A stretch of DNA of 64,000 bases from Tachypleus tridentatus (Eukaryota > Arthropoda > Merostomata > Xiphosura > Limulidae), in contig NC_134827.1 of the NCBI RefSeq assembly GCF_004210375.1, positions 102,099,285 to 102,163,284 of the forward strand, in the 5' to 3' direction. Made by a program: the position numbers and the translations under genes. Below are positions 1-64,000 of the stretch, in pieces. The notes beneath the pieces are model-generated. The model was not told where the DNA came from. It did not search any database and saw nothing but the letters and a program-made list of their open reading frames with translations. Position 1 is the first letter of the stretch. Each line of letters opens with the position of its first letter.

Positions 1-2
1 TT

Positions 3-209
3 TGGTGGCATTATGGTTTTTACCATCACAACAGGCACAGGTTAAGGAACCACGGCAAGATTGTTTTGAATGACCAAATCGTTGACAATGAAAACATCAT
101 ACAGGATTTGGAATATAAGGTCGCACCTTACAATCCTGCTTTTATTGTGGTGGGAGGACGAGGTGCTGTATCCTTTTTAGAATTTAAGAGAAAAATTGAT
201 GATTTCTAG
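3..209 (+). CDS. 3'-terminal coding exon of an unidentified protein (partial)
   Basis: Frame 3 is open from the first base of the window to a TAG at 207-209, giving 68 residues with no start codon needed inside the window. The translation begins WWHYGFYHHNRHRLRNHG, continues through a mixed acidic stretch (QDLEYKVAPYNPAF) and ends VVGGRGAVSFLEFKRKIDDF. The balanced composition and lack of stops in AT-rich DNA make it look like genuine protein rather than chance. The His/Arg-rich start and the hydrophobic VVGG turn are its most distinctive parts. I do not recognise the family. The 5' part of the gene or exon lies outside the window. The AT-rich DNA that follows could be its 3' UTR. It could instead be the end of a retroelement ORF, but I see no repeat hallmarks around it. 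Confidence 0.45.
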   Translation, partial: WWHYGFYHHNRHRLRNHGKIVLNDQIVDNENIIQDLEYKVAPYNPAFIVVGGRGAVSFLEFKRKIDDF

Positions 210-2639
210 AAAGATAAAAGATGGGTTTAAGTTTTTATTTTCATCAAGAGAAAGACAACACTGAAAGACAACAAGTGGTTCCTTGTTATTATTATGCTAT
301 GTGAATGAGGCTTAGCTTTAAAATGTTTCCTTTTCTTCTTTCACCAATATTCCATAAACCTGAGCATTCAACTGAAAGTACTGAAATTGACCTGAATCAC
401 ATACATAATCTCTGTATCGTAAAAGTAAAGAGTGAGCAATTAATAACAGATAAAGAACCAAGATCAGACATTGTTTTTACCAGTTTTTACCAAAGTCAAA
501 GATCAGATCTGTGAGATAGTATATCTATAGAAGGTTAGTACCCAAGGATTGGAAAACTGCAATTTTACACTGTATTTAAATGCGGGTGAAGAGTTGTCAT
601 GATAATTAGACCAGTTAGTCTGTAGTAGAAAATATTAAAGAGAATTTGATAAAGGAAGCTTTTCAAAATCATCTAGTGAAATACAAGGAAATACTTCCTT
701 ATTGATATCTCAACTATTCTCTCTCAAGTGTGTACATACTACATGGATGATGAAAATGATAGACTTACTACACTTAGATTCTCAAAAGCTCGTAATAAGG
801 TGCCATAGGAAAATTAGTTAAAAAATCACAGCAGTGGGGGTTGTAAAAAAAACCCTTAAGGTTGATTGCAGGATGGCTGGGTGAAAATGCCAAATAGATG
901 TTATTAATTGAGACATTTTAATGAAGTATTTTTCCTAAAGATTTGTTCATGAAAATATTGAATCTGTTTTATTACTAGTCTGAGTGCAAAGCAGTTTTCA
1001 TCTTATGATTAAAAAACTATTCTTAATCCTAAAAATTTCAAATATTATTTGTGTAATCTTTAGAGCCAAATATATCTTGAAAGTTTCTTCTCAGCAAGAC
1101 CATATTTTGTCTGTTATTTTCTCTACCTTAACTATGCAGGGGATCTGTCAATTTGACCAACCTCATAACCATAACAAATGAACAAATAAATTATCCTTTT
1201 TTTTTTCATTCTACTGATTGTAACATCAAAATACAAATGTTTAGTCTAAATAGATTAAATTTCATAACATTACTTATAATTATTATATATATATTTATTA
1301 TATTCACCTTCCAGTCATGTCTGGCTAATATTACAGAACTTGCATTAACACAGTGCATGTCCACTCATGTTAACATGTCCAATAATATCAAACTGACCTT
1401 TGGTCTATACAAAGTGACCCTGACTTGGCTGTACTTTACTGGAGTACTATTTTGTAATATACAGTCACATTTCAATTATTATACACTGTATATCCATATA
1501 GATTATTACTACATAGAAATAAGTTATTAAACTGTTTTTCTTAAAATATAGAACAGTAAATAAATATGTAAAGCAAACAATTATATCTAAGAGCTGTAAC
1601 TTTTGTACTCAGTTGCTGATGGACATAGGTTGCTAAGCCTTTTATACTTTTGCACATGGCAGATAAGAAATGAAATTCTGTTTAGGTTTTACATATACAG
1701 TTAAATAACAAAAAAAATCATAAATTAGTATATCAGTACCACAGAATTCCATTATAATATATCAAGCTTGGAACAGTGTATGTTGTTTTGGGATCCTTAA
1801 CTCATAAATGATGTTGGCTTACTAAAAGAGTTTGAGGAAAGTTCTTGGGATGGAAGGGTTGTGTGACTTATGAAAGATTATGATCTCTCAGAAAAAGAAG
1901 TGACCTTCCTGTCACTGAAGGTTATAAGGTTAAAGCGATTTGTAGGACAAAAGCTTCTGGTTTCTTTGTGCTATATCCTGAAGATGTTTAGAGAACACAA
2001 GTTCAAGACTTTGAAAGGACTGTTTCACTTTTCAAAAGGGTTATTAGCTTACAGAATGTTTCTATAGACAGTAGTAGAGACCTGAATTTTACCACAGTTT
2101 AAAAGAGAAATTAATAATTTACTCAAAAAGTAAAAAGTTAGATTTGTTACTGTTTCTACTAGGGTGGGTGTATAAAGAGTCTGGAGGACAAAATAGTTTT
2201 CGCATGTTATTATCAAATTTAAAATATAAACTTGTCAGTATCAAATAAGAAAAGAAATAAACAACTTAAAAATTCTCCCTGGATTTAATCTTTAAGATCA
2301 GTTATCACTGATAACTTAATATTCTGGAAGTTTAAAAATTCAAAGTATTAGCTTCCAGATAGCAGGAATTCAAAGTTGTGATGTACAAGTATTTTGAAAT
2401 AAAGATTTTAGATTCTCTGGCCTATGTTATGTTGTCTGTCAAAAGGTGAAGATCCTTATAACCCCGTAGAACATGTAACTAGTGCCTATATTTTTTGTAA
2501 GTACTTCAGTTCTGCATTCTTATTCATAGTTGGTTTTATCTTGCTCTATTGAGCAAAGAGGTGGCAAAACTGAACATAGAAAGTTGGGTACAGATGTTCA
2601 TGTACACACCATATGTATTAATGTTTAAAGCAAAGGACC
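210..2639. other. AT-rich stretch without a recognisable gene
   Basis: Only short, low-complexity frames occur here (for example 305-514 and 1153-1530 on the plus strand). They are rich in F, I, L, Y and N, as expected from AT-rich DNA. The first part may be the 3' UTR of the gene ending at 209. The last few hundred bases may be the 3' UTR of the LINE that follows on the minus strand. Confidence 0.5.
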
Positions 2640-5600
2640 TATTAGTATATCTTAGCTGTCCTACCCTATAAACTATTAAAGACACCTCAAAGCCATCCAT
2701 TATCATTCATATAGTTATCAAGCTGTTTCCTAAACTCACTTAAATTTACTGCCTCCATAACATCTAAAAGCAATTTGTTCCAGAAACAAGTCATCCTATT
2801 ACATTTTGAAAAACCTATCTTAGCTGAAAGGGATTCCTTCCTTGTCAAAATTTATGTACGTTTCCTAGTCCCACTGTTCTCAAGTATAAAAAGAGATGAT
2901 ACAATCACATTTATCAATATCCTTAATAATCTTAAAAATATCAATCAGATCCCCCCTTCTAACTCTTCCTTTTTCAAGAGAGAATAATTTCAAAAATCTA
3001 AACCTCTCCTCACATGACAATCCTTCCATCCCAGGCATCATTCTAGTAACCCTTCTCTAAACCCTACCCAACAATTCAATATCTTCCCTAATGTAAAAAG
3101 CCTAAGACTGAACACAGTATTCCAAATGTGACCTAACCAGTAATCAGTACAATGAAATTATAACCTCATTAGACTTGAATTCAATATTTCTTTAGATACA
3201 ACCTAAAATCCTGCCACTAGCAACAACACACTGCTTGGACTGTTTTAGAGACTAATCCACTATGACACCAAGATCCTTTTCCTTCATAACACTGTTAAGG
3301 TTATTCACATCCAAATTATAAATTATGATAACCCACATGCATAACCTTACATTTATTATAATTAAAACCCATCTACAGTTTATTTACCAAATTCACTAAA
3401 TGATCTAAACCCTTTTGTAAATCAGCAGCATCCTTTTCACAACCAGCAATTCCAAAGACCTTGATGTCATCAGTAATTTATTGACTATTCCTTCACATGT
3501 GTCATTAATGTAAATAAACAACAACAATGGTACTAAAACTGAGCCCTGAGGTATCTCACTTGCAAGATTAATCCAGTTTCACTGAACTCCATTTCTAACT
3601 GCCCTCTCTTTTCTCTCATCCATTCAATTTGCTAACCCATCCTTCATGCCTGCAGAGAATTTTTAGGAGCCTTTCATGTGGCACCTTGTCCAATACTTTC
3701 TGAATTCTAGATATATCAAATCTTTACTCTTACCCTCAACTCCATAAGCAGTAACCTTTTCATATAATTTTAAATGATTTGTAAGGCAAGAACTTTTCTA
3801 AGTGAAACCATGTGGATTATACGGTAAAATCCTACACTTTGTTGAATGATTTTGCAAAGCATTTTCAACAGATTTTCCAAACATTTTACCATAACTGACG
3901 TATGACTAAGAGTAACACATGGCTCACATATCCAGTTCTTAACTTCTTTCAAAACCCTGTGGGATATGCTACCTAGCCCATGGGCCTTATCATTCTTACT
4001 TTCCAGTTTTTCTTAACCAGCTCAGGATAAATGTGATCATGTTGTTCAAACTTGCTTTTATCTACCAACTATTCAGTATGTGGAATACCACTTAAACTTT
4101 TGTTAAAAAACCAAAATTTAACAACCTAGCCATCTCATAATCATTAGATACTAGCTTTCCATAATTATTCCTCAAGGATCACACCCCCCATTCTAACACA
4201 TTGCTTACCCTCAAATGTATTTTTAAAAAATTCTTACTGTTAATTTTTACATTTTCAGCCAACCTTTTCAATGTTTCAGTTCCTGTTTCAGTAACTTCCT
4301 TGATATTCTACAATATTCTAAGTTTCCCATCATACCAGTCAATTTAAATTAATTATCCTTTTCTTTAATTTTATCTATTTCCATTTGTTGGCTAACCTGG
4401 ATTTTCACTTGCAGTCACACTTGTCTTTGTATAAGAAATGTTTTCTTGAATATTTAAAACATTATCTTAGAATATGTTTGACACATAATCAGTGTCTCCA
4501 AGTAACTCAGCTACCTCATGACATAATTCTAGTCACATACCTTAAACATTTGCCTTTTTTATTTTTAACCAAAACACTATTATTCCTCATTCTACATACA
4601 GAAAAACAAACCTAACAGAGCAATAATCACATGTGCCCAGATGTTTCTCAATTTCCATCCTCTCAGCAATTTCTAAAGTTGAAGAGAACAATATATCAAA
4701 AATAACATTTCTAATACCTTCCTTGACCAACTGGTGAAGAAAACCATCTTGAGTTTCTAAAAGCCTTCCTCCCTCACTGTTTGATTCTAGCATTTCATAA
4801 TCAATATGTTTATAATTAAAATACATAATTATTACCTCATTAACAGCTGAAATATTAATCTTATTGTAAGGTTTCTTACCAATTTCATCAGTATTATTTG
4901 GTGGTCACTAACAAATTCTCACTTGAAGCTTTTTCCCTTTATGTCCACCAATAGAAACCCAAATGGCTTCAGTCTCCTTACTATTATCTTTAAAATCCTC
5001 AACTTCAACAGGATGTAACTCACATTGTACATAAAAACACTTCCATGCCCTTCTTTAGCATTATCCTATTACATAACCTGTAACACTAAACTTCACAGAA
5101 ATTTGTCATCAAAATCATCTGCACTTAACCATGTCCCATTATATGAAACTCCTCCATTCCTCACAGTGTCCTAAAGTTTGTTTATTCTTTCTCTTATACT
5201 TCTACCATTACAACAGTAACAATTAAGCTTACCTTTTAACTACTTGTATACCTAACTTTTCTCTACCTTGTAATTTTCTTTTCTTTTTTTCTAAATTTAA
5301 TTTTTATCTTGGCCCTAATCACTGTCTAGTCCTAATTTAAAACTTCACTTACATCTAACAATACATAAAAAATAACATTATTTCTAGTACCTTCCTTGAC
5401 CAATTAGTGAAGAAAACCATCTTGAAGAGTTTCTAAAAAACCTTTCTCCCTCATGGTTTCACTCTAATATTTCCTGATCAATATGTCTGTCAGCCCCTAC
5501 ACTATTCAAATATGAACCATCCATTCCAAATAGCTCCCTTCTTCCATTAAACTAATCCCAAGTTCAACCAACCAATTTGCTCATTTTTACATATCAACCT

Positions 5601-6170
5601 AAGCCTAGCATTCAGCCTTGTTCATCTACTTATAATTTCAACCACGCAATTCTCAACAGTATCACTTACACAATTAAGTTATAACCTTTACATGCCTTTA
5701 TGAGCCTCTTAAACCCATCAATTAGCTCCTCTGACCTACCTTTCCCTATTCCATTAACCCCTACATGTACAACAAAAACATCAATTACTAGCTCCCTTCA
5801 GCATATCTCTTCCTCTATCAGTTATATCTTCCACCCTTGCCCCTAAATAACAATCTTTTCCTCTTTTCACCATTTACTTCAGACTTCCTATCACATACTT
5901 AGTCAAAGAATCACTTATAACTGTAACCTCTTTCCCTGACCTTTTTACCTTCCTTCCAATAATTCCTCATCTAGACAGACCAAGGGCCAAACATTGCTGC
6001 TCAACAGAATAGACTAGTTACAATGATATTCATCACTTTTAACCCTAACAGTACAGTTTCTAACTTTCAGAAAGTCACTGTTAACTACTGCTTTCTTCTA
6101 AATAAGTTGTTTCATCCAACTCTGCTTCAGACCACTCAGCACAGCTGAGTATAACAATTAAGGTACAAGC
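2640..6170 (-). mobile_element. Decayed CR1-like LINE (ORF1 esterase-like, endonuclease and RT remnants)
   Basis: Translated on the minus strand with frameshifts ignored, the parts appear in CR1/L2 order from right to left. ORF1-like sequence at about 5950-5480 has VTVISDSLTKYV and NGRRELFGMDGSYL, resembling the SGNH/esterase domain of CR1 ORF1. AP-endonuclease sequence at 4826-4587 includes FNYKHIDYEMLESNSEG and EKHLGTCDYCSVRF, matching the GDFN...SDH region. Reverse transcriptase parts at about 3960-3400 include KEVKNWICEPC, LANWMDERK and the catalytic box reading ITDDIKVFGIAG. A C-terminal tail at about 3100-2690 ends with CFWNKLLLDVMEAVNLSEFRK. Many stops and frameshifts mean the copy is dead. 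Boundaries are approximate; I saw no clear 3' microsatellite tail. Confidence 0.8.
5363..5495 (-). repeat. Partial repeat of the LINE endonuclease segment
   Basis: This stretch closely resembles 4699-4815. Both contain the run for FLHQLV-like/FFSSLIGQ-like residues followed by the ESN(S/H)EG(G/E)R segment. It lies directly after the ORF1-like part, so the LINE carries two versions of the same endonuclease segment about 670 bp apart. This may be a local duplication or a junction between two LINE copies. Confidence 0.55.
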
Positions 6171-8200
6171 ATTCTTTACATATACACTATACTGGTGTAG
6201 TAACTATTCAATATTGAAGAAACCTATCTGTTGGTCTGTGGACACGCTTCCTCCTGAAATAGTTGACTGATCCAAAACAAATTTAGCATGCTAACTTAGT
6301 GATCAAAAAGTAAACTAAATTCATATTAAGTTTTTCTCCTATGTTGAAAACTTTAAATATTCTATAGAATAAACCTGTATTATTACTTCGGTAGCTACTG
6401 TAAATAGTTGATTTTAGCAAACTCACAACACAACTAAAATTCTACAAGTCACTGACAGTAAATAAAATTTTCAGCATTTTGGCTTGTTCCCATAATAATC
6501 ACAATATACAGTAGTAAAACATTCACCTACAATATGGAAAATAAAACACTGCTACTGTTTATCAGCTCTTTCCTGATTCACACCATTTAACTTCCAGTTT
6601 AAACCAGGGTTAGAATAATCACTTAAGCCTGAATGGGAGAAGTATTTCATAATTTAAATGTTTTCTTTAGGATATTTCTTACTTCTTTATTTAGAATACA
6701 GATTTCCACAGAAGCAAATTTCAAAATTATTATTAAATTTAAAGCATTAAATGAACTAAGTTAAGACAGTAAAAATCTTGACCACATCTCCACTGTGAAA
6801 AGGACTACTTTGAACAAAAAGTGATGCAGCTACTTTGCCATTTCTACAAATTTTCTCAATCTGACTGCTATACCTCCTCCCTTCTACTTCACATCTTGTA
6901 AGATTCGTGAAGAGCAAATATTTAACTAATATCATTGATTGTAACGTTTATACTAATTCTGAGCTATCTCGAGACAATAAATAGAAAAACTAAAGGCTTA
7001 CAAAAGTAGTAACAAAGTCCTCCACGGTCCCTTCTTGCTTGTTATAGTCTGTCAAGTTATTTTAAAAGTTCAAATATAAAATTTAATTAACTAAAAGAAG
7101 CCGTTTTTGGTAGGACTGTGAAACGTGTTCTCCCTTCTACTCAATATATGCTGTAGAAAACGCATGTTTGAACAACTTACGTTAAATTATGTATAAAGCA
7201 ATCAGAGCAAATGCTCACAAGATAAAAATTTTTAGTTAAACCTCTATAAACCGAAAAATGTCCAGCTGGTCCTTAACCACCAATATGACAATAATTTTAA
7301 ACATTTGTTAAATGTCACTTTTCAGGCTACTGAAATCTGAAAATGGCGCTCTTACTTACCTGCCAAACACTGCACCAACAAAACCATATAATGCTAACTA
7401 AAAAAAACAGAAAACAATATCTAAATTAACATAAGTTTTGCTTACGTTCGTGTTTCAACATCTCCTTTCTTCTACGAACCGTCGTGACACTGCTTACTGT
7501 AATACTACAATATGACATTAATCTGAAGTTAACCCTAATGTAGCATAACCTAGAGACAGTACTGCTGACAGTGCTACGAAGTATTTAATGGGCTACTACA
7601 ATTACTTCGTCCAGCTGAAACGTTATTTGAAGTCAAACCATTACGGATGATTTCTCTTCTTCAAATAACGTAATATATGATCTAAAAGTACTTTGTTCAG
7701 TCTTATTAGAATTAAATATATTTATAATACTATAGAACGATATACTACAAAAACCAAAAACAAAGAAAATTTCTGCAAATCATGTCTCTAGGGGGATCCA
7801 ATATTCGAATAACGGAATTAAAACAAATCCTAGAAACAAATTCGAAAACAGGAAAGGATTTTGTTTTGTTTTCTTATCTGCATCTTGCGTAAAATGTCCA
7901 GAGTATCTTTACCTTACCTTTTATTAAATGTATGCGTATACTCTTCATTTCATCATCAGATTCGATAATATCTTATTATTCAAAGTAGAAAATCAACAAA
8001 ACAATATTTCATTGCATAAAACCTGAGGACAAATACATTTTAATCAAAGAAGCCACTATATCCCATAAGTTATTGTGTTTGATTTATTTAGAATACATAA
8101 TTATAAAATAATAACCTTACTCTAATACCTCTTTTTAACAATCTTTTTGTTTAAAGAATCAGTGCAAAGCATCAGTATAATTCTTTGGATAGTTATTGTG
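6171..8200. other. Mostly non-coding; two weak exon candidates on the minus strand
   Basis: No repeat or gene is recognisable over most of the interval. Two weak coding signals lie on the minus strand. One is an open frame at 6935-6756 (59 codons, with EGRRYSSQIEKICRNGKVAA and ending FTVLT). The other is a 38-nt stretch at 7397-7360 bounded by a T-rich tract plus AG and by GTAAGTAAG, reading LALYGFVGAVFG. Neither is supported by homology, and I do not call a gene. Confidence 0.4.
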
Positions 8201-8300
8201 TCACAGTGGCATGCCTGCAAATTTCAACGCTAGTAACCAGGTTTCGATACTCATGATGGACAGTGTACAAGTAGCCCATTCAACGCAAAGCTACACAATG
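8201..8300 (+). mobile_element. SINE2-type fragment (tRNA-like head), diverged
   Basis: It contains a B-box-like GGTTTCGATACTC, then a degraded version of the tail that in other copies reads cagcgcagatagcccattg...agcttt. It is similar in layout to the copies at 24961, 35870 and 36766. It is strongly diverged, so the boundaries are approximate. Confidence 0.45.
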
Positions 8301-8519
8301 TATCTGCATTCTGTTAAACGCTAGGAGTCGAAGACCGTATTTCAGTATTGTTATACCTTAAACCTACCATTGATCCATACACTGAGGGACCCTGGGTGAG
8401 TGATATGAGAGATTTGTGCTCGGATCTCTCCCATACATCATTATCCAGCAGACTCTACGTCTTCCCTTACGTTAAACTGGTACGTCGGCTAATTATTTAA
8501 ATACGTCGAAACCTTTCAA

Positions 8520-8630
8520 TGTGCGTCTTGATGTAAAAATATATCTCAGAATGGCTGGTATGGGTGCTAACATTTTTACCAATAAAGCGGAGAACAAAGC
8601 TTCGACCTTTCGTTCTGAGATACACTTTCA
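8520..8630 (+). repeat. Degenerate copy of the PLE-like terminal repeat
   Basis: It has the order TAAAAATATATCTCAGAATG, GGCTGGTATGGGT, ACATTTTTACCAATAAAGC, GAGAACAAAGCTTCGACCTT. This matches the arms of the foldback element at 35368-36699 and its second copy. The hammerhead-like core is destroyed here. Confidence 0.5.
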
Positions 8631-9661
8631 GTGTGCGGTACAAACACTAAAAAAATATATCTCCATGAGGGCTGCTTTTGGCCATGCTATGAACTTCACA
8701 CACTGAAACATGTTTGATAAGTCTGAAATGTAACAACTACAAAAACATTATTTGTTAACCTTTCTAGTGTTAAAGTAAAATCTTACTGGCGTAAGAAGCG
8801 GGCGAAAGGGGTAAAAGAGCTTTCCATTTTACAATTCGTTCCAATAAAAATGCATCGAATGTAACTCTCCTAATTTATGCAGAATGTGCACAAATTTTAA
8901 TCCGTAATCCAAGAGCTTCCAGGACCCTAAAGTGACCCTGAGATCCCGGTTGTAACGTTTGACCATGTGACTCATATTTTCTCACCTCGTTCGGTCAAAT
9001 CAACCTTGGGCCTTCTCGCCCTCTGCATGAAATTGCATTATTTCTCTTACTAGCAAAAGAGTCGCTAGTGTCATCACAACTACTGCTCCGGAGGAATGAT
9101 CTTGAAAGTGTCCAGAAGCCCTGTGTGTGTTAGTGGAATGATATCGTTTTCCATGTCTAAGTTACGTCTGCTTTTGAATGTTTATACAAAAAAAGAATAT
9201 GAATATTAGATGTCATAGTTTCTGAGCTTTCATCATCCGTGATAGTATTTATTGCCCGTACGCTCTGAACACGTGTACTACCTATCACATACGTTTTTAC
9301 GTATAATTTGTTTTTTTATCAATTACATTGACAGTTAATATATTGTGAAAATATTGTGTTGGCCCGTGCATGTGTTCGAAGTCTAAATGACTGATGTATT
9401 GGCGAAAATCACAACACCTATAACATGCACCCTCTATCGACAAACATATCTTCACGTTGATCAGTTGAGAAAAAGGCAATGAAAGAATCTAACTCTTGAC
9501 AATCGCTAAGGAATTAGATCTAGAACACAGCATTAAAAATAATATAATAGGCTTAATGCTATTGTGTGATTACAAATAAATTGATCGTAAACTGTGTTTT
9601 AACCACTAGTGTGTCTGTTGTGTCCCACGTGGTGAACCTAGGACTGAGCAAAACGCATAGT
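8631..9661. other. No recognisable feature
   Basis: Mixed-composition DNA. I found no convincing coding frame, repeat family or RNA gene on either strand. Confidence 0.4.
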
Positions 9662-9675
9662 CAACAATGGATAAG

Positions 9676-9948
9676 GTTTGGTTTTGGAATTTCGCACAAA
9701 GCTACTCGAGGGCTATCTGTGCTAGCCGTCCCTAATTTAGCAGTGTAAGACTAGAGGGAAGGCAGCTAGTCATCACCACCCACCGCCAACTCTTGGGCTA
9801 CTCTTTTACCAACGAATAGTGGGATTGACCGTCACATTATAACGCCCCCACGGCTGGGAGGGCGAGCATGTTTGGCGCGACTCGGGCGCGAACTCGCGAC
9901 CCTCAGATTACGAAGCGCACGTCTCAACGCGCTAGGCCATGCCAGGCC
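9676..9948 (-). mobile_element. SINE1, full length, with 14-bp target-site duplication
   Basis: On the minus strand this runs from the tRNA-like head (GGCCTGGCATGGCC...) through the conserved body to the tail TTTCGCACAAAGC in reverse. It is flanked on both sides by CAACAATGGATAAG, at 9662-9675 and 9949-9962. That exact 14-bp direct repeat is a target-site duplication and shows insertion by LINE-driven target-primed reverse transcription. Confidence 0.92.
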
Positions 9949-9962
9949 CAACAATGGATAAG

Positions 9963-11466
9963 ACGAACATGGTGTGATTGGAATACTGTTATGGTACAGG
10001 ATATTCGGAAAGTCACTGTGCAGTTTTGTAATCATATTTTATTCAGTCTATTTCAAGCCAGTAACTGATAGCGGTGTTTAGAAACAAAATAAGAAGGATC
10101 CAGGCCTGTATTGATGCCAACGGGGGTCACTTTCAACATTGTTTATAATTGTCATTCATATTTACCTCCTGTATTCTATATTAAAACATGTCTGTTAATA
10201 AATATATAAGTGTACAGTGACTTTCTGAACACCCTCTACAATCATTTATTTCGTGAAAATCCCTAAAGAAACGGAGGCGTTATATAACATAATAAGCCTA
10301 ATGTTTATGCCAAGTAAATTAATTATAATCATGCTAAGAGAATAATTTTAATGTTTGTTTTAATAATTATGACTACAGCAACAAATAAAAAAGGGCTAAT
10401 AACACTTACAGTCATGGCCGCAATTTAGGGTCAAGACGGAGAGGGAGTTGGACTTGTTTATTGTGAAAGTATCTAATAAACAAAATGTGAGAGGGAAACT
10501 ATTCGCCTCTAATCATAAAATATAACTAACATTCTCTTCCATCTGAAGAAAATATGCATCATTTTAAAATTACTTTTCAGTGACGTACGCTATTAATGAG
10601 TTTTCATGAGTTCATAAGTTAGAATAGTTACAATTAATTCGTCACTTTTAAGCACTTGGTGGATGACCACAATGAACCAAATAACTTTGTATTTTCAACT
10701 TAGTTTATTTCTGGATCTAAAGTTTTCATTACATATTTACCAAACTTCCTTTTCTTAAGGCTTGTCTCTACCCAACAAGTTAACCACAATCTGAAAATAT
10801 GCTCCACGTGGAAGAATATAATTAAATTTTCCCGCATAATTGAAACAAATCTAAATTAAAATATCATACAACCATTTCAAATACGAAATATTAATATGGT
10901 TTTACAAAGTCCAACTTTGTTGTGCTGTCTGTTAGAATCTTTGCAATGTCCATCTCTTTGATAACCTCGAACTTTCACTCTTGACTATTTCAAGCAATGA
11001 CTGAGAACATTCAAGGATTTTAGAAAAGAAAACAGAATCAATAAATGAAATTTACAAACGCGTGAATATCACACAAAACGGTTTAAGGATAACTAGAATT
11101 TACTGTATTTTAGATACAGAATGCAAAAACTGATAGAAAATAATGTCGCAGTTCTTGTATTACAAATGGTGGTTATTCATCCTTTTATGCAATGTGTGAT
11201 ATACATCATAGGAGTCACTGTAATAACCATATAAAGTCAACAAAATAAAGTCTACTTGTCTGTTTATTAACTTTAAAATGTTTGTTTGTCGTTAGTACAA
11301 AGTTACAAAATAAGTAATTCACACTATAGTCACCACATAAAATCCAAACTCAGATTTTACCCTTTTAAAGCTGTAATCTCTTCACTGATATTGTGGAAGC
11401 TATATGCAGCTATTAGTCTTATGAATACCAGTCACTCAAAACAAACAATCTCTTTTCCAAGTCCAG
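9963..11466. other. No recognisable gene or repeat
   Basis: AT-rich sequence. A short minus-strand frame near 10780-10700 (KKRKFGKYVMKTLDPEIN then stop) looks mildly protein-like, but it has no support from splice context or known family. Confidence 0.35.
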
Positions 11467-11566
11467 TGACTGCCGAGTGGCCAGGTGGTTAAGGTACTCG
11501 ACTCATAATCTGAGGGTCGCGGATTCACAGATAGTCCTCTTGTAGCTTTGCGCGAAATTCAAAAAC
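11467..11566 (+). mobile_element. SINE1 with internal deletion (5' member of composite repeat)
   Basis: The head (GTGGCCAGGTGGTTAAGG...CGGATTC) is joined directly to the tail (ACAGATAGTCCTCTTGTAGC). The body between the B box and the conserved tail is missing. The CACAGATAG at the join suggests a deletion at microhomology. Together with the SINE at 12803 it brackets a linker that is also present at 37206-37461. Confidence 0.8.
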
Positions 11567-11790
11567 CAAACTACGTCCAGTATTTTTTTTTTTTGATAAT
11601 CCATGCAGTGTGCTACTGTCATCATGTTATATAAACAAAACCTTTTATATTTATCAATAATCATAAGTTAAAATGAAAGTTTATTCATGTGTACACATGA
11701 CATGGTTTTAAAACGTTTTAAACAGAAACGTGAAGTTAACGAATCAGTACTCAGCGAAAACATGCATAATCAGAACATATACTTTCAAAT
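11567..11790 (+). repeat. Linker of the SINE-linker-SINE composite repeat
   Basis: About 220 bp, clearly homologous to 37206-37440 and 63311-63540 (shared runs such as CAGTGTGCTACTGT and AAAATGAAAGTTTATTCATG). Here the linker is interrupted by a PLE. The last 14 bp (ATATACTTTCAAAT, 11777-11790) are the left target-site duplication of that insertion. Confidence 0.8.
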
Positions 11791-12549
11791 ACAAGAACTG
11801 ACACACAATTCAAAACAGAAATCCACCGAAAAATCACCCATACTGGACTATACATTCCTTGGGACTCAGCACATGAAACAAAACAAAAACTCAGCATACT
11901 AAGAAACCAAATAAACACAGCCATAAAACTATGCTCACCAGATAAAATTAACGATGAATTAGACAAAATAAAACAATACTTCATCAACATCAATAAGTTT
12001 CCTCCACAAACCGTAGAAAACATAATACGCACACACCTAGACAAAAAGCAAAATCAACCACCAACTAAAGTAAATACAGCTCACGAATCAAAAAACCACG
12101 AAACCATATACTGCTGTATACCATATATTCCTGACATCAGCAAACAAATAACCAACATTTGGCAAAAATTAGTAACAAAATATGACATTCCAGTTAATAC
12201 CAAATTTATTCAAAAACCAGGCACAAAACTGAGGTCTATACTATGTAAAAACTACACTGACAAACACAACACCAACATTATTTATAAAATACAATGTGAT
12301 AACTGCCACGACTTCTATATTGGAGAAACAAGTAGAAAAATGGAAACCAGATTCAAAGAACATAAAAAGTCACCTTCACACGTTTTCGAACACTGCAAGT
12401 CAAATAAACACAACATAACCATAAAAAACACTCAAATACTAAATAAAGAAACAAACATAAACAAACGCAAAATTAAAGAAGCCTTACTTATACAACAACT
12501 TAAACCCAAAATAAACCAATATAAAGGAACGCCTTTATACCTATATTAA
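11791..12549 (+). pseudogene. PLE RT C-terminus plus GIY-YIG endonuclease, 5'-truncated open frame
   Basis: The frame is open for 252 codons from the truncation point to TAA at 12547-12549, although its only ATG comes late (12340). The start (TDTQFKTEIHRKITHTGLY) fits the last conserved part of a PLE reverse transcriptase, where the strand following the FLD motif reads H/Y-RK-T-T-GLY. A Lys-rich linker follows. The GIY-YIG domain comes at the end, with IIYKIQCDNCHDFYIGET, then R and EH in METRFKEHK, a later Cys/His pair (EHCKSNKHN), the Glu region KEALLIQQLKPKIN and a closing NQYKG. The Cys-x2-Cys plus His pattern is typical of PLE endonucleases. Lacking the RT core, it cannot move by itself. 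It is uninterrupted, unlike its relatives at 33600 and 59737. Confidence 0.88.
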
Positions 12550-12668
12550 TAATAAAATAAATAAAATTATATATTCAAACATCTAATACCGCCCTCTACA
12601 TTTCGACACACAGTTACACAACCCCTTTCAAACATGTGGTCAGCTTCCGGTCAGTTACCTCTTTCTTT

Positions 12669-12710
12669 GTGAACCTGACGATGACCGAAGAAGGTCGAAA
12701 CGTTGTTCGC
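12669..12710 (+). ncRNA. Hammerhead-like ribozyme motif in PLE-A 3' region
   Basis: The order fits a minimal type I hammerhead. Stem I 5' strand is GTGAAC (12669-12674) and the core box is CTGACGA (12675-12681). One unpaired T follows, then stem II GACC, loop GAAGAA, GGTC. The second box is GAAA (12697-12700), followed by CGTT with predicted cleavage after 12704. Stem I 3' strand is GTTCGC (12705-12710). Stem I pairs over six positions with one G-U. ACGT at stem III is a palindrome, suited to dimers. Hammerheads in PLE terminal repeats are established knowledge; activity of this copy is inferred. The unpaired T at position 10.1 is a weakness. Confidence 0.65.
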
Positions 12711-12802
12711 TCTTCTATGTAAAATATTTTCTCAACCCAAACGAGCCGTTTTTGCATATAAATATACTTTCAAATGTGCATCCTGTATTTTTCTCATCAG
12801 CT

Positions 12803-13081
12803 GGCCCGGCATGGACAGGTGGGTTAAGGTATTCTACTCGTAATCAGAGGGTCACATGTTCGAATCCCCATCGCACCAAACATGCTCGCTCTTTTAGCCG
12901 TGAAGGCATTATAATGTGACGGCCAATCCCAGTCTTCGTTGGTAAAAGAGTAGCCCAAGAGTTGGCGGTGGGTGGTGATAACTAGCTGCCTTCCCTCGTG
13001 TCTTACACTGCAAAATAAGGGACGGCTAGCGCAGATAGCCCTCGTGTAGCTTTGCACGAAATTCAGAAACAAGCAAACAAA
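12803..13081 (+). mobile_element. SINE1, full length (3' member of composite repeat)
   Basis: It begins GGCCCGGCATGGACAGGTGG and ends AATTCAGAAACAAGCAAACAAAC. The head change GGACAGGTGGG is shared with the SINEs at 37462 and 63566, which supports common descent of the composite units rather than independent insertions. Confidence 0.88.
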
Positions 13082-13101
13082 CTCTTATTAACTGGTCTTA
13101 C

Positions 13102-13273
13102 GCATCTCTAACAGCTCGTTTCTCCACCAGTAACTCTTCCAATTTTGATAATTTGTCAGAGAACACTTGAACATCATGTTGTACACTTGTTTAATGGTTC
13201 TCTAAAGTTGAAATTTGGTGACCAATCTTTTCTCGTTTAGCATACAATTCTTTAAGACCTGAAGTTTCCTTAT
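13102..13273 (-). pseudogene. Coiled-coil coding exon remnant with in-frame stop
   Basis: On the minus strand the 172-nt block reads KETSGLKELYAKREKIGHQ, STLENH, stop, TSVQHDVQVFSDKLSKLEEL and LVEKRAVRDA. It is rich in charged residues with heptad-like Leu/Ile spacing, unlike random AT-rich frames. It is bounded on its 5' side by TATTAAG (possible acceptor) and on its 3' side by GATGC followed by GTAAGA (possible donor). A single TAA interrupts the frame in the middle. It looks like an exon of a coiled-coil protein that is either a dead paralogue or carries a sequencing error. I do not recognise the protein, and no neighbouring exon is identified with confidence. Confidence 0.4.
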
Positions 13274-13618
13274 CTTAATAGCGTATATTTATAGATCACA
13301 GACGTAAAACCACGTCCTAATCTATATTATCCTAATTACTTCTTAAAATAAGTATCACGTCTTTAAACTTCATATGGTAAAAAGTACAGTCGAAATGATA
13401 CTTTGTTTTAAAGGAACATTAACGTTGTTCGTCAGCTAAACAGAACAAGGTCAAGTGATATTGATTTTTTTTTTTAATTAAGTATGATGTAAGGATGGAA
13501 ATGCGAAGAATTGCAGAAACAAAGAAGAATGAATACACAAAACCGTGACCAAATCTTTCCAAGAATAACTTTATCAACAATAAATATTGAATTCCTGCCA
13601 GTTGCATGAATTCATGTT

Positions 13619-13766
13619 CCCACTATTCGTTGGTAAAAGAGTAGCCCAAGAGTTGGCGGTGGGTGGTGATGACTAGCTGCCTTCCCTCTAGTCTTACACT
13701 GCTAAATTAGGGACGGCTAGCACAGATAGCCCTCGAGTAGCTTTGTGCGAAATTCCACAAACAAAC
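13619..13766 (+). mobile_element. 5'-truncated SINE1 with 11-bp target-site duplication
   Basis: It starts inside the SINE body (CACTATTCGTTGG) and runs to the A-rich tail. GAATTCATGTT flanks it at 13608-13618 and 13767-13777. The 5' truncation plus target duplication shows incomplete reverse transcription at insertion. Confidence 0.88.
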
Positions 13767-13777
13767 GAATTCATGTT

Positions 13778-14298
13778 TATTTATTTAAACTTTGGATATG
13801 TATTCTTCTGACTCTTGAAAATTCCTAAGGGTCAATATCGAGATTATAGTGTTAAAAAATATAATAGGCCTAACATAATGTCTCAGAACGAGTATAATTA
13901 ACTACAATCGTGCTCCGCAATCTAGTAAAAGGCGTTCAGTCTATTATTTGCTCTTCGTACATTGGTCTAGCGAAGTTTGTTAAAATTTTAAAGTAAACCC
14001 CTACGTGATAAATCATTAGTAAAGGTGTTACAAACGTCACAGAAGTGTTCGTAAAATGTACTTTTTATGTAAAGAAATGCATCACAGTTTGCAACTAAAC
14101 CTTTATATCATTACAAACGGTTGTAATTTAAAACTTTGCTAAAGTTTTTTGCTCATAAGTAACTCGCAACATTTAATTTCTGTAGTACTTATTAGGATAT
14201 GAAAGACACATTAATACTAGAAATAATATTAGCATTTGTTTAAGCACTATACAAACCAATGCCACAAATGTTTATGATTAACATATTTTGGGGACCCT
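13778..14298. other. No recognisable feature
   Basis: AT-rich spacer between two SINE1 copies. No coding frame or repeat was recognised. Confidence 0.4.
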
Positions 14299-14578
14299 GG
14301 CCCGGCATGGCCTAGCGCGTAAGGCGTGCGACTCGTAATCCGAGGGTCGCGGGTTCGAGCCCGCGTCGCGCTAAACATGCTCGCCCTCCCAGCCGTGGGG
14401 GCGTATAATGTGACGATCAATCCCACTATTCGTTGGTAAAAAAGTAGCCCAAGAGTTGGCGGTGGGTGGTGATGACTACCTGCCTTCCCTCTAGTCTTAC
14501 ACTGCTAAATTAGGGACGGCTAGCACAGATAGCCCTCGAGTAGCTTTGTGCGAAATTCCAAAAACAAACAAACAAAAC
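14299..14578 (+). mobile_element. SINE1, full length
   Basis: The tRNA-like head has A-box-like and B-box-like parts (GGCCTAGCGCGTAAGGCGTG and GGGTTCGAGCCCGCG), followed by the conserved body and an A-rich tail with AAACAAACAAAC. The anticodon-loop position reads CTCGTAA, so the ancestral tRNA may be Thr(CGT). It belongs to a CGCGT subfamily, distinct from the CCAGGTGGTTAAGG heads. Confidence 0.9.
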
Positions 14579-15493
14579 AAGAACTAAATATTTTATCGAC
14601 TTTCCAAGTCCACAACGAGCAATTCATTTTGAGTTATATTGTCACAAACATTGCTTAAGTTATCTAGCTCGGTTGGCCTCCCTAACGAAGTTTTTCTTGG
14701 CTACCCTCACACCCTTGCAAGTTCATTTCTTCCGACGAGGGAGATATTTAATGTCCTTGGAGAAATACTAATGTTCGAAGTTGTTCACTGAAGTTAAATA
14801 ATTTGTAATGTTTGAAATCTATAAGCGTTCCTGGTCAAATTCTGTGCTTTTCCGAGTAATAGGCGTTAATCACAATTATACCTTCCTAGGCCTATAGCAC
14901 AGTGACTGTAGCTGACTAATAATAATCTTCTTCAGGCGTGTTGGTTTTATATAGCAATCACGCGGTTTTCTCGGAGTCTCAACAATGTTCTAGCACTTTT
15001 TCGTGAAACGAATTCGTTGATTCTTGCTTTCAAGAATCTTTTATAAATTTCGAGAACAGGCGGGACTGGAATAATACACAATAAATAATAGACGTCGCAT
15101 AAAAAAAGAAAACTATATATTGAAATAAGTATAGGTACTAAAATAATTGTATAGCAGTAAATCCGTCACAACACCAACCAAATCTTTTTTTCTCTGAAAA
15201 ACCTGAATATGACAGATTACTACACTTTGTTTATTTTGTTTTCCAAAATTTGCTTTCATTTTTTATCATCTTTAAAAAAATATATTTTTAACTCTAAACT
15301 ATGTTGTTTTTTGTCATATTACGTTGCGAATTCTTCTCTTTAATATTAAAAAAAATGGACTGGGCGTGGCTTAGTAACCTGTAAACTGAATTCTGAATGC
15401 GAAGGTACACGCTTCGTGTCCTGTTGCGTACCTGTAGTATGACCTGCTAACCTCTCGAGTGTGAGCGTCCGCAGGGAGAGAGCAAAGGGTGGA
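14579..15493. other. No recognisable gene
   Basis: No homology seen. A short minus-strand frame near 14715-14655 (VAKKNFVREANRAR then stop) is too short to call. Confidence 0.35.
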
Positions 15494-15675
15494 GGCCCGG
15501 CATGGCCAGGTGATTAAAGCACTCGACTCGTAATCTGATGGTCGCGGGTTCGAATCCCCGTCACACCAAACATGCTCGCCCTTTCAGTCGTGAGGGCGTT
15601 ATAATGTAACGGTAGATCCCACTATTCGTTGACAAATAAGTAGCCCAAGAGTTGGCGGTGGGTGGTGACGACTCT
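15494..15675 (+). mobile_element. 3'-truncated SINE1
   Basis: Begins GGCCCGGCATGGCCAGGTG and keeps head and body up to GGGTGGTGACGACT. The rest of the tail is absent and unrelated sequence follows. Confidence 0.85.
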
Positions 15676-15774
15676 CTTGAGGTAGCCAAATGCCTCGTCA
15701 TATAATTAGTGACGCGCATGAATGTATTTACGAAATTCCTAATGTCCCTATCTACTATCAATTCTTTTAATGTT

Positions 15775-15868
15775 TAGCAATGGGTCAACGGTAAGGTTAC
15801 GGACTTACAACGTCAAAATGTAAGATTCTAGAGCCGAGGTGGACAGAGCGCATATAACCAAGTGTTTA
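15775..15868 (+). mobile_element. SINE2-type fragment
   Basis: Contains GGTAAGGTTACGGACTTACA, typical of the SINE2 anticodon arm (loop CTTACAA), then a degraded B box and CAGAGCGCATATAACC. Diverged. Confidence 0.55.
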
Positions 15869-17184
15869 ATTTTATGGTGAAACAGTTTGTTTTTAATACT
15901 GTATCTTCTTTGTTTAGCTCTTTCTTGCTGTGACACTCCTTTAACTAATAATTATAATAATGGACTTTCTCTTTAACCCTTAAATTACCGACTTGCCTTT
16001 ACACCGTTCACTACAAGTGGGCCTACACACTGCATAATGATTGCTTCAAGATCTGAGGGTGAAGTCATTCGTTTTCCAAATAGAAATCATGTTGTATCGT
16101 TGGTACTTTTAACTTCGTCTTTTCTGTACCACTAACGTGCTGTCAGGGGTCTTGTAACCTGAAAACTAATTGACCCACAAGCAATCAAGTGCGTAAAGAG
16201 TTTTTAAAATGTGTCCAAAAGCCGACTGGGAAAGGTGAGGAGGAATCGAAGCGGTAATGCTAGGGTTAGATGAATTACAAGAACAGTAGTAGTCTCTCGA
16301 CTAATGGTTCAGTAAGATATAAATGTATTTATTTACATATGCAGAGAGAGATTTATCTATGTTTGTTTGGAATATCGAGGTATTATACATCTGTATTAAA
16401 TCAAATATACATCTGAAGATACTATTGATTTAATTATCTGCTAATCCTCTTTCAAGTATCCCGAAAATCTGTGACTTGTGATTAGTGATCTGTTTGAAAA
16501 CTTTCTATACATGTTGCGCAGTAAAGACAGTAATTTCTCCCATATTAAGTATAAACCCTCTGGTGATTCGTAAAGTCTCAGAAGAATTTACCTCCAACAG
16601 TGAAGATTTTCTTCTCTACCTTAGGGACAAAGAATAAACCCGACGTCAACTCTGCCGCGAACTGTTGTAAGTCTGACACGTTTGCACATGACCGTATTAC
16701 ATTTTTTCCTTCAGCTACCAAGAAAGTTTGTCTGATCGAAAGATTTTTATTACAAAGCGTGGGATGTTAAGAAGCGCTTGTCTTAACGATTTTGTTTTAA
16801 TTCATGTTGTAAACCCTTAATGATTATGTTAAGCAATGCGTCGGTCGATACTGATTCACTCACCATCATGCAGGAATGATGGCTTTCGGAATATTCACAC
16901 AATACAATATTCGTAGCGCAAGAGAGAGACGTGCGTGTTCGCCGCTGCCGTATATCCACCCACTTCATTCCATACGTGCCCGGATGACGTATAGGAACTA
17001 ATAATATTCGTCGCAAAGGTCAGCAGACACTACAGCTTGAAATTAGTGGAGTGTGAGATTTTTTGGCATGCCTCAATAAATGTAATATTTCGTGGTTATA
17101 GCTCGAAATGTAATTACATTGTACAAAGACATCCAACTCTACAACTGTCTTAAATCCTATGTTTAATAATCAGTTTCTTTCTTC
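15869..17184. other. No firm gene; one exon-like signal near 16862-17016
   Basis: A minus-strand frame at 17016-16783 (77 codons) includes a comparatively CpG-rich stretch and contains GCATGATG directly followed by GTGAGTGAATC, a good donor-like sequence. It could be a first exon or 5' UTR, but nothing ties it to a downstream exon. Confidence 0.3.
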
Positions 17185-17415
17185 GGGGTATTTAGGACAA
17201 AGCTACTCCAGAGCCACTTGTGCTAGCTTTCCGTAATTTAGAAGTTATAGACTAGCGGGAAAATCGGATAGCTTTACCAACAAATGGTGGGATTCATCGT
17301 GATATTATGACGCCTCCGCGGCTGAGAGTGCGAGCATGTTCGGTGACGGGATTCCAAAATCCGTGGCAAGTAGCTCGTGAGCTGAGTGCCCTAGCTACCA
17401 CGTTATGCCTGACTT
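17185..17415 (-). mobile_element. SINE1, old and diverged
   Basis: Reverse-oriented copy: ACAAAGCTACTCCAGAGCC tail, GCTTTACCAACAAATGGTGG body and a degraded head ending near ACCACGTTATGCCTGAC. Many substitutions make it one of the oldest SINE1 copies here. Confidence 0.75.
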
Positions 17416-17639
17416 CAATTAAACCATTAATCTAGATTTGCGACTAAATTATTCAACTCTCTGGTTATTCAACGTGAAATAAGTTGTCCGGCCGATAATG
17501 TTCTCACGAAGAAACGTCTGTATTTGACTATTATGACCTGATAACATTTCATGGTACACGAGTTGTACGAGTAGAGGGCAATTTATATTTTACATGTATT
17601 TAGAAAACGTTTACACTACTATTTCTGTTGTTATATGGG

Positions 17640-17986
17640 ACGTCCGGCATGGCCAGGTGGTTGAAGCACTCGACTCGTAATGTGAAGGTCGTGGGTTCAA
17701 ATCCCCGTCGCACCAAACATGCTCGCCCTTTCAGACGTATATGCGTTATAATGTGACGGTCAATCCCACTATTCGTTGATAAAAGAGTAGCACCAGAGTT
17801 AGCGGTGAGTGGGAAAGCAGCTTGACAAATCTTGAGCTACTCTTTTACCAACAAATAGTGGAATTGACCGTCACATATAACGCCTCCATAGTCGAAAGGG
17901 CGAGCATGTTTGCTGTGACGGGGAATCGAACTCACGACTCTCAGATTAAGAGTCGAACGCCCTAACCACGTAGTGACGCCAGGCCC
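17640..17986. mobile_element. Inverted pair of truncated SINE1 copies (tail to tail)
   Basis: A plus-strand head and body (17640-17814) is followed directly by a minus-strand body and head (17815-17986). Both lose the SINE tail at the junction around GTGAGTGGGAAAGCAGCTTG. The result is an imperfect palindrome of nearly 350 bp that could fold into a long hairpin. Confidence 0.85.
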
Positions 17987-18080
17987 TTTTCGATTAAAGT
18001 AACCCAAGAGTTGGTGGTGGGTGCTATTATATCATATATAAATCAAGGAAGACCAGCGCAAATAGCCTGATGTGAACCTT
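17987..18080 (+). mobile_element. SINE1 fragment, diverged
   Basis: Contains TAACCCAAGAGTTGGTGGTG and later GACCAGCGCAAATAGCC, the body and tail marks of SINE1 with a large loss between them. It may be the displaced tail of the inverted pair just upstream. Confidence 0.6.
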
Positions 18081-18639
18081 TAAATGAATGTTCTGAACCA
18101 AACAAACACTTTTTGATTTGAGGAAATAATATCAAATAATATGAAGCTAGACAGACGTGTTTCAGCTTGAAACAACATGTTTAGGTTCTTAAAATCTAAA
18201 ATAAGTTAAAGGTATGGCTTCCATGAATTAAGTTTCATTATATTAAAAACCTTTCCTACTTCTTTACTTCAGAATATTTTCAAGAAGTTTCTAGGAAACC
18301 GCTTATTGATAACAAGAGAACAAAGTACACATTCCTACTTCTAAGAGTGGTAATAAGCTAACGTTTGTTTAGCTGCGAGATCTGTTGGTACAGCTTTGTG
18401 AATCTTACGCACTTAACGTGTGCAATTTTTTTGTTTTTTTAATCCTAAGAAAAACATTTGTTTCAACTTAGCTATCAGCGTGATATACCGTGCTTAAATA
18501 CGTCAGTCATCCAGAGAAACTGTTTCCACGTTTTGTAATTTATTCATAACAGAAAACTCTAAAACAGATAAAGCTCGTTAACGAGCCCTAAAAACTCGAT
18601 CAGTAAATAAATAGTAGCTTAGGAGTAGGTTACCATATA
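18081..18639. other. No recognisable feature
   Basis: AT-rich sequence with no frame or repeat that I can identify. Confidence 0.4.
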
Positions 18640-19520
18640 TATCTAATGAGAAACCAAAAGACGAACGTGATAATAGGAAACATTTATTAAACGTTTCGAA
18701 ATCGTCACAGTTCTATCACTAGTAAACAAAACAAAACAAAAAATATTTGTAATTACAACAGAGTTATATACAAGAGTGAATGATTTGAATAAACAAGTCG
18801 AGAAAACGAGAACGTGACACAATTGAAACAGTTAAATTTAAATAAATTTAAATCTAGTGAAGACTATGTTACTTAGGGACGGAAGAAGAGTATTTACGTT
18901 TAATGTTTCTTTTATAATAAGCTCAGTATTATGTTTGGCTGTTGAGAAAGTTTTAAAGTTAGAGAGAGAAATCAGAAGTCCTGTTTCTTATCGTGTTGAC
19001 AGATAGTGAAGTTGGGAGGGTTTGTAACTTTCCTTCCAATTTTTTGTTGATATGCCCATGTGTTTACACGCTCGTACTTTAATAAGTCGTTTGGTTTCAC
19101 CAGTATAGGAGACCTTACAGTCTCTGCCTGTGTATAAAAAACGAGATGTGAACACTGGACGGTCGCCAAACGACCTCTGTAGCGGACAAAATTTTTGAGT
19201 CTGAAATTCGGTTTCATAATAACTTTCAGGTCAGTTTAGGAATAGGAAATGTTACGTAAATTTTTAACTGTTTCGATATAATGGATCTCTGTTCTCCCAA
19301 GATATGGTAAGCAGGTGCATAAGGGAAGTTTGTGTACAGTATGTTAGGTGGTTTGACAAACAAATTAGAGGGACATGTATAAATATTTTATTGAAGTCTA
19401 AAATTGGTATAAGCGATTTTAGAGTCTCACAACCATTATCCAGTTATTTTTGTTGCGATATGAATATATTTTCTAATAGTTTCATATGATTCAAAAGATT
19501 TCACACAAGATTCTTTGAAC
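18640..19520 (-). pseudogene. Second, decayed Penelope-like element (GIY-YIG region)
   Basis: With frameshifts ignored, the minus strand reads TYLGRTEIHYIETVKNL (about 19300), then DLKVIMKPNFRLKNFVRYRG, then CKVSYTGETKRLIKVRACKH followed by MGISTKNWKESYKP (about 19150-19020). The pattern LKVI...NF, C...C..SYIGET, R..EH.GIS is the PLE linker and GIY-YIG endonuclease. Its spacing differs from PLE-A, so it belongs to another PLE group. At the 3' side (about 18690) the minus strand has GAACTGTGACGATTTCGAAACG, in line with a PLE terminal region whose ribozyme stem II is lost. Frameshifts and stops make it a pseudogene. Boundaries are approximate. Confidence 0.65.
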
Positions 19521-20221
19521 AGAAACGCTGTTCCAATTTTCCATGGGTGACGTTTCTTTTCATTGCGGCGCTTTAAAGTGTTGCTGGAAAATACGAGTTG
19601 AGGAAATTACGCTAGACACTAGGCCTAATACAGAAAGTACTTTATAAATTTTATATTGTGCGTGTTTTCTAACGACTGGAATCGTTTCGTGTTTTGTATA
19701 TAAATGATGTTTTTTATTTTTCTTTATAGTTATTTGAACTAAATTTTATTGGTTATAATGTTCAGAATAATTTGGTTATTTTAATTAACTTTAAGCTGTT
19801 GAATATTACTTTACATTGTTAACTTTGTGTATAACCTTAGGACTAACTTAAATATGGCCGAACATTGTGAGGTATTACTAGAATTGTGATTATAAATACT
19901 GCTGACAGAAGGTAGCCAATCAATAACTAAGTGCAATTTACGATAACAGGTTTTAGTTCTCTAGTCTATTGATTCACAGTAACTACTATTTCACTTTAGG
20001 TTTTTTGAAATATAATTATCTTCATTAATTTGTAAATTACTAAATATCTCTTACCCGAGTACAAACTCTGCGGTGAGCTCAGCACAGAGTACCCATCACA
20101 CAGCTTTACGCTTCACAACAAACCAGTACTATTATAAATTATTATAATTCTCAACTGTATTTACAACTTGTCTTAGTAACGATACTGTTGTATTTAAATA
20201 AACTGAAAGCTTTAAATTAAC
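19521..20221. other. No recognisable feature
   Basis: AT-rich, with many stops in all frames. No repeat family recognised. Confidence 0.4.
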
Positions 20222-20470
20222 GGTACCTATCACACCTTGTAGCCAAGTTTATAAGGGATTGTTAGAAAGCATGTCCCATGAGGCCTTCAATAAACAGTAC
20301 CTTCCTCACCATTGAGCCTGTAGCTAAGCCTATAAGGAATCATTTAAAAACATTTTCCATATGGCCTTAAAGAAACAGTACTTTTACACCTTTAGCTAAG
20401 CCTATAAGAGATTATTTGAAAACATGTCTATAAGGCCTTAAATGATCAATATCTTTCTCACCCTTGAACT
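20222..20470. repeat. Imperfect tandem repeat, about three units of 75-80 bp
   Basis: Three diverged units each contain a core like TAGCTAAGCCTATAAG (near 20240, 20320 and 20395) followed by a GGCCTT(A/C)AA segment and a stretch like ACAGTACCTT(C)CTCACC. Spacing is roughly 75-80 bp. Confidence 0.6.
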
Positions 20471-20650
20471 CGTGGATTTAACTTAGTCTGAAGTTTAATA
20501 CAGAAATTTAACCTAGCCTGATATTTGATACAAAGAAGTAAGTTACCAAAGATATCTAGCTTTTTTTTACAGAAAGTCTTGAAACAGACGAATATATTTG
20601 TCGTGACAACTTGTAAGCTAACCACATTTCATGTGGAAGAAAAACAGATT

Positions 20651-20736
20651 CCATTTTGTTCGTTTTGAATTTCGCGTAGGGCTATTCGAGGGCTACTTGC
20701 GCGAGCCGTACGTAATTTTGAAGTGATAGACTAAAG
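20651..20736 (-). mobile_element. SINE1 tail half, split by the hAT insertion
   Basis: Reverse-oriented SINE1 tail (TTTGAATTTCGCG...GTGATAGACTAAAG). The SINE resumes at 23324. The last 8 bp, GACTAAAG (20729-20736), are the target-site duplication of the hAT element. Confidence 0.85.
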
Positions 20737-23315
20737 CAGGGGTTACCAAACATTTTTCACAGGGGACCAGATTACTTGGGGAATGAGAAGCGTGGGCCAC
20801 ATGATCATTATGTTCAATACTCATAAGCTAGAACGACAGCTCTCTGTAAAGACTTAACACTAAGTTTAGGATGCCACATTAGCCATGTGGGAGTAGCATG
20901 CAATACACACATATAATAAAAAACAAACAGAAATTCAACCAACATTTATATTTAACAAAAGGTTATCAAAGAAGGTGACATTAGCAAAAACAATTGTCAC
21001 ATCGCACATAGTGGGTACATATCTGAATTTCACTAAGCCGCAAAAAAGGTAGTGAGATTTATGAAATTGGCGTTTGGCTTTCAAAATATCTTCAATGTTC
21101 GGTTTGAATTGCTGCATCCAATCATTAGAATTGCTTTCAAATGTTCATCAGTCAACCTTGATCAATGTACCGACTTCACATACTTCATTTTTGAAAATGC
21201 TTGTTCACAGACATAAGTTGTTCCGAACACTGATGCCATACCAGATGCGAACTGCTTCAGCTTTGGAAAATCATCTTCAGGTATGCAGCTGTAAAATTCA
21301 GTAAGTTGTCCCTCTCTGCGTTTTGCTTTCAACAAGTCATTTCCTTGCAAATCGATGACCTCCAGCTGAAGTTCCACTGGCACGTCATCAATGACACAAC
21401 CAAAAAGATCCTGAAAAAGGAGAATGTCACTTTCGATTCTGTCGAGATCCGAAAATCTCTCTAAAAATGCTTATTTAAATCACCAATAATCTTTTTTTGA
21501 AACTCCAGGTTGACATCTTCTGTGATTCTAGCATGAAACTCATTGAAACAATAAAAATGAGAGAGGTTTCCTCCTTCCAAATGTGCTTCAAACAATGACA
21601 GCTTTCTCCGAAATCCTTTAATGATTCTATAGAGATTTCAAGTTCAATTCATTCATGTGGGATGTGATGTCAACCAAAAATGACAACTTTGACAACCATG
21701 TTGAATCTGACAGAAGTGGATCGACTCTATATTTCTCGATAAGAAGTATATCTATTTCTCTTCTCAGCTTACAAAAACGAGACAAGATTACCCCAGATGA
21801 GCCACCTCACCACCGTGTGATAAGACAAGTCACAGAAATCCGAATCAATTTCTTCAAGAAACGCCTTGAACTGGCGAAGATTAAGTGCATGACCCCGAAT
21901 GAAGTTCACTGCAGAAATGACTGGTTTCAGTACGCAAGAAACATCTAAGTCTTTTCCACAGAGTACTTGCTGATGTATGATGCAGTTTATGAACAGAGCG
22001 CTTGGGAGTTGAAGATCTTCCAACTGTTTCCTGATCAGCCCCACCAGACCCTTCTTTACTCCATCAACTGTTACACCTCTAAGCTGATTCCACTGAAGGT
22101 TATAGTCTTGCAAAGTTTTATGCACTTCCATGAAAATGTCTTCTCAGTTGTTCTTCCGTGCATGCTGCAAACTGATGCCAACTCTTCCGTGATCTGAAAG
22201 TCCAAATTAACTCCACGAATGAACACGAGAATTTGTGACGTACGCGAGAGATCAGTAGACTCATCCAGTGCCAAAGAATACCAGTGGGAGTTTCTAGCTT
22301 TTTGGCGTATCTGCAATGCGATGTTCTCTCCAAGTTCTTCTGCTCTCCGTACAACTGAAGTTGCTGCAAAGCTGATACTTTCAAAGAAATTGTCTTTTTC
22401 AGTACACAGCTCATTTGCTGCTTCCATCATACACTCTTTGATGAAGTTGCCGTCAGTAAAAGGTTTTCCTCGCTCTGCCATCCTATGCACTATTTTGTAA
22501 TTTGTACGAGTGACAGATTCAGTTTCAGCAAACTTTCTCGTGAAGAGATTCTTTTGAGATTCAAAAACACGTTTCATGGATTCAAATTTCTCAGAACGGA
22601 ACTTTCCTGAAAATTTCAAATATGTTGATAGATGTTTTGTTTCATAAGATTGTACTCTTTCAAAACGACAACACTTTCTGTGCATATCACACAAGTAGCT
22701 TTCTGTTTTTTTGTTTCCACAAAGAAGTGCTTTTCTCCCTATTCTTCACGACACTCAGAGTTCACTTTTCATCTTTTAAAACCAGCCATAACAATGGGTG
22801 ATTAAAACAGGATCTGGAAATGAAAAACATAGAACGCTGTGAGAAAAGTTTTGTCCTGGTCCAAGAACGCACAAACAAAATATATTGAAACGTACGTTTG
22901 CCACGACACTTACCTAAGAACGAGTTTCGAAAGCGCATAACCCGACTACTAAGAGAAATGAGCTTGCTGAAGCGGTATCCCAAGGCCGCTGAATTTATAA
23001 GACGAGTCGATAGGACGAGGGTTAAGTCTGTACTTGTTGTCGAAATCCTAATGCTTTCATAGATACGTGCCTCGATATGAATAAACGGGCAGCAAGGACG
23101 AAAGAAGCATTTTCCTATTGGTTAAAAATGCGCGTGACAGCTTTGTTTCTTTTTATCATAATGTCTCGTGTTTGCCAGCTTAAAGCGACCATCGGTGTGA
23201 TTTATTTTGTTACGACAGTCGGACATTTGCTGAAATGTCACTTTTTATTTCCAAGCGGCTAGCTGCTGGCGGGCCGGACAAAATAACCTCGAGGGCCTTA
23301 GTTTGGTGACCCCTG
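20737..23315 (-). mobile_element. hAT DNA transposon, 2,579 bp, inserted in a SINE1
   Basis: The ends are CAGGGGTTACCAAAC on the left and its near-perfect inverse GTTTGGTGACCCCTG on the right. They are flanked by the perfect 8-bp duplication GACTAAAG at 20729-20736 and 23316-23323. An 8-bp duplication and CAGGGG ends define hAT. The inside carries a broken transposase on the minus strand. The element sits within a reverse-oriented SINE1, so it is younger than that SINE. The last 243 bp are also present at 49021-49263. Confidence 0.95.
21020..22789 (-). pseudogene. hAT transposase pseudogene (GTF2IRD2/EPM2AIP1-like group)
   Basis: The likely start ATG is at 22789-22787 (MAGFKR, then a stop). 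A BED-like start follows (KKQKATCVICTES, YETKHLSTYLKFSGKF). The largest open block, 22694-22071, has RMAERGKPFTDGNFIKECM and SHWYSLALDESTDLSRTSQI, where the DEST aspartate fits the first catalytic Asp. After a frameshift, 22131-21769 reads GVTVDG, INCIIHQQVLCGKDL and SAVNFIRGHALNLRQFK, the segment typical of domesticated relatives such as GTF2IRD2. The C-terminal dimerisation end at 21383-21162 reads TYVCEQAFSKMKYVKSVH. A full protein would be roughly 590 residues. Several frameshifts and stops make it inactive. Confidence 0.88.
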
Positions 23316-23323
23316 GACTAAAG

Positions 23324-23495
23324 GGAAAGCAACTAGTCAACGTCACTCACCGCCAACTCTTGGGCTACTCCTTACCAACGAATAGTGGGATTGGCTATCA
23401 CATTAAAACGTCTCCACAGCTGAAAAGGGCGAGCGTGTTCAATGACTGGATTAAAACCCGCAGATTGCAAATCGTGTGGCCTAACCATTAGGCAC
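23324..23495 (-). mobile_element. SINE1 head half, split by the hAT insertion
   Basis: Continues the SINE interrupted at 20736, with CACCGCCAACTCTTGGGCTA body and a diverged head ending near CTAACCATTAGGCAC. The same half occurs in copy 2 at 49272-49443. Confidence 0.82.
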
Positions 23496-23625
23496 AGATT
23501 TCATACAGAACAATTTTCAAAACAAGCTAATTACAATAACTCAATCATAATTAAACTATTAATTAGAAGTACTATCTGAGGATATCCATTAAGAAAGATA
23601 CACTTTATAGGGTACAATCTAAGAT

Positions 23626-23772
23626 AGTGGGCTATCTGCTCTTGCCGTCCCCAATTTAGCAATGTAAGACTGGGGCTACTCTTTTATCAACGAAAAGTGG
23701 GATTGACCGTCACATTAGAATGCTCCGACGGCTGAGAGGACGAGCATGTTTGGTGTGACGAGGGAATCGAAG
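23626..23772 (-). mobile_element. SINE1 with internal deletion
   Basis: Reverse-oriented tail (GGGCTATCTGCTC...GTAAGACT) joined to the body at GGGGCTACTCTTTTATC, then the head side up to GTGTGACGAGGGAATCG. The segment between tail and body is lost. Copy 2 counterpart: about 49574-49720. Confidence 0.75.
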
Positions 23773-23775
23773 TAT

Positions 23776-23876
23776 ACGATAATGAAACTGATGTATCCTT
23801 TACACAACGTTGATTCAGTGAGAATTATATGATAATGAAACTGATGTATCCTTTATACAACGTTGATTCAGTGGGA
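23776..23876. repeat. Tandem duplication of a ~55-bp unit
   Basis: ATAATGAAACTGATGTATCC and CAACGTTGATTCAGTG occur twice, about 54 bp apart. The second copy (49724-49824) keeps the same two units. Confidence 0.85.
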
Positions 23877-24080
23877 AATGTTGTGATATGTATAACTTAC
23901 CTTCAATGGTGATACATCTACTTTTAAACACCGTGTTTTCACCGTACACGTTGACTTTGAATACCTTGTTATTATGACTACAGATATTTAATACGCGACG
24001 ACTAGCCAGTGGGTAACACGTCAGTTACGGAAGGAAGGGTGGGGGATAAAAGAAGAGCCGAAAACCCTGACAAAATTAAG

Positions 24081-24287
24081 ATGGACAACAATTTAATTTT
24101 TTTGAACTTAGAGGGGCGAGGGCTGTATTATTCTGGTAGAGTAAAAGCTCTTAGAGAAAGAACAGTTTATAAACTGACTGTCTCGGATATTGGTTCGTTC
24201 TGTCATGGTGTTAATATAACAATTACAGTTCCGTCGTGTCCAAAGGGTATATTACAGAGAGGGGGGCTGGGACAGATGACAAAATGA
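24081..24287 (+). CDS. Doubtful open frame, copy 1 (possible exon)
   Basis: From ATG at 24081 the frame reads MDNNLIFLNLEGRGLYYSGR, then VYKLTVSDIGSFCHG and VNITITVPSCPKGILQRGG before TGA. The alternating hydrophobic pattern resembles beta-strand protein. It is followed directly by a G run (six G) in which copy 2 has seven, which changes the C-terminus. There is no homology I recognise and no clear splice sites. It may be a chance frame or a piece of a larger exon. Confidence 0.25.
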   Translation: MDNNLIFLNLEGRGLYYSGRVKALRERTVYKLTVSDIGSFCHGVNITITVPSCPKGILQRGGLGQMTK

Positions 24288-24405
24288 TATCAAAACTACA
24301 ACTATGGAAACGCAAAATTGATAATACAGAGGAATAAGTGCCTCCTTGTCTTTTCCTGTTGGATCCACTGTTTGTATTCCAATATCTTCAGAAAAAAAAC
24401 ATATA

Positions 24406-24476
24406 TATGCTCCCAGCTGTGGGTGCGTTATAACAGTGATAGTCAAATCCCATTATTCAGTCAGACAAGAGTAGCA
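24406..24476 (+). mobile_element. SINE1 body fragment
   Basis: TGCTCCCAGCTGTGGGTGCG, then GTTATAACAGTGATAGTCAA and CCCATTATTC match the SINE1 body only; head and tail are missing. Copy 2 has the same at about 50358-50426. Confidence 0.65.
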
Positions 24477-24551
24477 TTTATTCTCGCCTATTAATTAAAA
24501 ATTAGAAATGGTTACAGCAGAAAGTTTTCGTAAATTAACACAAATAGCAGA

Positions 24552-24930
24552 AAACAGTTTTATTTTTATGTTTCTGTAAAGTGTATCTTGAAACTGAAAC
24601 CAGGCACAGTTTCTATCCTTGTGAGTAAACAAACAGTTTTTTTATGTTTCTGTAAAGTGTATCTTGAAACGGAAACCAGACACAGTTTCCACCCTTGTGA
24701 GTAAACAAACAGTTTTATTTTTTACGTTTCTGTAAAGTGTATCTTGAAACTGAAACCAGACACTCACAATTTCCACCCTTGTGCGTAAACAAACAGTTTT
24801 ATTTTTTATGTTCCTGTAAAGTGTATCCAGAAATTAAGATCTGATTAATGCATCTTTGTTCCCTGATGAGTAAATAAACAAACAGTTTTATTTTTATGTT
24901 TGTGCAAAGTGTATCTTGAAACTGAGACCA
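24552..24930. repeat. Tandem repeat, five units of about 75-80 bp
   Basis: Each unit has ACAGTTTTATTTTTATGTTT, then CTGTAAAGTGTATCTTGAAA, a CTGAAACCAG(G/A)CA segment and CCTTGTGAGTAAACAAAC. The fourth unit is the most diverged (ATCCAGAAATTAAGATC). Copy 2: 50501-50880. Confidence 0.9.
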
Positions 24931-24960
24931 GACAGATACACCTCTGTACCATGGTGTGTA

Positions 24961-25065
24961 AACGGCAAATTCACGAACTTACAATGCTGAAATCAGGGGT
25001 TCGGTTCCCCTGGGTGTGCAGAGCGCAGATAGTCCGTGGTTAGCTCAGCGTTAAAACAACAATAA
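24961..25065 (+). mobile_element. SINE2 (tRNA-like head)
   Basis: Anticodon-arm-like ACGAACTTACAATGCTGAAA, clear B box GGGGTTCGGTTCCCC, then GCAGAGCGCAGATAGTCCG and a short tail. The loop CTTACAA would match a Val(TAC) tRNA ancestor. This is the best preserved SINE2 in the window. Copy 2: 50911-51015. Confidence 0.72.
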
Positions 25066-25313
25066 CGAAACGAATGTATACAAGTATATTTTTCAGTTCA
25101 AATGCGCATGTGTACTGTGTAGTATATTTTGTTGTTTATAGCACAACAGTTTCCTCTTTATTGATTCTCTCCTAAATAAAATATTGGATGTTGGCAAACA
25201 GATTTCTACCTAAAAGTGAATCAGACAGTTACAAAGCAAAGTGAACAAATTTATACCTAACAATGAATTAAACATTGAAATGAATATGTGCTTAGTAAAG
25301 CGTCAAAGCGAAA

Positions 25314-25590
25314 GAGCCCGGCATAGCCAGGTGGTTAAGGGACTCGACTCGTAATCTGAGGGTCGAGGGTTCGAATCCTCCGTCACACCAAACATGCTCG
25401 CCCTTTCAGCCATAGAGGTGTTATAATGTGACGGTCAATCCCCCTGTTTGTTGGAAAAGGGTAGCCCAAGAGTTAGTAGTAGGTGGTGATGACTAGCTGC
25501 CTTCCCTCTAGTCTTACACTGCTAAATTAGGGACGGCTAGCGCAGATAGCCCTCGTGTAGCTTTGCGCGAAATTCAAAACAAACAAACAA
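25314..25590 (+). mobile_element. SINE1, full length, with 11-bp target-site duplication
   Basis: Head GCCCGGCATAGCCAGGTGG to tail AAACAAACAAACAA, flanked by TCAAAGCGAAA at 25303-25313 and 25591-25601. The same insertion is at 51420-51700 in copy 2, so it precedes the duplication. Confidence 0.93.
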
Positions 25591-25601
25591 TCAAAGCGAA
25601 A

Positions 25602-26029
25602 AATTCTTGTACTTCTGAATTAAAAACGAAGCAGAAACGTTTCTAATTAGAATGAAATAAACAATGCACTGAAATCGTTTGTATTTAATAAAGGGTTAAA
25701 TAGCGAGCTAAACTTTTTTTCTACTTACCAACGAATCAAACATGAGAATGTTCAGATTTATGCTTAACAATGAATTAAACAGTGGGAAAGTTATGGATTA
25801 AAAGTAAAAAACAAAGAAGTTTGCATCTTAGGAATATGTTACCTAAATAAAGAAATTTATATTTAATAATAAGTTAAACTGGAAATAAATAAGTTAGCAC
25901 TAGGTAATAATAGCAAGCACGTGAAGAAGGTATGCCACTTTGGTGTTTTATTTTTTTGACATAATAGTCGACTGAACAGAGACAATTAATTAATTCTATT
26001 CTCGAGATTGAAGAGAGTTTGTTTGTTTT
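25602..26029. other. No recognisable feature
   Basis: AT-rich spacer with weak internal similarity (repeated phrases like ACAATGAATTAAAC). No coding frame. Confidence 0.4.
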
Positions 26030-26233
26030 TTTTGAATTTCGCGCAAAGCTACATAGTTATTTGCGCCAGCCGTCCCTCATTTAGAAGAGTAAGACTAGAG
26101 GGAAGGCAGCTAGTCATCATCACCACCCACCGCCGACTCTTGGACAACTCTTTTATCAACGAATAGTGGAATTGACCGTCACATTATAACGCACCCAACG
26201 CCTGAAAGGGCGAGCATGTTTGGTGTGACGAGA
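26030..26233 (-). mobile_element. SINE1 lacking the tRNA-like head
   Basis: Reverse-oriented tail and body from TTGAATTTCGCGCAAAGC to GAGCATGTTTGGTGTGACGAG. The head beyond is absent. Copy 2: 52153-52357. Confidence 0.85.
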
Positions 26234-26353
26234 ATAGAACGTATTCTAAATTTCGAATGTTTTGTTTTTTATCATACGTAAACTTACTATCGTTTCGTGT
26301 TCTAGGTGTCGTTTTACAGTAATTCTTTTTAATACTCGGTAAAATAAGAATGA

Positions 26354-26400
26354 AAACACGTGATCGAATCAAACATTGTGTTTGATTCGACCACGTGTTT
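26354..26400. repeat. Near-perfect hairpin with CACGTG in both arms
   Basis: Arms 26354-26375 and 26379-26400 are inverse complements over 22 bp with one mismatch, around a 3-nt loop. The left arm starts AAACACGTGATCGAATCAAA. A third copy of the arm lies at about 26651-26672 (AAACACGTGGTTGAATCAAA). Copy 2: 52477-52523. Confidence 0.85.
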
Positions 26401-26612
26401 CCCCGTCGCGCCAAACATGCTCGCCCTTTAAGCCGTGGGGGCGTTATAATGTGACGATCAATCCCACTATTCGTTAGTAAAAGAGTAGCCCAAGAGTTGG
26501 CGGTGGGTGGTGATGACTAGCTGTCTTCTCTCTAGTCTTACACTGCTAAATTAGGGACGGCTAGCACAGATAGCCCTCGTGTAGCTTTCTGCGAAATTCA
26601 CAAAACAAACAA
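26401..26612 (+). mobile_element. 5'-truncated SINE1 with 11-bp target-site duplication
   Basis: Starts at the end of the B box (CCCCGTCGCGCCAAACATGC) and runs to the tail. It is flanked by ACCACGTGTTT (26390-26400) and ACCATGTGTTT (26613-26623). In copy 2 both flanks read ACCACGTGTTT, so copy 1 has lost a CpG in the right flank. Confidence 0.9.
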
Positions 26613-26623
26613 ACCATGTGTTT

Positions 26624-27178
26624 TTTTTTTTTAATCCAGTACTAAAAAGAAAACACGTGGTTGAATCAAACGTTACGTTACTCAGAGAAGTTCCAAACTT
26701 TGCATCAAACTAATGAAAATAAATACTGAAGTATTGACAACAAAAGAAACATCTGACACCTGCTGGGAGAAATCTTCACTCCAGTCTTTGTGTTTGTGTG
26801 TGTGACGAAATGTTTGGATACCGAATAACATAATTTAATTTCGGAAACTGTCACAGGTTTATACAGTCTCGTGGTATTAATATCAACAGTTATGAAACTG
26901 TTCTTCCTCCTTCAGGGTAAACCCAAGGTTTAAATCCTCTCCGACATAAGTAATAACACTGCGCTGTCGTGTCGTTGTAGTAATATTGACGACATTGTCA
27001 AATTGAGAAAGCAATCAACGTACACCGACAAACAAGGACACTGGAGGCCAGAGATGAAACCGATTTCCAACAAGGCCCGCCCATCTGCCGTGTACTGCAA
27101 TATTACGCCACTTGAGACCTGTCTCTCTCTCGCATTTGGAACTCAAGTCTCTACCTTTTCGCTCTGATACTTCCCGCT
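26624..27178. other. Upstream region of the receptor gene, copy 1
   Basis: No gene or recognised repeat. It contains a short GT tract near 26792 and a moderately GC-richer part (27040-27150) just upstream of the TATA-like motif. Likely the proximal regulatory region of the receptor. Confidence 0.35.
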
Positions 27179-27188
27179 TAAATATAAG
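27179..27188 (+). promoter_or_regulatory. TATA-like promoter candidate for the receptor, copy 1
   Basis: TAAATATAAG lies 186 bp upstream of the ATG at 27374 and is followed by ACACGTGGCTCG. It is preserved exactly in copy 2 (53311-53320). A start site about 25-30 bp downstream is inferred, not shown. Confidence 0.35.
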
Positions 27189-27373
27189 ACACGTGGCTCG
27201 TGCCTGCCAAAGAAAATATTTATTTTGTGAGATACGTACTTTGCATTCTTACTAAGCGAACTATAATAAACGTCAGAACTTTTATGACACAAAAGGAAAA
27301 ATAAGGTAAAATTTATTGCAAAATAATCTGTTTCTCTTTGTCTAAAACAAATCTTTTCGACGAATTCCGAGAC

Positions 27374-28486
27374 ATGAATGGTAATAATAGTTTAAGTGAC
27401 AGCAGCTCGAACGTTTCTCTCTCAACGGAAGCGAATTCGTCGAAGAAGGAACTCTACGAAATTGTCGTTCCGCTCATGCTGACGATGTGTTTCGTCTCCA
27501 TGTTTTTTAACTTGGTTATCGTAGTCTCTGTAAAGTGGGTCCGTCGATCCGTTTCCCCCACGCTGTGCTTCAACCTGAGCCTGGCTGCGGCAGATGCTTA
27601 CGCGTCTCTTATTCTAGGACTGGGTTTAGTTATCAACAGCCTGCTTCCAGAGGTGTATAACATCCGGCTTCACACCCGCTGCATCGCCTTGACTCTGGAA
27701 GCGTTTCGGCTGGGCGGGCTGTCCGTATCCGTCTACCACCTGCTGGCTTTGACCGTAAACCACTACGTGGGAATAGTACGTCCACTCCACTACGCCGCGA
27801 CCGTGACACGAAGAGCAGTGGCCGCGACTGTCACCGGTATCTGGGTCGGTTCCCTGTCCTTCTTTTGTCTATATTTTTCTCTTGTGAGAAATCAAGGTTT
27901 TCGGTCGCCGTACTGCAGCGTAAACACGTTCTACCAGCTCTCGACGTTCAGAACCATCGTGTCCACACTGTTCTTCTTGCCCCTGGTCATCATGACCGTA
28001 ATTTACAGTCACATCTTATTCGTGATCCGTCAACACCAACAGAGACTCCTTCAGGTGCCCTCATCTCGTCAGTTCCACCGAAACGTGAAGGCTGTGGTCA
28101 CCACGCTACTAATCCTAGGAACTTACCTCTTGTGTTGGATGCCCGCAGTTCTCTTCTTTGCTGTCAGCTGTTTAGATTGCGTAGCTCCTTACACACAAAT
28201 ACCAGACACAGTTCTCCTTCCAGTGGGAATCGTCATAAACAGCCTGATTATCCTGAAGTCGTTAGTCAACCCCGTAATCTATGCAGCTCGTATGACAGAA
28301 GTCCAAGACGCTCTTCGCGCTATGCTCCCCAAAAAGTGTGATGTTCAACCACCTGATACTGCCGTCAGACAGCGAGCCCTGCTCCGTAGGAGGGGCACCT
28401 TCACGTCCAGTACCAGGATGGTGTCTTTCCGTAACTCCACTCACAGCCAGCGCCATATATCGGGTTCTGAGGAGAGCTATACGTAG
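27374..28486 (+). CDS. Single-exon rhodopsin-like (class A) GPCR, orphan, copy 1
   Basis: 370 aa from the first ATG; the frame is open 12 codons further up but only from a TTG. The N-terminus has three N-glycosylation sites (N4, N13, N21). Seven hydrophobic segments carry class A landmarks: N46 in TM1, LAAAD with D74 in TM2, W157 in TM4, P203 in TM5, CWMP (254-257) in TM6 and NPVIY (299-303) in TM7. C103 and C181 could form the TM3-ECL2 disulphide. The DRY triplet is NHY (129-131), followed by VGIVRPLHY. Counting back from it, position 3.32 appears to be Arg, so the amine-binding Asp is absent. The tail has a possible palmitoylation Cys (C322). A plasma-membrane receptor; the ligand cannot be named. 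Confidence 0.93.
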   Translation: MNGNNSLSDSSSNVSLSTEANSSKKELYEIVVPLMLTMCFVSMFFNLVIVVSVKWVRRSVSPTLCFNLSLAAADAYASLILGLGLVINSLLPEVYNIRLHTRCIALTLEAFRLGGLSVSVYHLLALTVNHYVGIVRPLHYAATVTRRAVAATVTGIWVGSLSFFCLYFSLVRNQGFRSPYCSVNTFYQLSTFRTIVSTLFFLPLVIMTVIYSHILFVIRQHQQRLLQVPSSRQFHRNVKAVVTTLLILGTYLLCWMPAVLFFAVSCLDCVAPYTQIPDTVLLPVGIVINSLIILKSLVNPVIYAARMTEVQDALRAMLPKKCDVQPPDTAVRQRALLRRRGTFTSSTRMVSFRNSTHSQRHISGSEESYT

Positions 28487-28497
28487 TTGACAGGTTT

Positions 28498-28503
28498 AAT
28501 AAA
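28498..28503 (+). terminator. Polyadenylation signal AATAAA, copy 1
   Basis: AATAAA begins 12 bases after the receptor stop codon and is conserved in copy 2. A second AATAAA lies near 28905, so a longer 3' UTR is also possible. Confidence 0.45.
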
Positions 28504-29266
28504 ATATTTACTGGAGAGATTCCCACCTGCGAATGTGGGATTACACTTTTGTTGAAATGTTTATATACGGTCTCGTACTGGGGTTAAACGAACAATTCTT
28601 TTTCTCTTGTTATTGCACGTGTCGGTAAACTTTGTACGGCTAAAATGTGTATTTAAAAAAGCGTAAAACAAATACTTCACGAATATTCGACGTAAACTAT
28701 ACTGGACCGTGAATATCCAAAAATAAGTAGGCTAAACTGACGTGAAGCGAATAAATCATTTGTATTTAATATATACGAATTGCGTAAACAAAGGTGAACA
28801 AATATTTAATATTTGTTTCTCTTGTACACCTTGTAAGCCTGTCTTTCCTTTAATCAGCTTGTAGGTGTTATCGTTCTTTGATGTTTACCGAAAGAAATAA
28901 ACACGTTTATATATGTATGGCGGTAACAGCGAACACTTGTCTTGAAATTGTTATTATTGTCTTTTAAGATGTGACGTCTGTAAGTGTTTCTTTGGTCCAC
29001 AGTAAAAAACTGTTATGATGAAATATATCAAAATAAAACTATGAATTAGGAGAAAACGAAAGATATATCAAAGTAAATGTCGTTTTAGTCAGGTTCGAGA
29101 GTCTCGACCGTTTCGGAACGTGGATGCGAAATGGCGAAGTGCATAACCTACACCATTTTCTTCGTGCAGCTACTAACTTTGAGAAAAGACACTAGTTTGT
29201 ATTAAAAGTCAGGGTACCTGTGATAACCACTGTACAGCTGTCAGAAATAAAGTTAACTTGTCTGGT
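28504..29266. other. Receptor 3' flank, copy 1
   Basis: AT-rich, no gene seen. By eye it differs from copy 2 at several single bases per kilobase, more than the receptor coding region does. Confidence 0.45.
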
Positions 29267-29365
29267 TGCTATTAAGCACAAAGCTACACAAGAGGGTATC
29301 GGAACTCGAATTCTAGCGTCGTAAGCTCGAGAACTTACCTCTGAGCCACTGGGTAGCAGCCGATA
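29267..29365 (-). mobile_element. SINE2, reverse orientation
   Basis: Reads TAAGCACAAAGCTACACAAG (tail), GGAACTCGAATTCTAGCGTC (B-box side) and GAACTTACCTCTGAGCCACT (anticodon-to-A-box side). Copy 2: 55399-55495. Confidence 0.65.
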
Positions 29366-30331
29366 ACTGAAGTATATGAGACAGCAGTTGGATAACAAAA
29401 TCCTAATCCATGACCAGGTGAAAAACGCAGTTGGAACAGAATCAGTTCTCAGTGATCCAGACGGATCAATGATAATGGTAGTCGGACCAGGAATGGGATT
29501 TAGTATTACCTTATGGTAAATCATCGACAGTGTTGTTTATTAGTTGTAGAAACTGTATCACAGTCTGTTGCTAAATAATATTAGCTAAAAACAATATACA
29601 CGTTCCATTTAGAAGCTGCTTAAAAAACCAGTGAGAAATATCGTAAATGTATATAGTTTGTAATGTGTTAATTGGAAGCTACATATATATATATATCTTT
29701 AACACAAACTGCAGTTACGTGTATTTACAGGTTACTGCAGCAATCGAGAATAACAGTTTATCACCTAATTATTCATTAGAAAGAAAACCCGTTGTATTAT
29801 TATAATTTAGTATTTTTAGAGATTCAGGCTATGTGTGCATTTATTGTATTCGGTTTGGCGTTTGTGACGCTGGATGTTTGTATCAGATAATAAACTTACT
29901 ATATATATATATATATATATAAGAATTTATTCGCTGTTTATTCTTTTTTGTTTCACAATATATGCATACATATATATGTTCATGTTAAAACAAGAAAACA
30001 AATCAACGTATTTGTTCTACATAATATTACTTCTTTATTTTCAAAACTGAAACCTAAACTAACGTATAATTTTATGAGGTTAGATGCTGTTCTGTTATAA
30101 ATTGAAAGAAATATTTGATTTAGCTTTTAAGATAAAGAAAGCTGACTCTTTTTTTTAATCTATTTGCATTTCAATACTATCATAGTACTGAACAATCTTT
30201 AGGCCTAACGTACACTCTTGGAATTCGTTTTCGAGTACTCACGCAAGACTGTCCCTGCTAGTTGTCCCTAATTAAAGCAGCTAATCAATAGCAGTTTTTG
30301 TTCTAATCAAATGATGCTCGGCCTGCTACTA
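29366..30331. other. AT-rich spacer with TA microsatellites
   Basis: Contains TA runs near 29682 and 29900 that differ in length from copy 2 (55813, 56036). No gene seen. Confidence 0.5.
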
Positions 30332-31547
30332 CACTACATGGCCAAAAGTATGTGGACACCCCTTCTAATTAGTGGGTTCGGCTATTTCAGCCACATCCAT
30401 TGCTAACAGGTGCATAATATCAAGCATACAGCCATGCAATCTCCATAGACAAACACTGGCAGTAGAATGGGTCGTACTGAAGAGTTGAGTGACTTCCAAC
30501 AAGTCAATTCGTCAAATTTTTGCCCCGCAAGAGCTGCTCCGGTCAACTGGAAGTACTGTTATTGTGAAGTGGCAACGTCTAGGAGCAACAACGGCTCAGC
30601 CACGAAGCGGTAGGCCACACAAGCTCACAGAACGGGATCATCGAGTTCTGAAACACGTAGCGCGTAAAACTTGTCTGTCCGCAGTTGCAACACTCACTAC
30701 CAAGTTCCAAACTGCCTCTGGAAGCAACGTCAGCACAAGAACTTTTCGTTGAGAGCTTCATGAAATGGGTTTCTATGACCGAGCAGCCGCACATAAGCCT
30801 AAGATCACCATGCGCAATGCCAAGCATCGGCTGGAGTGGTGTAAAGCACACCGTCATTGGACTCTGGAGCAGTGGAAACGCGTTCTCTAGAGTGATGAAT
30901 TATGCTTCACCATCTGGCAGCCTGATGGACAAATCTGGGTTTGGCGGATGCCAAGAGAACGCTAACTGCCTGAATGCATTGTGCCAACTGTAAAATTTTG
31001 TGAAGGAGGAATAATGGTGTGGGTCTGTTTTCTATTATTTGGGCAAGGCTCTTTAGTTCCAATGAAGGAAAATTTTAATTCTACAGCATACAATGACATT
31101 CTAGAGAATTGTGTGCTTCCATCTTTGTGGCAGCAGTTTGTAGAAAGCCTGTTTTGTTTCAGCATGACAATGCCCCGTGCACAAAGCAAGGTCCATAAAG
31201 ACATGGTTTGCCGAGGTTGGTGTAGAAGAACTTGTCTGGCCTGCACAAAGCCCTGACCTCAACCTCATCGAACACCTTTGGGATTAATTGGAACACTGGC
31301 TGCGAGCCAGGCCTTCTCGCCCGGCCTCAGTACCTCATTTCACTAATGCTGTTGTGGCTGGATAGGAGTGAATCCCAGCAGCTATGTCCCAAATAGTAGT
31401 GAAAAGCCTTCCCAGAAGAGCGGAAACTATTATAGCAGCAAAGGAAGGACCAACTCCATACTAATACCCATTGTTTTGGAATGAAATGTTCAACAAGCAC
31501 ATATGGGTGTGATGGTCGGTCATCCACATACGTTTGGCCATGTAGTG
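30332..31547 (+). mobile_element. Tc1-like DNA transposon, 1,216 bp, inactive, copy 1
   Basis: The ends are inverted repeats (CACTACATGGCCAAAAGTAT on the left, GTTTGGCCATGTAGTG on the right) with the TA target duplicated at 30330-30331 and 31548-31549. A degenerate Tc1 transposase lies inside on the plus strand. The insertion predates the duplication, as it is also at 56459-57676. Confidence 0.95.
30469..31470 (+). pseudogene. Tc1 transposase pseudogene, copy 1
   Basis: ATG at 30469 gives MGRTEELSDFQQ, then a deletion and frameshift remove part of the first helix-turn-helix. A second frame continues with IVKWQRLGATTAQPRSGRPH. Further pieces read KWVSMTEQPH (frame-shifted) and [15 protein letters not shown]. 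The first catalytic Asp region reads stop-SDE. The HDNAPVHKA motif is broken by one missing C near 31173 compared with copy 2. The end, NLIEHLWD with the catalytic Glu, is present out of frame. Expected length is about 340 residues; several breaks make it dead. Confidence 0.9.
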
Positions 31548-31611
31548 TATCTAAGTAATGAATATACGATAACTCAGTATTAGTGCCAACTCATTACATG
31601 TGCCAACAGTT

Positions 31612-31883
31612 TGGTTGTTTACAATTTCGCGCAAAGCTACACGAGGGCTATCTGTGCTAGCCGTCTTTAATTTAGCAGTGTAATACCAGAGGGAAGGCAA
31701 CTAGTCATCACCACCCACCGTCAACTCTTGGGCTACTCATTCATCAACGAATAATGTGATTGACCGTCACATTATAACACCCAAACGGCTGAAAGAGCGA
31801 GCATGTTTGGTGTGACGGAGGATTCGAACCTTCGACCCTCAGATTACGAGTCGAGTGCCTTAACCACCTAGCCATGCTGGGCC
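31612..31883 (-). mobile_element. SINE1, full length, with 12-bp target-site duplication, copy 1
   Basis: Flanked by GTGCCAACAGTT at 31600-31611 and 31884-31895. The tRNA-like head ends GGCCCAGCATGGCTAGGTGG on the minus strand. Shared with copy 2 (57741-58010). Confidence 0.93.
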
Positions 31884-31989
31884 GTGCCAACAGTTAAAGG
31901 AAATAGTCCCACTGGTAGAAATCATACTTTTCCTTTGTATTACAAATAACAACCGTATGATATATTAGATGGAAAATAACAAGTTTATA

Positions 31990-32112
31990 ACACCCACCGC
32001 CAACTCTTGGATTACTCTAATCGAATATTGGGATTCTGACCGTCACTCTTATAACTCACTCACAGAAGGACACGAGACATGAATCCTCAGAATCATAGTC
32101 CCTCACGCCAAC
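31990..32112 (-). mobile_element. SINE1 fragment, diverged
   Basis: CACCCACCGCCAACTCTTGG followed by a degraded body (GGGATTCTGACCGTCACTC) and head traces (ATCCTCAGAATCATAGTCCC). Older than the neighbouring SINE. Copy 2: about 58124-58246. Confidence 0.65.
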
Positions 32113-32120
32113 TTTTATTA

Positions 32121-33342
32121 TCAGGTCATCCTTCACGTAATGTCCAAAATTTAATACAGTTTTAATAACTGAAATATATAGTAGGACGTGTATAAAAATG
32201 TTCAGACAAGTGAAAAAACTAACCCAACTCCACTGTTTCAGTTCATTAATCAAATAAACCCTTATGAAGATGGATGTGTCTGAGGAGCACATCAGGCATA
32301 TGCTTTATGCGTTTAATAAAGGCAATAGTGCACCAGAAACAACACGAAACATTCAAGGTGTTTATGGTGTGAAGTCTTTTAATGAAATAAAATGTCGAAG
32401 GTGGTTTCAGAAGTTCAGATCAGGTGATTACAGCTTAAGTGATGCACCACGTTCAGGTCATCCTGTTGAGTTTAATGGTGACTTGCTGCTGGCTGCACTT
32501 CATGAAGATTGTGTTGTAACAATTAAAGAACAAGCAGAGAAGCTTAATTCAACCCATTCAACAGTTCGTCATCATCTGCAACAGCTTGGAAATGTGTCAA
32601 AACTTGGAAAATGTGTCCCCCATGAGTTGACAAAAGCCAAGCTTTAGAGCAAGAGTGGACATTTGCACTTCTCTGCACTCTCGTGAAAGTAAATCACTTA
32701 CTTAGGACAGGTTAGTAATTGGAAATGAAAAATGGATATTTTATAAAAATCTTAAGCGCTGCAGACAATGGCTCAGTGCAAATAAACTGGCTAAAGCACA
32801 GCCCAAAATGGACCTCCACCCTAGGAAGATCTTGTTAAGCGTTTGTTAGGATATTGTTGGTGTGATCCACTTTGTGTTGCTGCCACTCAAAGTAACGATT
32901 ACATCAGACTTCTATTGTCAACAGTTAGAGTGCTTGAATGTTGCACTGAAAAAGAGGCCTGCTTTGATCTGTTGTAAAGATGTTGTGTTACATCAGGATG
33001 ATGCATGGTCCCATGCAACAAGGACCACATCTGTAACGATTGAAGAGCTCCTTCTTATTCTCCAGACCTTGTCCCATCTGATTATCATCTGTTCCAAAGT
33101 TTGCAGAACTATCTTGATGGAAAAGGACTTGGAACACATGAAGACGTCAAAACTACCCTCTACATTCGTTTTCTCCAAACCTCAAGAATTTTATAGAAGA
33201 CATCCAGAAGCTTGTGAATCGTTGGCAGGAAGTAATTAATAATAATGCAACATACGTTATTGATTAAATAACATTAAAAGTGTTTGAAATCCTTTCACTT
33301 TTTCTGAACCTAAAATTGAACATTACTCAAGGGACGACCTGA
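32121..33342 (+). mobile_element. mariner DNA transposon, 1,222 bp, inactive, copy 1
   Basis: Terminal inverted repeats TCAGGTCATCCTTCACGTAA (left) and the inverse of TCAGGTCGTCCCTTGAGTAA (right), continuing for about 28 bp with few mismatches. TA duplicated at 32119-32120 and 33343-33344. Contains a broken mariner-type transposase on the plus strand. Confidence 0.94.
32264..33270 (+). pseudogene. mariner transposase pseudogene, copy 1
   Basis: The N-terminal DNA-binding half is open for 127 codons (32264-32647): DVSEEHIRHMLYAFNKG, CRRWFQKFRSGDYSLSDAPR and HHLQQLGNVSKLGK, the HTH_48 pattern of mariner and SETMAR. The linker VPHELT is present, then a frameshift. The first catalytic Asp box reads IGNEKW, with Asp changed to Asn. 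The middle, from 32862, has VIHFVLLPLK and VVLHQDDAWSH, where mariner has HQDNARPH. The DD34D third box is out of frame (TLSHLIIICS for SPDLxPSDYH). The end (KPQEFYRRHP) is recognisable. Inactive. Confidence 0.92.
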
Positions 33343-33599
33343 TATATTCTAGGTCACCATTTTAATACTATGGATCTGATTCAGTGTCGTTGTATTTTCT
33401 TATGTTGCATCACACAACATTCGAATTACATTGATAATTCAAAAAATTTCAAAGTTTTAAAATAATGAATAAAATATTTATTTAAAGGGATATCGTGTAT
33501 TTTCAGAGCAAAATTTTCCCTTTTTCCAAAGAAAGGAAAGAAAAACATTTATTAAACAAAAACACAGAGAGGGCATCACTGAATCATGTACCATTTCTA

Positions 33600-34440
33600 A
33601 ATGTATGTAAAATCAGCTGGTTTGGGTTGAGAAAATCTTTTTATGTAGAGGAGCGAACAACGTTTCGACCTTCTTCGGTCATCGTCAGGTTCACAAAGAA
33701 AGAGAGGTAACTGAACAATAGCTGACCACATGTTTGAAGGGGGTTATGTAACTGAGTGTAGGAATGTAGAGGGCGTGCTTAGATGTTTGAATATATTTTT
33801 TTATATATGTATAAAGGTGTTCCTTTGTATTGGTTTATTTTGGGCTTGAGTTGTTGTATAAGTAAGGCTTCTTTAATTTTGCGTTTGTTTATGTTTGTTT
33901 CTTTATTTAGCATTTGAGTGTTTACTATGGTTATATTGTGTTGATTTGACTTGCAGTGTTCGAAAACGTGTGAAGGTGACTTTTCGTGTTATCTGAATCT
34001 GGTTTCCATTTTTCTACTTGTTTCTCCAATACAGAAGTCGTGGCAGTTATCACATTGTATTTTATAAATAATGTTGGTGTGGTGTTTGTCAGTGTAGTTT
34101 TTACATTAGTATAGACCTTAGTTTTGTGTCTGGTTTTTGAATAAATTTGGTATTAACTGGAATGTCATATTTTGTTACTAGTTTTTGCCAAATGTTGGTT
34201 ATTTTTCTACTGATGTCGGGAATATATGGTATGCAGCAGTATATGGTTTCGTGATATTTTGATTCGTGAGATATATTTACTTTTGTTGGTTGATTTTGCT
34301 TTCTGTCTAGGTGTGTGAGTACAATGTTTTCTCCGGTTTGTGGAGGAAACTTATTGATGTTGATGAAGTATTGTTTTATTTTGTCTAATTTGTCCTTAAT
34401 TTTGTCTGGCGACCATAGTTTTATGGTTGTGTTTATTTGG
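33600..34440 (-). pseudogene. Penelope-like element PLE-B, 5'-truncated and frameshifted, copy 1
   Basis: Minus-strand homologue of PLE-A. It starts at the SINE junction (34440) with QINTTIKLWSPDKIKDKLDK, continues YHETIYCCIPYIPDISRKIT and IPVNTKFIQKPDTKLRSIL, then a 1-bp insertion gives a stop at about 34103. The GIY-YIG part follows out of frame (YKIQCDNCHDFCIGETSRKM) with a further stop. A hammerhead-like motif identical to that of PLE-A lies in the 3' region. The 5' end joins SINE1 sequence with GGTT shared at the junction. Confidence 0.88.
33653..33694 (-). ncRNA. Hammerhead-like ribozyme motif in PLE-B, copy 1
   Basis: The 42-nt minus-strand sequence is identical to 12669-12710: CTGACGA box, stem II GACC/GGTC, GAAA box and GTGAAC/GTTCGC stem I. 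That an otherwise decayed element keeps it unchanged is consistent with a functional motif in the source element. Confidence 0.62.
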
Positions 34441-34670
34441 TTCGAATCCCGATCGCACCAAACATGCTTCGCCATTTCAATCGTGGGGGCGTTATAATGT
34501 GATGGTCAATCCCACTATTCGTTGGTAAAAGAGTAGCCCAAGAGCTGGCGGTGGGAGGTGATGACTAGCTGCCTTCTCTGTAGTCTTACACTGCTGAATT
34601 AGGAACGGCTAGCGCAGATAACCCTCGAGGAACTTTGCGTGAAATTAAAAAAACAAAACAAACAAAACAA
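34441..34670 (+). mobile_element. SINE1 lacking its head, abutting PLE-B, copy 1
   Basis: Begins at the B box (GGTTCGAATCCCGATCGC) and runs to the tail AAAACAAACAAAAC. The tRNA-like head is not found on the far side of PLE-B, so this is a truncation, not a simple interruption. Copy 2: 60580-60809. Confidence 0.85.
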
Positions 34671-34814
34671 TTTAGTCCATAAAAACCCGATTTTTTAATT
34701 CTTGGATTAACTCAGATTTCTATCAAAGTTCTCAATTAAACAAGGGTAAATACAATTATAGTACATACGTTGTGGGAAAAAGCTCAGTGACTTCTTTTGA
34801 ATAACCATCCATAA

Positions 34815-34860
34815 CATAGCCTCGTTCCCATAGCATAGCCTCGTTCCCATAGCATAGCCT
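34815..34860. repeat. 19-bp tandem repeat, two units plus part, copy 1
   Basis: CATAGCCTCGTTCCCATAG twice, then CATAGCCTGG. Copy 2 (60955-60981) has only one full unit, so the locus varies in copy number. Confidence 0.85.
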
Positions 34861-35038
34861 GGTTTTCAGCTTTACCAGTTATTTTAAACACAGCGCTTGA
34901 CGAACGGTGATCAGATTACAGTGTTATTTTAATAGATCTCTCAGTCTTCTGACAGTCGAGCCAATACAGGCGCCCCCACACCTTGGACAAGAGAATTCGT
35001 AATTGGCAAATAACTAATTTCAATTTTCAAACCTGGAA

Positions 35039-35291
35039 GTCCTGGCATGACTTAGTAGTTAAAGAGCTTAACTCGCAGTCTGTGGGTCGCGGATTCGAAT
35101 TCTCGTCACACTAAACACTCGTTTTTTCACCCGTGGGGTATTCTAATGTTAGGGTCATTCTCACTATTCGTTGGTAAAATGGTATCCCAGATGTTAGCGA
35201 TGAGTGTTGTCAACTAGTTGCCTTCCCTCTATTCTATCACTGCGTATTTAACCCTCTTGTAGCTTTTCACGAAATTCAAAGCAAACGAAAC
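35039..35291 (+). mobile_element. SINE1, diverged, copy 1
   Basis: CCTGGCATGACTTAGTAGTT head, GGATTCGAATTCTCG B box, GGTAAAATGGTATCCCAGAT body, and tail TTTTCACGAAATTC. Substantially older than most copies. Copy 2: 61161-61411. Confidence 0.82.
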
Positions 35292-35443
35292 CAAACCTCA
35301 AATAAATAAGTATAAAGTCTAAACACACAATGAAGGAGAGCTAATGGATAGACTGTTGATTATTCATGATGACGAGAAACCCACTTGAAGTAAAAATGAA
35401 TCTCAAGACGGTCGGTGTGGGTATTAAAACTTTTATTGAAATA

Positions 35444-35485
35444 GAGAACAACGTTTCGACCTTCTTAGGTCATCTTCAGGTTAAC
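35444..35485 (-). ncRNA. Hammerhead-like motif in the foldback left arm, weaker, copy 1
   Basis: Minus strand: CTGAAGA box, stem II GACC-TAAGAA-GGTC, GAAA box, CGTT. Stem I pairs only three positions (AAC/GTT). The variable seventh core base (A here, C in PLE-A) is the position where hammerheads tolerate change. Probably weak or inactive. Confidence 0.45.
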
Positions 35486-35869
35486 AAAGAGGTTAACCTT
35501 CAGGTTACCCATACCAGTCGTCTTTAGATACAGACTGCCGATTATAATGTTTAATTTCTTATTCAAGCTTCGTTAAAATATGACGCAAAATCAAAGGTAA
35601 AAATATCGGTCTTTCAACTGGAAGCTATCAACAATTAGTGTAGTCTTTCACTGATAACGTTTTGACCAACATGTGTGAGCTAGTCAGTTGAGATGGGTCA
35701 TATCAGAGGGAAAGATGATTTTACGATGATTAACATCCAACTGTCTATGCAACATACCTTTAACTGTAGATAATTTAATGAACGAGAATAAATATAAATA
35801 TGCATGCAATTTCATAAAACATAAACTGATATCAGTGTAAATGCATTGATTCATCAGAAGCCCCCAGCT

Positions 35870-35950
35870 CATCATTGCGTTTCGATACCCATGGTGGGCA
35901 CAGCGCAGAGAGCCCATTAAGTAATTTTGTACTTAACAACAAACAAACAA
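35870..35950 (+). mobile_element. SINE2 tail fragment inside the foldback element, copy 1
   Basis: GCGTTTCGATACCCATGGTG then GGGCACAGCGCAGAGAGCCC and a tail with AACAACAAACAAACAAA. The head is missing. Copy 2: about 61988-62068. Confidence 0.6.
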
Positions 35951-36765
35951 AATGGCTCCATGAATTGAGTACTTCACTGTTATCGACATTTTCGGCCATA
36001 ATCCAGTTAATGTCTCCTCAAGCCAAAATAAATAGTGAGGCATTACAGTTGACAGCTGTTGTATTTAGGACATAATTTGGACCAACACCATTGTGGTCCG
36101 CGAATCATATATCAAAAGAAATAGAGTTTAAACTAATTTTTTATAATTTTTTTTTAAGTTCCAAAAATCCTTAAATTTTTATGTGGGAGTGATAATAATA
36201 TAATTGTGAACTTTTTATAAGCGTGGACAGAAAGTTGCAGAAAAAAAAAACGTTTTCAGTTGGTATTAAGTATAAGATTACATTGTAAATAATGAACGGT
36301 AATTCAGTTTAAAAGTCCTGTTTACCTTCTTACTCATAATGAGCTCTTACCCACAACTAGCTCATACGCAAATTACATTTCTTGCCTTATCCAATTTCCG
36401 ACTAGTATACTTTCTTTACCGTAGGTGCAGTTTACTCTATACTAAAAAAAAAACAACAACAAAAAACACCAAAAGAACAGAAAACAAAGTTTTACAGGTC
36501 AATATAATTGTCTCATGTCGTGTGAAATTTGTTTGCTTTTCGTAGAACAGTGACAAAACAACTTTTCCTGTTGTGATGTATAACTGATTACCTTAAGAAG
36601 ATCGAAACATTGTTGTGCGCTTTATTTAAATAAAAGTTTCAATACCCATACCAGCCCTCTGGAGAATACATTTTTACTTCAAGTGGGTTTCTCGTCATCA
36701 CTAATTGAGTACATCATTAAAGTTATGATACAGTTTTGTCCCTTCTTTTCCCTCCCCCACAAATG

Positions 36766-36830
36766 ACACAGCGGAATATCTGCGGACTTACAACCGCTAG
36801 AAACCTGGTTTCGATGCCCGCGTATCATAG
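36766..36830 (+). mobile_element. SINE2 head fragment, copy 1
   Basis: ACAGCGGAATATCTGCGGAC, TTACAACCGCTAGAAACC and GGTTTCGATGCCCG give anticodon arm and B box; the tail is lost. Copy 2: 62869-62934. Confidence 0.6.
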
Positions 36831-36940
36831 AGTTTCAACAATATGTTAACATGCTTTCTTTGAGTGAAGCAAATACTTTATATAATAAACCTTAAAATTA
36901 TCTGAGGCTTTCGAATGCTTTACAGTAACATCCAAAACAG

Positions 36941-37205
36941 GGCCCGGCACGGCCAAGCGTGTTAAGGCGTGCGACTCGTAATCCGAGGATCGCGGGTTCG
37001 CATCCCCGTCGCGCCAAACATGCTCGCCCTTTCAGCCGTGGGGGCGTCATAATGTGGCGGTCAATCCCACTATTTGTTGGTAAAAGAGTAGCCCAAGAGT
37101 TGGCGGTGGGTGGTGATGACTAGCTGCCTTCCCTCTAGTCTTACACTGCAAAATTAGGGACGGCTAGCGCAGATAGCCCTCGAGTAGCTTTGCGTGAAAT
37201 TCAAA
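36941..37205 (+). mobile_element. SINE1, full length, 5' member of composite repeat, copy 1
   Basis: GGCCCGGCACGGCCAAGCGTG head (CGCGT subfamily, like 14299) to tail GCGTGAAATTCAAAAGCC. It corresponds to the internally deleted SINE at 11467. Copy 2: 63045-63310. Confidence 0.9.
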
Positions 37206-37461
37206 AGCCAAACTACGTCCACTACTTTTTTGATAATGTACGCAGTGTGCTACTGTTGTCATGTTATATAAATAAAACCTTTTCTATTTATTAATAATCA
37301 TAAGTTAAAATGAAAGTTTATTCATGTGTACACATAATATGGTTTTGAAACGCTTAGAACATTAAACAGAAACGTGAAGTTAACAAATTAGTACTCAACC
37401 ATAATATGCATAATTAGAACATATACCTTCAAATAAGTATCCTGTGTTTCTCTCATCAGCT
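37206..37461 (+). repeat. Linker of the composite repeat, uninterrupted (PLE-free), copy 1
   Basis: About 255 bp homologous to 11567-11790 plus 12762-12802. It contains the empty PLE target site ATATACCTTCAAAT (37421-37434). Copy 2: 63311-63565. Confidence 0.85.
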
Positions 37462-37738
37462 GGCCCGGCATGGACAGGTGGGTTAAGGCGTTCGACTCGT
37501 AATCAGAGGGTCACAAGTTCGAATCCTCGTCGCACCAAATATGCTCGCCCTTTCAGTCGTGGGGGCATTATAATGTTACGGTCAATCCTACTATTCGTTG
37601 GTAAGAGAGTAGCCTAAGAGTTGGCGGTAGGTGGTGATGACTAGCTGCCTTCACCCTAGTCTTACACTGCTAAATTAGGGACGGCTAGCACAGATAGCCC
37701 TGGTGTAGCTCTGCGTGAAATTCAGAACAAACAAACAA
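37462..37738 (+). mobile_element. SINE1, full length, 3' member of composite repeat, copy 1
   Basis: GGCCCGGCATGGACAGGTGG head, tail TTCAGAACAAACAAACAATC. Shares the GGACAGGTGGG head variant with 12803. Copy 2 (63566-63842) lacks one base in the anticodon arm (TTCGCTCG for TTCGACTCG). Confidence 0.9.
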
Positions 37739-39577
37739 TCATTTGAATATAATAAAATACAACGCTTGATTGGAATAAGGAAGTTTTTACCGATAAAAAC
37801 ACCAAATTTTATTCAAAGAACAACATCAGAATTTCTTGTAGTCTCAGTTCTTTGTGTTCAAAGTGAATCTTGAGGGGCTATTGATTAGTCGTTGTTTGTG
37901 AGGTTTGCTGTATTTGTCTCAGAGAAGCCTCTTTTCGCAAAGGTCTGACAATCAGCCAAAGCAAATAGAAAGAAACTGTGTAAATGCACGTGACGCACAT
38001 AATGGTAGGTAAATAGATTAAGAAACAAGAGACCATAATCTCTCTTTTTTCTCTCTCTCTCTTTTAAAACGTGCTGTTTTTGAAGTATGTATACAAACCG
38101 TTTGTTTATAGAAGTACCAGATCATTTTAGTAATTCAATGATTCTGTGTTATTCATTGCGTTAATATTCAATTTGTGCTAATCTTGTAACACCTCAACAA
38201 ACACCGTATCTTATCCTGCAAAAAAACAACAAAATACACACGAACAAACTATATTTGAAGAGTGGTCAGTTCGTCAAATACGAACATCTTCCGATGTTTA
38301 CAGAGAAATACAAGCTAGTTAATGTGAAACCATTCGGGCACTGAAGGCTCGAAGGTTTTACTGGTGTGAGAAAGCAAAACCTAAACATTTCATTTGTCAG
38401 TCTAATAGTCTGAAACCTAAAATAACTCTTGGAGAGCAATTTCCTGAGACAAGACAACTGAAGTTGAAGTATTTTCTTCATTTAGGGTTAAAAATAAAAC
38501 ATAAAGAAATGCGTGTTTGTTTTCGTTCCGAGAAACTGCTAGGAATGATCCATTTATTATTTATATATCCTTAAGCTAAAGTGTTTTGTTTTACCTTCTT
38601 TTAGAATTGTTTGTTTGGTTTTTTTCTCGATAATGTAAATGTCTTTCAACAATTTAATTATTTTTTATAGAACGTCTACAGTAATCGAAGTGAAAATATT
38701 TGCATTTTCCGTAAGTTTTTATCAGTGGAAATAAAACTATCTATCTCACGGTCCTTCTGTGGCTCAGCGATCGGTTAACGAACTCAAAACGCCAAAATCT
38801 GTTGTTCGAGCTCCAGCGATAAAAAAAGCGCAGCTATTTCATTGTGTAACTTTTCACCAAAAGAGTACCACATTTCTACCATGTAAATATTGAACACCAT
38901 GCTATGGACTTTATGTATTAAAATTTACGATACATCTAATTTACGAGAGTGCATCCGCTCAGAAATGGAACTGTTGAAAGTTTGTTTAAACGAAAAGCCA
39001 CAGCGGAGTATCTGCTGTCCACACCGTGGGAGAATCGAACCTCAGATTTTAGAGTTGTAAGTCCGTAAACTTACCCCTGTTCTATCGTCCAGAATATTGG
39101 AAGTTTTTATAAGCTCGCGTAGTTGAACCTACATCTACATTAAGCAGGTGGGTGCTGTCACCAAGTTACGTAAGTTGAACAGGTTAATACAGGAATACGT
39201 GATTTGAACAGGCTGATACAGGAATACTTTAAAGGTATAAAATCAGTTATATGTAACACTCACTTTTCGATGTGAAGTTTAACGAAGTACTAAAACAGAA
39301 AACAGTTTTACCTTTTGTTTAATGTTAAATGCACTACATATAAGTAACATTGTAGTTCTTTGAAGTGAAAAAACTTTAATTATTGGTACATTAACATATT
39401 GCAGAGGATTTAAATACCAACAACAACAAATATCGGTCTGCCTTCTTTAATCGATCGAGAATTTTTGATAAGTGGATAGAAAATCCAACCTCTCTGGTTC
39501 CGCTACTGAGATCGATCTAGGAGAAGAACGTGCAATTCAGTGTGTTAGTTGAGTTTGAAGAAAGTAAGAAGATAAAG
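37739..39577. other. Mostly unrecognised DNA with two SINE2 relics
   Basis: A CT tract near 38045-38065 and SINE2-like relics at about 38750-38855 (plus; GGCTCAGCGATCGGTTAACG) and 38990-39093 (minus; GGGAGAATCGAACCTCAG then GTAAGTCCGTAAACTTACCC). The part beyond 37897 has no counterpart inside the window because copy 2 runs off the end. No gene seen. Confidence 0.5.
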
Positions 39578-39757
39578 GAAATAACTATTTATATATATAA
39601 CTATTTATATAAATATCACTATTTATATCCATATAACTACTTATATATATAACTATTCATATATGTATATAACTATTTATATACATATAAATATTTATAT
39701 ATATATAACTGTTTATAAACATATAAATATTAATATATATAACTATTGTTTCACCAC
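39578..39757. repeat. AT-rich short tandem repeat
   Basis: Repeated phrases of ATATAACTATTTATATA with variable spacers, roughly 16-20 bp period, directly upstream of the minisatellite. Confidence 0.8.
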
Positions 39758-39810
39758 ATGTTAAAGAACACGGGAAGTAATTCGTTTACTAGGTGTCAGT
39801 TAAAGAACTG

Positions 39811-42800
39811 ACAGACTGTTGACTTATCTTACCAGATCATCAGAGACTATTTACGTAGATACGAACTTATCTTACCAGATCCCAGTAATCACAGACTGTG
39901 TACTTAGATACGAACTTATCTTACTAGATCCCAGTAATCACAGACTGTGTACTTAGATACGAACTTATCTTACTAGACCCCAGTAATCACAGACTGTGTA
40001 CTTAGATACGAACTTATCTTACTAGATCCCAGTAATCACAGACTGTGTACTTAGATACGAACTTATCTTACTAGACCCCAGTAATCACAGACTGTGTACT
40101 TAGATACGAACTTATCTTACTAGATCCCAGTAATCACAGACTGTGTACTTAGATACGAACTTATCTTACTAGACCCCAGTAATCACAGACTGTGTACTTA
40201 GATACGAACTTATCTTACGATATCCCAGTATTCACAGACTGTGTACTTAGATACGAACTTATCTTACCAGATCATCACAGACTATGTACTTAGATACGAA
40301 CTTTTCTTACCAGATCCCAGTAATCACAGACTGTGTACTTAGATACGAACTTATCTTACTAGATCCCAGTAATAACAGACTGTGTACTTAGATACGAACT
40401 TATCTTACTAGACCCCAGTAATCACAGACTGTGTACTTAGATACGAACTTATGTTACGAGACCCCAGTAATCACAGACTGTGTACTTAGATACGAACTTA
40501 TCTTAGGAGACCCCAGTAATCACAGACTGTGTACTTAGATATGAACTTATCTTACCAGATCCCAGTAATCACAGACTGTGTACTTAGATATGAACTTATC
40601 TTACCAGATCCCAGTAATCACAGACTGTGTACTTAGATATGAACTTATCTTACCAGACCCCAGTAATCACAGACTGTGTACTTAGATATGAACTTATCTT
40701 ACCAGACCCCAGTCATCACAGACTGTGTACTTAGATATGAACTTATCTTATCAGACCCCAGTCATCACAGACTGTGTACTTAGATATGAACTTATCTTAC
40801 CAGATCCCAGTAATCACAGACTGTGTACTTAGATATGAACTTATCTTACCAGACCCCAGTAATCACAGACTGTGTACTTAGATACGAACTTATCTTACCA
40901 GACCCCAGTCATCACAGACTGTGTACTTAGATATGAACTTATCTTATCAGACCCCAGTCATCACAGACTGTGTACTTAGATATGAACTTATCTTACCAGA
41001 TCCCAGTAATCACAGACTGTGTACTTAGATACGAACTTATCTTACCAGATCCCAGTCATCACAGACTGTGTACTTAGATACGAACTTATCTTACCAGACC
41101 CCAGTCATCACAGACTGTGTACTTAGATACGAACTTATCTTACCAGATCATCACAGACTATGTACTGAGATACGAACTTATCTTACCAGACCCCAGTCAT
41201 CACAGACTGTGTACTTAGATATGAACTTATCTTACCAGATCCCAGTAATCACAGACTGTGTACTTAGATACGAACTTATCTTAACAAATCCCAGTAATCA
41301 CAGACTGTGTACTTAGATACGAACTTATCTTAGGAGACCCCAGTCATCACAGACTGTGTACTTAGATATGAACTTATCTTACTAGACCCCAGTAATCACA
41401 GACTGTGTACTTAGATACGAACTTATCTTACTAGACCCCAGTAATCACAGACTGTGTACTTAGATACGAACTTATCTTACGATATCCCAGTATTCACAGA
41501 CTGTGTACTTAGATACGAACTTATCTTACCAGATCATCACAGACTATGTACTTAGATACGAACTTATCTTACCAGATCATCACAGACTATGTACTTAGAT
41601 ACGAACTTATGTTACCAGATCCCAGTAATCACAGACTGTGTACTTAGATATGAACTTATCTTACCAGATCCCAGTAATCACAGACTGTGTACTTAGATAT
41701 GAACTTATCTTACCAGACCCCAGTAATCACAGACTGTGTACTTAGATATGAACTTATCTTACCAGATCCCAGTAATCACAGACTGTGTACTTAGATACGA
41801 ACTTATCTTAGGAGACCCAGTAATCACAGACTGTGTACTTAGATATGAACTTATCTTACCAGACCCCAGTAATCACAGACTGTGTACTTAGATATGAACT
41901 TATCTTACCAGATCCCAGTAATCACAGACTGTGTACTTAGATATGAACTTATCTTACCAGACCCCAGTAATCACAGACTGTGTACTTAGATACGAACTTA
42001 TCTTACCAGACCCCAGTCATCACAGACTGTGTACTTAGATATGAACTTATCTTACCAGATCCCAGTAATCACAGACTGTGTACTTAGATACGAACTTATC
42101 TTACCAGACCCCAGTCATCACAGACTGTGTACTTAGATACGAACTTATCTTACCAGATCATCACAGACTATGTACTTAGATACGAACTTATCTTACCAGA
42201 CCCCAGTCATCACAGACTGTGTACTTAGATATGAACTTATCTTACCAGATCCCAGTAATCACAGACTGTGTACTTAGATACGAACTTATCTTACCAGATC
42301 CCAGTAATCACAGACTGTGTACTTAGATACGAACTTATCTTAGGAGACCCCAGTCATCACAGACTGTGTACTTAGATATGAACTTATCTTACCAGACCCC
42401 AGTAATCACAGACTGTGTACTTAGATATGAACTTATCTTACCAGATCCCAGTAATCACAGACTGTGTACTTAGATATGAACTTATCTTACCAGATCCCAG
42501 TAAACACAGACTGTGTACTTAGATACGAACTTATCTTACCAGACCACAGTCATCACAGACTGTGTACTTAGATATGAACTTATCTTACCAGATCCCAGTA
42601 ATCACAGACTGTGTACTTAGATACGAACTTATCTTACCAGACCCCAGTCATCACAGACTGTGTACTTAGATATGAACTTATCTTACCAGATCCCAGTAAT
42701 CACAGACTGTGTACTTAGATACGAACTTATCTTACCAGACCCCAGTCATCACAGACTGTGTACTTAGATATGAACTTATCTTACCAGATCCCAGTAATCA

Positions 42801-45800
42801 CAGACTGTGTACTTAGATACGAACTTATCTTACCAGACCCCAGTAATCACAGACTGTGTACTTAGATACGAACTTATCTTACGATATCCCAGTATTCACA
42901 GACTGTGTACTTAGATACGAACTTATCTTACCAGATCATCACAGACTATGTACTTAGATACGAACTTATCTTACCAGATCCCAGTAATCACAGACTGTGT
43001 ACTTAGATACGAACTTATGTTACGAGACCCCAGTAATCACAGACTGTGTACTTAGATATGAACTTATCTTACCAGATCCCAGTAATCACAGACTGTGTAC
43101 TTAGATATGAACTTATCTTACCAGACCCCAGTAATCACAGACTGTGTACTTAGATATGAACTTATCTTACCAGATCCCAGTAATCACAGACTGTGTACTT
43201 AGATACGAACTTATCTTAGGAGACCCCAGTAATCACAGACTGTGTACTTAGATATGAACTTATCTTACCAGATCCCAGTAATCACAGACTGTGTACTTAG
43301 ATATGAACTTATCTTACCAGACCCCAGTAATCACAGACTGTGTACTTAGATATGAACTTATCTTACCAGATCCCAGTAATCACAGACTGTGTACTTAGAT
43401 ATGAACTTATCTTACCAGATCCCAGTAATCACAGACTGTGTACTTAGATACGAACTTATCTTACTAGATCCCAGTAATCACAGACTGTGTACTTAGATAC
43501 GAACTTATCTTACTAGACCCCAGTAATCACAGACTGTGTACTTAGATACGAACTTATCTTACGATATCCCAGTATTCACAGACTGTGTACTTAGATACGA
43601 ACTTATCTTACCAGATCATCACAGACTATGTACTTAGATACGAACTTATCTTACCAGATCCCAGTAATCACAGACTGTGTACTTAGATACGAACTTATCT
43701 TACTAGATCCCAGTAATCACAGACTGTGTACTTAGATACGAACTTATCTTACTAGACCCCAGTAATCACAGACTGTGTACTTAGATACGAACTTATGTTA
43801 CGAGACCCCAGTAATCACAGACTGTGTACTTAGATACGAACTTATCTTAGGAAACCCCAGTAATCACAGACTGTGTACTTAGATATGAACTTATGTTACG
43901 AGACCCCAGTAATCACAGACTGTGTACTTAGATATGAACTTATCTTACCAGATCCCAGTAATCACAGACTGTGTACTTAGATATGAACTTATCTTACCAG
44001 ACCCCAGTAATCACAGACTGTGTACTTAGATATGAACTTATCTTACCAGATCCCAGTAATCACACTGTGTACTTAGATACGAACTTATCTTAGGAGACCC
44101 CAGTAATCACAGACTGTGTACTTAGATATGAACTTATCTTACCAGATCCCAGTAATCACAGACTGTGTACTTAGATATGAACTTATCTTACCAGACCCCA
44201 GTAATCACAGACTGTGTACTTAGATATGAACTTATCTTACCAGATCCCAGTAATCACAGACTGTGTACTTAGATACGAATTTATCTTACCAGATCCCAGT
44301 AATCACAGACTGTGTACTTAGATACGAACTTATCTTACTAGACCCCAGTAATCACAGACTGTGTACTTAGATATGAACTTATCTTACCAGATCCCAGTAA
44401 TCACAGACTGTGTACTTAGATATGAACTTATCTTACCAGACCCCAGTAATCACAGACTGTGTACTTAGATATGAACTTATCTTACCAGATCCCAGTAATC
44501 ACAGACTGTGTACTTAGATATGAACTTATCTTAACAGATCCCAGTAATCACAGACTGTGTACTTAGATACGAACTAATCTTACCAGACCCTAGTCATCAC
44601 AGACTGTGTACTTAGATATGAACTTATCTTACCAGATCCCAGTAATCACAGACTGTGTACTTAGATACGAACTTATCTTACCAGACCCCAGTCATCACAG
44701 ACTGTGTACTTAGATACGAACTTATCTTACCAGATCATCACAGACTATGTACTTAGATACGAACTTATCTTACCAGACCCCAGTCATCACAGACTGTGTA
44801 CTTAGATATGAACTTATCTTACCAGATCCCAGTAATCACAGACTGTGTACTTAGATACGAACTTATCTTACCAGATCCCAGTAATCACAGACTGTGTACT
44901 TAGATACGAACTTATCTTACCAGACCCCAGTCATCACAGACTGTGTACTTAGATACGAACTTATCTTACCAGACCCCAGTCATCACAGACTGTTTACTTA
45001 GATACGAACTTATCTTACCAGACCCCAGTAATCTCAGACTGTGTACTTAGATATGAACTTATCTTACCAGACCCCAGTAATCACAGACTGTGTACTTAGA
45101 TATGAACTTATCTTACCAGATCCCAGTAATCACAGACTATCTACTTAGATATGAACTTATCTTAGGAGACCCCAGTAATCACAGACTATGTACTTAGATA
45201 TGAACTTATCTTACCAGACCCCAGTAATCACAGACTGTGTACTTAGATATGAACTTATCTTACCAGATCCCAGTAATCACAGACTGTGTACTTAGATAAG
45301 AACTTATCTTACCAGACCCCAGTAATCACAGACTGTGTACTTAGATATGAACTTATCTTACCAGATCCCAGTAATCACAGACTGTGTACTTAGATATGAA
45401 CTTATCTTACCAGACCCCAGTAATCACAGACTGTGTACTTAGATATGAACTTATCTTACCAGATCCCAGTAATCACAGACTGTGTACTTAGATATGAACT
45501 TATCTTACCAGATCCCAGTAATCAAAGACTGTGTACTTAGATATGAACTTATCTTACCAGATCCCAGTCATCACAGACTGTGTACCTAGATACGAACTTA
45601 TCTTACCAGATCCCAGTAATCACAGACTGTGTACTTAGATACGAACTTATCTTACCAGATCCCAGTAATCACAGACTGTGTACTTAGATATGAACTTATC
45701 TTACCATATCCCAGTCATCACAGACTGTGTACTTAGATACGAACTTATCTTACCAGATCCCAGTAATCACAGACTGTGTACTTAGATATGAACTTATCTT

Positions 45801-48800
45801 ACCAGATCCCAGTAATCACAGACTGTGTACTTAGATACGAACTTATCTTACCAGACCCCAGTAATCACAGACTGTGTACTTAGATACGAACTTATCTTAC
45901 CAGACCCCAGTCATCACAGACTGTGTACTTAGATATGAACTTATCTTACCAGATCCCAGTAATCACAGACTGTGTACTTAGATACAAACTTATCTTACCA
46001 GACCCCAGTCATCACAGACTGTGTACTTAGATATGAACTTATCTTACCAGACCCCAGTAATCACAGACTGTGTACTTAGATATGAATTTATCTTACCAGA
46101 CCCCAGTAATCACAGACTGTGTACTTAGATACGAACTTATCTTAGGAGACCCCAGTAATCACAGACTGTGTACTTAGATATGAACTTATCTTACCAGATC
46201 CCAGTAATCACAGACTGTGTACTTAGATACGAACTTATCTTAGGAGACCCCAGTAATCACAGACTATGTACTTAGATATGAACTTATCTTACCAGACCCC
46301 AGTAATCACAGACTATGTACTTAGATATGAACTTATCTTACCAGATCCCAGTAATCACAGACTGTGTACTTAGATACGAACTTATCTTAGGAGACCCCAG
46401 TAATCACAGACTATGTACTTAGATATGAACTTATCTTACCAGATCCCAGTAATCACAGACTGTGTACTTGGATATGAACTTATCTTACCAGATCCCAGTA
46501 ATCACAGACTGTGTACTTAGATATGAACTTATCTTACCAGACCCCAGTAATCACAGACTGTGTACTTAGATATGAACTTATCTTACCAGATCCCACTCAT
46601 CACAGACTATTTACTTAGATATGAAGTTATCTTACTAGACCCCAGTAATCACAGACTGTGTACTTAGATACGAACTTATCTTACCAGACCCCAGTAATCA
46701 CAGACTGTGTACTTAGATACGAACTTATCTTACTAGACCCCAGTAATCACAGACTGTGTACTTAGATACGAACTTATCTTACTAGATCCCAGTAATCACA
46801 GACTGTGTACTTAGATACGAACTTATCTTACTAGACCCCAGTAATCACAGACTGTGTACTTAGATACGAACTTATCTTACGATATCCCATTATTCACAGA
46901 CTGTGTACTTAGATACGAACTTATCTTACCAGATCATCACAGACTATGTACTTAGATACGAACTTATCTTACCAGATCCCAGTAATCACAGACTGTGTAC
47001 TTAGATACGAACTTATGTTACGAGACCCCAGTAATCACAGACTGTGTACTTAGATATGAACTTATCTTACCAGATCCCAGTAATCACAGACTGTGTACTT
47101 AGATATGAACTTATCTTACCAGACCCCAGTAATCACAGACTGTGTACTTAGATATGAACTTATCTTACCAGATCCCAGTAATCACAGACTGTGTACTTAG
47201 ATACGAACTTATCTTACGAGACCCCAGTAATCACAGACTGTGTACTTAGATATGAACTTATCTTACCAGATCCCAGTAATCACAGACTGTGTACTTAGAT
47301 ATGAACTTATCTTACCAGATCCCAGTAATCACAGACTGTGTACTTAGATATGAACTTATCTTACCAGACCCCAGTAATCACAGACTGTGTACTTAGATAT
47401 GAACTTATCTTACCAGATCCCAGTAATCACAGACTGTGTACTTAGATACGAACTTATCTTAGGAGACCCCAGTAATCACAGACTGTGTACTTAGATATGA
47501 ACTTATCTTACCAGACCCCAGTAATCACAGACTGTGTACTTAGATATGAACTTATCTTACCAGATCCCAGTAATCACAGACTGTGTACTTAGATACGAAC
47601 TTATCTTACCAGACCCCAGTAATCACAGACTGTGTACTTAGATATGAACTTATCTTACCAGATCCCAGTAATCACAGACTGTGTACTTAGATACGAACTT
47701 ATCTTACCAGACTTCAGTCATCACAGACTGTGTACGTAGATACGAACTTATCTTACTAGACCCCAGTAATCACAGACTGTGTACTTAGATACGAACTTAT
47801 CTTACCAGACCCCAGTCATCACAGACTGTGTACTTAGATATGAACTTATCTTACCAGATCCCAGTAATCACAGACTGTGTACTTAGATACGAACTTATCT
47901 TACCAGACCCCAGTCATCACAGACTGTGTACTTAGATATGAACTTATCTTACCAGATCCCAGTAATCACAGACTGTGTACTTAGATACGAACTTATCTTA
48001 CCAGATCCCAGTAATCACAGACTGTGTACTTAGATATGAACTTATCTTACCAGATCCCAGTAATCACAGACTGTGTACTTAGATATGAACTTATCTTACC
48101 AGATCCCAGTAATCACAGACTGTGTACTTAGATACGAACTTATCTTACCAGACCCAGTAATCACAGACTGTGTACTTAGATATGAACTTATCTTACCAGA
48201 TCCCAGTAATCACAGACTGTGTACTTAGATACGAACTTATCTTACCAGACCCCAGTCATCACAGACTGTGTACTTAGATATGAACTTATCTTACCAGATC
48301 CCAGTAATCACAGACTGTGTACTTAGATACGAACTTATCTTACCAGACCCCAGTCATCACAGACTGTGTACTTAGATACGAACTTATCTTACCAGATCAT
48401 CACAGACTATGTACTTAGATACGAACTTATCTTACCAGACCCCAGTCATCACAGACTGTGTACTTAGATATGAACTTATCTTACCAGACCCCAGTAATCA
48501 CAGACTGTGTACTTAGATACGAACTTATCTTACCAGACCCCAGTCATCACAGACTGTGTACTTAGATACGAACTTATCTTACCAGACCCCAGTCATCACA
48601 GACTGTGTACTTAGATACGAACTTATCTTACCAGACCCCAGTCATCACAGACTGTGTACTTAGATATGAACTTATCTTACCAGATCCCAGTAATCACAGA
48701 CTGTGTACTTAGATACGAACTTATCTTAGGAGACCCCAGTAATCACAGACTATGTACTTAGATATGAACTTATCTTACCAGACCCCAGTAATCACAGACT

Positions 48801-49020
48801 GTGTACTTAGATATGAACTTATCTTACCAGACCCCAGTCATCACAGACTGTGTACTTAGATATGAACTTATCTTACGATATCCCAGTAATCACAGACTGT
48901 GTACTTAGATACGAACTTATCTTAGGAGACCCCAGTAATCACAGACTATGTACTTAGATATGAACTTATCTTACCAGATCCCAGTAATCACAGACTGTGT
49001 ACTTGGATATGAACTTATCT
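39811..49020. repeat. Minisatellite of a 49-bp unit, about 188 copies, with higher-order variants
   Basis: The unit contains CAGTAATCACAGACTGTGTA then CTTAGATACGAACTTATCTT; the spacing of CAGACTGTGT is 49 bp. Common variants are TACGAAC or TATGAAC, AGACCCC or AGATCCC, and GTAATC or GTCATC. A 43-bp form (AGATCATCACAGACTATG, 6 bp deleted) recurs about a dozen times, often right after an ACGATATCCCAGTATTC unit, so blocks of several units have been copied together. The unit length is not a multiple of 3, so apparent reading frames here are artefacts. It ends abruptly at 49020. Confidence 0.97.
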
Positions 49021-49263
49021 CGATATGAATAAACGGGCAGCAAGGACGAAAGAAGCATTTTCCTATTGGTTAAAAATGCGCGTGACAGCTTTGTTTCTTT
49101 TTATCATAACGTATCGTGTTTGCCAGCTTAAAGCGACCATCGGTGTGATTTATTTTGTTACGACAGTCGGACATTTGATGAAATGTCACTTTTTATTTCC
49201 AAGCGGCTAGCTGCTGGCGGGCCGGACAAAATAACCTCGAGGGCCTTAGTTTGGTGACCCCTG
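49021..49263 (-). mobile_element. Truncated right end of the hAT element, copy 2
   Basis: Ends with GTTTGGTGACCCCTG followed by the right target duplication GACTAAAG (49264-49271). The transposase and left end are absent because the duplication edge cuts the element. Confidence 0.93.
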
Positions 49264-49271
49264 GACTAAAG

Positions 49272-49443
49272 GGAAAGCAACTAGTCAACGTCACTCACCG
49301 CCAACTCTTGGGCTACTCCTTACCAACGAATAGTGGGATTGGCTATCACATTAAAACGCCTCCACAGCTGAAAAGGGCGAGCGTGTTCAATGACTGGATT
49401 AAAACCCGCAGATTGCAAATCGTGTGGCCTAACCATTAGGCAC
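49272..49443 (-). mobile_element. SINE1 head half next to the truncated hAT, copy 2
   Basis: Same half-SINE as 23324-23495. The tail half, left of the hAT in copy 1, has no counterpart here. Confidence 0.82.
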
Positions 49444-49573
49444 AGATTTCATACAGAACAATTTTCAAAACAAGCTAATTACAATAACTCAATCATAATT
49501 AAACTATTAATTAGAAGTACTATCTGAGGATATCCATTAAGAAAGATACACTTTATAGGGTACAATCTAAGAT

Positions 49574-49720
49574 AGTGGGCTATCTGCGCTTGCCGTCCCC
49601 AATTTAGCAATGTAAGACTGGGGCTACTCTTTTATCAACGAAAAGTGGGATTGACCGTCACATTAGAATGCTCCGACGGCTGAGAGGACGAGCATGTTTG
49701 GTGTGACGAGGGAATCGAAG
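49574..49720 (-). mobile_element. SINE1 with internal deletion, copy 2
   Basis: Counterpart of 23626-23772 with the same internal deletion. Confidence 0.75.
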
Positions 49721-49723
49721 TAT

Positions 49724-49824
49724 ACGATAATGAAACTGATGTATCCTTTACACAACGTTGATTCAGTGAGAATTATATGATAATGAAACTGATGTATCCT
49801 TTATACAACGTTGATTCAGTGGGA
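49724..49824. repeat. Tandem duplication of a ~55-bp unit, copy 2
   Basis: Counterpart of 23776-23876, both units retained. Confidence 0.85.
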
Positions 49825-50028
49825 AATGTTATGATATGTATAACTTACCTTCAATGGTGATACATCTGCTTTTAAACACCGTGTTTTCACCGTACACGTT
49901 GACTTTGAATACCTTGTAATTATGACTGCAGATATTTAATACGCGACGACTAGCCAGTGGGTAACACGTCAGTTACGGAAGGAAGGGTGGGGGATAAAAG
50001 AAGAGCCGAAAACCCTGACAAAATTAAG

Positions 50029-50286
50029 ATGGACAACAATTTAATTTTTTTGAACTTAGAGGGGCGAGGGCTGTATTATTCTGGTAAAGTAAAAGCTCTT
50101 AGAGAAAGAACAGTTTATAAACTGACTGTCTCGGATATTGGTTCGTTCTGTCATGGTGTTAATATAACAATTACAGTTCCGTCGTGTCCAAAGGGTATAT
50201 TACAGAGAGGGGGGGCTGGGACAGATGACAAAATGATATCAAAACTACAACTATGGAAACGCAAAATTGATAATACAGAGGAATAA
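50029..50286 (+). CDS. Doubtful open frame, copy 2 (longer version)
   Basis: Same start as 24081 but one extra G in the G run (seven instead of six) shifts it into a frame ending GAGTDDKMISKLQLWKRKID then NTEE and TAA. One residue differs upstream (R to K in YYSGKV). Only one of the two versions can reflect the ancestral frame. No family recognised. Confidence 0.25.
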   Translation: MDNNLIFLNLEGRGLYYSGKVKALRERTVYKLTVSDIGSFCHGVNITITVPSCPKGILQRGGAGTDDKMISKLQLWKRKIDNTEE

Positions 50287-50500
50287 GTGCCTCCTTGTCT
50301 TTTTCCTGTTGGATCCACTGTTTGTATTCCAATATCTTCAGAAAAAAAACATATATATGCTCCCAGCTGTGGGTGCGTTATAACAGTGATAGTCAAATCC
50401 CATTATTCAGTCAGACAAGAGTAGCATTTATTCTCGCCTATTAATTAAAAATTAGAAATGGTTACAGCAGAAAGTTTTCGTAAATTAACACAAATAGCAG

Positions 50501-50880
50501 AAAACAGTTTTATTTTTATGTTTCTGTAAAGTGTATCTTGAAACGGAAACCAGGCACAGTTTCTATCCTTGTGAGTAAACAAACAGTTTTTTTATGTTTC
50601 TGTAAAGTGTATCTTGAAACGGAAACCAGACACAGTTTCCACCCTTGTGAGTAAACAAACAGTTTTATTTTTTACGTTTGTGTAAAGTGTATCTTGAAAC
50701 CGAAACCAGACACTCACAATTTCCACCCTTGTGAGTAAACAAACAGTTTTATTTTTTATGTTCCTGTAAAGTGTATCCAGAAATTAAGATCTGATTAATG
50801 CATCTTTGTTCCCTGATGAGTAAATAAACAAACAGTTTTATTTTTATGTTTGTGCAAAGTGTATCTTGAAACTGAGACCA
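50501..50880. repeat. Tandem repeat, five units of about 75-80 bp, copy 2
   Basis: Counterpart of 24552-24930 with a few substitutions between units (for example CGGAAACCAG for CTGAAACCAG). Confidence 0.9.
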
Positions 50881-50910
50881 GACAGATACACCTCTGTACC
50901 ATGGTGTGTA

Positions 50911-51015
50911 AACGGCAAATTCACGAACTTACAATGCTGAAATCAGGGGTTCGGTTCCCCTGGGTGTGCAGAGCGCAGATAGTCCGTGGTTAGCTCAGCG
51001 TTAAAACAACAATAA
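50911..51015 (+). mobile_element. SINE2, copy 2
   Basis: Counterpart of 24961-25065; B box GGGGTTCGGTTCCCC intact. Confidence 0.72.
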
Positions 51016-51142
51016 CGAAACGAATGTATACAAGTATATTTTTCAGTTCGAATGCGCATGTGTACTGTGTAGTATATTTTGTTGCTTATAGCACAACAGT
51101 TTCCTCTTTATTGATTCTCTCCTAAATAAAATATTGGATGTT

Positions 51143-51298
51143 CATGAAAAGGAAAATTAGAGCTAAGAAGCGTTGGATTTGGTTTAAATTTTATTTATAC
51201 GAAAGAACATAGATTGTAAACATAAAAAATAATTTTAGTGGTGTGAATATAATAAAGTCTTGTATTTGTAGATAAATGTTTATCAAATATTAGATGTT
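51143..51298. other. Extra ~156-bp block present only in copy 2
   Basis: Bounded by AAATATTGGATGTT (ending at 51142) and AAATATTAGATGTT (51285-51298). Copy 1 has this 14-mer once (near 25180). Either copy 1 lost the block by recombination between the repeats, or copy 2 gained an insertion with a target duplication. The block is AT-rich with no family I recognise. Confidence 0.85.
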
Positions 51299-51419
51299 GG
51301 CAAACAGATTTCTACCTAAAAGTGAATCAGACAGTTACAAAGCAAAGTGAACAAATTTATACCTAACAATGAATTAAACATTGAAATGAATATGTGCTTA
51401 GTAAAGCGTCAAAGCGAAA

Positions 51420-51700
51420 GAGCCCGGCATAGCCAGGTGGTTAAGGGACTCGACTCGTAATCTGAGGGTCGAGGGTTCGAATCCTCCGTCACACCAAACA
51501 TGCTCGCCCTTTCAGCCATAGAGGTGTTATAATGTGACGGTCAATCCCCCTGTTTGTTGGAAAAGGGTAGCCCAAGAGTTAGTAGTAGGTGGTGATGACT
51601 AGCTGCCTTCCCTCTAGTCTTACACTGCTAAATTAGGAACGGCTAGCGCAGATAGCCCTCGTGTAGCTTTGCGCGAAATTCAAAACAAACAAACAAACAA
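51420..51700 (+). mobile_element. SINE1, full length, with target-site duplication, copy 2
   Basis: TCAAAGCGAAA flanks at 51409-51419 and 51701-51711. The tail has one more AAAC unit than copy 1. Confidence 0.93.
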
Positions 51701-52152
51701 TCAAAGCGAAAAATTCTTGCATTTCTGAATTAAAAACGAAGCAGAAACGTTTCTAATTAGAATGAAATAAACAATGCACTGAAATCGTTTGTATTTAATA
51801 AAGGGTTAAATAGCGAGCTAAACTTTTTTTCTACTTACCAACGAATCAAACATGAGAATGTTCAGATTTATGCTTAACAATGAATTAAACAGTGGGAAAG
51901 TTATGGATTAAAAGTAAAAAACAAAGAAGTTTGCATCTTAGGAATATGTTACCTAAATAAAGAAATTTATATTTAATAATAAGTTAAACTGGAAATAAAT
52001 AAGTTAGCACTAGGTAATAATAGCAAGCACGTGAAGAAGATATGCCACTTTGGTGTTTTATTTTTTTGATATAATAGTCGACTGAACAGAGACAATTAAT
52101 TAATTCTATTCTCGAGATTGAAAGAGAGTTTGTTTGTTTTGTTTATTTGTTT

Positions 52153-52357
52153 TTTTGAATTTCGCGCAAAGCTACATAGTTATTTGCGCCAGCCGTCCCT
52201 CATTTAGAAGAGTAAGACCAGAGGGAAGGCAGCTAGTCATCATCACCACCCACCGCCGACTCTTGGACAACTCTTTTATCAACGAATAGTGGAATTGACC
52301 GTCACATTATAACGCACCCAACGCCTGAAAGGGCGAGCATGTTTGGTGTGACGAGAA
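52153..52357 (-). mobile_element. SINE1 lacking the head, copy 2
   Basis: Counterpart of 26030-26233; a short T/G-rich insertion (near 52135) precedes it in copy 2. Confidence 0.85.
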
Positions 52358-52476
52358 TAGAACGTATTCTAAATTTCGAATGTTTTGTTTTTTATCATAC
52401 GTAAACTTACTATCGTTTCGTGTTCTAGGTGTCGTTTTACAGTAATTCTTTTTAATACTCGGTAAAATAAGAATGA

Positions 52477-52523
52477 AAACACGTGATCGAATCAAACATT
52501 GTGTTTGATTCAACCACGTGTTT
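52477..52523. repeat. CACGTG hairpin, copy 2
   Basis: Counterpart of 26354-26400; the right arm has one more change (GATTCAACC for GATTCGACC), so two mismatches. Confidence 0.85.
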
Positions 52524-52735
52524 CCCCGTCGCGCCAAACATGCTCGCCGTTTAAGCCGTGGGGGCGTTATAATTTGACGATCAATCCCACTATTCGTTAG
52601 TAAAAGAGTAGCCCAAGAGTTGGCGGTGGGTGGTGATGACTAGCTGTCTTCTCTCTAGTCTTACACTGCTAAATTAGGGACGGCTAGCACAGATAGCCCT
52701 CGTGTAGCTTTCTGCGAAATTCACAAAACAAACAA
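52524..52735 (+). mobile_element. 5'-truncated SINE1, copy 2
   Basis: Flanked by ACCACGTGTTT on both sides (52513-52523 and 52736-52746), an exact target duplication. Confidence 0.92.
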
Positions 52736-53310
52736 ACCACGTGTTTTTGTTTTTTTTAATCCAGTACTAAAAAGAAAACACGTGGTTGAATCAAACGTTA
52801 CGTTACTCACAGAAGTTCCAAACTTTGCATCAAACTAATGAAAATAAATACTGAAGTATTGACAACAAAAGAAACATCTGACACCTGCTGGGAGAAATCC
52901 TCACTCCAGTCTTTGTGTTTGTGTGTGTGGCGTGTGACGAAATGTTTGGATACCGAATAACATAATTTAATTTCGGAAACTGTCACAGGTTTATACAGTC
53001 TCGTGGTATTAATATCAACAGTTATGAAACTGTTCTTCCTCCTTCAGGGTAAACCCAAGGTTTAAATCCTCTCCGACATAAGTAATAACACTGCGCTGTC
53101 GTGTCGTTGTAGTAATATTGACGACATTGTCAAATTGAGAAAGCAATCAACGTACACCGACAAACAAGGACACTGGAGGCCAGAGATGAAACCGATTTCC
53201 AACAAGGCCCGCCCATCTGCCGTGTACTGCAATATTACGCCACTTGAGACCTGTCTCTCTCTCGCATTTGGAACTCAAGTCTCTACCTTTTCGCTCTGAT
53301 ACTTCCCGCT

Positions 53311-53320
53311 TAAATATAAG
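53311..53320 (+). promoter_or_regulatory. TATA-like promoter candidate for the receptor, copy 2
   Basis: TAAATATAAG, identical in sequence and in distance from the ATG to copy 1. Confidence 0.35.
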
Positions 53321-53505
53321 ACACGTGGCTCGTGCCTGCCAAAGAAAATATTTATTTTGTGAGATACGTACTTTGCATTCCTACTAAGCGAACTATAATA
53401 AACGTCAGAACTTTTATGACACAAAAGGAAAAATAAGGTAAAATTTATTGCAAAATAATCTGTTTCTCTTTGTCTAAAACAAATCTTTTCGACGAATTCC
53501 GAGAC

Positions 53506-54618
53506 ATGAATGGTAATAATAGTTTAGGTGACAGCAGCTCGAACGTTTCTCTCTCAACGGAAGCGAATTCGTCGAAGAAGGAACTCTACGAAATTGTCGT
53601 TCCGCTCATGCTGACGATGTGTTTCGTCTCCATGTTTTTTAACTTGGTTATCGTAGTCTCTGTAAAGTGGGTCCGTCGATCCGTTTCCCCCACGCTGTGC
53701 TTCAACCTGAGCCTGGCTGCGGCAGATGCTTACGCGTCTCTTATTCTAGGACTGGGTTTAGTTATCAACAGCCTGCTTCCAGAGGTGTATAACATCCGGC
53801 TTCACACCCGCTGCATCGCCTTGACTCTGGAAGCGTTTCGGCTGGGCGGGCTGTCCGTATCCGTCTACCACCTGCTGGCTTTGACCGTAAACCACTACGT
53901 GGGAATAGTACGTCCACTCCACTACGCCGCGACCGTGACACGAAGAGCAGTGGCCGCGACTGTCACCGGTATCTGGGTCGGTTCCCTGTCCTTCTTTTGT
54001 CTATATTTTTCTCTTGTGAGAAATCAAGGTTTTCGGTCGCCGTACTGCAGCGTAAACACGTTCTACCAGCTCTCGACGTTCAGAACCATCGTGTCCACAC
54101 TGTTCTTCTTGCCCCTGGTCATCATGACCGTAATTTACAGTCACATCTTATTCGTGATCCGTCAACACCAACAGAGACTCCTTCAGGTGCCCTCATCTCG
54201 TCAGTTCCACCGAAACGTGAAGGCTGTGGTCACCACGCTACTAATCCTAGGAACTTACCTCTTGTGTTGGATGCCCGCAGTTCTCTTCTTTGCTGTCAGC
54301 TGTTTAGATTGCGTAGCTCCTTACACACAAATACCAGACACAGTTCTCCTTCCAGTGGGAATCGTCATAAACAGCCTGATTATCCTGAAGTCGTTAGTCA
54401 ACCCCGTAATCTATGCAGCTCGTATGACAGAAGTCCAAGACGCTCTTCGCGCTATGCTCCCCAAAAAGTGTGATGTTCAACCACCTGATACTGCCGTCAG
54501 ACAGCGAGCCCTGCTCCGTAGGAGGGGCACCTTCACGTCCAGTACCAGGATGGTGTCTTTCCGTAACTCCACTCACAGCCAGCGCCATATATCGGGTTCT
54601 GAGGAGAGCTATACGTAG
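53506..54618 (+). CDS. Single-exon rhodopsin-like (class A) GPCR, orphan, copy 2
   Basis: 370 aa, differing from the copy at 27374 by one residue, S8 to G in the N-terminal extracellular tail (AGT to GGT at 53527). I see no other base difference in the coding region by eye, while flanks differ at several positions per kilobase. All seven membrane segments and the landmarks (D74, NHY 129-131, CWMP 254-257, NPVIY 299-303) are the same. If the duplication is real, both copies look functional. If it is an uncollapsed haplotype, this is the second allele of one gene. Confidence 0.93.
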   Translation: MNGNNSLGDSSSNVSLSTEANSSKKELYEIVVPLMLTMCFVSMFFNLVIVVSVKWVRRSVSPTLCFNLSLAAADAYASLILGLGLVINSLLPEVYNIRLHTRCIALTLEAFRLGGLSVSVYHLLALTVNHYVGIVRPLHYAATVTRRAVAATVTGIWVGSLSFFCLYFSLVRNQGFRSPYCSVNTFYQLSTFRTIVSTLFFLPLVIMTVIYSHILFVIRQHQQRLLQVPSSRQFHRNVKAVVTTLLILGTYLLCWMPAVLFFAVSCLDCVAPYTQIPDTVLLPVGIVINSLIILKSLVNPVIYAARMTEVQDALRAMLPKKCDVQPPDTAVRQRALLRRRGTFTSSTRMVSFRNSTHSQRHISGSEESYT

Positions 54619-54629
54619 TTGACAGGTTT

Positions 54630-54635
54630 AATAAA
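54630..54635 (+). terminator. Polyadenylation signal AATAAA, copy 2
   Basis: Same position relative to the stop codon as in copy 1. Confidence 0.45.
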
Positions 54636-56458
54636 ATATTTACTGGAGAGATTCCCACCTGCGAATGTGGGATTACACTTTTGTTGAAATGTTTATATAC
54701 GGTCTCGTACTGGGATTGAACGAACAATTCTTTTTCTCTTGTTATTGCACGTGTCGGTAAACTTTGTACGGCTAAAATGTGTATTTAAAAAAGCGTAAAA
54801 CAAATACTTCACGAATACTCGACGTAAACTATACTGGACCGTGAATATCCAAAAATAAGTAGGCTAAACTGACGTGAAGCGAATAAATCATTTGTATTTA
54901 ATATATACGAATTGCGTAAACAAAGGTGAACAAATATTTAATATTTGTTTCTCTTGTACACCTTGTAAGCCTGTCTTTCCTCTAATCAGCTTGTAGGTGT
55001 TATCGTTCTTTGATGTTTACCGAAAGAAATAAACACGTTTATATATGTATGGCGGTAACAGCGAACACTTGTCTTGAAATTGTTATTATTGTCTTTTAAG
55101 ATGTGACGTCTGTAAGTGTTTCTTTGGTCCACAGTAAAAACTGTTATGATGAAATATATCAAAATAAAACTATGAATTAGGAGAAAACGAAAGATATATC
55201 AAAGTAAATGTCGTTTTAGTCAGGTTCGAGAGTCTCGACCGTTTCGGAACGTGGATGCGAAATGGCGAAGTGCATAACCTGCACCATTTTCTTCGTGCAG
55301 CTATTAACTTTGAGAAAAGACACTAGTTTGTATTAAAAGTCAGGGTACCTGTGATAACCACTGTACAGCTGTCAGAAATAAAGTTAACTTGTCTGGTTGC
55401 TATTAAGCACAAAGCTACACAAGAGAGTATCGGAACTCGAATTCTAGCGTCGTAAGCTCGAGAACTTACCTCTGAGCCACTGGGTAGCAGCCGATAACTG
55501 AAGTATATGAGACAGCAGATGGATAACAAAATCCTAATCCATGACCAGGTGAAAAACGCAGTTGGAACAGAATCAGTTCTCAGTGATCCAGACGTATCAA
55601 TGATAATGGTAGTCGGACCAGGAATGGGATTTAGTATTATCTTATGGTAAATCATCGACAGTGTTGTTTATTAGTTGTAGAAACTGTATCAAAGTCTGTT
55701 GCTAAATAATATTAGCTAAAAACAATATACACGTTCCATTTAGAAGCTGCTTAAAAACCAGTGAGAAATATCGTAAATGTATATAATTTGTAATGTGTTA
55801 ATTGGAAGCTACATATATATATATATATATCTTTAACACAAACTGCAGTTACGTGTATTTACAGGTTACTGCAGCAATCGAGAATAACAGTTTATCACCT
55901 AATTATTCATTAGAAAGAAAACCCGTTGTATTATTATAATTTAGTATTTTTAGAGATTCAGGCTATGTGTGCATTTATTGTATTCGGTTTGGCGTTTGTG
56001 ACGCTGGATGTTTGTATCAGATAATAAACTTACTATATATATATATATAAGAATTTATTCGCTGTTTATTCTTTTTTGTTTCACAATATATGCATACATA
56101 TATATGTTCATGTTAAAACAAGAAAACAAATCAACGTATTTGTTTTACATAATATTACTTCTTTATTTTCAAAACGGAAACCTAAACTAACGTATAATTT
56201 TATGAGGTTAGATGCTGTTCTGTTATAAATTGAAAGAAATATTTGATTTAGCTTTTAAGATAAAGGAAGCTTACTTTTTTTTTTAATCTATTTGCATTTC
56301 AATACTATCATAGTACTGAACAATCTTTAGGCCTAACGTACACTCTTGGAATTCGTTTTCGAGTACTCACGCAAGACTGTCCCTGCTAGTTGTCCCTAAT
56401 TAAAGCAGCTAATCAATAGCAGTTTTGTTCTAATCAAATGATGCTCGGCCTGCTACTA
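54636..56458. other. Receptor 3' flank with SINE2 and TA microsatellites, copy 2
   Basis: Counterpart of 28504-30331. SINE2 in reverse at about 55399-55495. The TA run near 55813 is longer and that near 56036 shorter than in copy 1. No gene seen. Confidence 0.5.
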
Positions 56459-57676
56459 CACTACATGGCCAAAAGTATGTGGACACCCCTTCTAATTAGT
56501 GGGTTCGGCTATTTCAGCCACATCCATTGCTAACAGGTGCATAATATCAAGCATACAGCCATGCAATCTCCATAGACAAACACTGGCAGTAGAATGGGTC
56601 GTACTGAAGAGTTGAGTGACTTCCAACAAGTCAATTCGTCAAATTTTTGCCCCGCAAGAGCTGCTCCGGTCAACTGGAAGTACTGTTATTGTGAAGTGGA
56701 AACGTCTAGGAGCAACAACGGCTCAGCCACGAAGCGGTAGGCCACACAAGCTCACAGAACGGGATCATCGAGTTCTGAAACACGTAGCGCATAAAACTTG
56801 TCTGTCCGCAGTTGCAACACTCACTACCAAGTTCCAAACTGCCTCTGGAAGCAACGTCAGCACAAGAACTTTTCGTTGAGAGCTTTATGAAATGGGTTTC
56901 TATGACCGAGCAGCCGCACATAAGCCTAAGATCACCATGCGCAATGCCAAGCATCGGCTGGAGTGGTGTAAAGCACACCGTCATTGGACTCTGAAGCAGT
57001 GGAAACGCGTTCTCTAGAATGATGAATTATGCTTCACCATCTGGCAGCCTGATGGACAAATCTGGGTTTGGCGGATGCCAAGAGAACGCTAACTGCCTGA
57101 ATGCATTGTGCCAACTGTAAAATTTTGTGAAGGAGGGATAATGGTGTGGGTCTGTTTTCTATTATTTGGGCAAGGCTCTTTAGTTCCAGTGAAGGAAAAT
57201 TTTAATGCTACAGCATACAATGACATTCTAGAGAATTGTGTGCTTCCATCTTTGTGGCAGCAGTTTGTAGAAAGCCTGTTTTTGTTTCAGCATGACAATG
57301 CCCCCGTGCACAAAGCAAGGTCCATAAAGACATGGTTTGCCGAGGTTGGTGTAGAAGAACTTGTCTGGCCTGCACAAAGCCCTGACCTCAACCTCATCGA
57401 ACACCTTTGGGATTAATTGGAACACTGGCTGCGAGCCAGGCCTTCTCGCCCGGCCTCAGTACCTCATTTCACTAATGCTGTTGTGGCTGGATAGGAGTGA
57501 ATCCCAGCAGCTATGTTCCAAATAGTAGTGAAAAGCCTTCCCAGAAGAGCGGAAACTATTATAGCAGCAAAGGAAGGACCAACTCCATACTAATACCCAT
57601 TGTTTTGGAATGAAATGTTCAACAAGCACATATGGGTGTGATGGTCGGTCATCCACATACGTTTGGCCATGTAGTG
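56459..57676 (+). mobile_element. Tc1-like DNA transposon, inactive, copy 2
   Basis: Same ends as copy 1 with TA at 56457-56458 and 57677-57678. Confidence 0.95.
56596..57600 (+). pseudogene. Tc1 transposase pseudogene, copy 2
   Basis: Same N-terminal deletion and frameshift as copy 1, so those breaks predate the duplication. The 3' half is open from 57108 to 57416: [31 protein letters not shown] and [10 protein letters not shown] are all in one frame, giving the second and third catalytic residues (D and E of DD34E). The first Asp region is still preceded by a stop. Less decayed than copy 1 but inactive. Confidence 0.9.
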
Positions 57677-57740
57677 TATCTAAGTAATGAATATACGATA
57701 ACTCAGTATTAGTGCCAACTCATTACATGTGCCAACAGTT

Positions 57741-58010
57741 TGGTTGTTTACAATTTCGCGCAAAGCTACACGAGGGCTATCTGTGCTAGCCGTCTATAAT
57801 TTAGCAGTGTAATACCAGAGGGAAGGCAACTAGTCATCACCACCCACCGTCAACTCTTGGGATACTCTTCTATCAAAATAATGGGATTGACCGTCACATT
57901 ATAACATCCCAACGGCTGAAAGAGCGAGCATGTTTGGTGTGATGGAGGATTCGAACCTTCGACCCTCAGATTACGAGTCGAGTGCCTTAACCACCTAGCC
58001 ATGCTGGGCC
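57741..58010 (-). mobile_element. SINE1, full length, copy 2
   Basis: Target duplication GTGCCAACAGTT at 57729-57740 and 58011-58022. Confidence 0.93.
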
Positions 58011-58255
58011 GTGCCAACAGTTAAAGGAAATAGTCCCACTGGTAGAAATCATACTTTTCCTTTGTATTACAAATAACTATACAACAACCGTATGATGTAT
58101 TAGATGGAAAATAACAAGTCTATAACACCCACCGCCAACTCTTGGATTACTCTAATCGAATATTGGGATTCTGACCGTCACTCTTATAACTCACTCACAG
58201 AAGGACACGAGACATGAATCCTCAGAATCATAGTCCCTCACGCCAACTTTTATTA

Positions 58256-59479
58256 TCAGGTCATCCTATACGTAATGTCCAAAAATTCAATACAGTTTTA
58301 ATAACTGAAATATGTAGTAGGACGTGTATAAAAATGTTCACACAAATTAAAGAAACTAACCCAACTCCACTGTTTTAGATCATTAATCAAATAAACCTTT
58401 ACGAAGATGGATGTGTCTGAGGAGCACATTAGGTATATGCTTTATGCGTTTAATAAAGGCAGTAGTGCAGCAGAAACAATACGAAACATTCAAGGTATTT
58501 ATGGTGTGGAGTCTTTTAATGAAATGAAATGTCGAAGGTGGTTTCAGAAGTCCAGATCAGGTGATTACAGCTTAAGTGATGCACCACGTTCAGGTCGTCC
58601 TGTTGAGTTTAATGGTGACTTGCTGCTGGCTGCACTTCATGAAGATTGTGTTGTAACAATTAAAGAACAAGCAGAGAAGCTTAATTCAACCCATTCAACA
58701 GTTCGTCATCATCTGCAACAGCTTGGAAATGTGTCAAAACTTGGAAAATGTGTCCCCCATGAGTTGACAAAAGCCAAGCTTTAGAGCAAGAGTGGACATT
58801 TGCACTTCTCTGCACTCTCGTGAAAGTAAATCACTTATTTAGGACAGGTTAGTAATTGGAAATGAAAAATGGATATTTTATAAAAATCTTAAGCGCTGCA
58901 GACAATGGCTCAGTGCAAATAAACTGACTAAAGCACAGCCCAAAATGGACCTCCACCCTAGGAAGATCTTGTTAAGCGTTTGTTAGGATATTGTTGGTGT
59001 GATCCACTTTGCGTTGCTGCCACTCAAAGTAACGATTACATCAGACTTCTATTGTCAACAGTTAGAGCGCTTGAATGTTGCACTGAAAAAGAGGCCTGAT
59101 TTGATCTGTCGTAAAGATGTTGTGTTACATCAGGATAATGCACGGGTCCATGCAACAAGGACCACATCTGTAAAGATTGAAGAGCTCCTTCTTATTCTCC
59201 AGACCTTGTCCCATCTGATTATCATCTGTTCCGAAGTTTGCAGAACTATCTTGATGGAAAAGGACTTGGAACACATGAAGACGTCAAAACTACCCTCTAC
59301 ATTCGTTTTCTCCAAACCCCAAGAATTTTATAGAAGACATCCAGAAGTTTGTGAATCGTTGGCAGGAAGTAATTAACAATAATGGAACATACATCATTGA
59401 TTAAATAACATTAAAAGTATTTGAAATCCTTTCACTTTTTCTGAACCTAAAATTGAACATCACTCAAGGGACGACCTGA
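58256..59479 (+). mobile_element. mariner DNA transposon, inactive, copy 2
   Basis: TA at 58254-58255 and 59480-59481; terminal repeats as in copy 1, the left one with CCTATACG for CCTTCACG. Confidence 0.94.
58407..59407 (+). pseudogene. mariner transposase pseudogene, copy 2
   Basis: N-terminal half open for 125 codons with MDVSEEHIRYMLYAFNKG and APRSGRPVEF. The same stop after KAKL and the same mutated first Asp box (GNEKW) occur as in copy 1. The second catalytic motif reads HQDNARVH, closer to the mariner consensus than copy 1's HQDDAWSH. Third box out of frame. Inactive. Confidence 0.92.
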
Positions 59480-59736
59480 TATATTCTAGGTCACCATTTT
59501 AATACTATGGATCTGATTCAGTGTCGTTGTATTTTCTTATGTTGCATCACACAACATTCGAATTACATTGATAATTCAAAAAATTTCAAAGTTTTAAAAT
59601 AATGAATAAAATATTTATTTAAAGGGATATCGTGTATTTTCAGAGCAAAATTTTCCCTTTTTCCAAAGAAAGGAAAGAAAAACATTTATTAAACAAAAAC
59701 ACAGAGAGGGCATCACTGAATCATGTACCATTTCTA

Positions 59737-60579
59737 AATGTATGTAAAATCAGCTGGTTTGGGTTGAGAAAATCTTTTTATGTAGAGGAGCGAACAACGT
59801 TTCGACCTTCTTCGGTCATCGTCAGGTTCACAAAGAAAGAGAGGTAACTGAACAATAGCTGACCACATGTTTGAAGGGGGGTTATGTAACTGAGTGTAGG
59901 AATGTAGAGGGCGTGCTTAGATGTTTGAATATATTTTTTTATATATGTATAAAGGTGTTCCTTTGTATTGGTTTATTTTGGGCTTGATTTGTTGTATAAG
60001 TAAGGCTTCTTTAATTTTGCGTTTGTTTATGTTTGTTTCTTTATTTAATATTTGAGTGTTTACTATGGTTATATTGTGTTGATTTGACTTGCAGTGTTCG
60101 AAAACGTGTGAAGGTGACTTTTCGTGTTATCTGAATCTGGTTTCCATTTTTCTACTTGTTTCTCCAATACAGAAGTCGTGGCAGTTATCACATTGTATTT
60201 TATAAATAATGTTGGTGTGGTGTTTGTCAGTGTAGTTTTTTCATTAGTATAGACCTTAGTTTTGTGTCTGGTTTTTGAATAAATTTGGTATTAACTGGAA
60301 TGTCATATTTTGTTACTAGTTTTTGCCAAATGTTGGTTATTTTTTCTACTGATGTCGGGAATATATGGTATGCAGCAGTATATGGTTTCGTGATATTTTG
60401 ATTCGTGAGATATATTTACTTTTGTTGGTTGATTTTGCTTTCTGTCTAGGTGTGTGAGTACAATGTTTTCTCCGGTTTGTGGAGGAAACTTATTGATGTT
60501 GATGAAGTATTGTTTTATTTTGTCTAATTTGTCCTTAATTTTGTCTGGCGACCATAGTTTTATGGTTGTGTTTATTTGG
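59737..60579 (-). pseudogene. Penelope-like element PLE-B, frameshifted, copy 2
   Basis: Counterpart of 33600-34440. An extra T near 60341 shifts the frame after DISRK, so copy 2 carries an additional break absent from copy 1. The shared SINE junction and truncation show that the insertion predates the duplication. Confidence 0.88.
59790..59831 (-). ncRNA. Hammerhead-like ribozyme motif in PLE-B, copy 2
   Basis: Identical over 42 nt to 33653-33694 and to 12669-12710. Confidence 0.62.
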
Positions 60580-60809
60580 TTCGAATCCCGATCGCACCAA
60601 ACATGCTTCGCCATTTCAATCGTGGGGGCGTTATAATGTGATGGTCAATCCCACTATTCGTTGGTAAAAGAGTAGCCCAAGAGCTGGCGGTGGGAGGTGA
60701 TGACTAGCTGCCTTCTCTGTAGTCTTACACTGCTGAATTAGGAACGGCTAGCGCAGATAACCCTCGAGGAACTTTGCGTGAAATTAAAAAAACAAAACAA
60801 ACAAAACAA
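60580..60809 (+). mobile_element. SINE1 lacking its head, abutting PLE-B, copy 2
   Basis: Counterpart of 34441-34670, nearly identical. Confidence 0.85.
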
Positions 60810-61160
60810 TTTAGTCCATAAAAACCCGATTTTTTTAATTCCTGGATTAACTCAGATTTCTATCAAAGTTCTCAATTAAACAAGGGTAAATACAGTTATA
60901 GTACATACGTTGTGGGTAAAAGCTCAGTGACTTCTTTTGAATAACCATCCATAACATAGCCTCGTTCCCATAGCATAGCCTGGTTTTCAGCTTTACTAGT
61001 TATTTTAAACACAGCGCTTGACGAACGGTGATCAGATTACAGTGTTATTTTAATAGATCTCTCAGTCTTCTGACAGTCGAGCCAATACAGGCGCCCCCAC
61101 ACCTTGGACAAGAGAATTCGTAATTGGCAAATAACTAATTTCAATTTTCAAACCTGGAAG

Positions 61161-61411
61161 TCCTGGCATGACTTAGTAGTTAAAGAGCTTAACCCGCAGT
61201 CTGTGGGTCGCGGATTCGAATTCTCGTCACACCAAACACTCGTTTTTTCACCCGTGGGGTATTCTAATGTTAGGGTCGTTCTCACTATTCGTTGGTAAAA
61301 TGGTATCCCAGATGTTAGCGATGAGTGTTGTCAACTAGTTGCCTTCCCTCTATTCTATCACTGCGTATTTAACCCTCTTGTAGCTTTTCACGAAATTCAA
61401 AGCAAACGAAA
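61161..61411 (+). mobile_element. SINE1, diverged, copy 2
   Basis: Counterpart of 35039-35291. Confidence 0.82.
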
Positions 61412-61488
61412 CCTAACCTCAAATAAATAAGTATAAAGTCTAAACACACAATGAAGGAGAGCTAATGGATAGACTGTTGATTATTCAT

Positions 61489-62803
61489 GATGACGAGAAA
61501 CCCACTTGAAGTAAAAATGAATCTCAAGACGGTCGGTGTGGGTATTAAAACTTTTATTGAAATAGAGAACAACGTTTCGACCTTCTTAGGTCATCTTCAG
61601 GTTAAGAGGTTAACCTTCAGGTTACCCATACCAGTCGTCTTTAGATACAGACTGCCGATTATAATGTTTAATTTCTTATTCAAGCTTCGTTACAATATGA
61701 CGCAAAATCAAAGGTAAAAATATCGGTCTTCCAACTGGAAGCTATCAACAATTAGTGTAGTCTTTCACTGATAACGTTTTGACCAACATGTGTGAGCTAG
61801 TCAGTTGAGATGGGTCATATCAGAGGGAAAGATGATTTTACGATGATTAACATCCAACTGTCTATGCAACATACCTTTAACTGTAGATAATTTAATGAAC
61901 GAGAATAAATATAAATATGCATGCAATTTCATAAAACATAAACTGATATCAGTGTAAATGCATTGATTCATCAGAAGCCCCCAGCTCATCATTGCGTTTC
62001 GATACCCATGGTGGGCACAGCGCAGAGAGCCCATTAAGTAATTTTGTACTTAACAACAAACAAACAAAATGGCTCCATGAATTGAGTACTTCACTGTTAT
62101 CGACATTTTCGGCCATAATCCAGTTAATGTCTCCTCAAGCCAAAATAAATAGTGAGGCATTACAGTTGACAGCTGTTGTATTTAGGACATAATTTGGACC
62201 AACACCAAATATCATATATCAAAAGAAATAGAGTTTAAACTAATTTTTTATAATTTTTTTTTTAAGTTCCAAAAATCCTTAAATTTTTATGTGGGAGTGA
62301 TAATAATATAATTGTGAACTTTTTATAAGCGTGGACAGAAAGTTGCAGAAAAAAAAAACGTTTTCAGTTGGTATTAAGTATAAGATTACATTGTAAATAA
62401 TGAACGGTAATTCAGTTTAAAAGTCCTGTTTACCTTCTTACTCATAATGAGCTCTTACCCACAACTAGCTCATACGCAAATTACATTTCTTGCCTTATCC
62501 AATTTCCGACTAGTATACTTTCTTTACCGTAGGTGCAGTTTACTCTATACTAAAAAAAACAAAAAAAAAACACCAAAAGAACAGAAAACAAAGTTTTACA
62601 GGTCAATATAATTGTCTCATGTCGTGTGAAATTTGTTTGCTTTTCATAGAACAGTGACAAAACAACTTTTCCTGTTGTGATGTATAACTGATTACCTTAA
62701 GAAGGTCGAAACATTGTTGTGCGCTTTATTTAAATAAAAGTTTCAATACCCATACCAGCCCTCTGGAGAATACATTTTTACTTCAAGTGGGTTTCTCGTC
62801 ATC
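61489..62803. mobile_element. Foldback element with PLE-like inverted repeats, copy 2
   Basis: Counterpart of 35368-36699. It lacks about 10 bp after the hammerhead-like core (GGTTAAGAGG for GGTTAACAAAGAGG...). A few bases are missing near 62207 (ACACCAAATATC in place of ACACCATTGTGGTCC). A SINE2 tail fragment lies at about 61988-62068. Confidence 0.65.
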
Positions 62804-62868
62804 ACTAATTGAGTACATCATTAAAGTTATGATACAGTTTTGTCCCTTCTTTTCCCTCCCCCACAAAT

Positions 62869-62934
62869 GACACAGCGGAATATCTGCGGACTTACAACCG
62901 CTAGAAACCTGGTTTCGATGCCCGCGTATCATAG
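62869..62934 (+). mobile_element. SINE2 head fragment, copy 2
   Basis: Counterpart of 36766-36830. Confidence 0.6.
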
Positions 62935-63044
62935 AGTTTCAACAATATGTTAACATGCTTTCTTTGAGTGAAGCAAATACTTTATATAATAAACCTTAAA
63001 ATTATCTGAGGCTTTCGAATGCTTTACAGTAACATCCAAAACAG

Positions 63045-63310
63045 GGCCCGGCACGGCCAAGCGTGTTAAGGCGTGCGACTCGTAATCCGAGGATCGCGGG
63101 TTCGCATCCCCGTCGCGCCAAACATGCTCGCCCTTTCAGCCGTGGGGGCGTCATAATGTGGCGGTCAATCCCACTATTTGTTGGTAAAAGAGTAGCCCAA
63201 GAGTTGGCGGTGGGTGGTGATGACTAGCTGCCTTCCCTCTAGTCTTACACTGCAAAATTAGGGACGGCTAGCGCAGATAGCCCTCGAGTAGCTTTGCGTG
63301 AAATTCAAAA
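63045..63310 (+). mobile_element. SINE1, 5' member of composite repeat, copy 2
   Basis: Counterpart of 36941-37205. Confidence 0.9.
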
Positions 63311-63565
63311 ACCAAACTACGTCCACTACTTTTTTGATAATGTACTCAGTGTGCTACTGTTGTCATGTTATATAAATAAAACCTTTTATATTTATTAATA
63401 ATCATAAGTTAAAATGAAAGTTTATTCATGTGTACACATAATATGGTTTTGAAACGCTTAGAACATTAAACAGAAACGTGAAGTTAACAAATTAGTACTC
63501 AACCATAATATGCATAATTAGAACATATACCTTCAAATAAGTATCCTGTGTTTCTCTCATCAGCT
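63311..63565 (+). repeat. Linker of the composite repeat, PLE-free, copy 2
   Basis: Counterpart of 37206-37461 with a few substitutions; carries the empty PLE site. Confidence 0.85.
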
Positions 63566-63842
63566 GGCCCGGCATGGACAGGTGGGTTAAGGCGTTCGCT
63601 CGTAATCAGAGGGTCACAAGTTCGAATCCTCGTCGCACCAAATATGCTCGCCCTTTCAGTCGTGGGGGCATTATAATGTTACGGTCAATCCTACTATTCG
63701 TTGGTAAGAGAGTAGCCTAAGAGTTGGCGGTAGGTGGTGATGACTAGCTGCCTTCACCCTAGTCTTACACTCCTAAATTAGGGACGGCTAGCACAGATAG
63801 CCCTGGTGTAGCTCTGCGTGAAATTCAGAACAAACAAACAAT
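63566..63842 (+). mobile_element. SINE1, 3' member of composite repeat, copy 2
   Basis: Counterpart of 37462-37738 with a 1-base deletion in the anticodon arm. Confidence 0.9.
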
Positions 63843-64000
63843 CATTTGAATATAATAAAATACAACGCTTGATTGGAATAAGGAAGTTTTTACCGATAAA
63901 AACACCAAATTTTATTCAAAGAACAACATCAGAATTTCTTGTAGTCTCAGTTCTTTGTGTTCAAAGTGAATCTTGAGGGGCTATTGATTAGTCGTTGTTT

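Follow-up and report, generated by a model that had tools for sequence, protein, structure and literature searches.

Natural CUP1 arrays of yeast are reported to be tandem duplications formed via unequal nonhomologous recombination (PMC4232551), and the breakpoints of human copy-number variants are described as enriched in tandem repeats (PMC4090240). Near-identical adjacent copies are also known as false duplications in genome assemblies, in which a gap most often separates the copies, gap-filled exceptions being allowed by Ko et al. (PMC9516828). The stretch of horseshoe crab DNA analyzed here (64,000 nucleotides, C3:102099285-102163284, called the window) can be compared with these three situations. 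As in the CUP1 arrays presented in PMC4232551, a gene-bearing head-to-tail copy stands beside single-copy relatives and the ends share no long homology; unlike in these arrays, a long minisatellite contains one of the ends, two copies only are present and the mechanism is read from one junction. As for the human breakpoints of PMC4090240, one break falls inside a tandem repeat, but this is a single case in another organism and the repeat is a 49-bp minisatellite. With the false heterotype duplications of PMC9516828 the locus shares adjacent near-identical copies and an allele-like divergence, whereas it differs in the lack of a gap between the copies and in the presence of a further contig with a single copy.

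The best explanation, to which we give a probability of about 80%, is a real heterozygous tandem duplication of about 26 kb per unit containing an intact receptor gene: one chromosome seems to carry the 26-kb stretch twice and the other once. Copy-number variants of this kind are ordinary, but this one strongly resembles an assembly error.

Two head-to-tail segments around a minisatellite

The segments 23073-37897 and 49021-64000 (or from 23071 and 49019) were aligned on the same strand by BLAST and MAFFT. The initial annotation had described these two near-identical segments around a minisatellite, with a unit of 25,948 bp including the latter, and the alignments confirm the segments while the offset 49021-23073 agrees with the unit length. 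Its claim of shared transposon insertions is borne out for the mariner element, which has a TA on each side in both copies, and for the hAT 3' end, followed in both by an identical right target duplication. The features are collected in Table 1.

Table 1. Coordinates of the features in the window (position 1 is its first nucleotide).
Feature	Position	Strand	Evidence or remark
Whole hAT transposon, 2,579 bp	20737..23315	- (ORFs on minus strand)	Terminal inverted repeats CAGGGGTTACCAAAC/GTTTGGTGACCCCTG; inside a SINE
8-bp hAT target duplication, GACTAAAG	20729-20736 and 23316-23323		Flanks the whole hAT
Copy 1, extent visible in the window	23073..37897	+	BLAST/MAFFT alignment; unit extends to 49020
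Rhodopsin-family GPCR, copy 1, single exon, intact, 370 aa	27374..28486	+	ORF; Pfam 7tm_1, E 2.9e-26
Mariner, copy 1, degraded	32121..33342	+	Pfam HTH_48 and Transposase_1; TA flanks; most divergent block
Remainder of the unit between segment and array 1	37898..39838	+	Copy-2 counterpart is right of the window
Array 1, 49-bp minisatellite	39839..49020	+	49 bp x 188.7 (about 189 units); right end mid-unit
Derived junction, array interior to hAT interior	49020..49021	.	2-bp microhomology (CT); no N
Copy 2	49021..64000	+	BLAST/MAFFT alignment; cut by the window end, continues beyond to the second array
Last 243 bp of hAT, cut by the junction	49021..49263	-	Right target duplication comes next
GPCR, copy 2, intact	53506..54618	+	One difference from copy 1, Ser8Gly
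Mariner, copy 2	58256..59479	+	Element ends

Of the 14,778 columns without gaps in the MAFFT alignment, 134 (0.91%) are substitutions, 92 of them transitions and the other 42 transversions; 28 indels come in addition. The roughly 1% of differences and the indels announced beforehand are therefore found, but the differences are not evenly scattered: 53 of the 134 substitutions fall in the SINE and mariner region 31667-33324 (about 3.2%), where the largest cluster of the same size across 5000 random placements was 33, whereas 81 substitutions in 13,167 columns (0.62%) lie outside it. The mariner element was recognized by its Mos1-type transposase domains and its TA target site. Neither the Rfam search nor the tRNA search gave a match in the window.

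Within the window the segments match over the whole extent that had been given; they do not end there, as copy 2 continues past the window edge to an array that starts at 66041, which is what a tandem arrangement predicts. This second array, a check that the initial annotation had put forward, was found at 66041-67533 (counted from the window start), with 30.5 units, and the right flank begins at 67534. The full unit is thus repeated, with the second array ahead of the right flank; the copies are head-to-tail, with one novel junction and single outer flanks.

A divergence of this size is ordinary between alleles. It is one of the arguments for a false heterotype duplication, in which two alleles of one locus would have been placed in tandem in one contig, an explanation that we regard as unlikely in view of the junction and of the third copy described below. 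The heterozygosity of the mangrove horseshoe crab is given as 0.8% in PMC7210998, which would make an allelic reading of the 0.9% more natural if the animal were of that kind.

The hAT element and the derived junction

The left breakpoint at 23073 falls within an element that we take, from its ORF, to encode a hAT transposase; terminal inverted repeats and an 8-bp target duplication are present, and the Pfam search of the ORF retrieved no family at its cut-off. The surrounding SINE presumably resembles one of horseshoe crabs. Since the hAT is whole at copy 1 and only its last 243 bp are found at copy 2, the copy 1 edge is ancestral and the junction 49020/49021 is derived. The 31-mer spanning this junction occurs once in the genome at up to 2 mismatches.

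Repeats, where both breaks fall, also defeat assemblers. The location of both edges in repeats (the minisatellite, and a hAT for which the 40 scored candidates listed include at least 38 other genomic places) is compatible with two alleles placed in tandem by error. Apart from the third copy, the hAT matches listed are at most 93% alike. Against such an error, the overlap at the join is 2 bp at most and the junction contains no N, whereas 500 N mark the nearby contig joins. The sequence examined beyond the window consisted of the next 80 kb rightwards and 120 kb around the third match; no N was found in the window or in these 80 kb (144 kb in total from the window start).

Two founding events were rejected. 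Homologous unequal crossing-over would need an alignment between array and hAT, and on the plus strand the array unit scored 16 against the hAT, in comparison with a mean of 19 and a maximum of 25 for 100 hAT shuffles. A duplication mediated by the hAT itself does not fit a break located 243 bp within the element, away from its ends. Two 8-mers near the break are also present in the array, a number matched by about 1% of window positions.

A third, single-copy version of the locus

In the searched assembly (2,167,478,450 bases, 205 contigs), the chromosome of the window also carries a third copy, 315 kb beyond the right end of the window, as an inverted contig of 51,845 bp (C3:102478806-102530650) lying between two gaps of 500 N each, the two N gaps within the 120 kb around it. 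Read in the orientation of the window, it comprises the part of the left flank that begins at 12645, a complete hAT between its two target duplications, ONE segment, an array and the right flank, and it terminates within a 56-bp array. This is the unduplicated arrangement, and the contig is best read as the other, unduplicated haplotype of the animal.

The contigs on both sides of it were examined with one 2-kb probe each, and each closely matches another place on C3 in inverted orientation (99% at 100.72 Mb for one contig, 96% at 101.99 Mb for the other), for which reason the stretch around the third copy looks like parked haplotigs. The 96% probe additionally has a partial inverted repeat nearby. 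The outer flanks are present once in the contig, and none of three 2-kb flank probes (6000-8000, 87200-89200 and 107000-109000, counted from the window start), all located outside the span of the third copy, has a second near-identical copy. Haplotig-like contigs in the neighbourhood speak for a false heterotype duplication. The concern about an uncollapsed haplotype, which the initial annotation had set beside a real duplication, was valid, but the likely haplotig is the separate single-copy contig. The third copy might also be a real inverted paralogue, in which case the window copies would be either alleles or a duplication that both chromosomes carry. Its presence on the same chromosome at this distance agrees with that, yet it is bounded by the two 500-N gaps, clustered differences abound at its end matching 12645-15100 (62 substitutions and 35 indels) and the neighbouring contigs have inverted near-copies on C3 as parked haplotigs would, so that we judge a paralogue highly improbable.

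The minisatellite arrays were compared unit by unit. The GTGTA subtype is present in 168 of the 188 whole units of array 1, whereas the ATTTA type is the majority in array 2 (19/30) and in the array of the third copy (68/118), which has 118.5 units. The latter two arrays have a natural right edge in common, whereas array 1 stops mid-unit following normal interior-type units. Whole units are of 54 types in array 1 (188 units), 12 in array 2 (30 units) and 26 in the third array (118 units); one type is shared by arrays 1 and 2, two by array 1 and the third array, and seven by array 2 and the third array (56, 15 and 29 types, with 1, 2 and 8 shared, when edge pieces are included). Units of types present in the array of the third copy make up 23 of the 30 in array 2 versus 4 of the 188 in array 1. 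A genome-wide search with the minisatellite pattern at 2 mismatches yielded 183 matches on the forward strand, which array 1 (153) and array 2 (30) account for, and 118 on the reverse strand, as many as in the array of the third copy (118); the repeat is thus confined at this threshold to the locus and the third copy.

The three versions of the segment were compared by clean isolated substitutions per kb. Between copies 1 and 2 the rate is 4.1 to 5.9, with 13.3 in the mariner block, and between the third copy and copy 2 it is 3.5 to 5.6, with 12.2 in that block; against the right flank the third copy gives 9.2 and 3.75. Compared with the window left of the junction, the third copy shows 0.4 in 12645-15100 (its error-rich contig end) and 2.2 in 15101-18700, then 0.2 to 0.8 on the copy-1 side in 18701-31600, and, against copy 1, 3.3 in 31601-33400, 1.7 in 33401-36300 and 4.0 in 36301-39580. 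In 18701-31600, 7 clean substitutions were counted in 12.9 kb and 26 of 29 indels lie in homopolymers, which looks, from the sequence, like a near-identical haplotype with consensus errors. In 23073-34800, the sites at which one version departs from the other two number 102 for copy 2, against 9 for the third copy and 13 for copy 1. One haplotype assembled twice would give both this near-identity and an odd copy 2, and the low-divergence stretch, in which copy 1 is close to identical with the third copy across 12.9 kb, would suit a false duplication if taken alone.

Close to the arrays, the three versions are mutually different. In 36301-39580 the private substitutions are 14 in copy 1, 10 in copy 2 and 14 in the third copy; a 19-bp repeat located at about 34.8 kb is of a different length in each version, and a 5-bp AGATT is missing in copy 1 alone. 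Two alleles of a single locus cannot account for three distinct segment versions and three arrays, an argument which assumes one diploid animal and an allelic third copy, and in which the mutual difference of all three is seen mainly in about 5 kb and in the arrays. Some of the private changes occur in clusters (at 38988-39021 and, beside an indel, at 36456-36465) and may be errors of the consensus. A reading of copy 1 and the third copy as one haplotype was dropped in view of the differences between them in the arrays and in the 36.3-39.6 kb stretch. A phase switch within copy 1 is possible; it would explain the low stretch and would still leave a third version.

A false heterotype duplication would provide two sequences, and three sequences with three arrays are one above what a diploid single locus holds. 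The sample is probably one diploid animal. DNA from more than one animal, with three haplotypes of a single-copy locus of which two were misjoined, would permit three sequences without any duplication, but it still requires a gap-free misjoin and we find it hardly credible. Together, the second array, the gap-free junction and the three versions favour a real duplication over misassembly.

Proposed origin and the receptor gene

The real duplication would have started from a break inside the 49-bp minisatellite, joined with 2 bp of microhomology to a break inside the upstream hAT of the sister chromatid or the homologue. To judge from the one junction, nonhomologous unequal exchange or microhomology-mediated replication is the probable route. 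The product would be segment 1 with an array interrupted within a unit, then segment 2 with its shortened hAT, the second array and a single right flank. The arrays may later have been altered in their length as well as in the types of their units, unless array 1 derives from a different allele; in the same way, the two copies could reflect divergence in cis after an old duplication or two alleles joined by exchange between homologues. A more specific scenario, tentative and rather doubtful, is an unequal nonhomologous exchange between divergent homologues at a hypervariable minisatellite, which would have placed two receptor alleles in cis, the array having grown, and which would make the locus a possible hotspot for gene copy-number change in the population.

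A heterozygous gene-bearing duplication can mimic a false duplication in divergence and in expected depth. The initial annotation took half depth over both copies to mean alleles and, together with a lack of reads across the junction, to refute a real duplication. The depth rule fails for a heterozygous duplication if the other haplotype has been assembled separately, since each of the two copies in the window would then have half depth and still be real. Structure can separate the two cases without reads, by means of the cut transposon, the array unit types and the single-copy contig. If the duplication is true, the purging of one window copy as an allele would remove a real gene copy.

The Pfam 7tm_1 search of the receptor was run on copy 1, with a query starting at 27368. 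Over 27368-28486, a region that exceeds the Met-initiated ORF by two codons, no synonymous change is found between the copies versus 1.7 expected (P 0.18), and one nonsynonymous change versus 5.1 expected (P 0.036). This may be a weak sign of constraint at the sequence level, the same test fitting alleles or duplicates alike. Among the 60 matches listed, comparison with solved structures returned general class-A receptors only. The third copy also contains an intact 370-aa receptor, identical to that of copy 1, and the nearest other match in the genome, on C10, is 63% identical.

Contigs around the third copy

The third copy, an inverted contig bounded by two gaps, lies in a stretch of C3 in which three contigs follow one another with 500-N gaps between them. 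An inverted near-copy of each of the three was detected elsewhere on C3, within ~2 Mb, those of the outer two contigs with one probe each, and because all three have such near-copies the stretch probably contains unpurged haplotigs.

Positions of the features considered in this part (window coordinates unless C3 is indicated; those right of the window are counted from its start)
Feature	Position	Counterpart
Three-contig stretch (loci L017-L028)	C3:102463285-102583284	
156-bp indel	51137-51292 (copy 2)	25186 (copy 1)
SINE and mariner block	31667-33324 (copy 1)	57796-59461 (copy 2)
Difference cluster	32931-33037 (copy 1)	
Repeated element	11905-12758	33604-34442
Putative Penelope-like ORF	11770-12549	
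Weak Pfam match in hAT ORF	21772-22143	
Additional minisatellites	76271-86489 and 111080-140961	

Differences between the copies

Copy 2 carries an extra 156 bp, bounded by the short direct repeats ATATTgGATGTT/ATATTaGATGTT, and the shorter form is common to copy 1 and the third copy. In the SINE and mariner block, the divergence between copies 1 and 2 is five-fold higher. A part of this block also shows clustered differences between copy 1 and the third copy, which are perhaps due to gene conversion or to polishing with reads of other mariners.

Repeated elements and minisatellites

Two relatives of one element, inverted to each other, are ~90% alike. The putative Penelope-like ORF, which resembles the endonuclease domain of Penelope-like elements, gave no match in a Pfam search. 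In an ORF of the hAT transposon, a match to Bac_thur_toxin (E 0.0046, 16.9 bits) was below the cut-off of 25 bits and was regarded as chance. Right of the window, six additional minisatellites were observed, with units of 43, 56, 44, 50, 58 and 43 bp.
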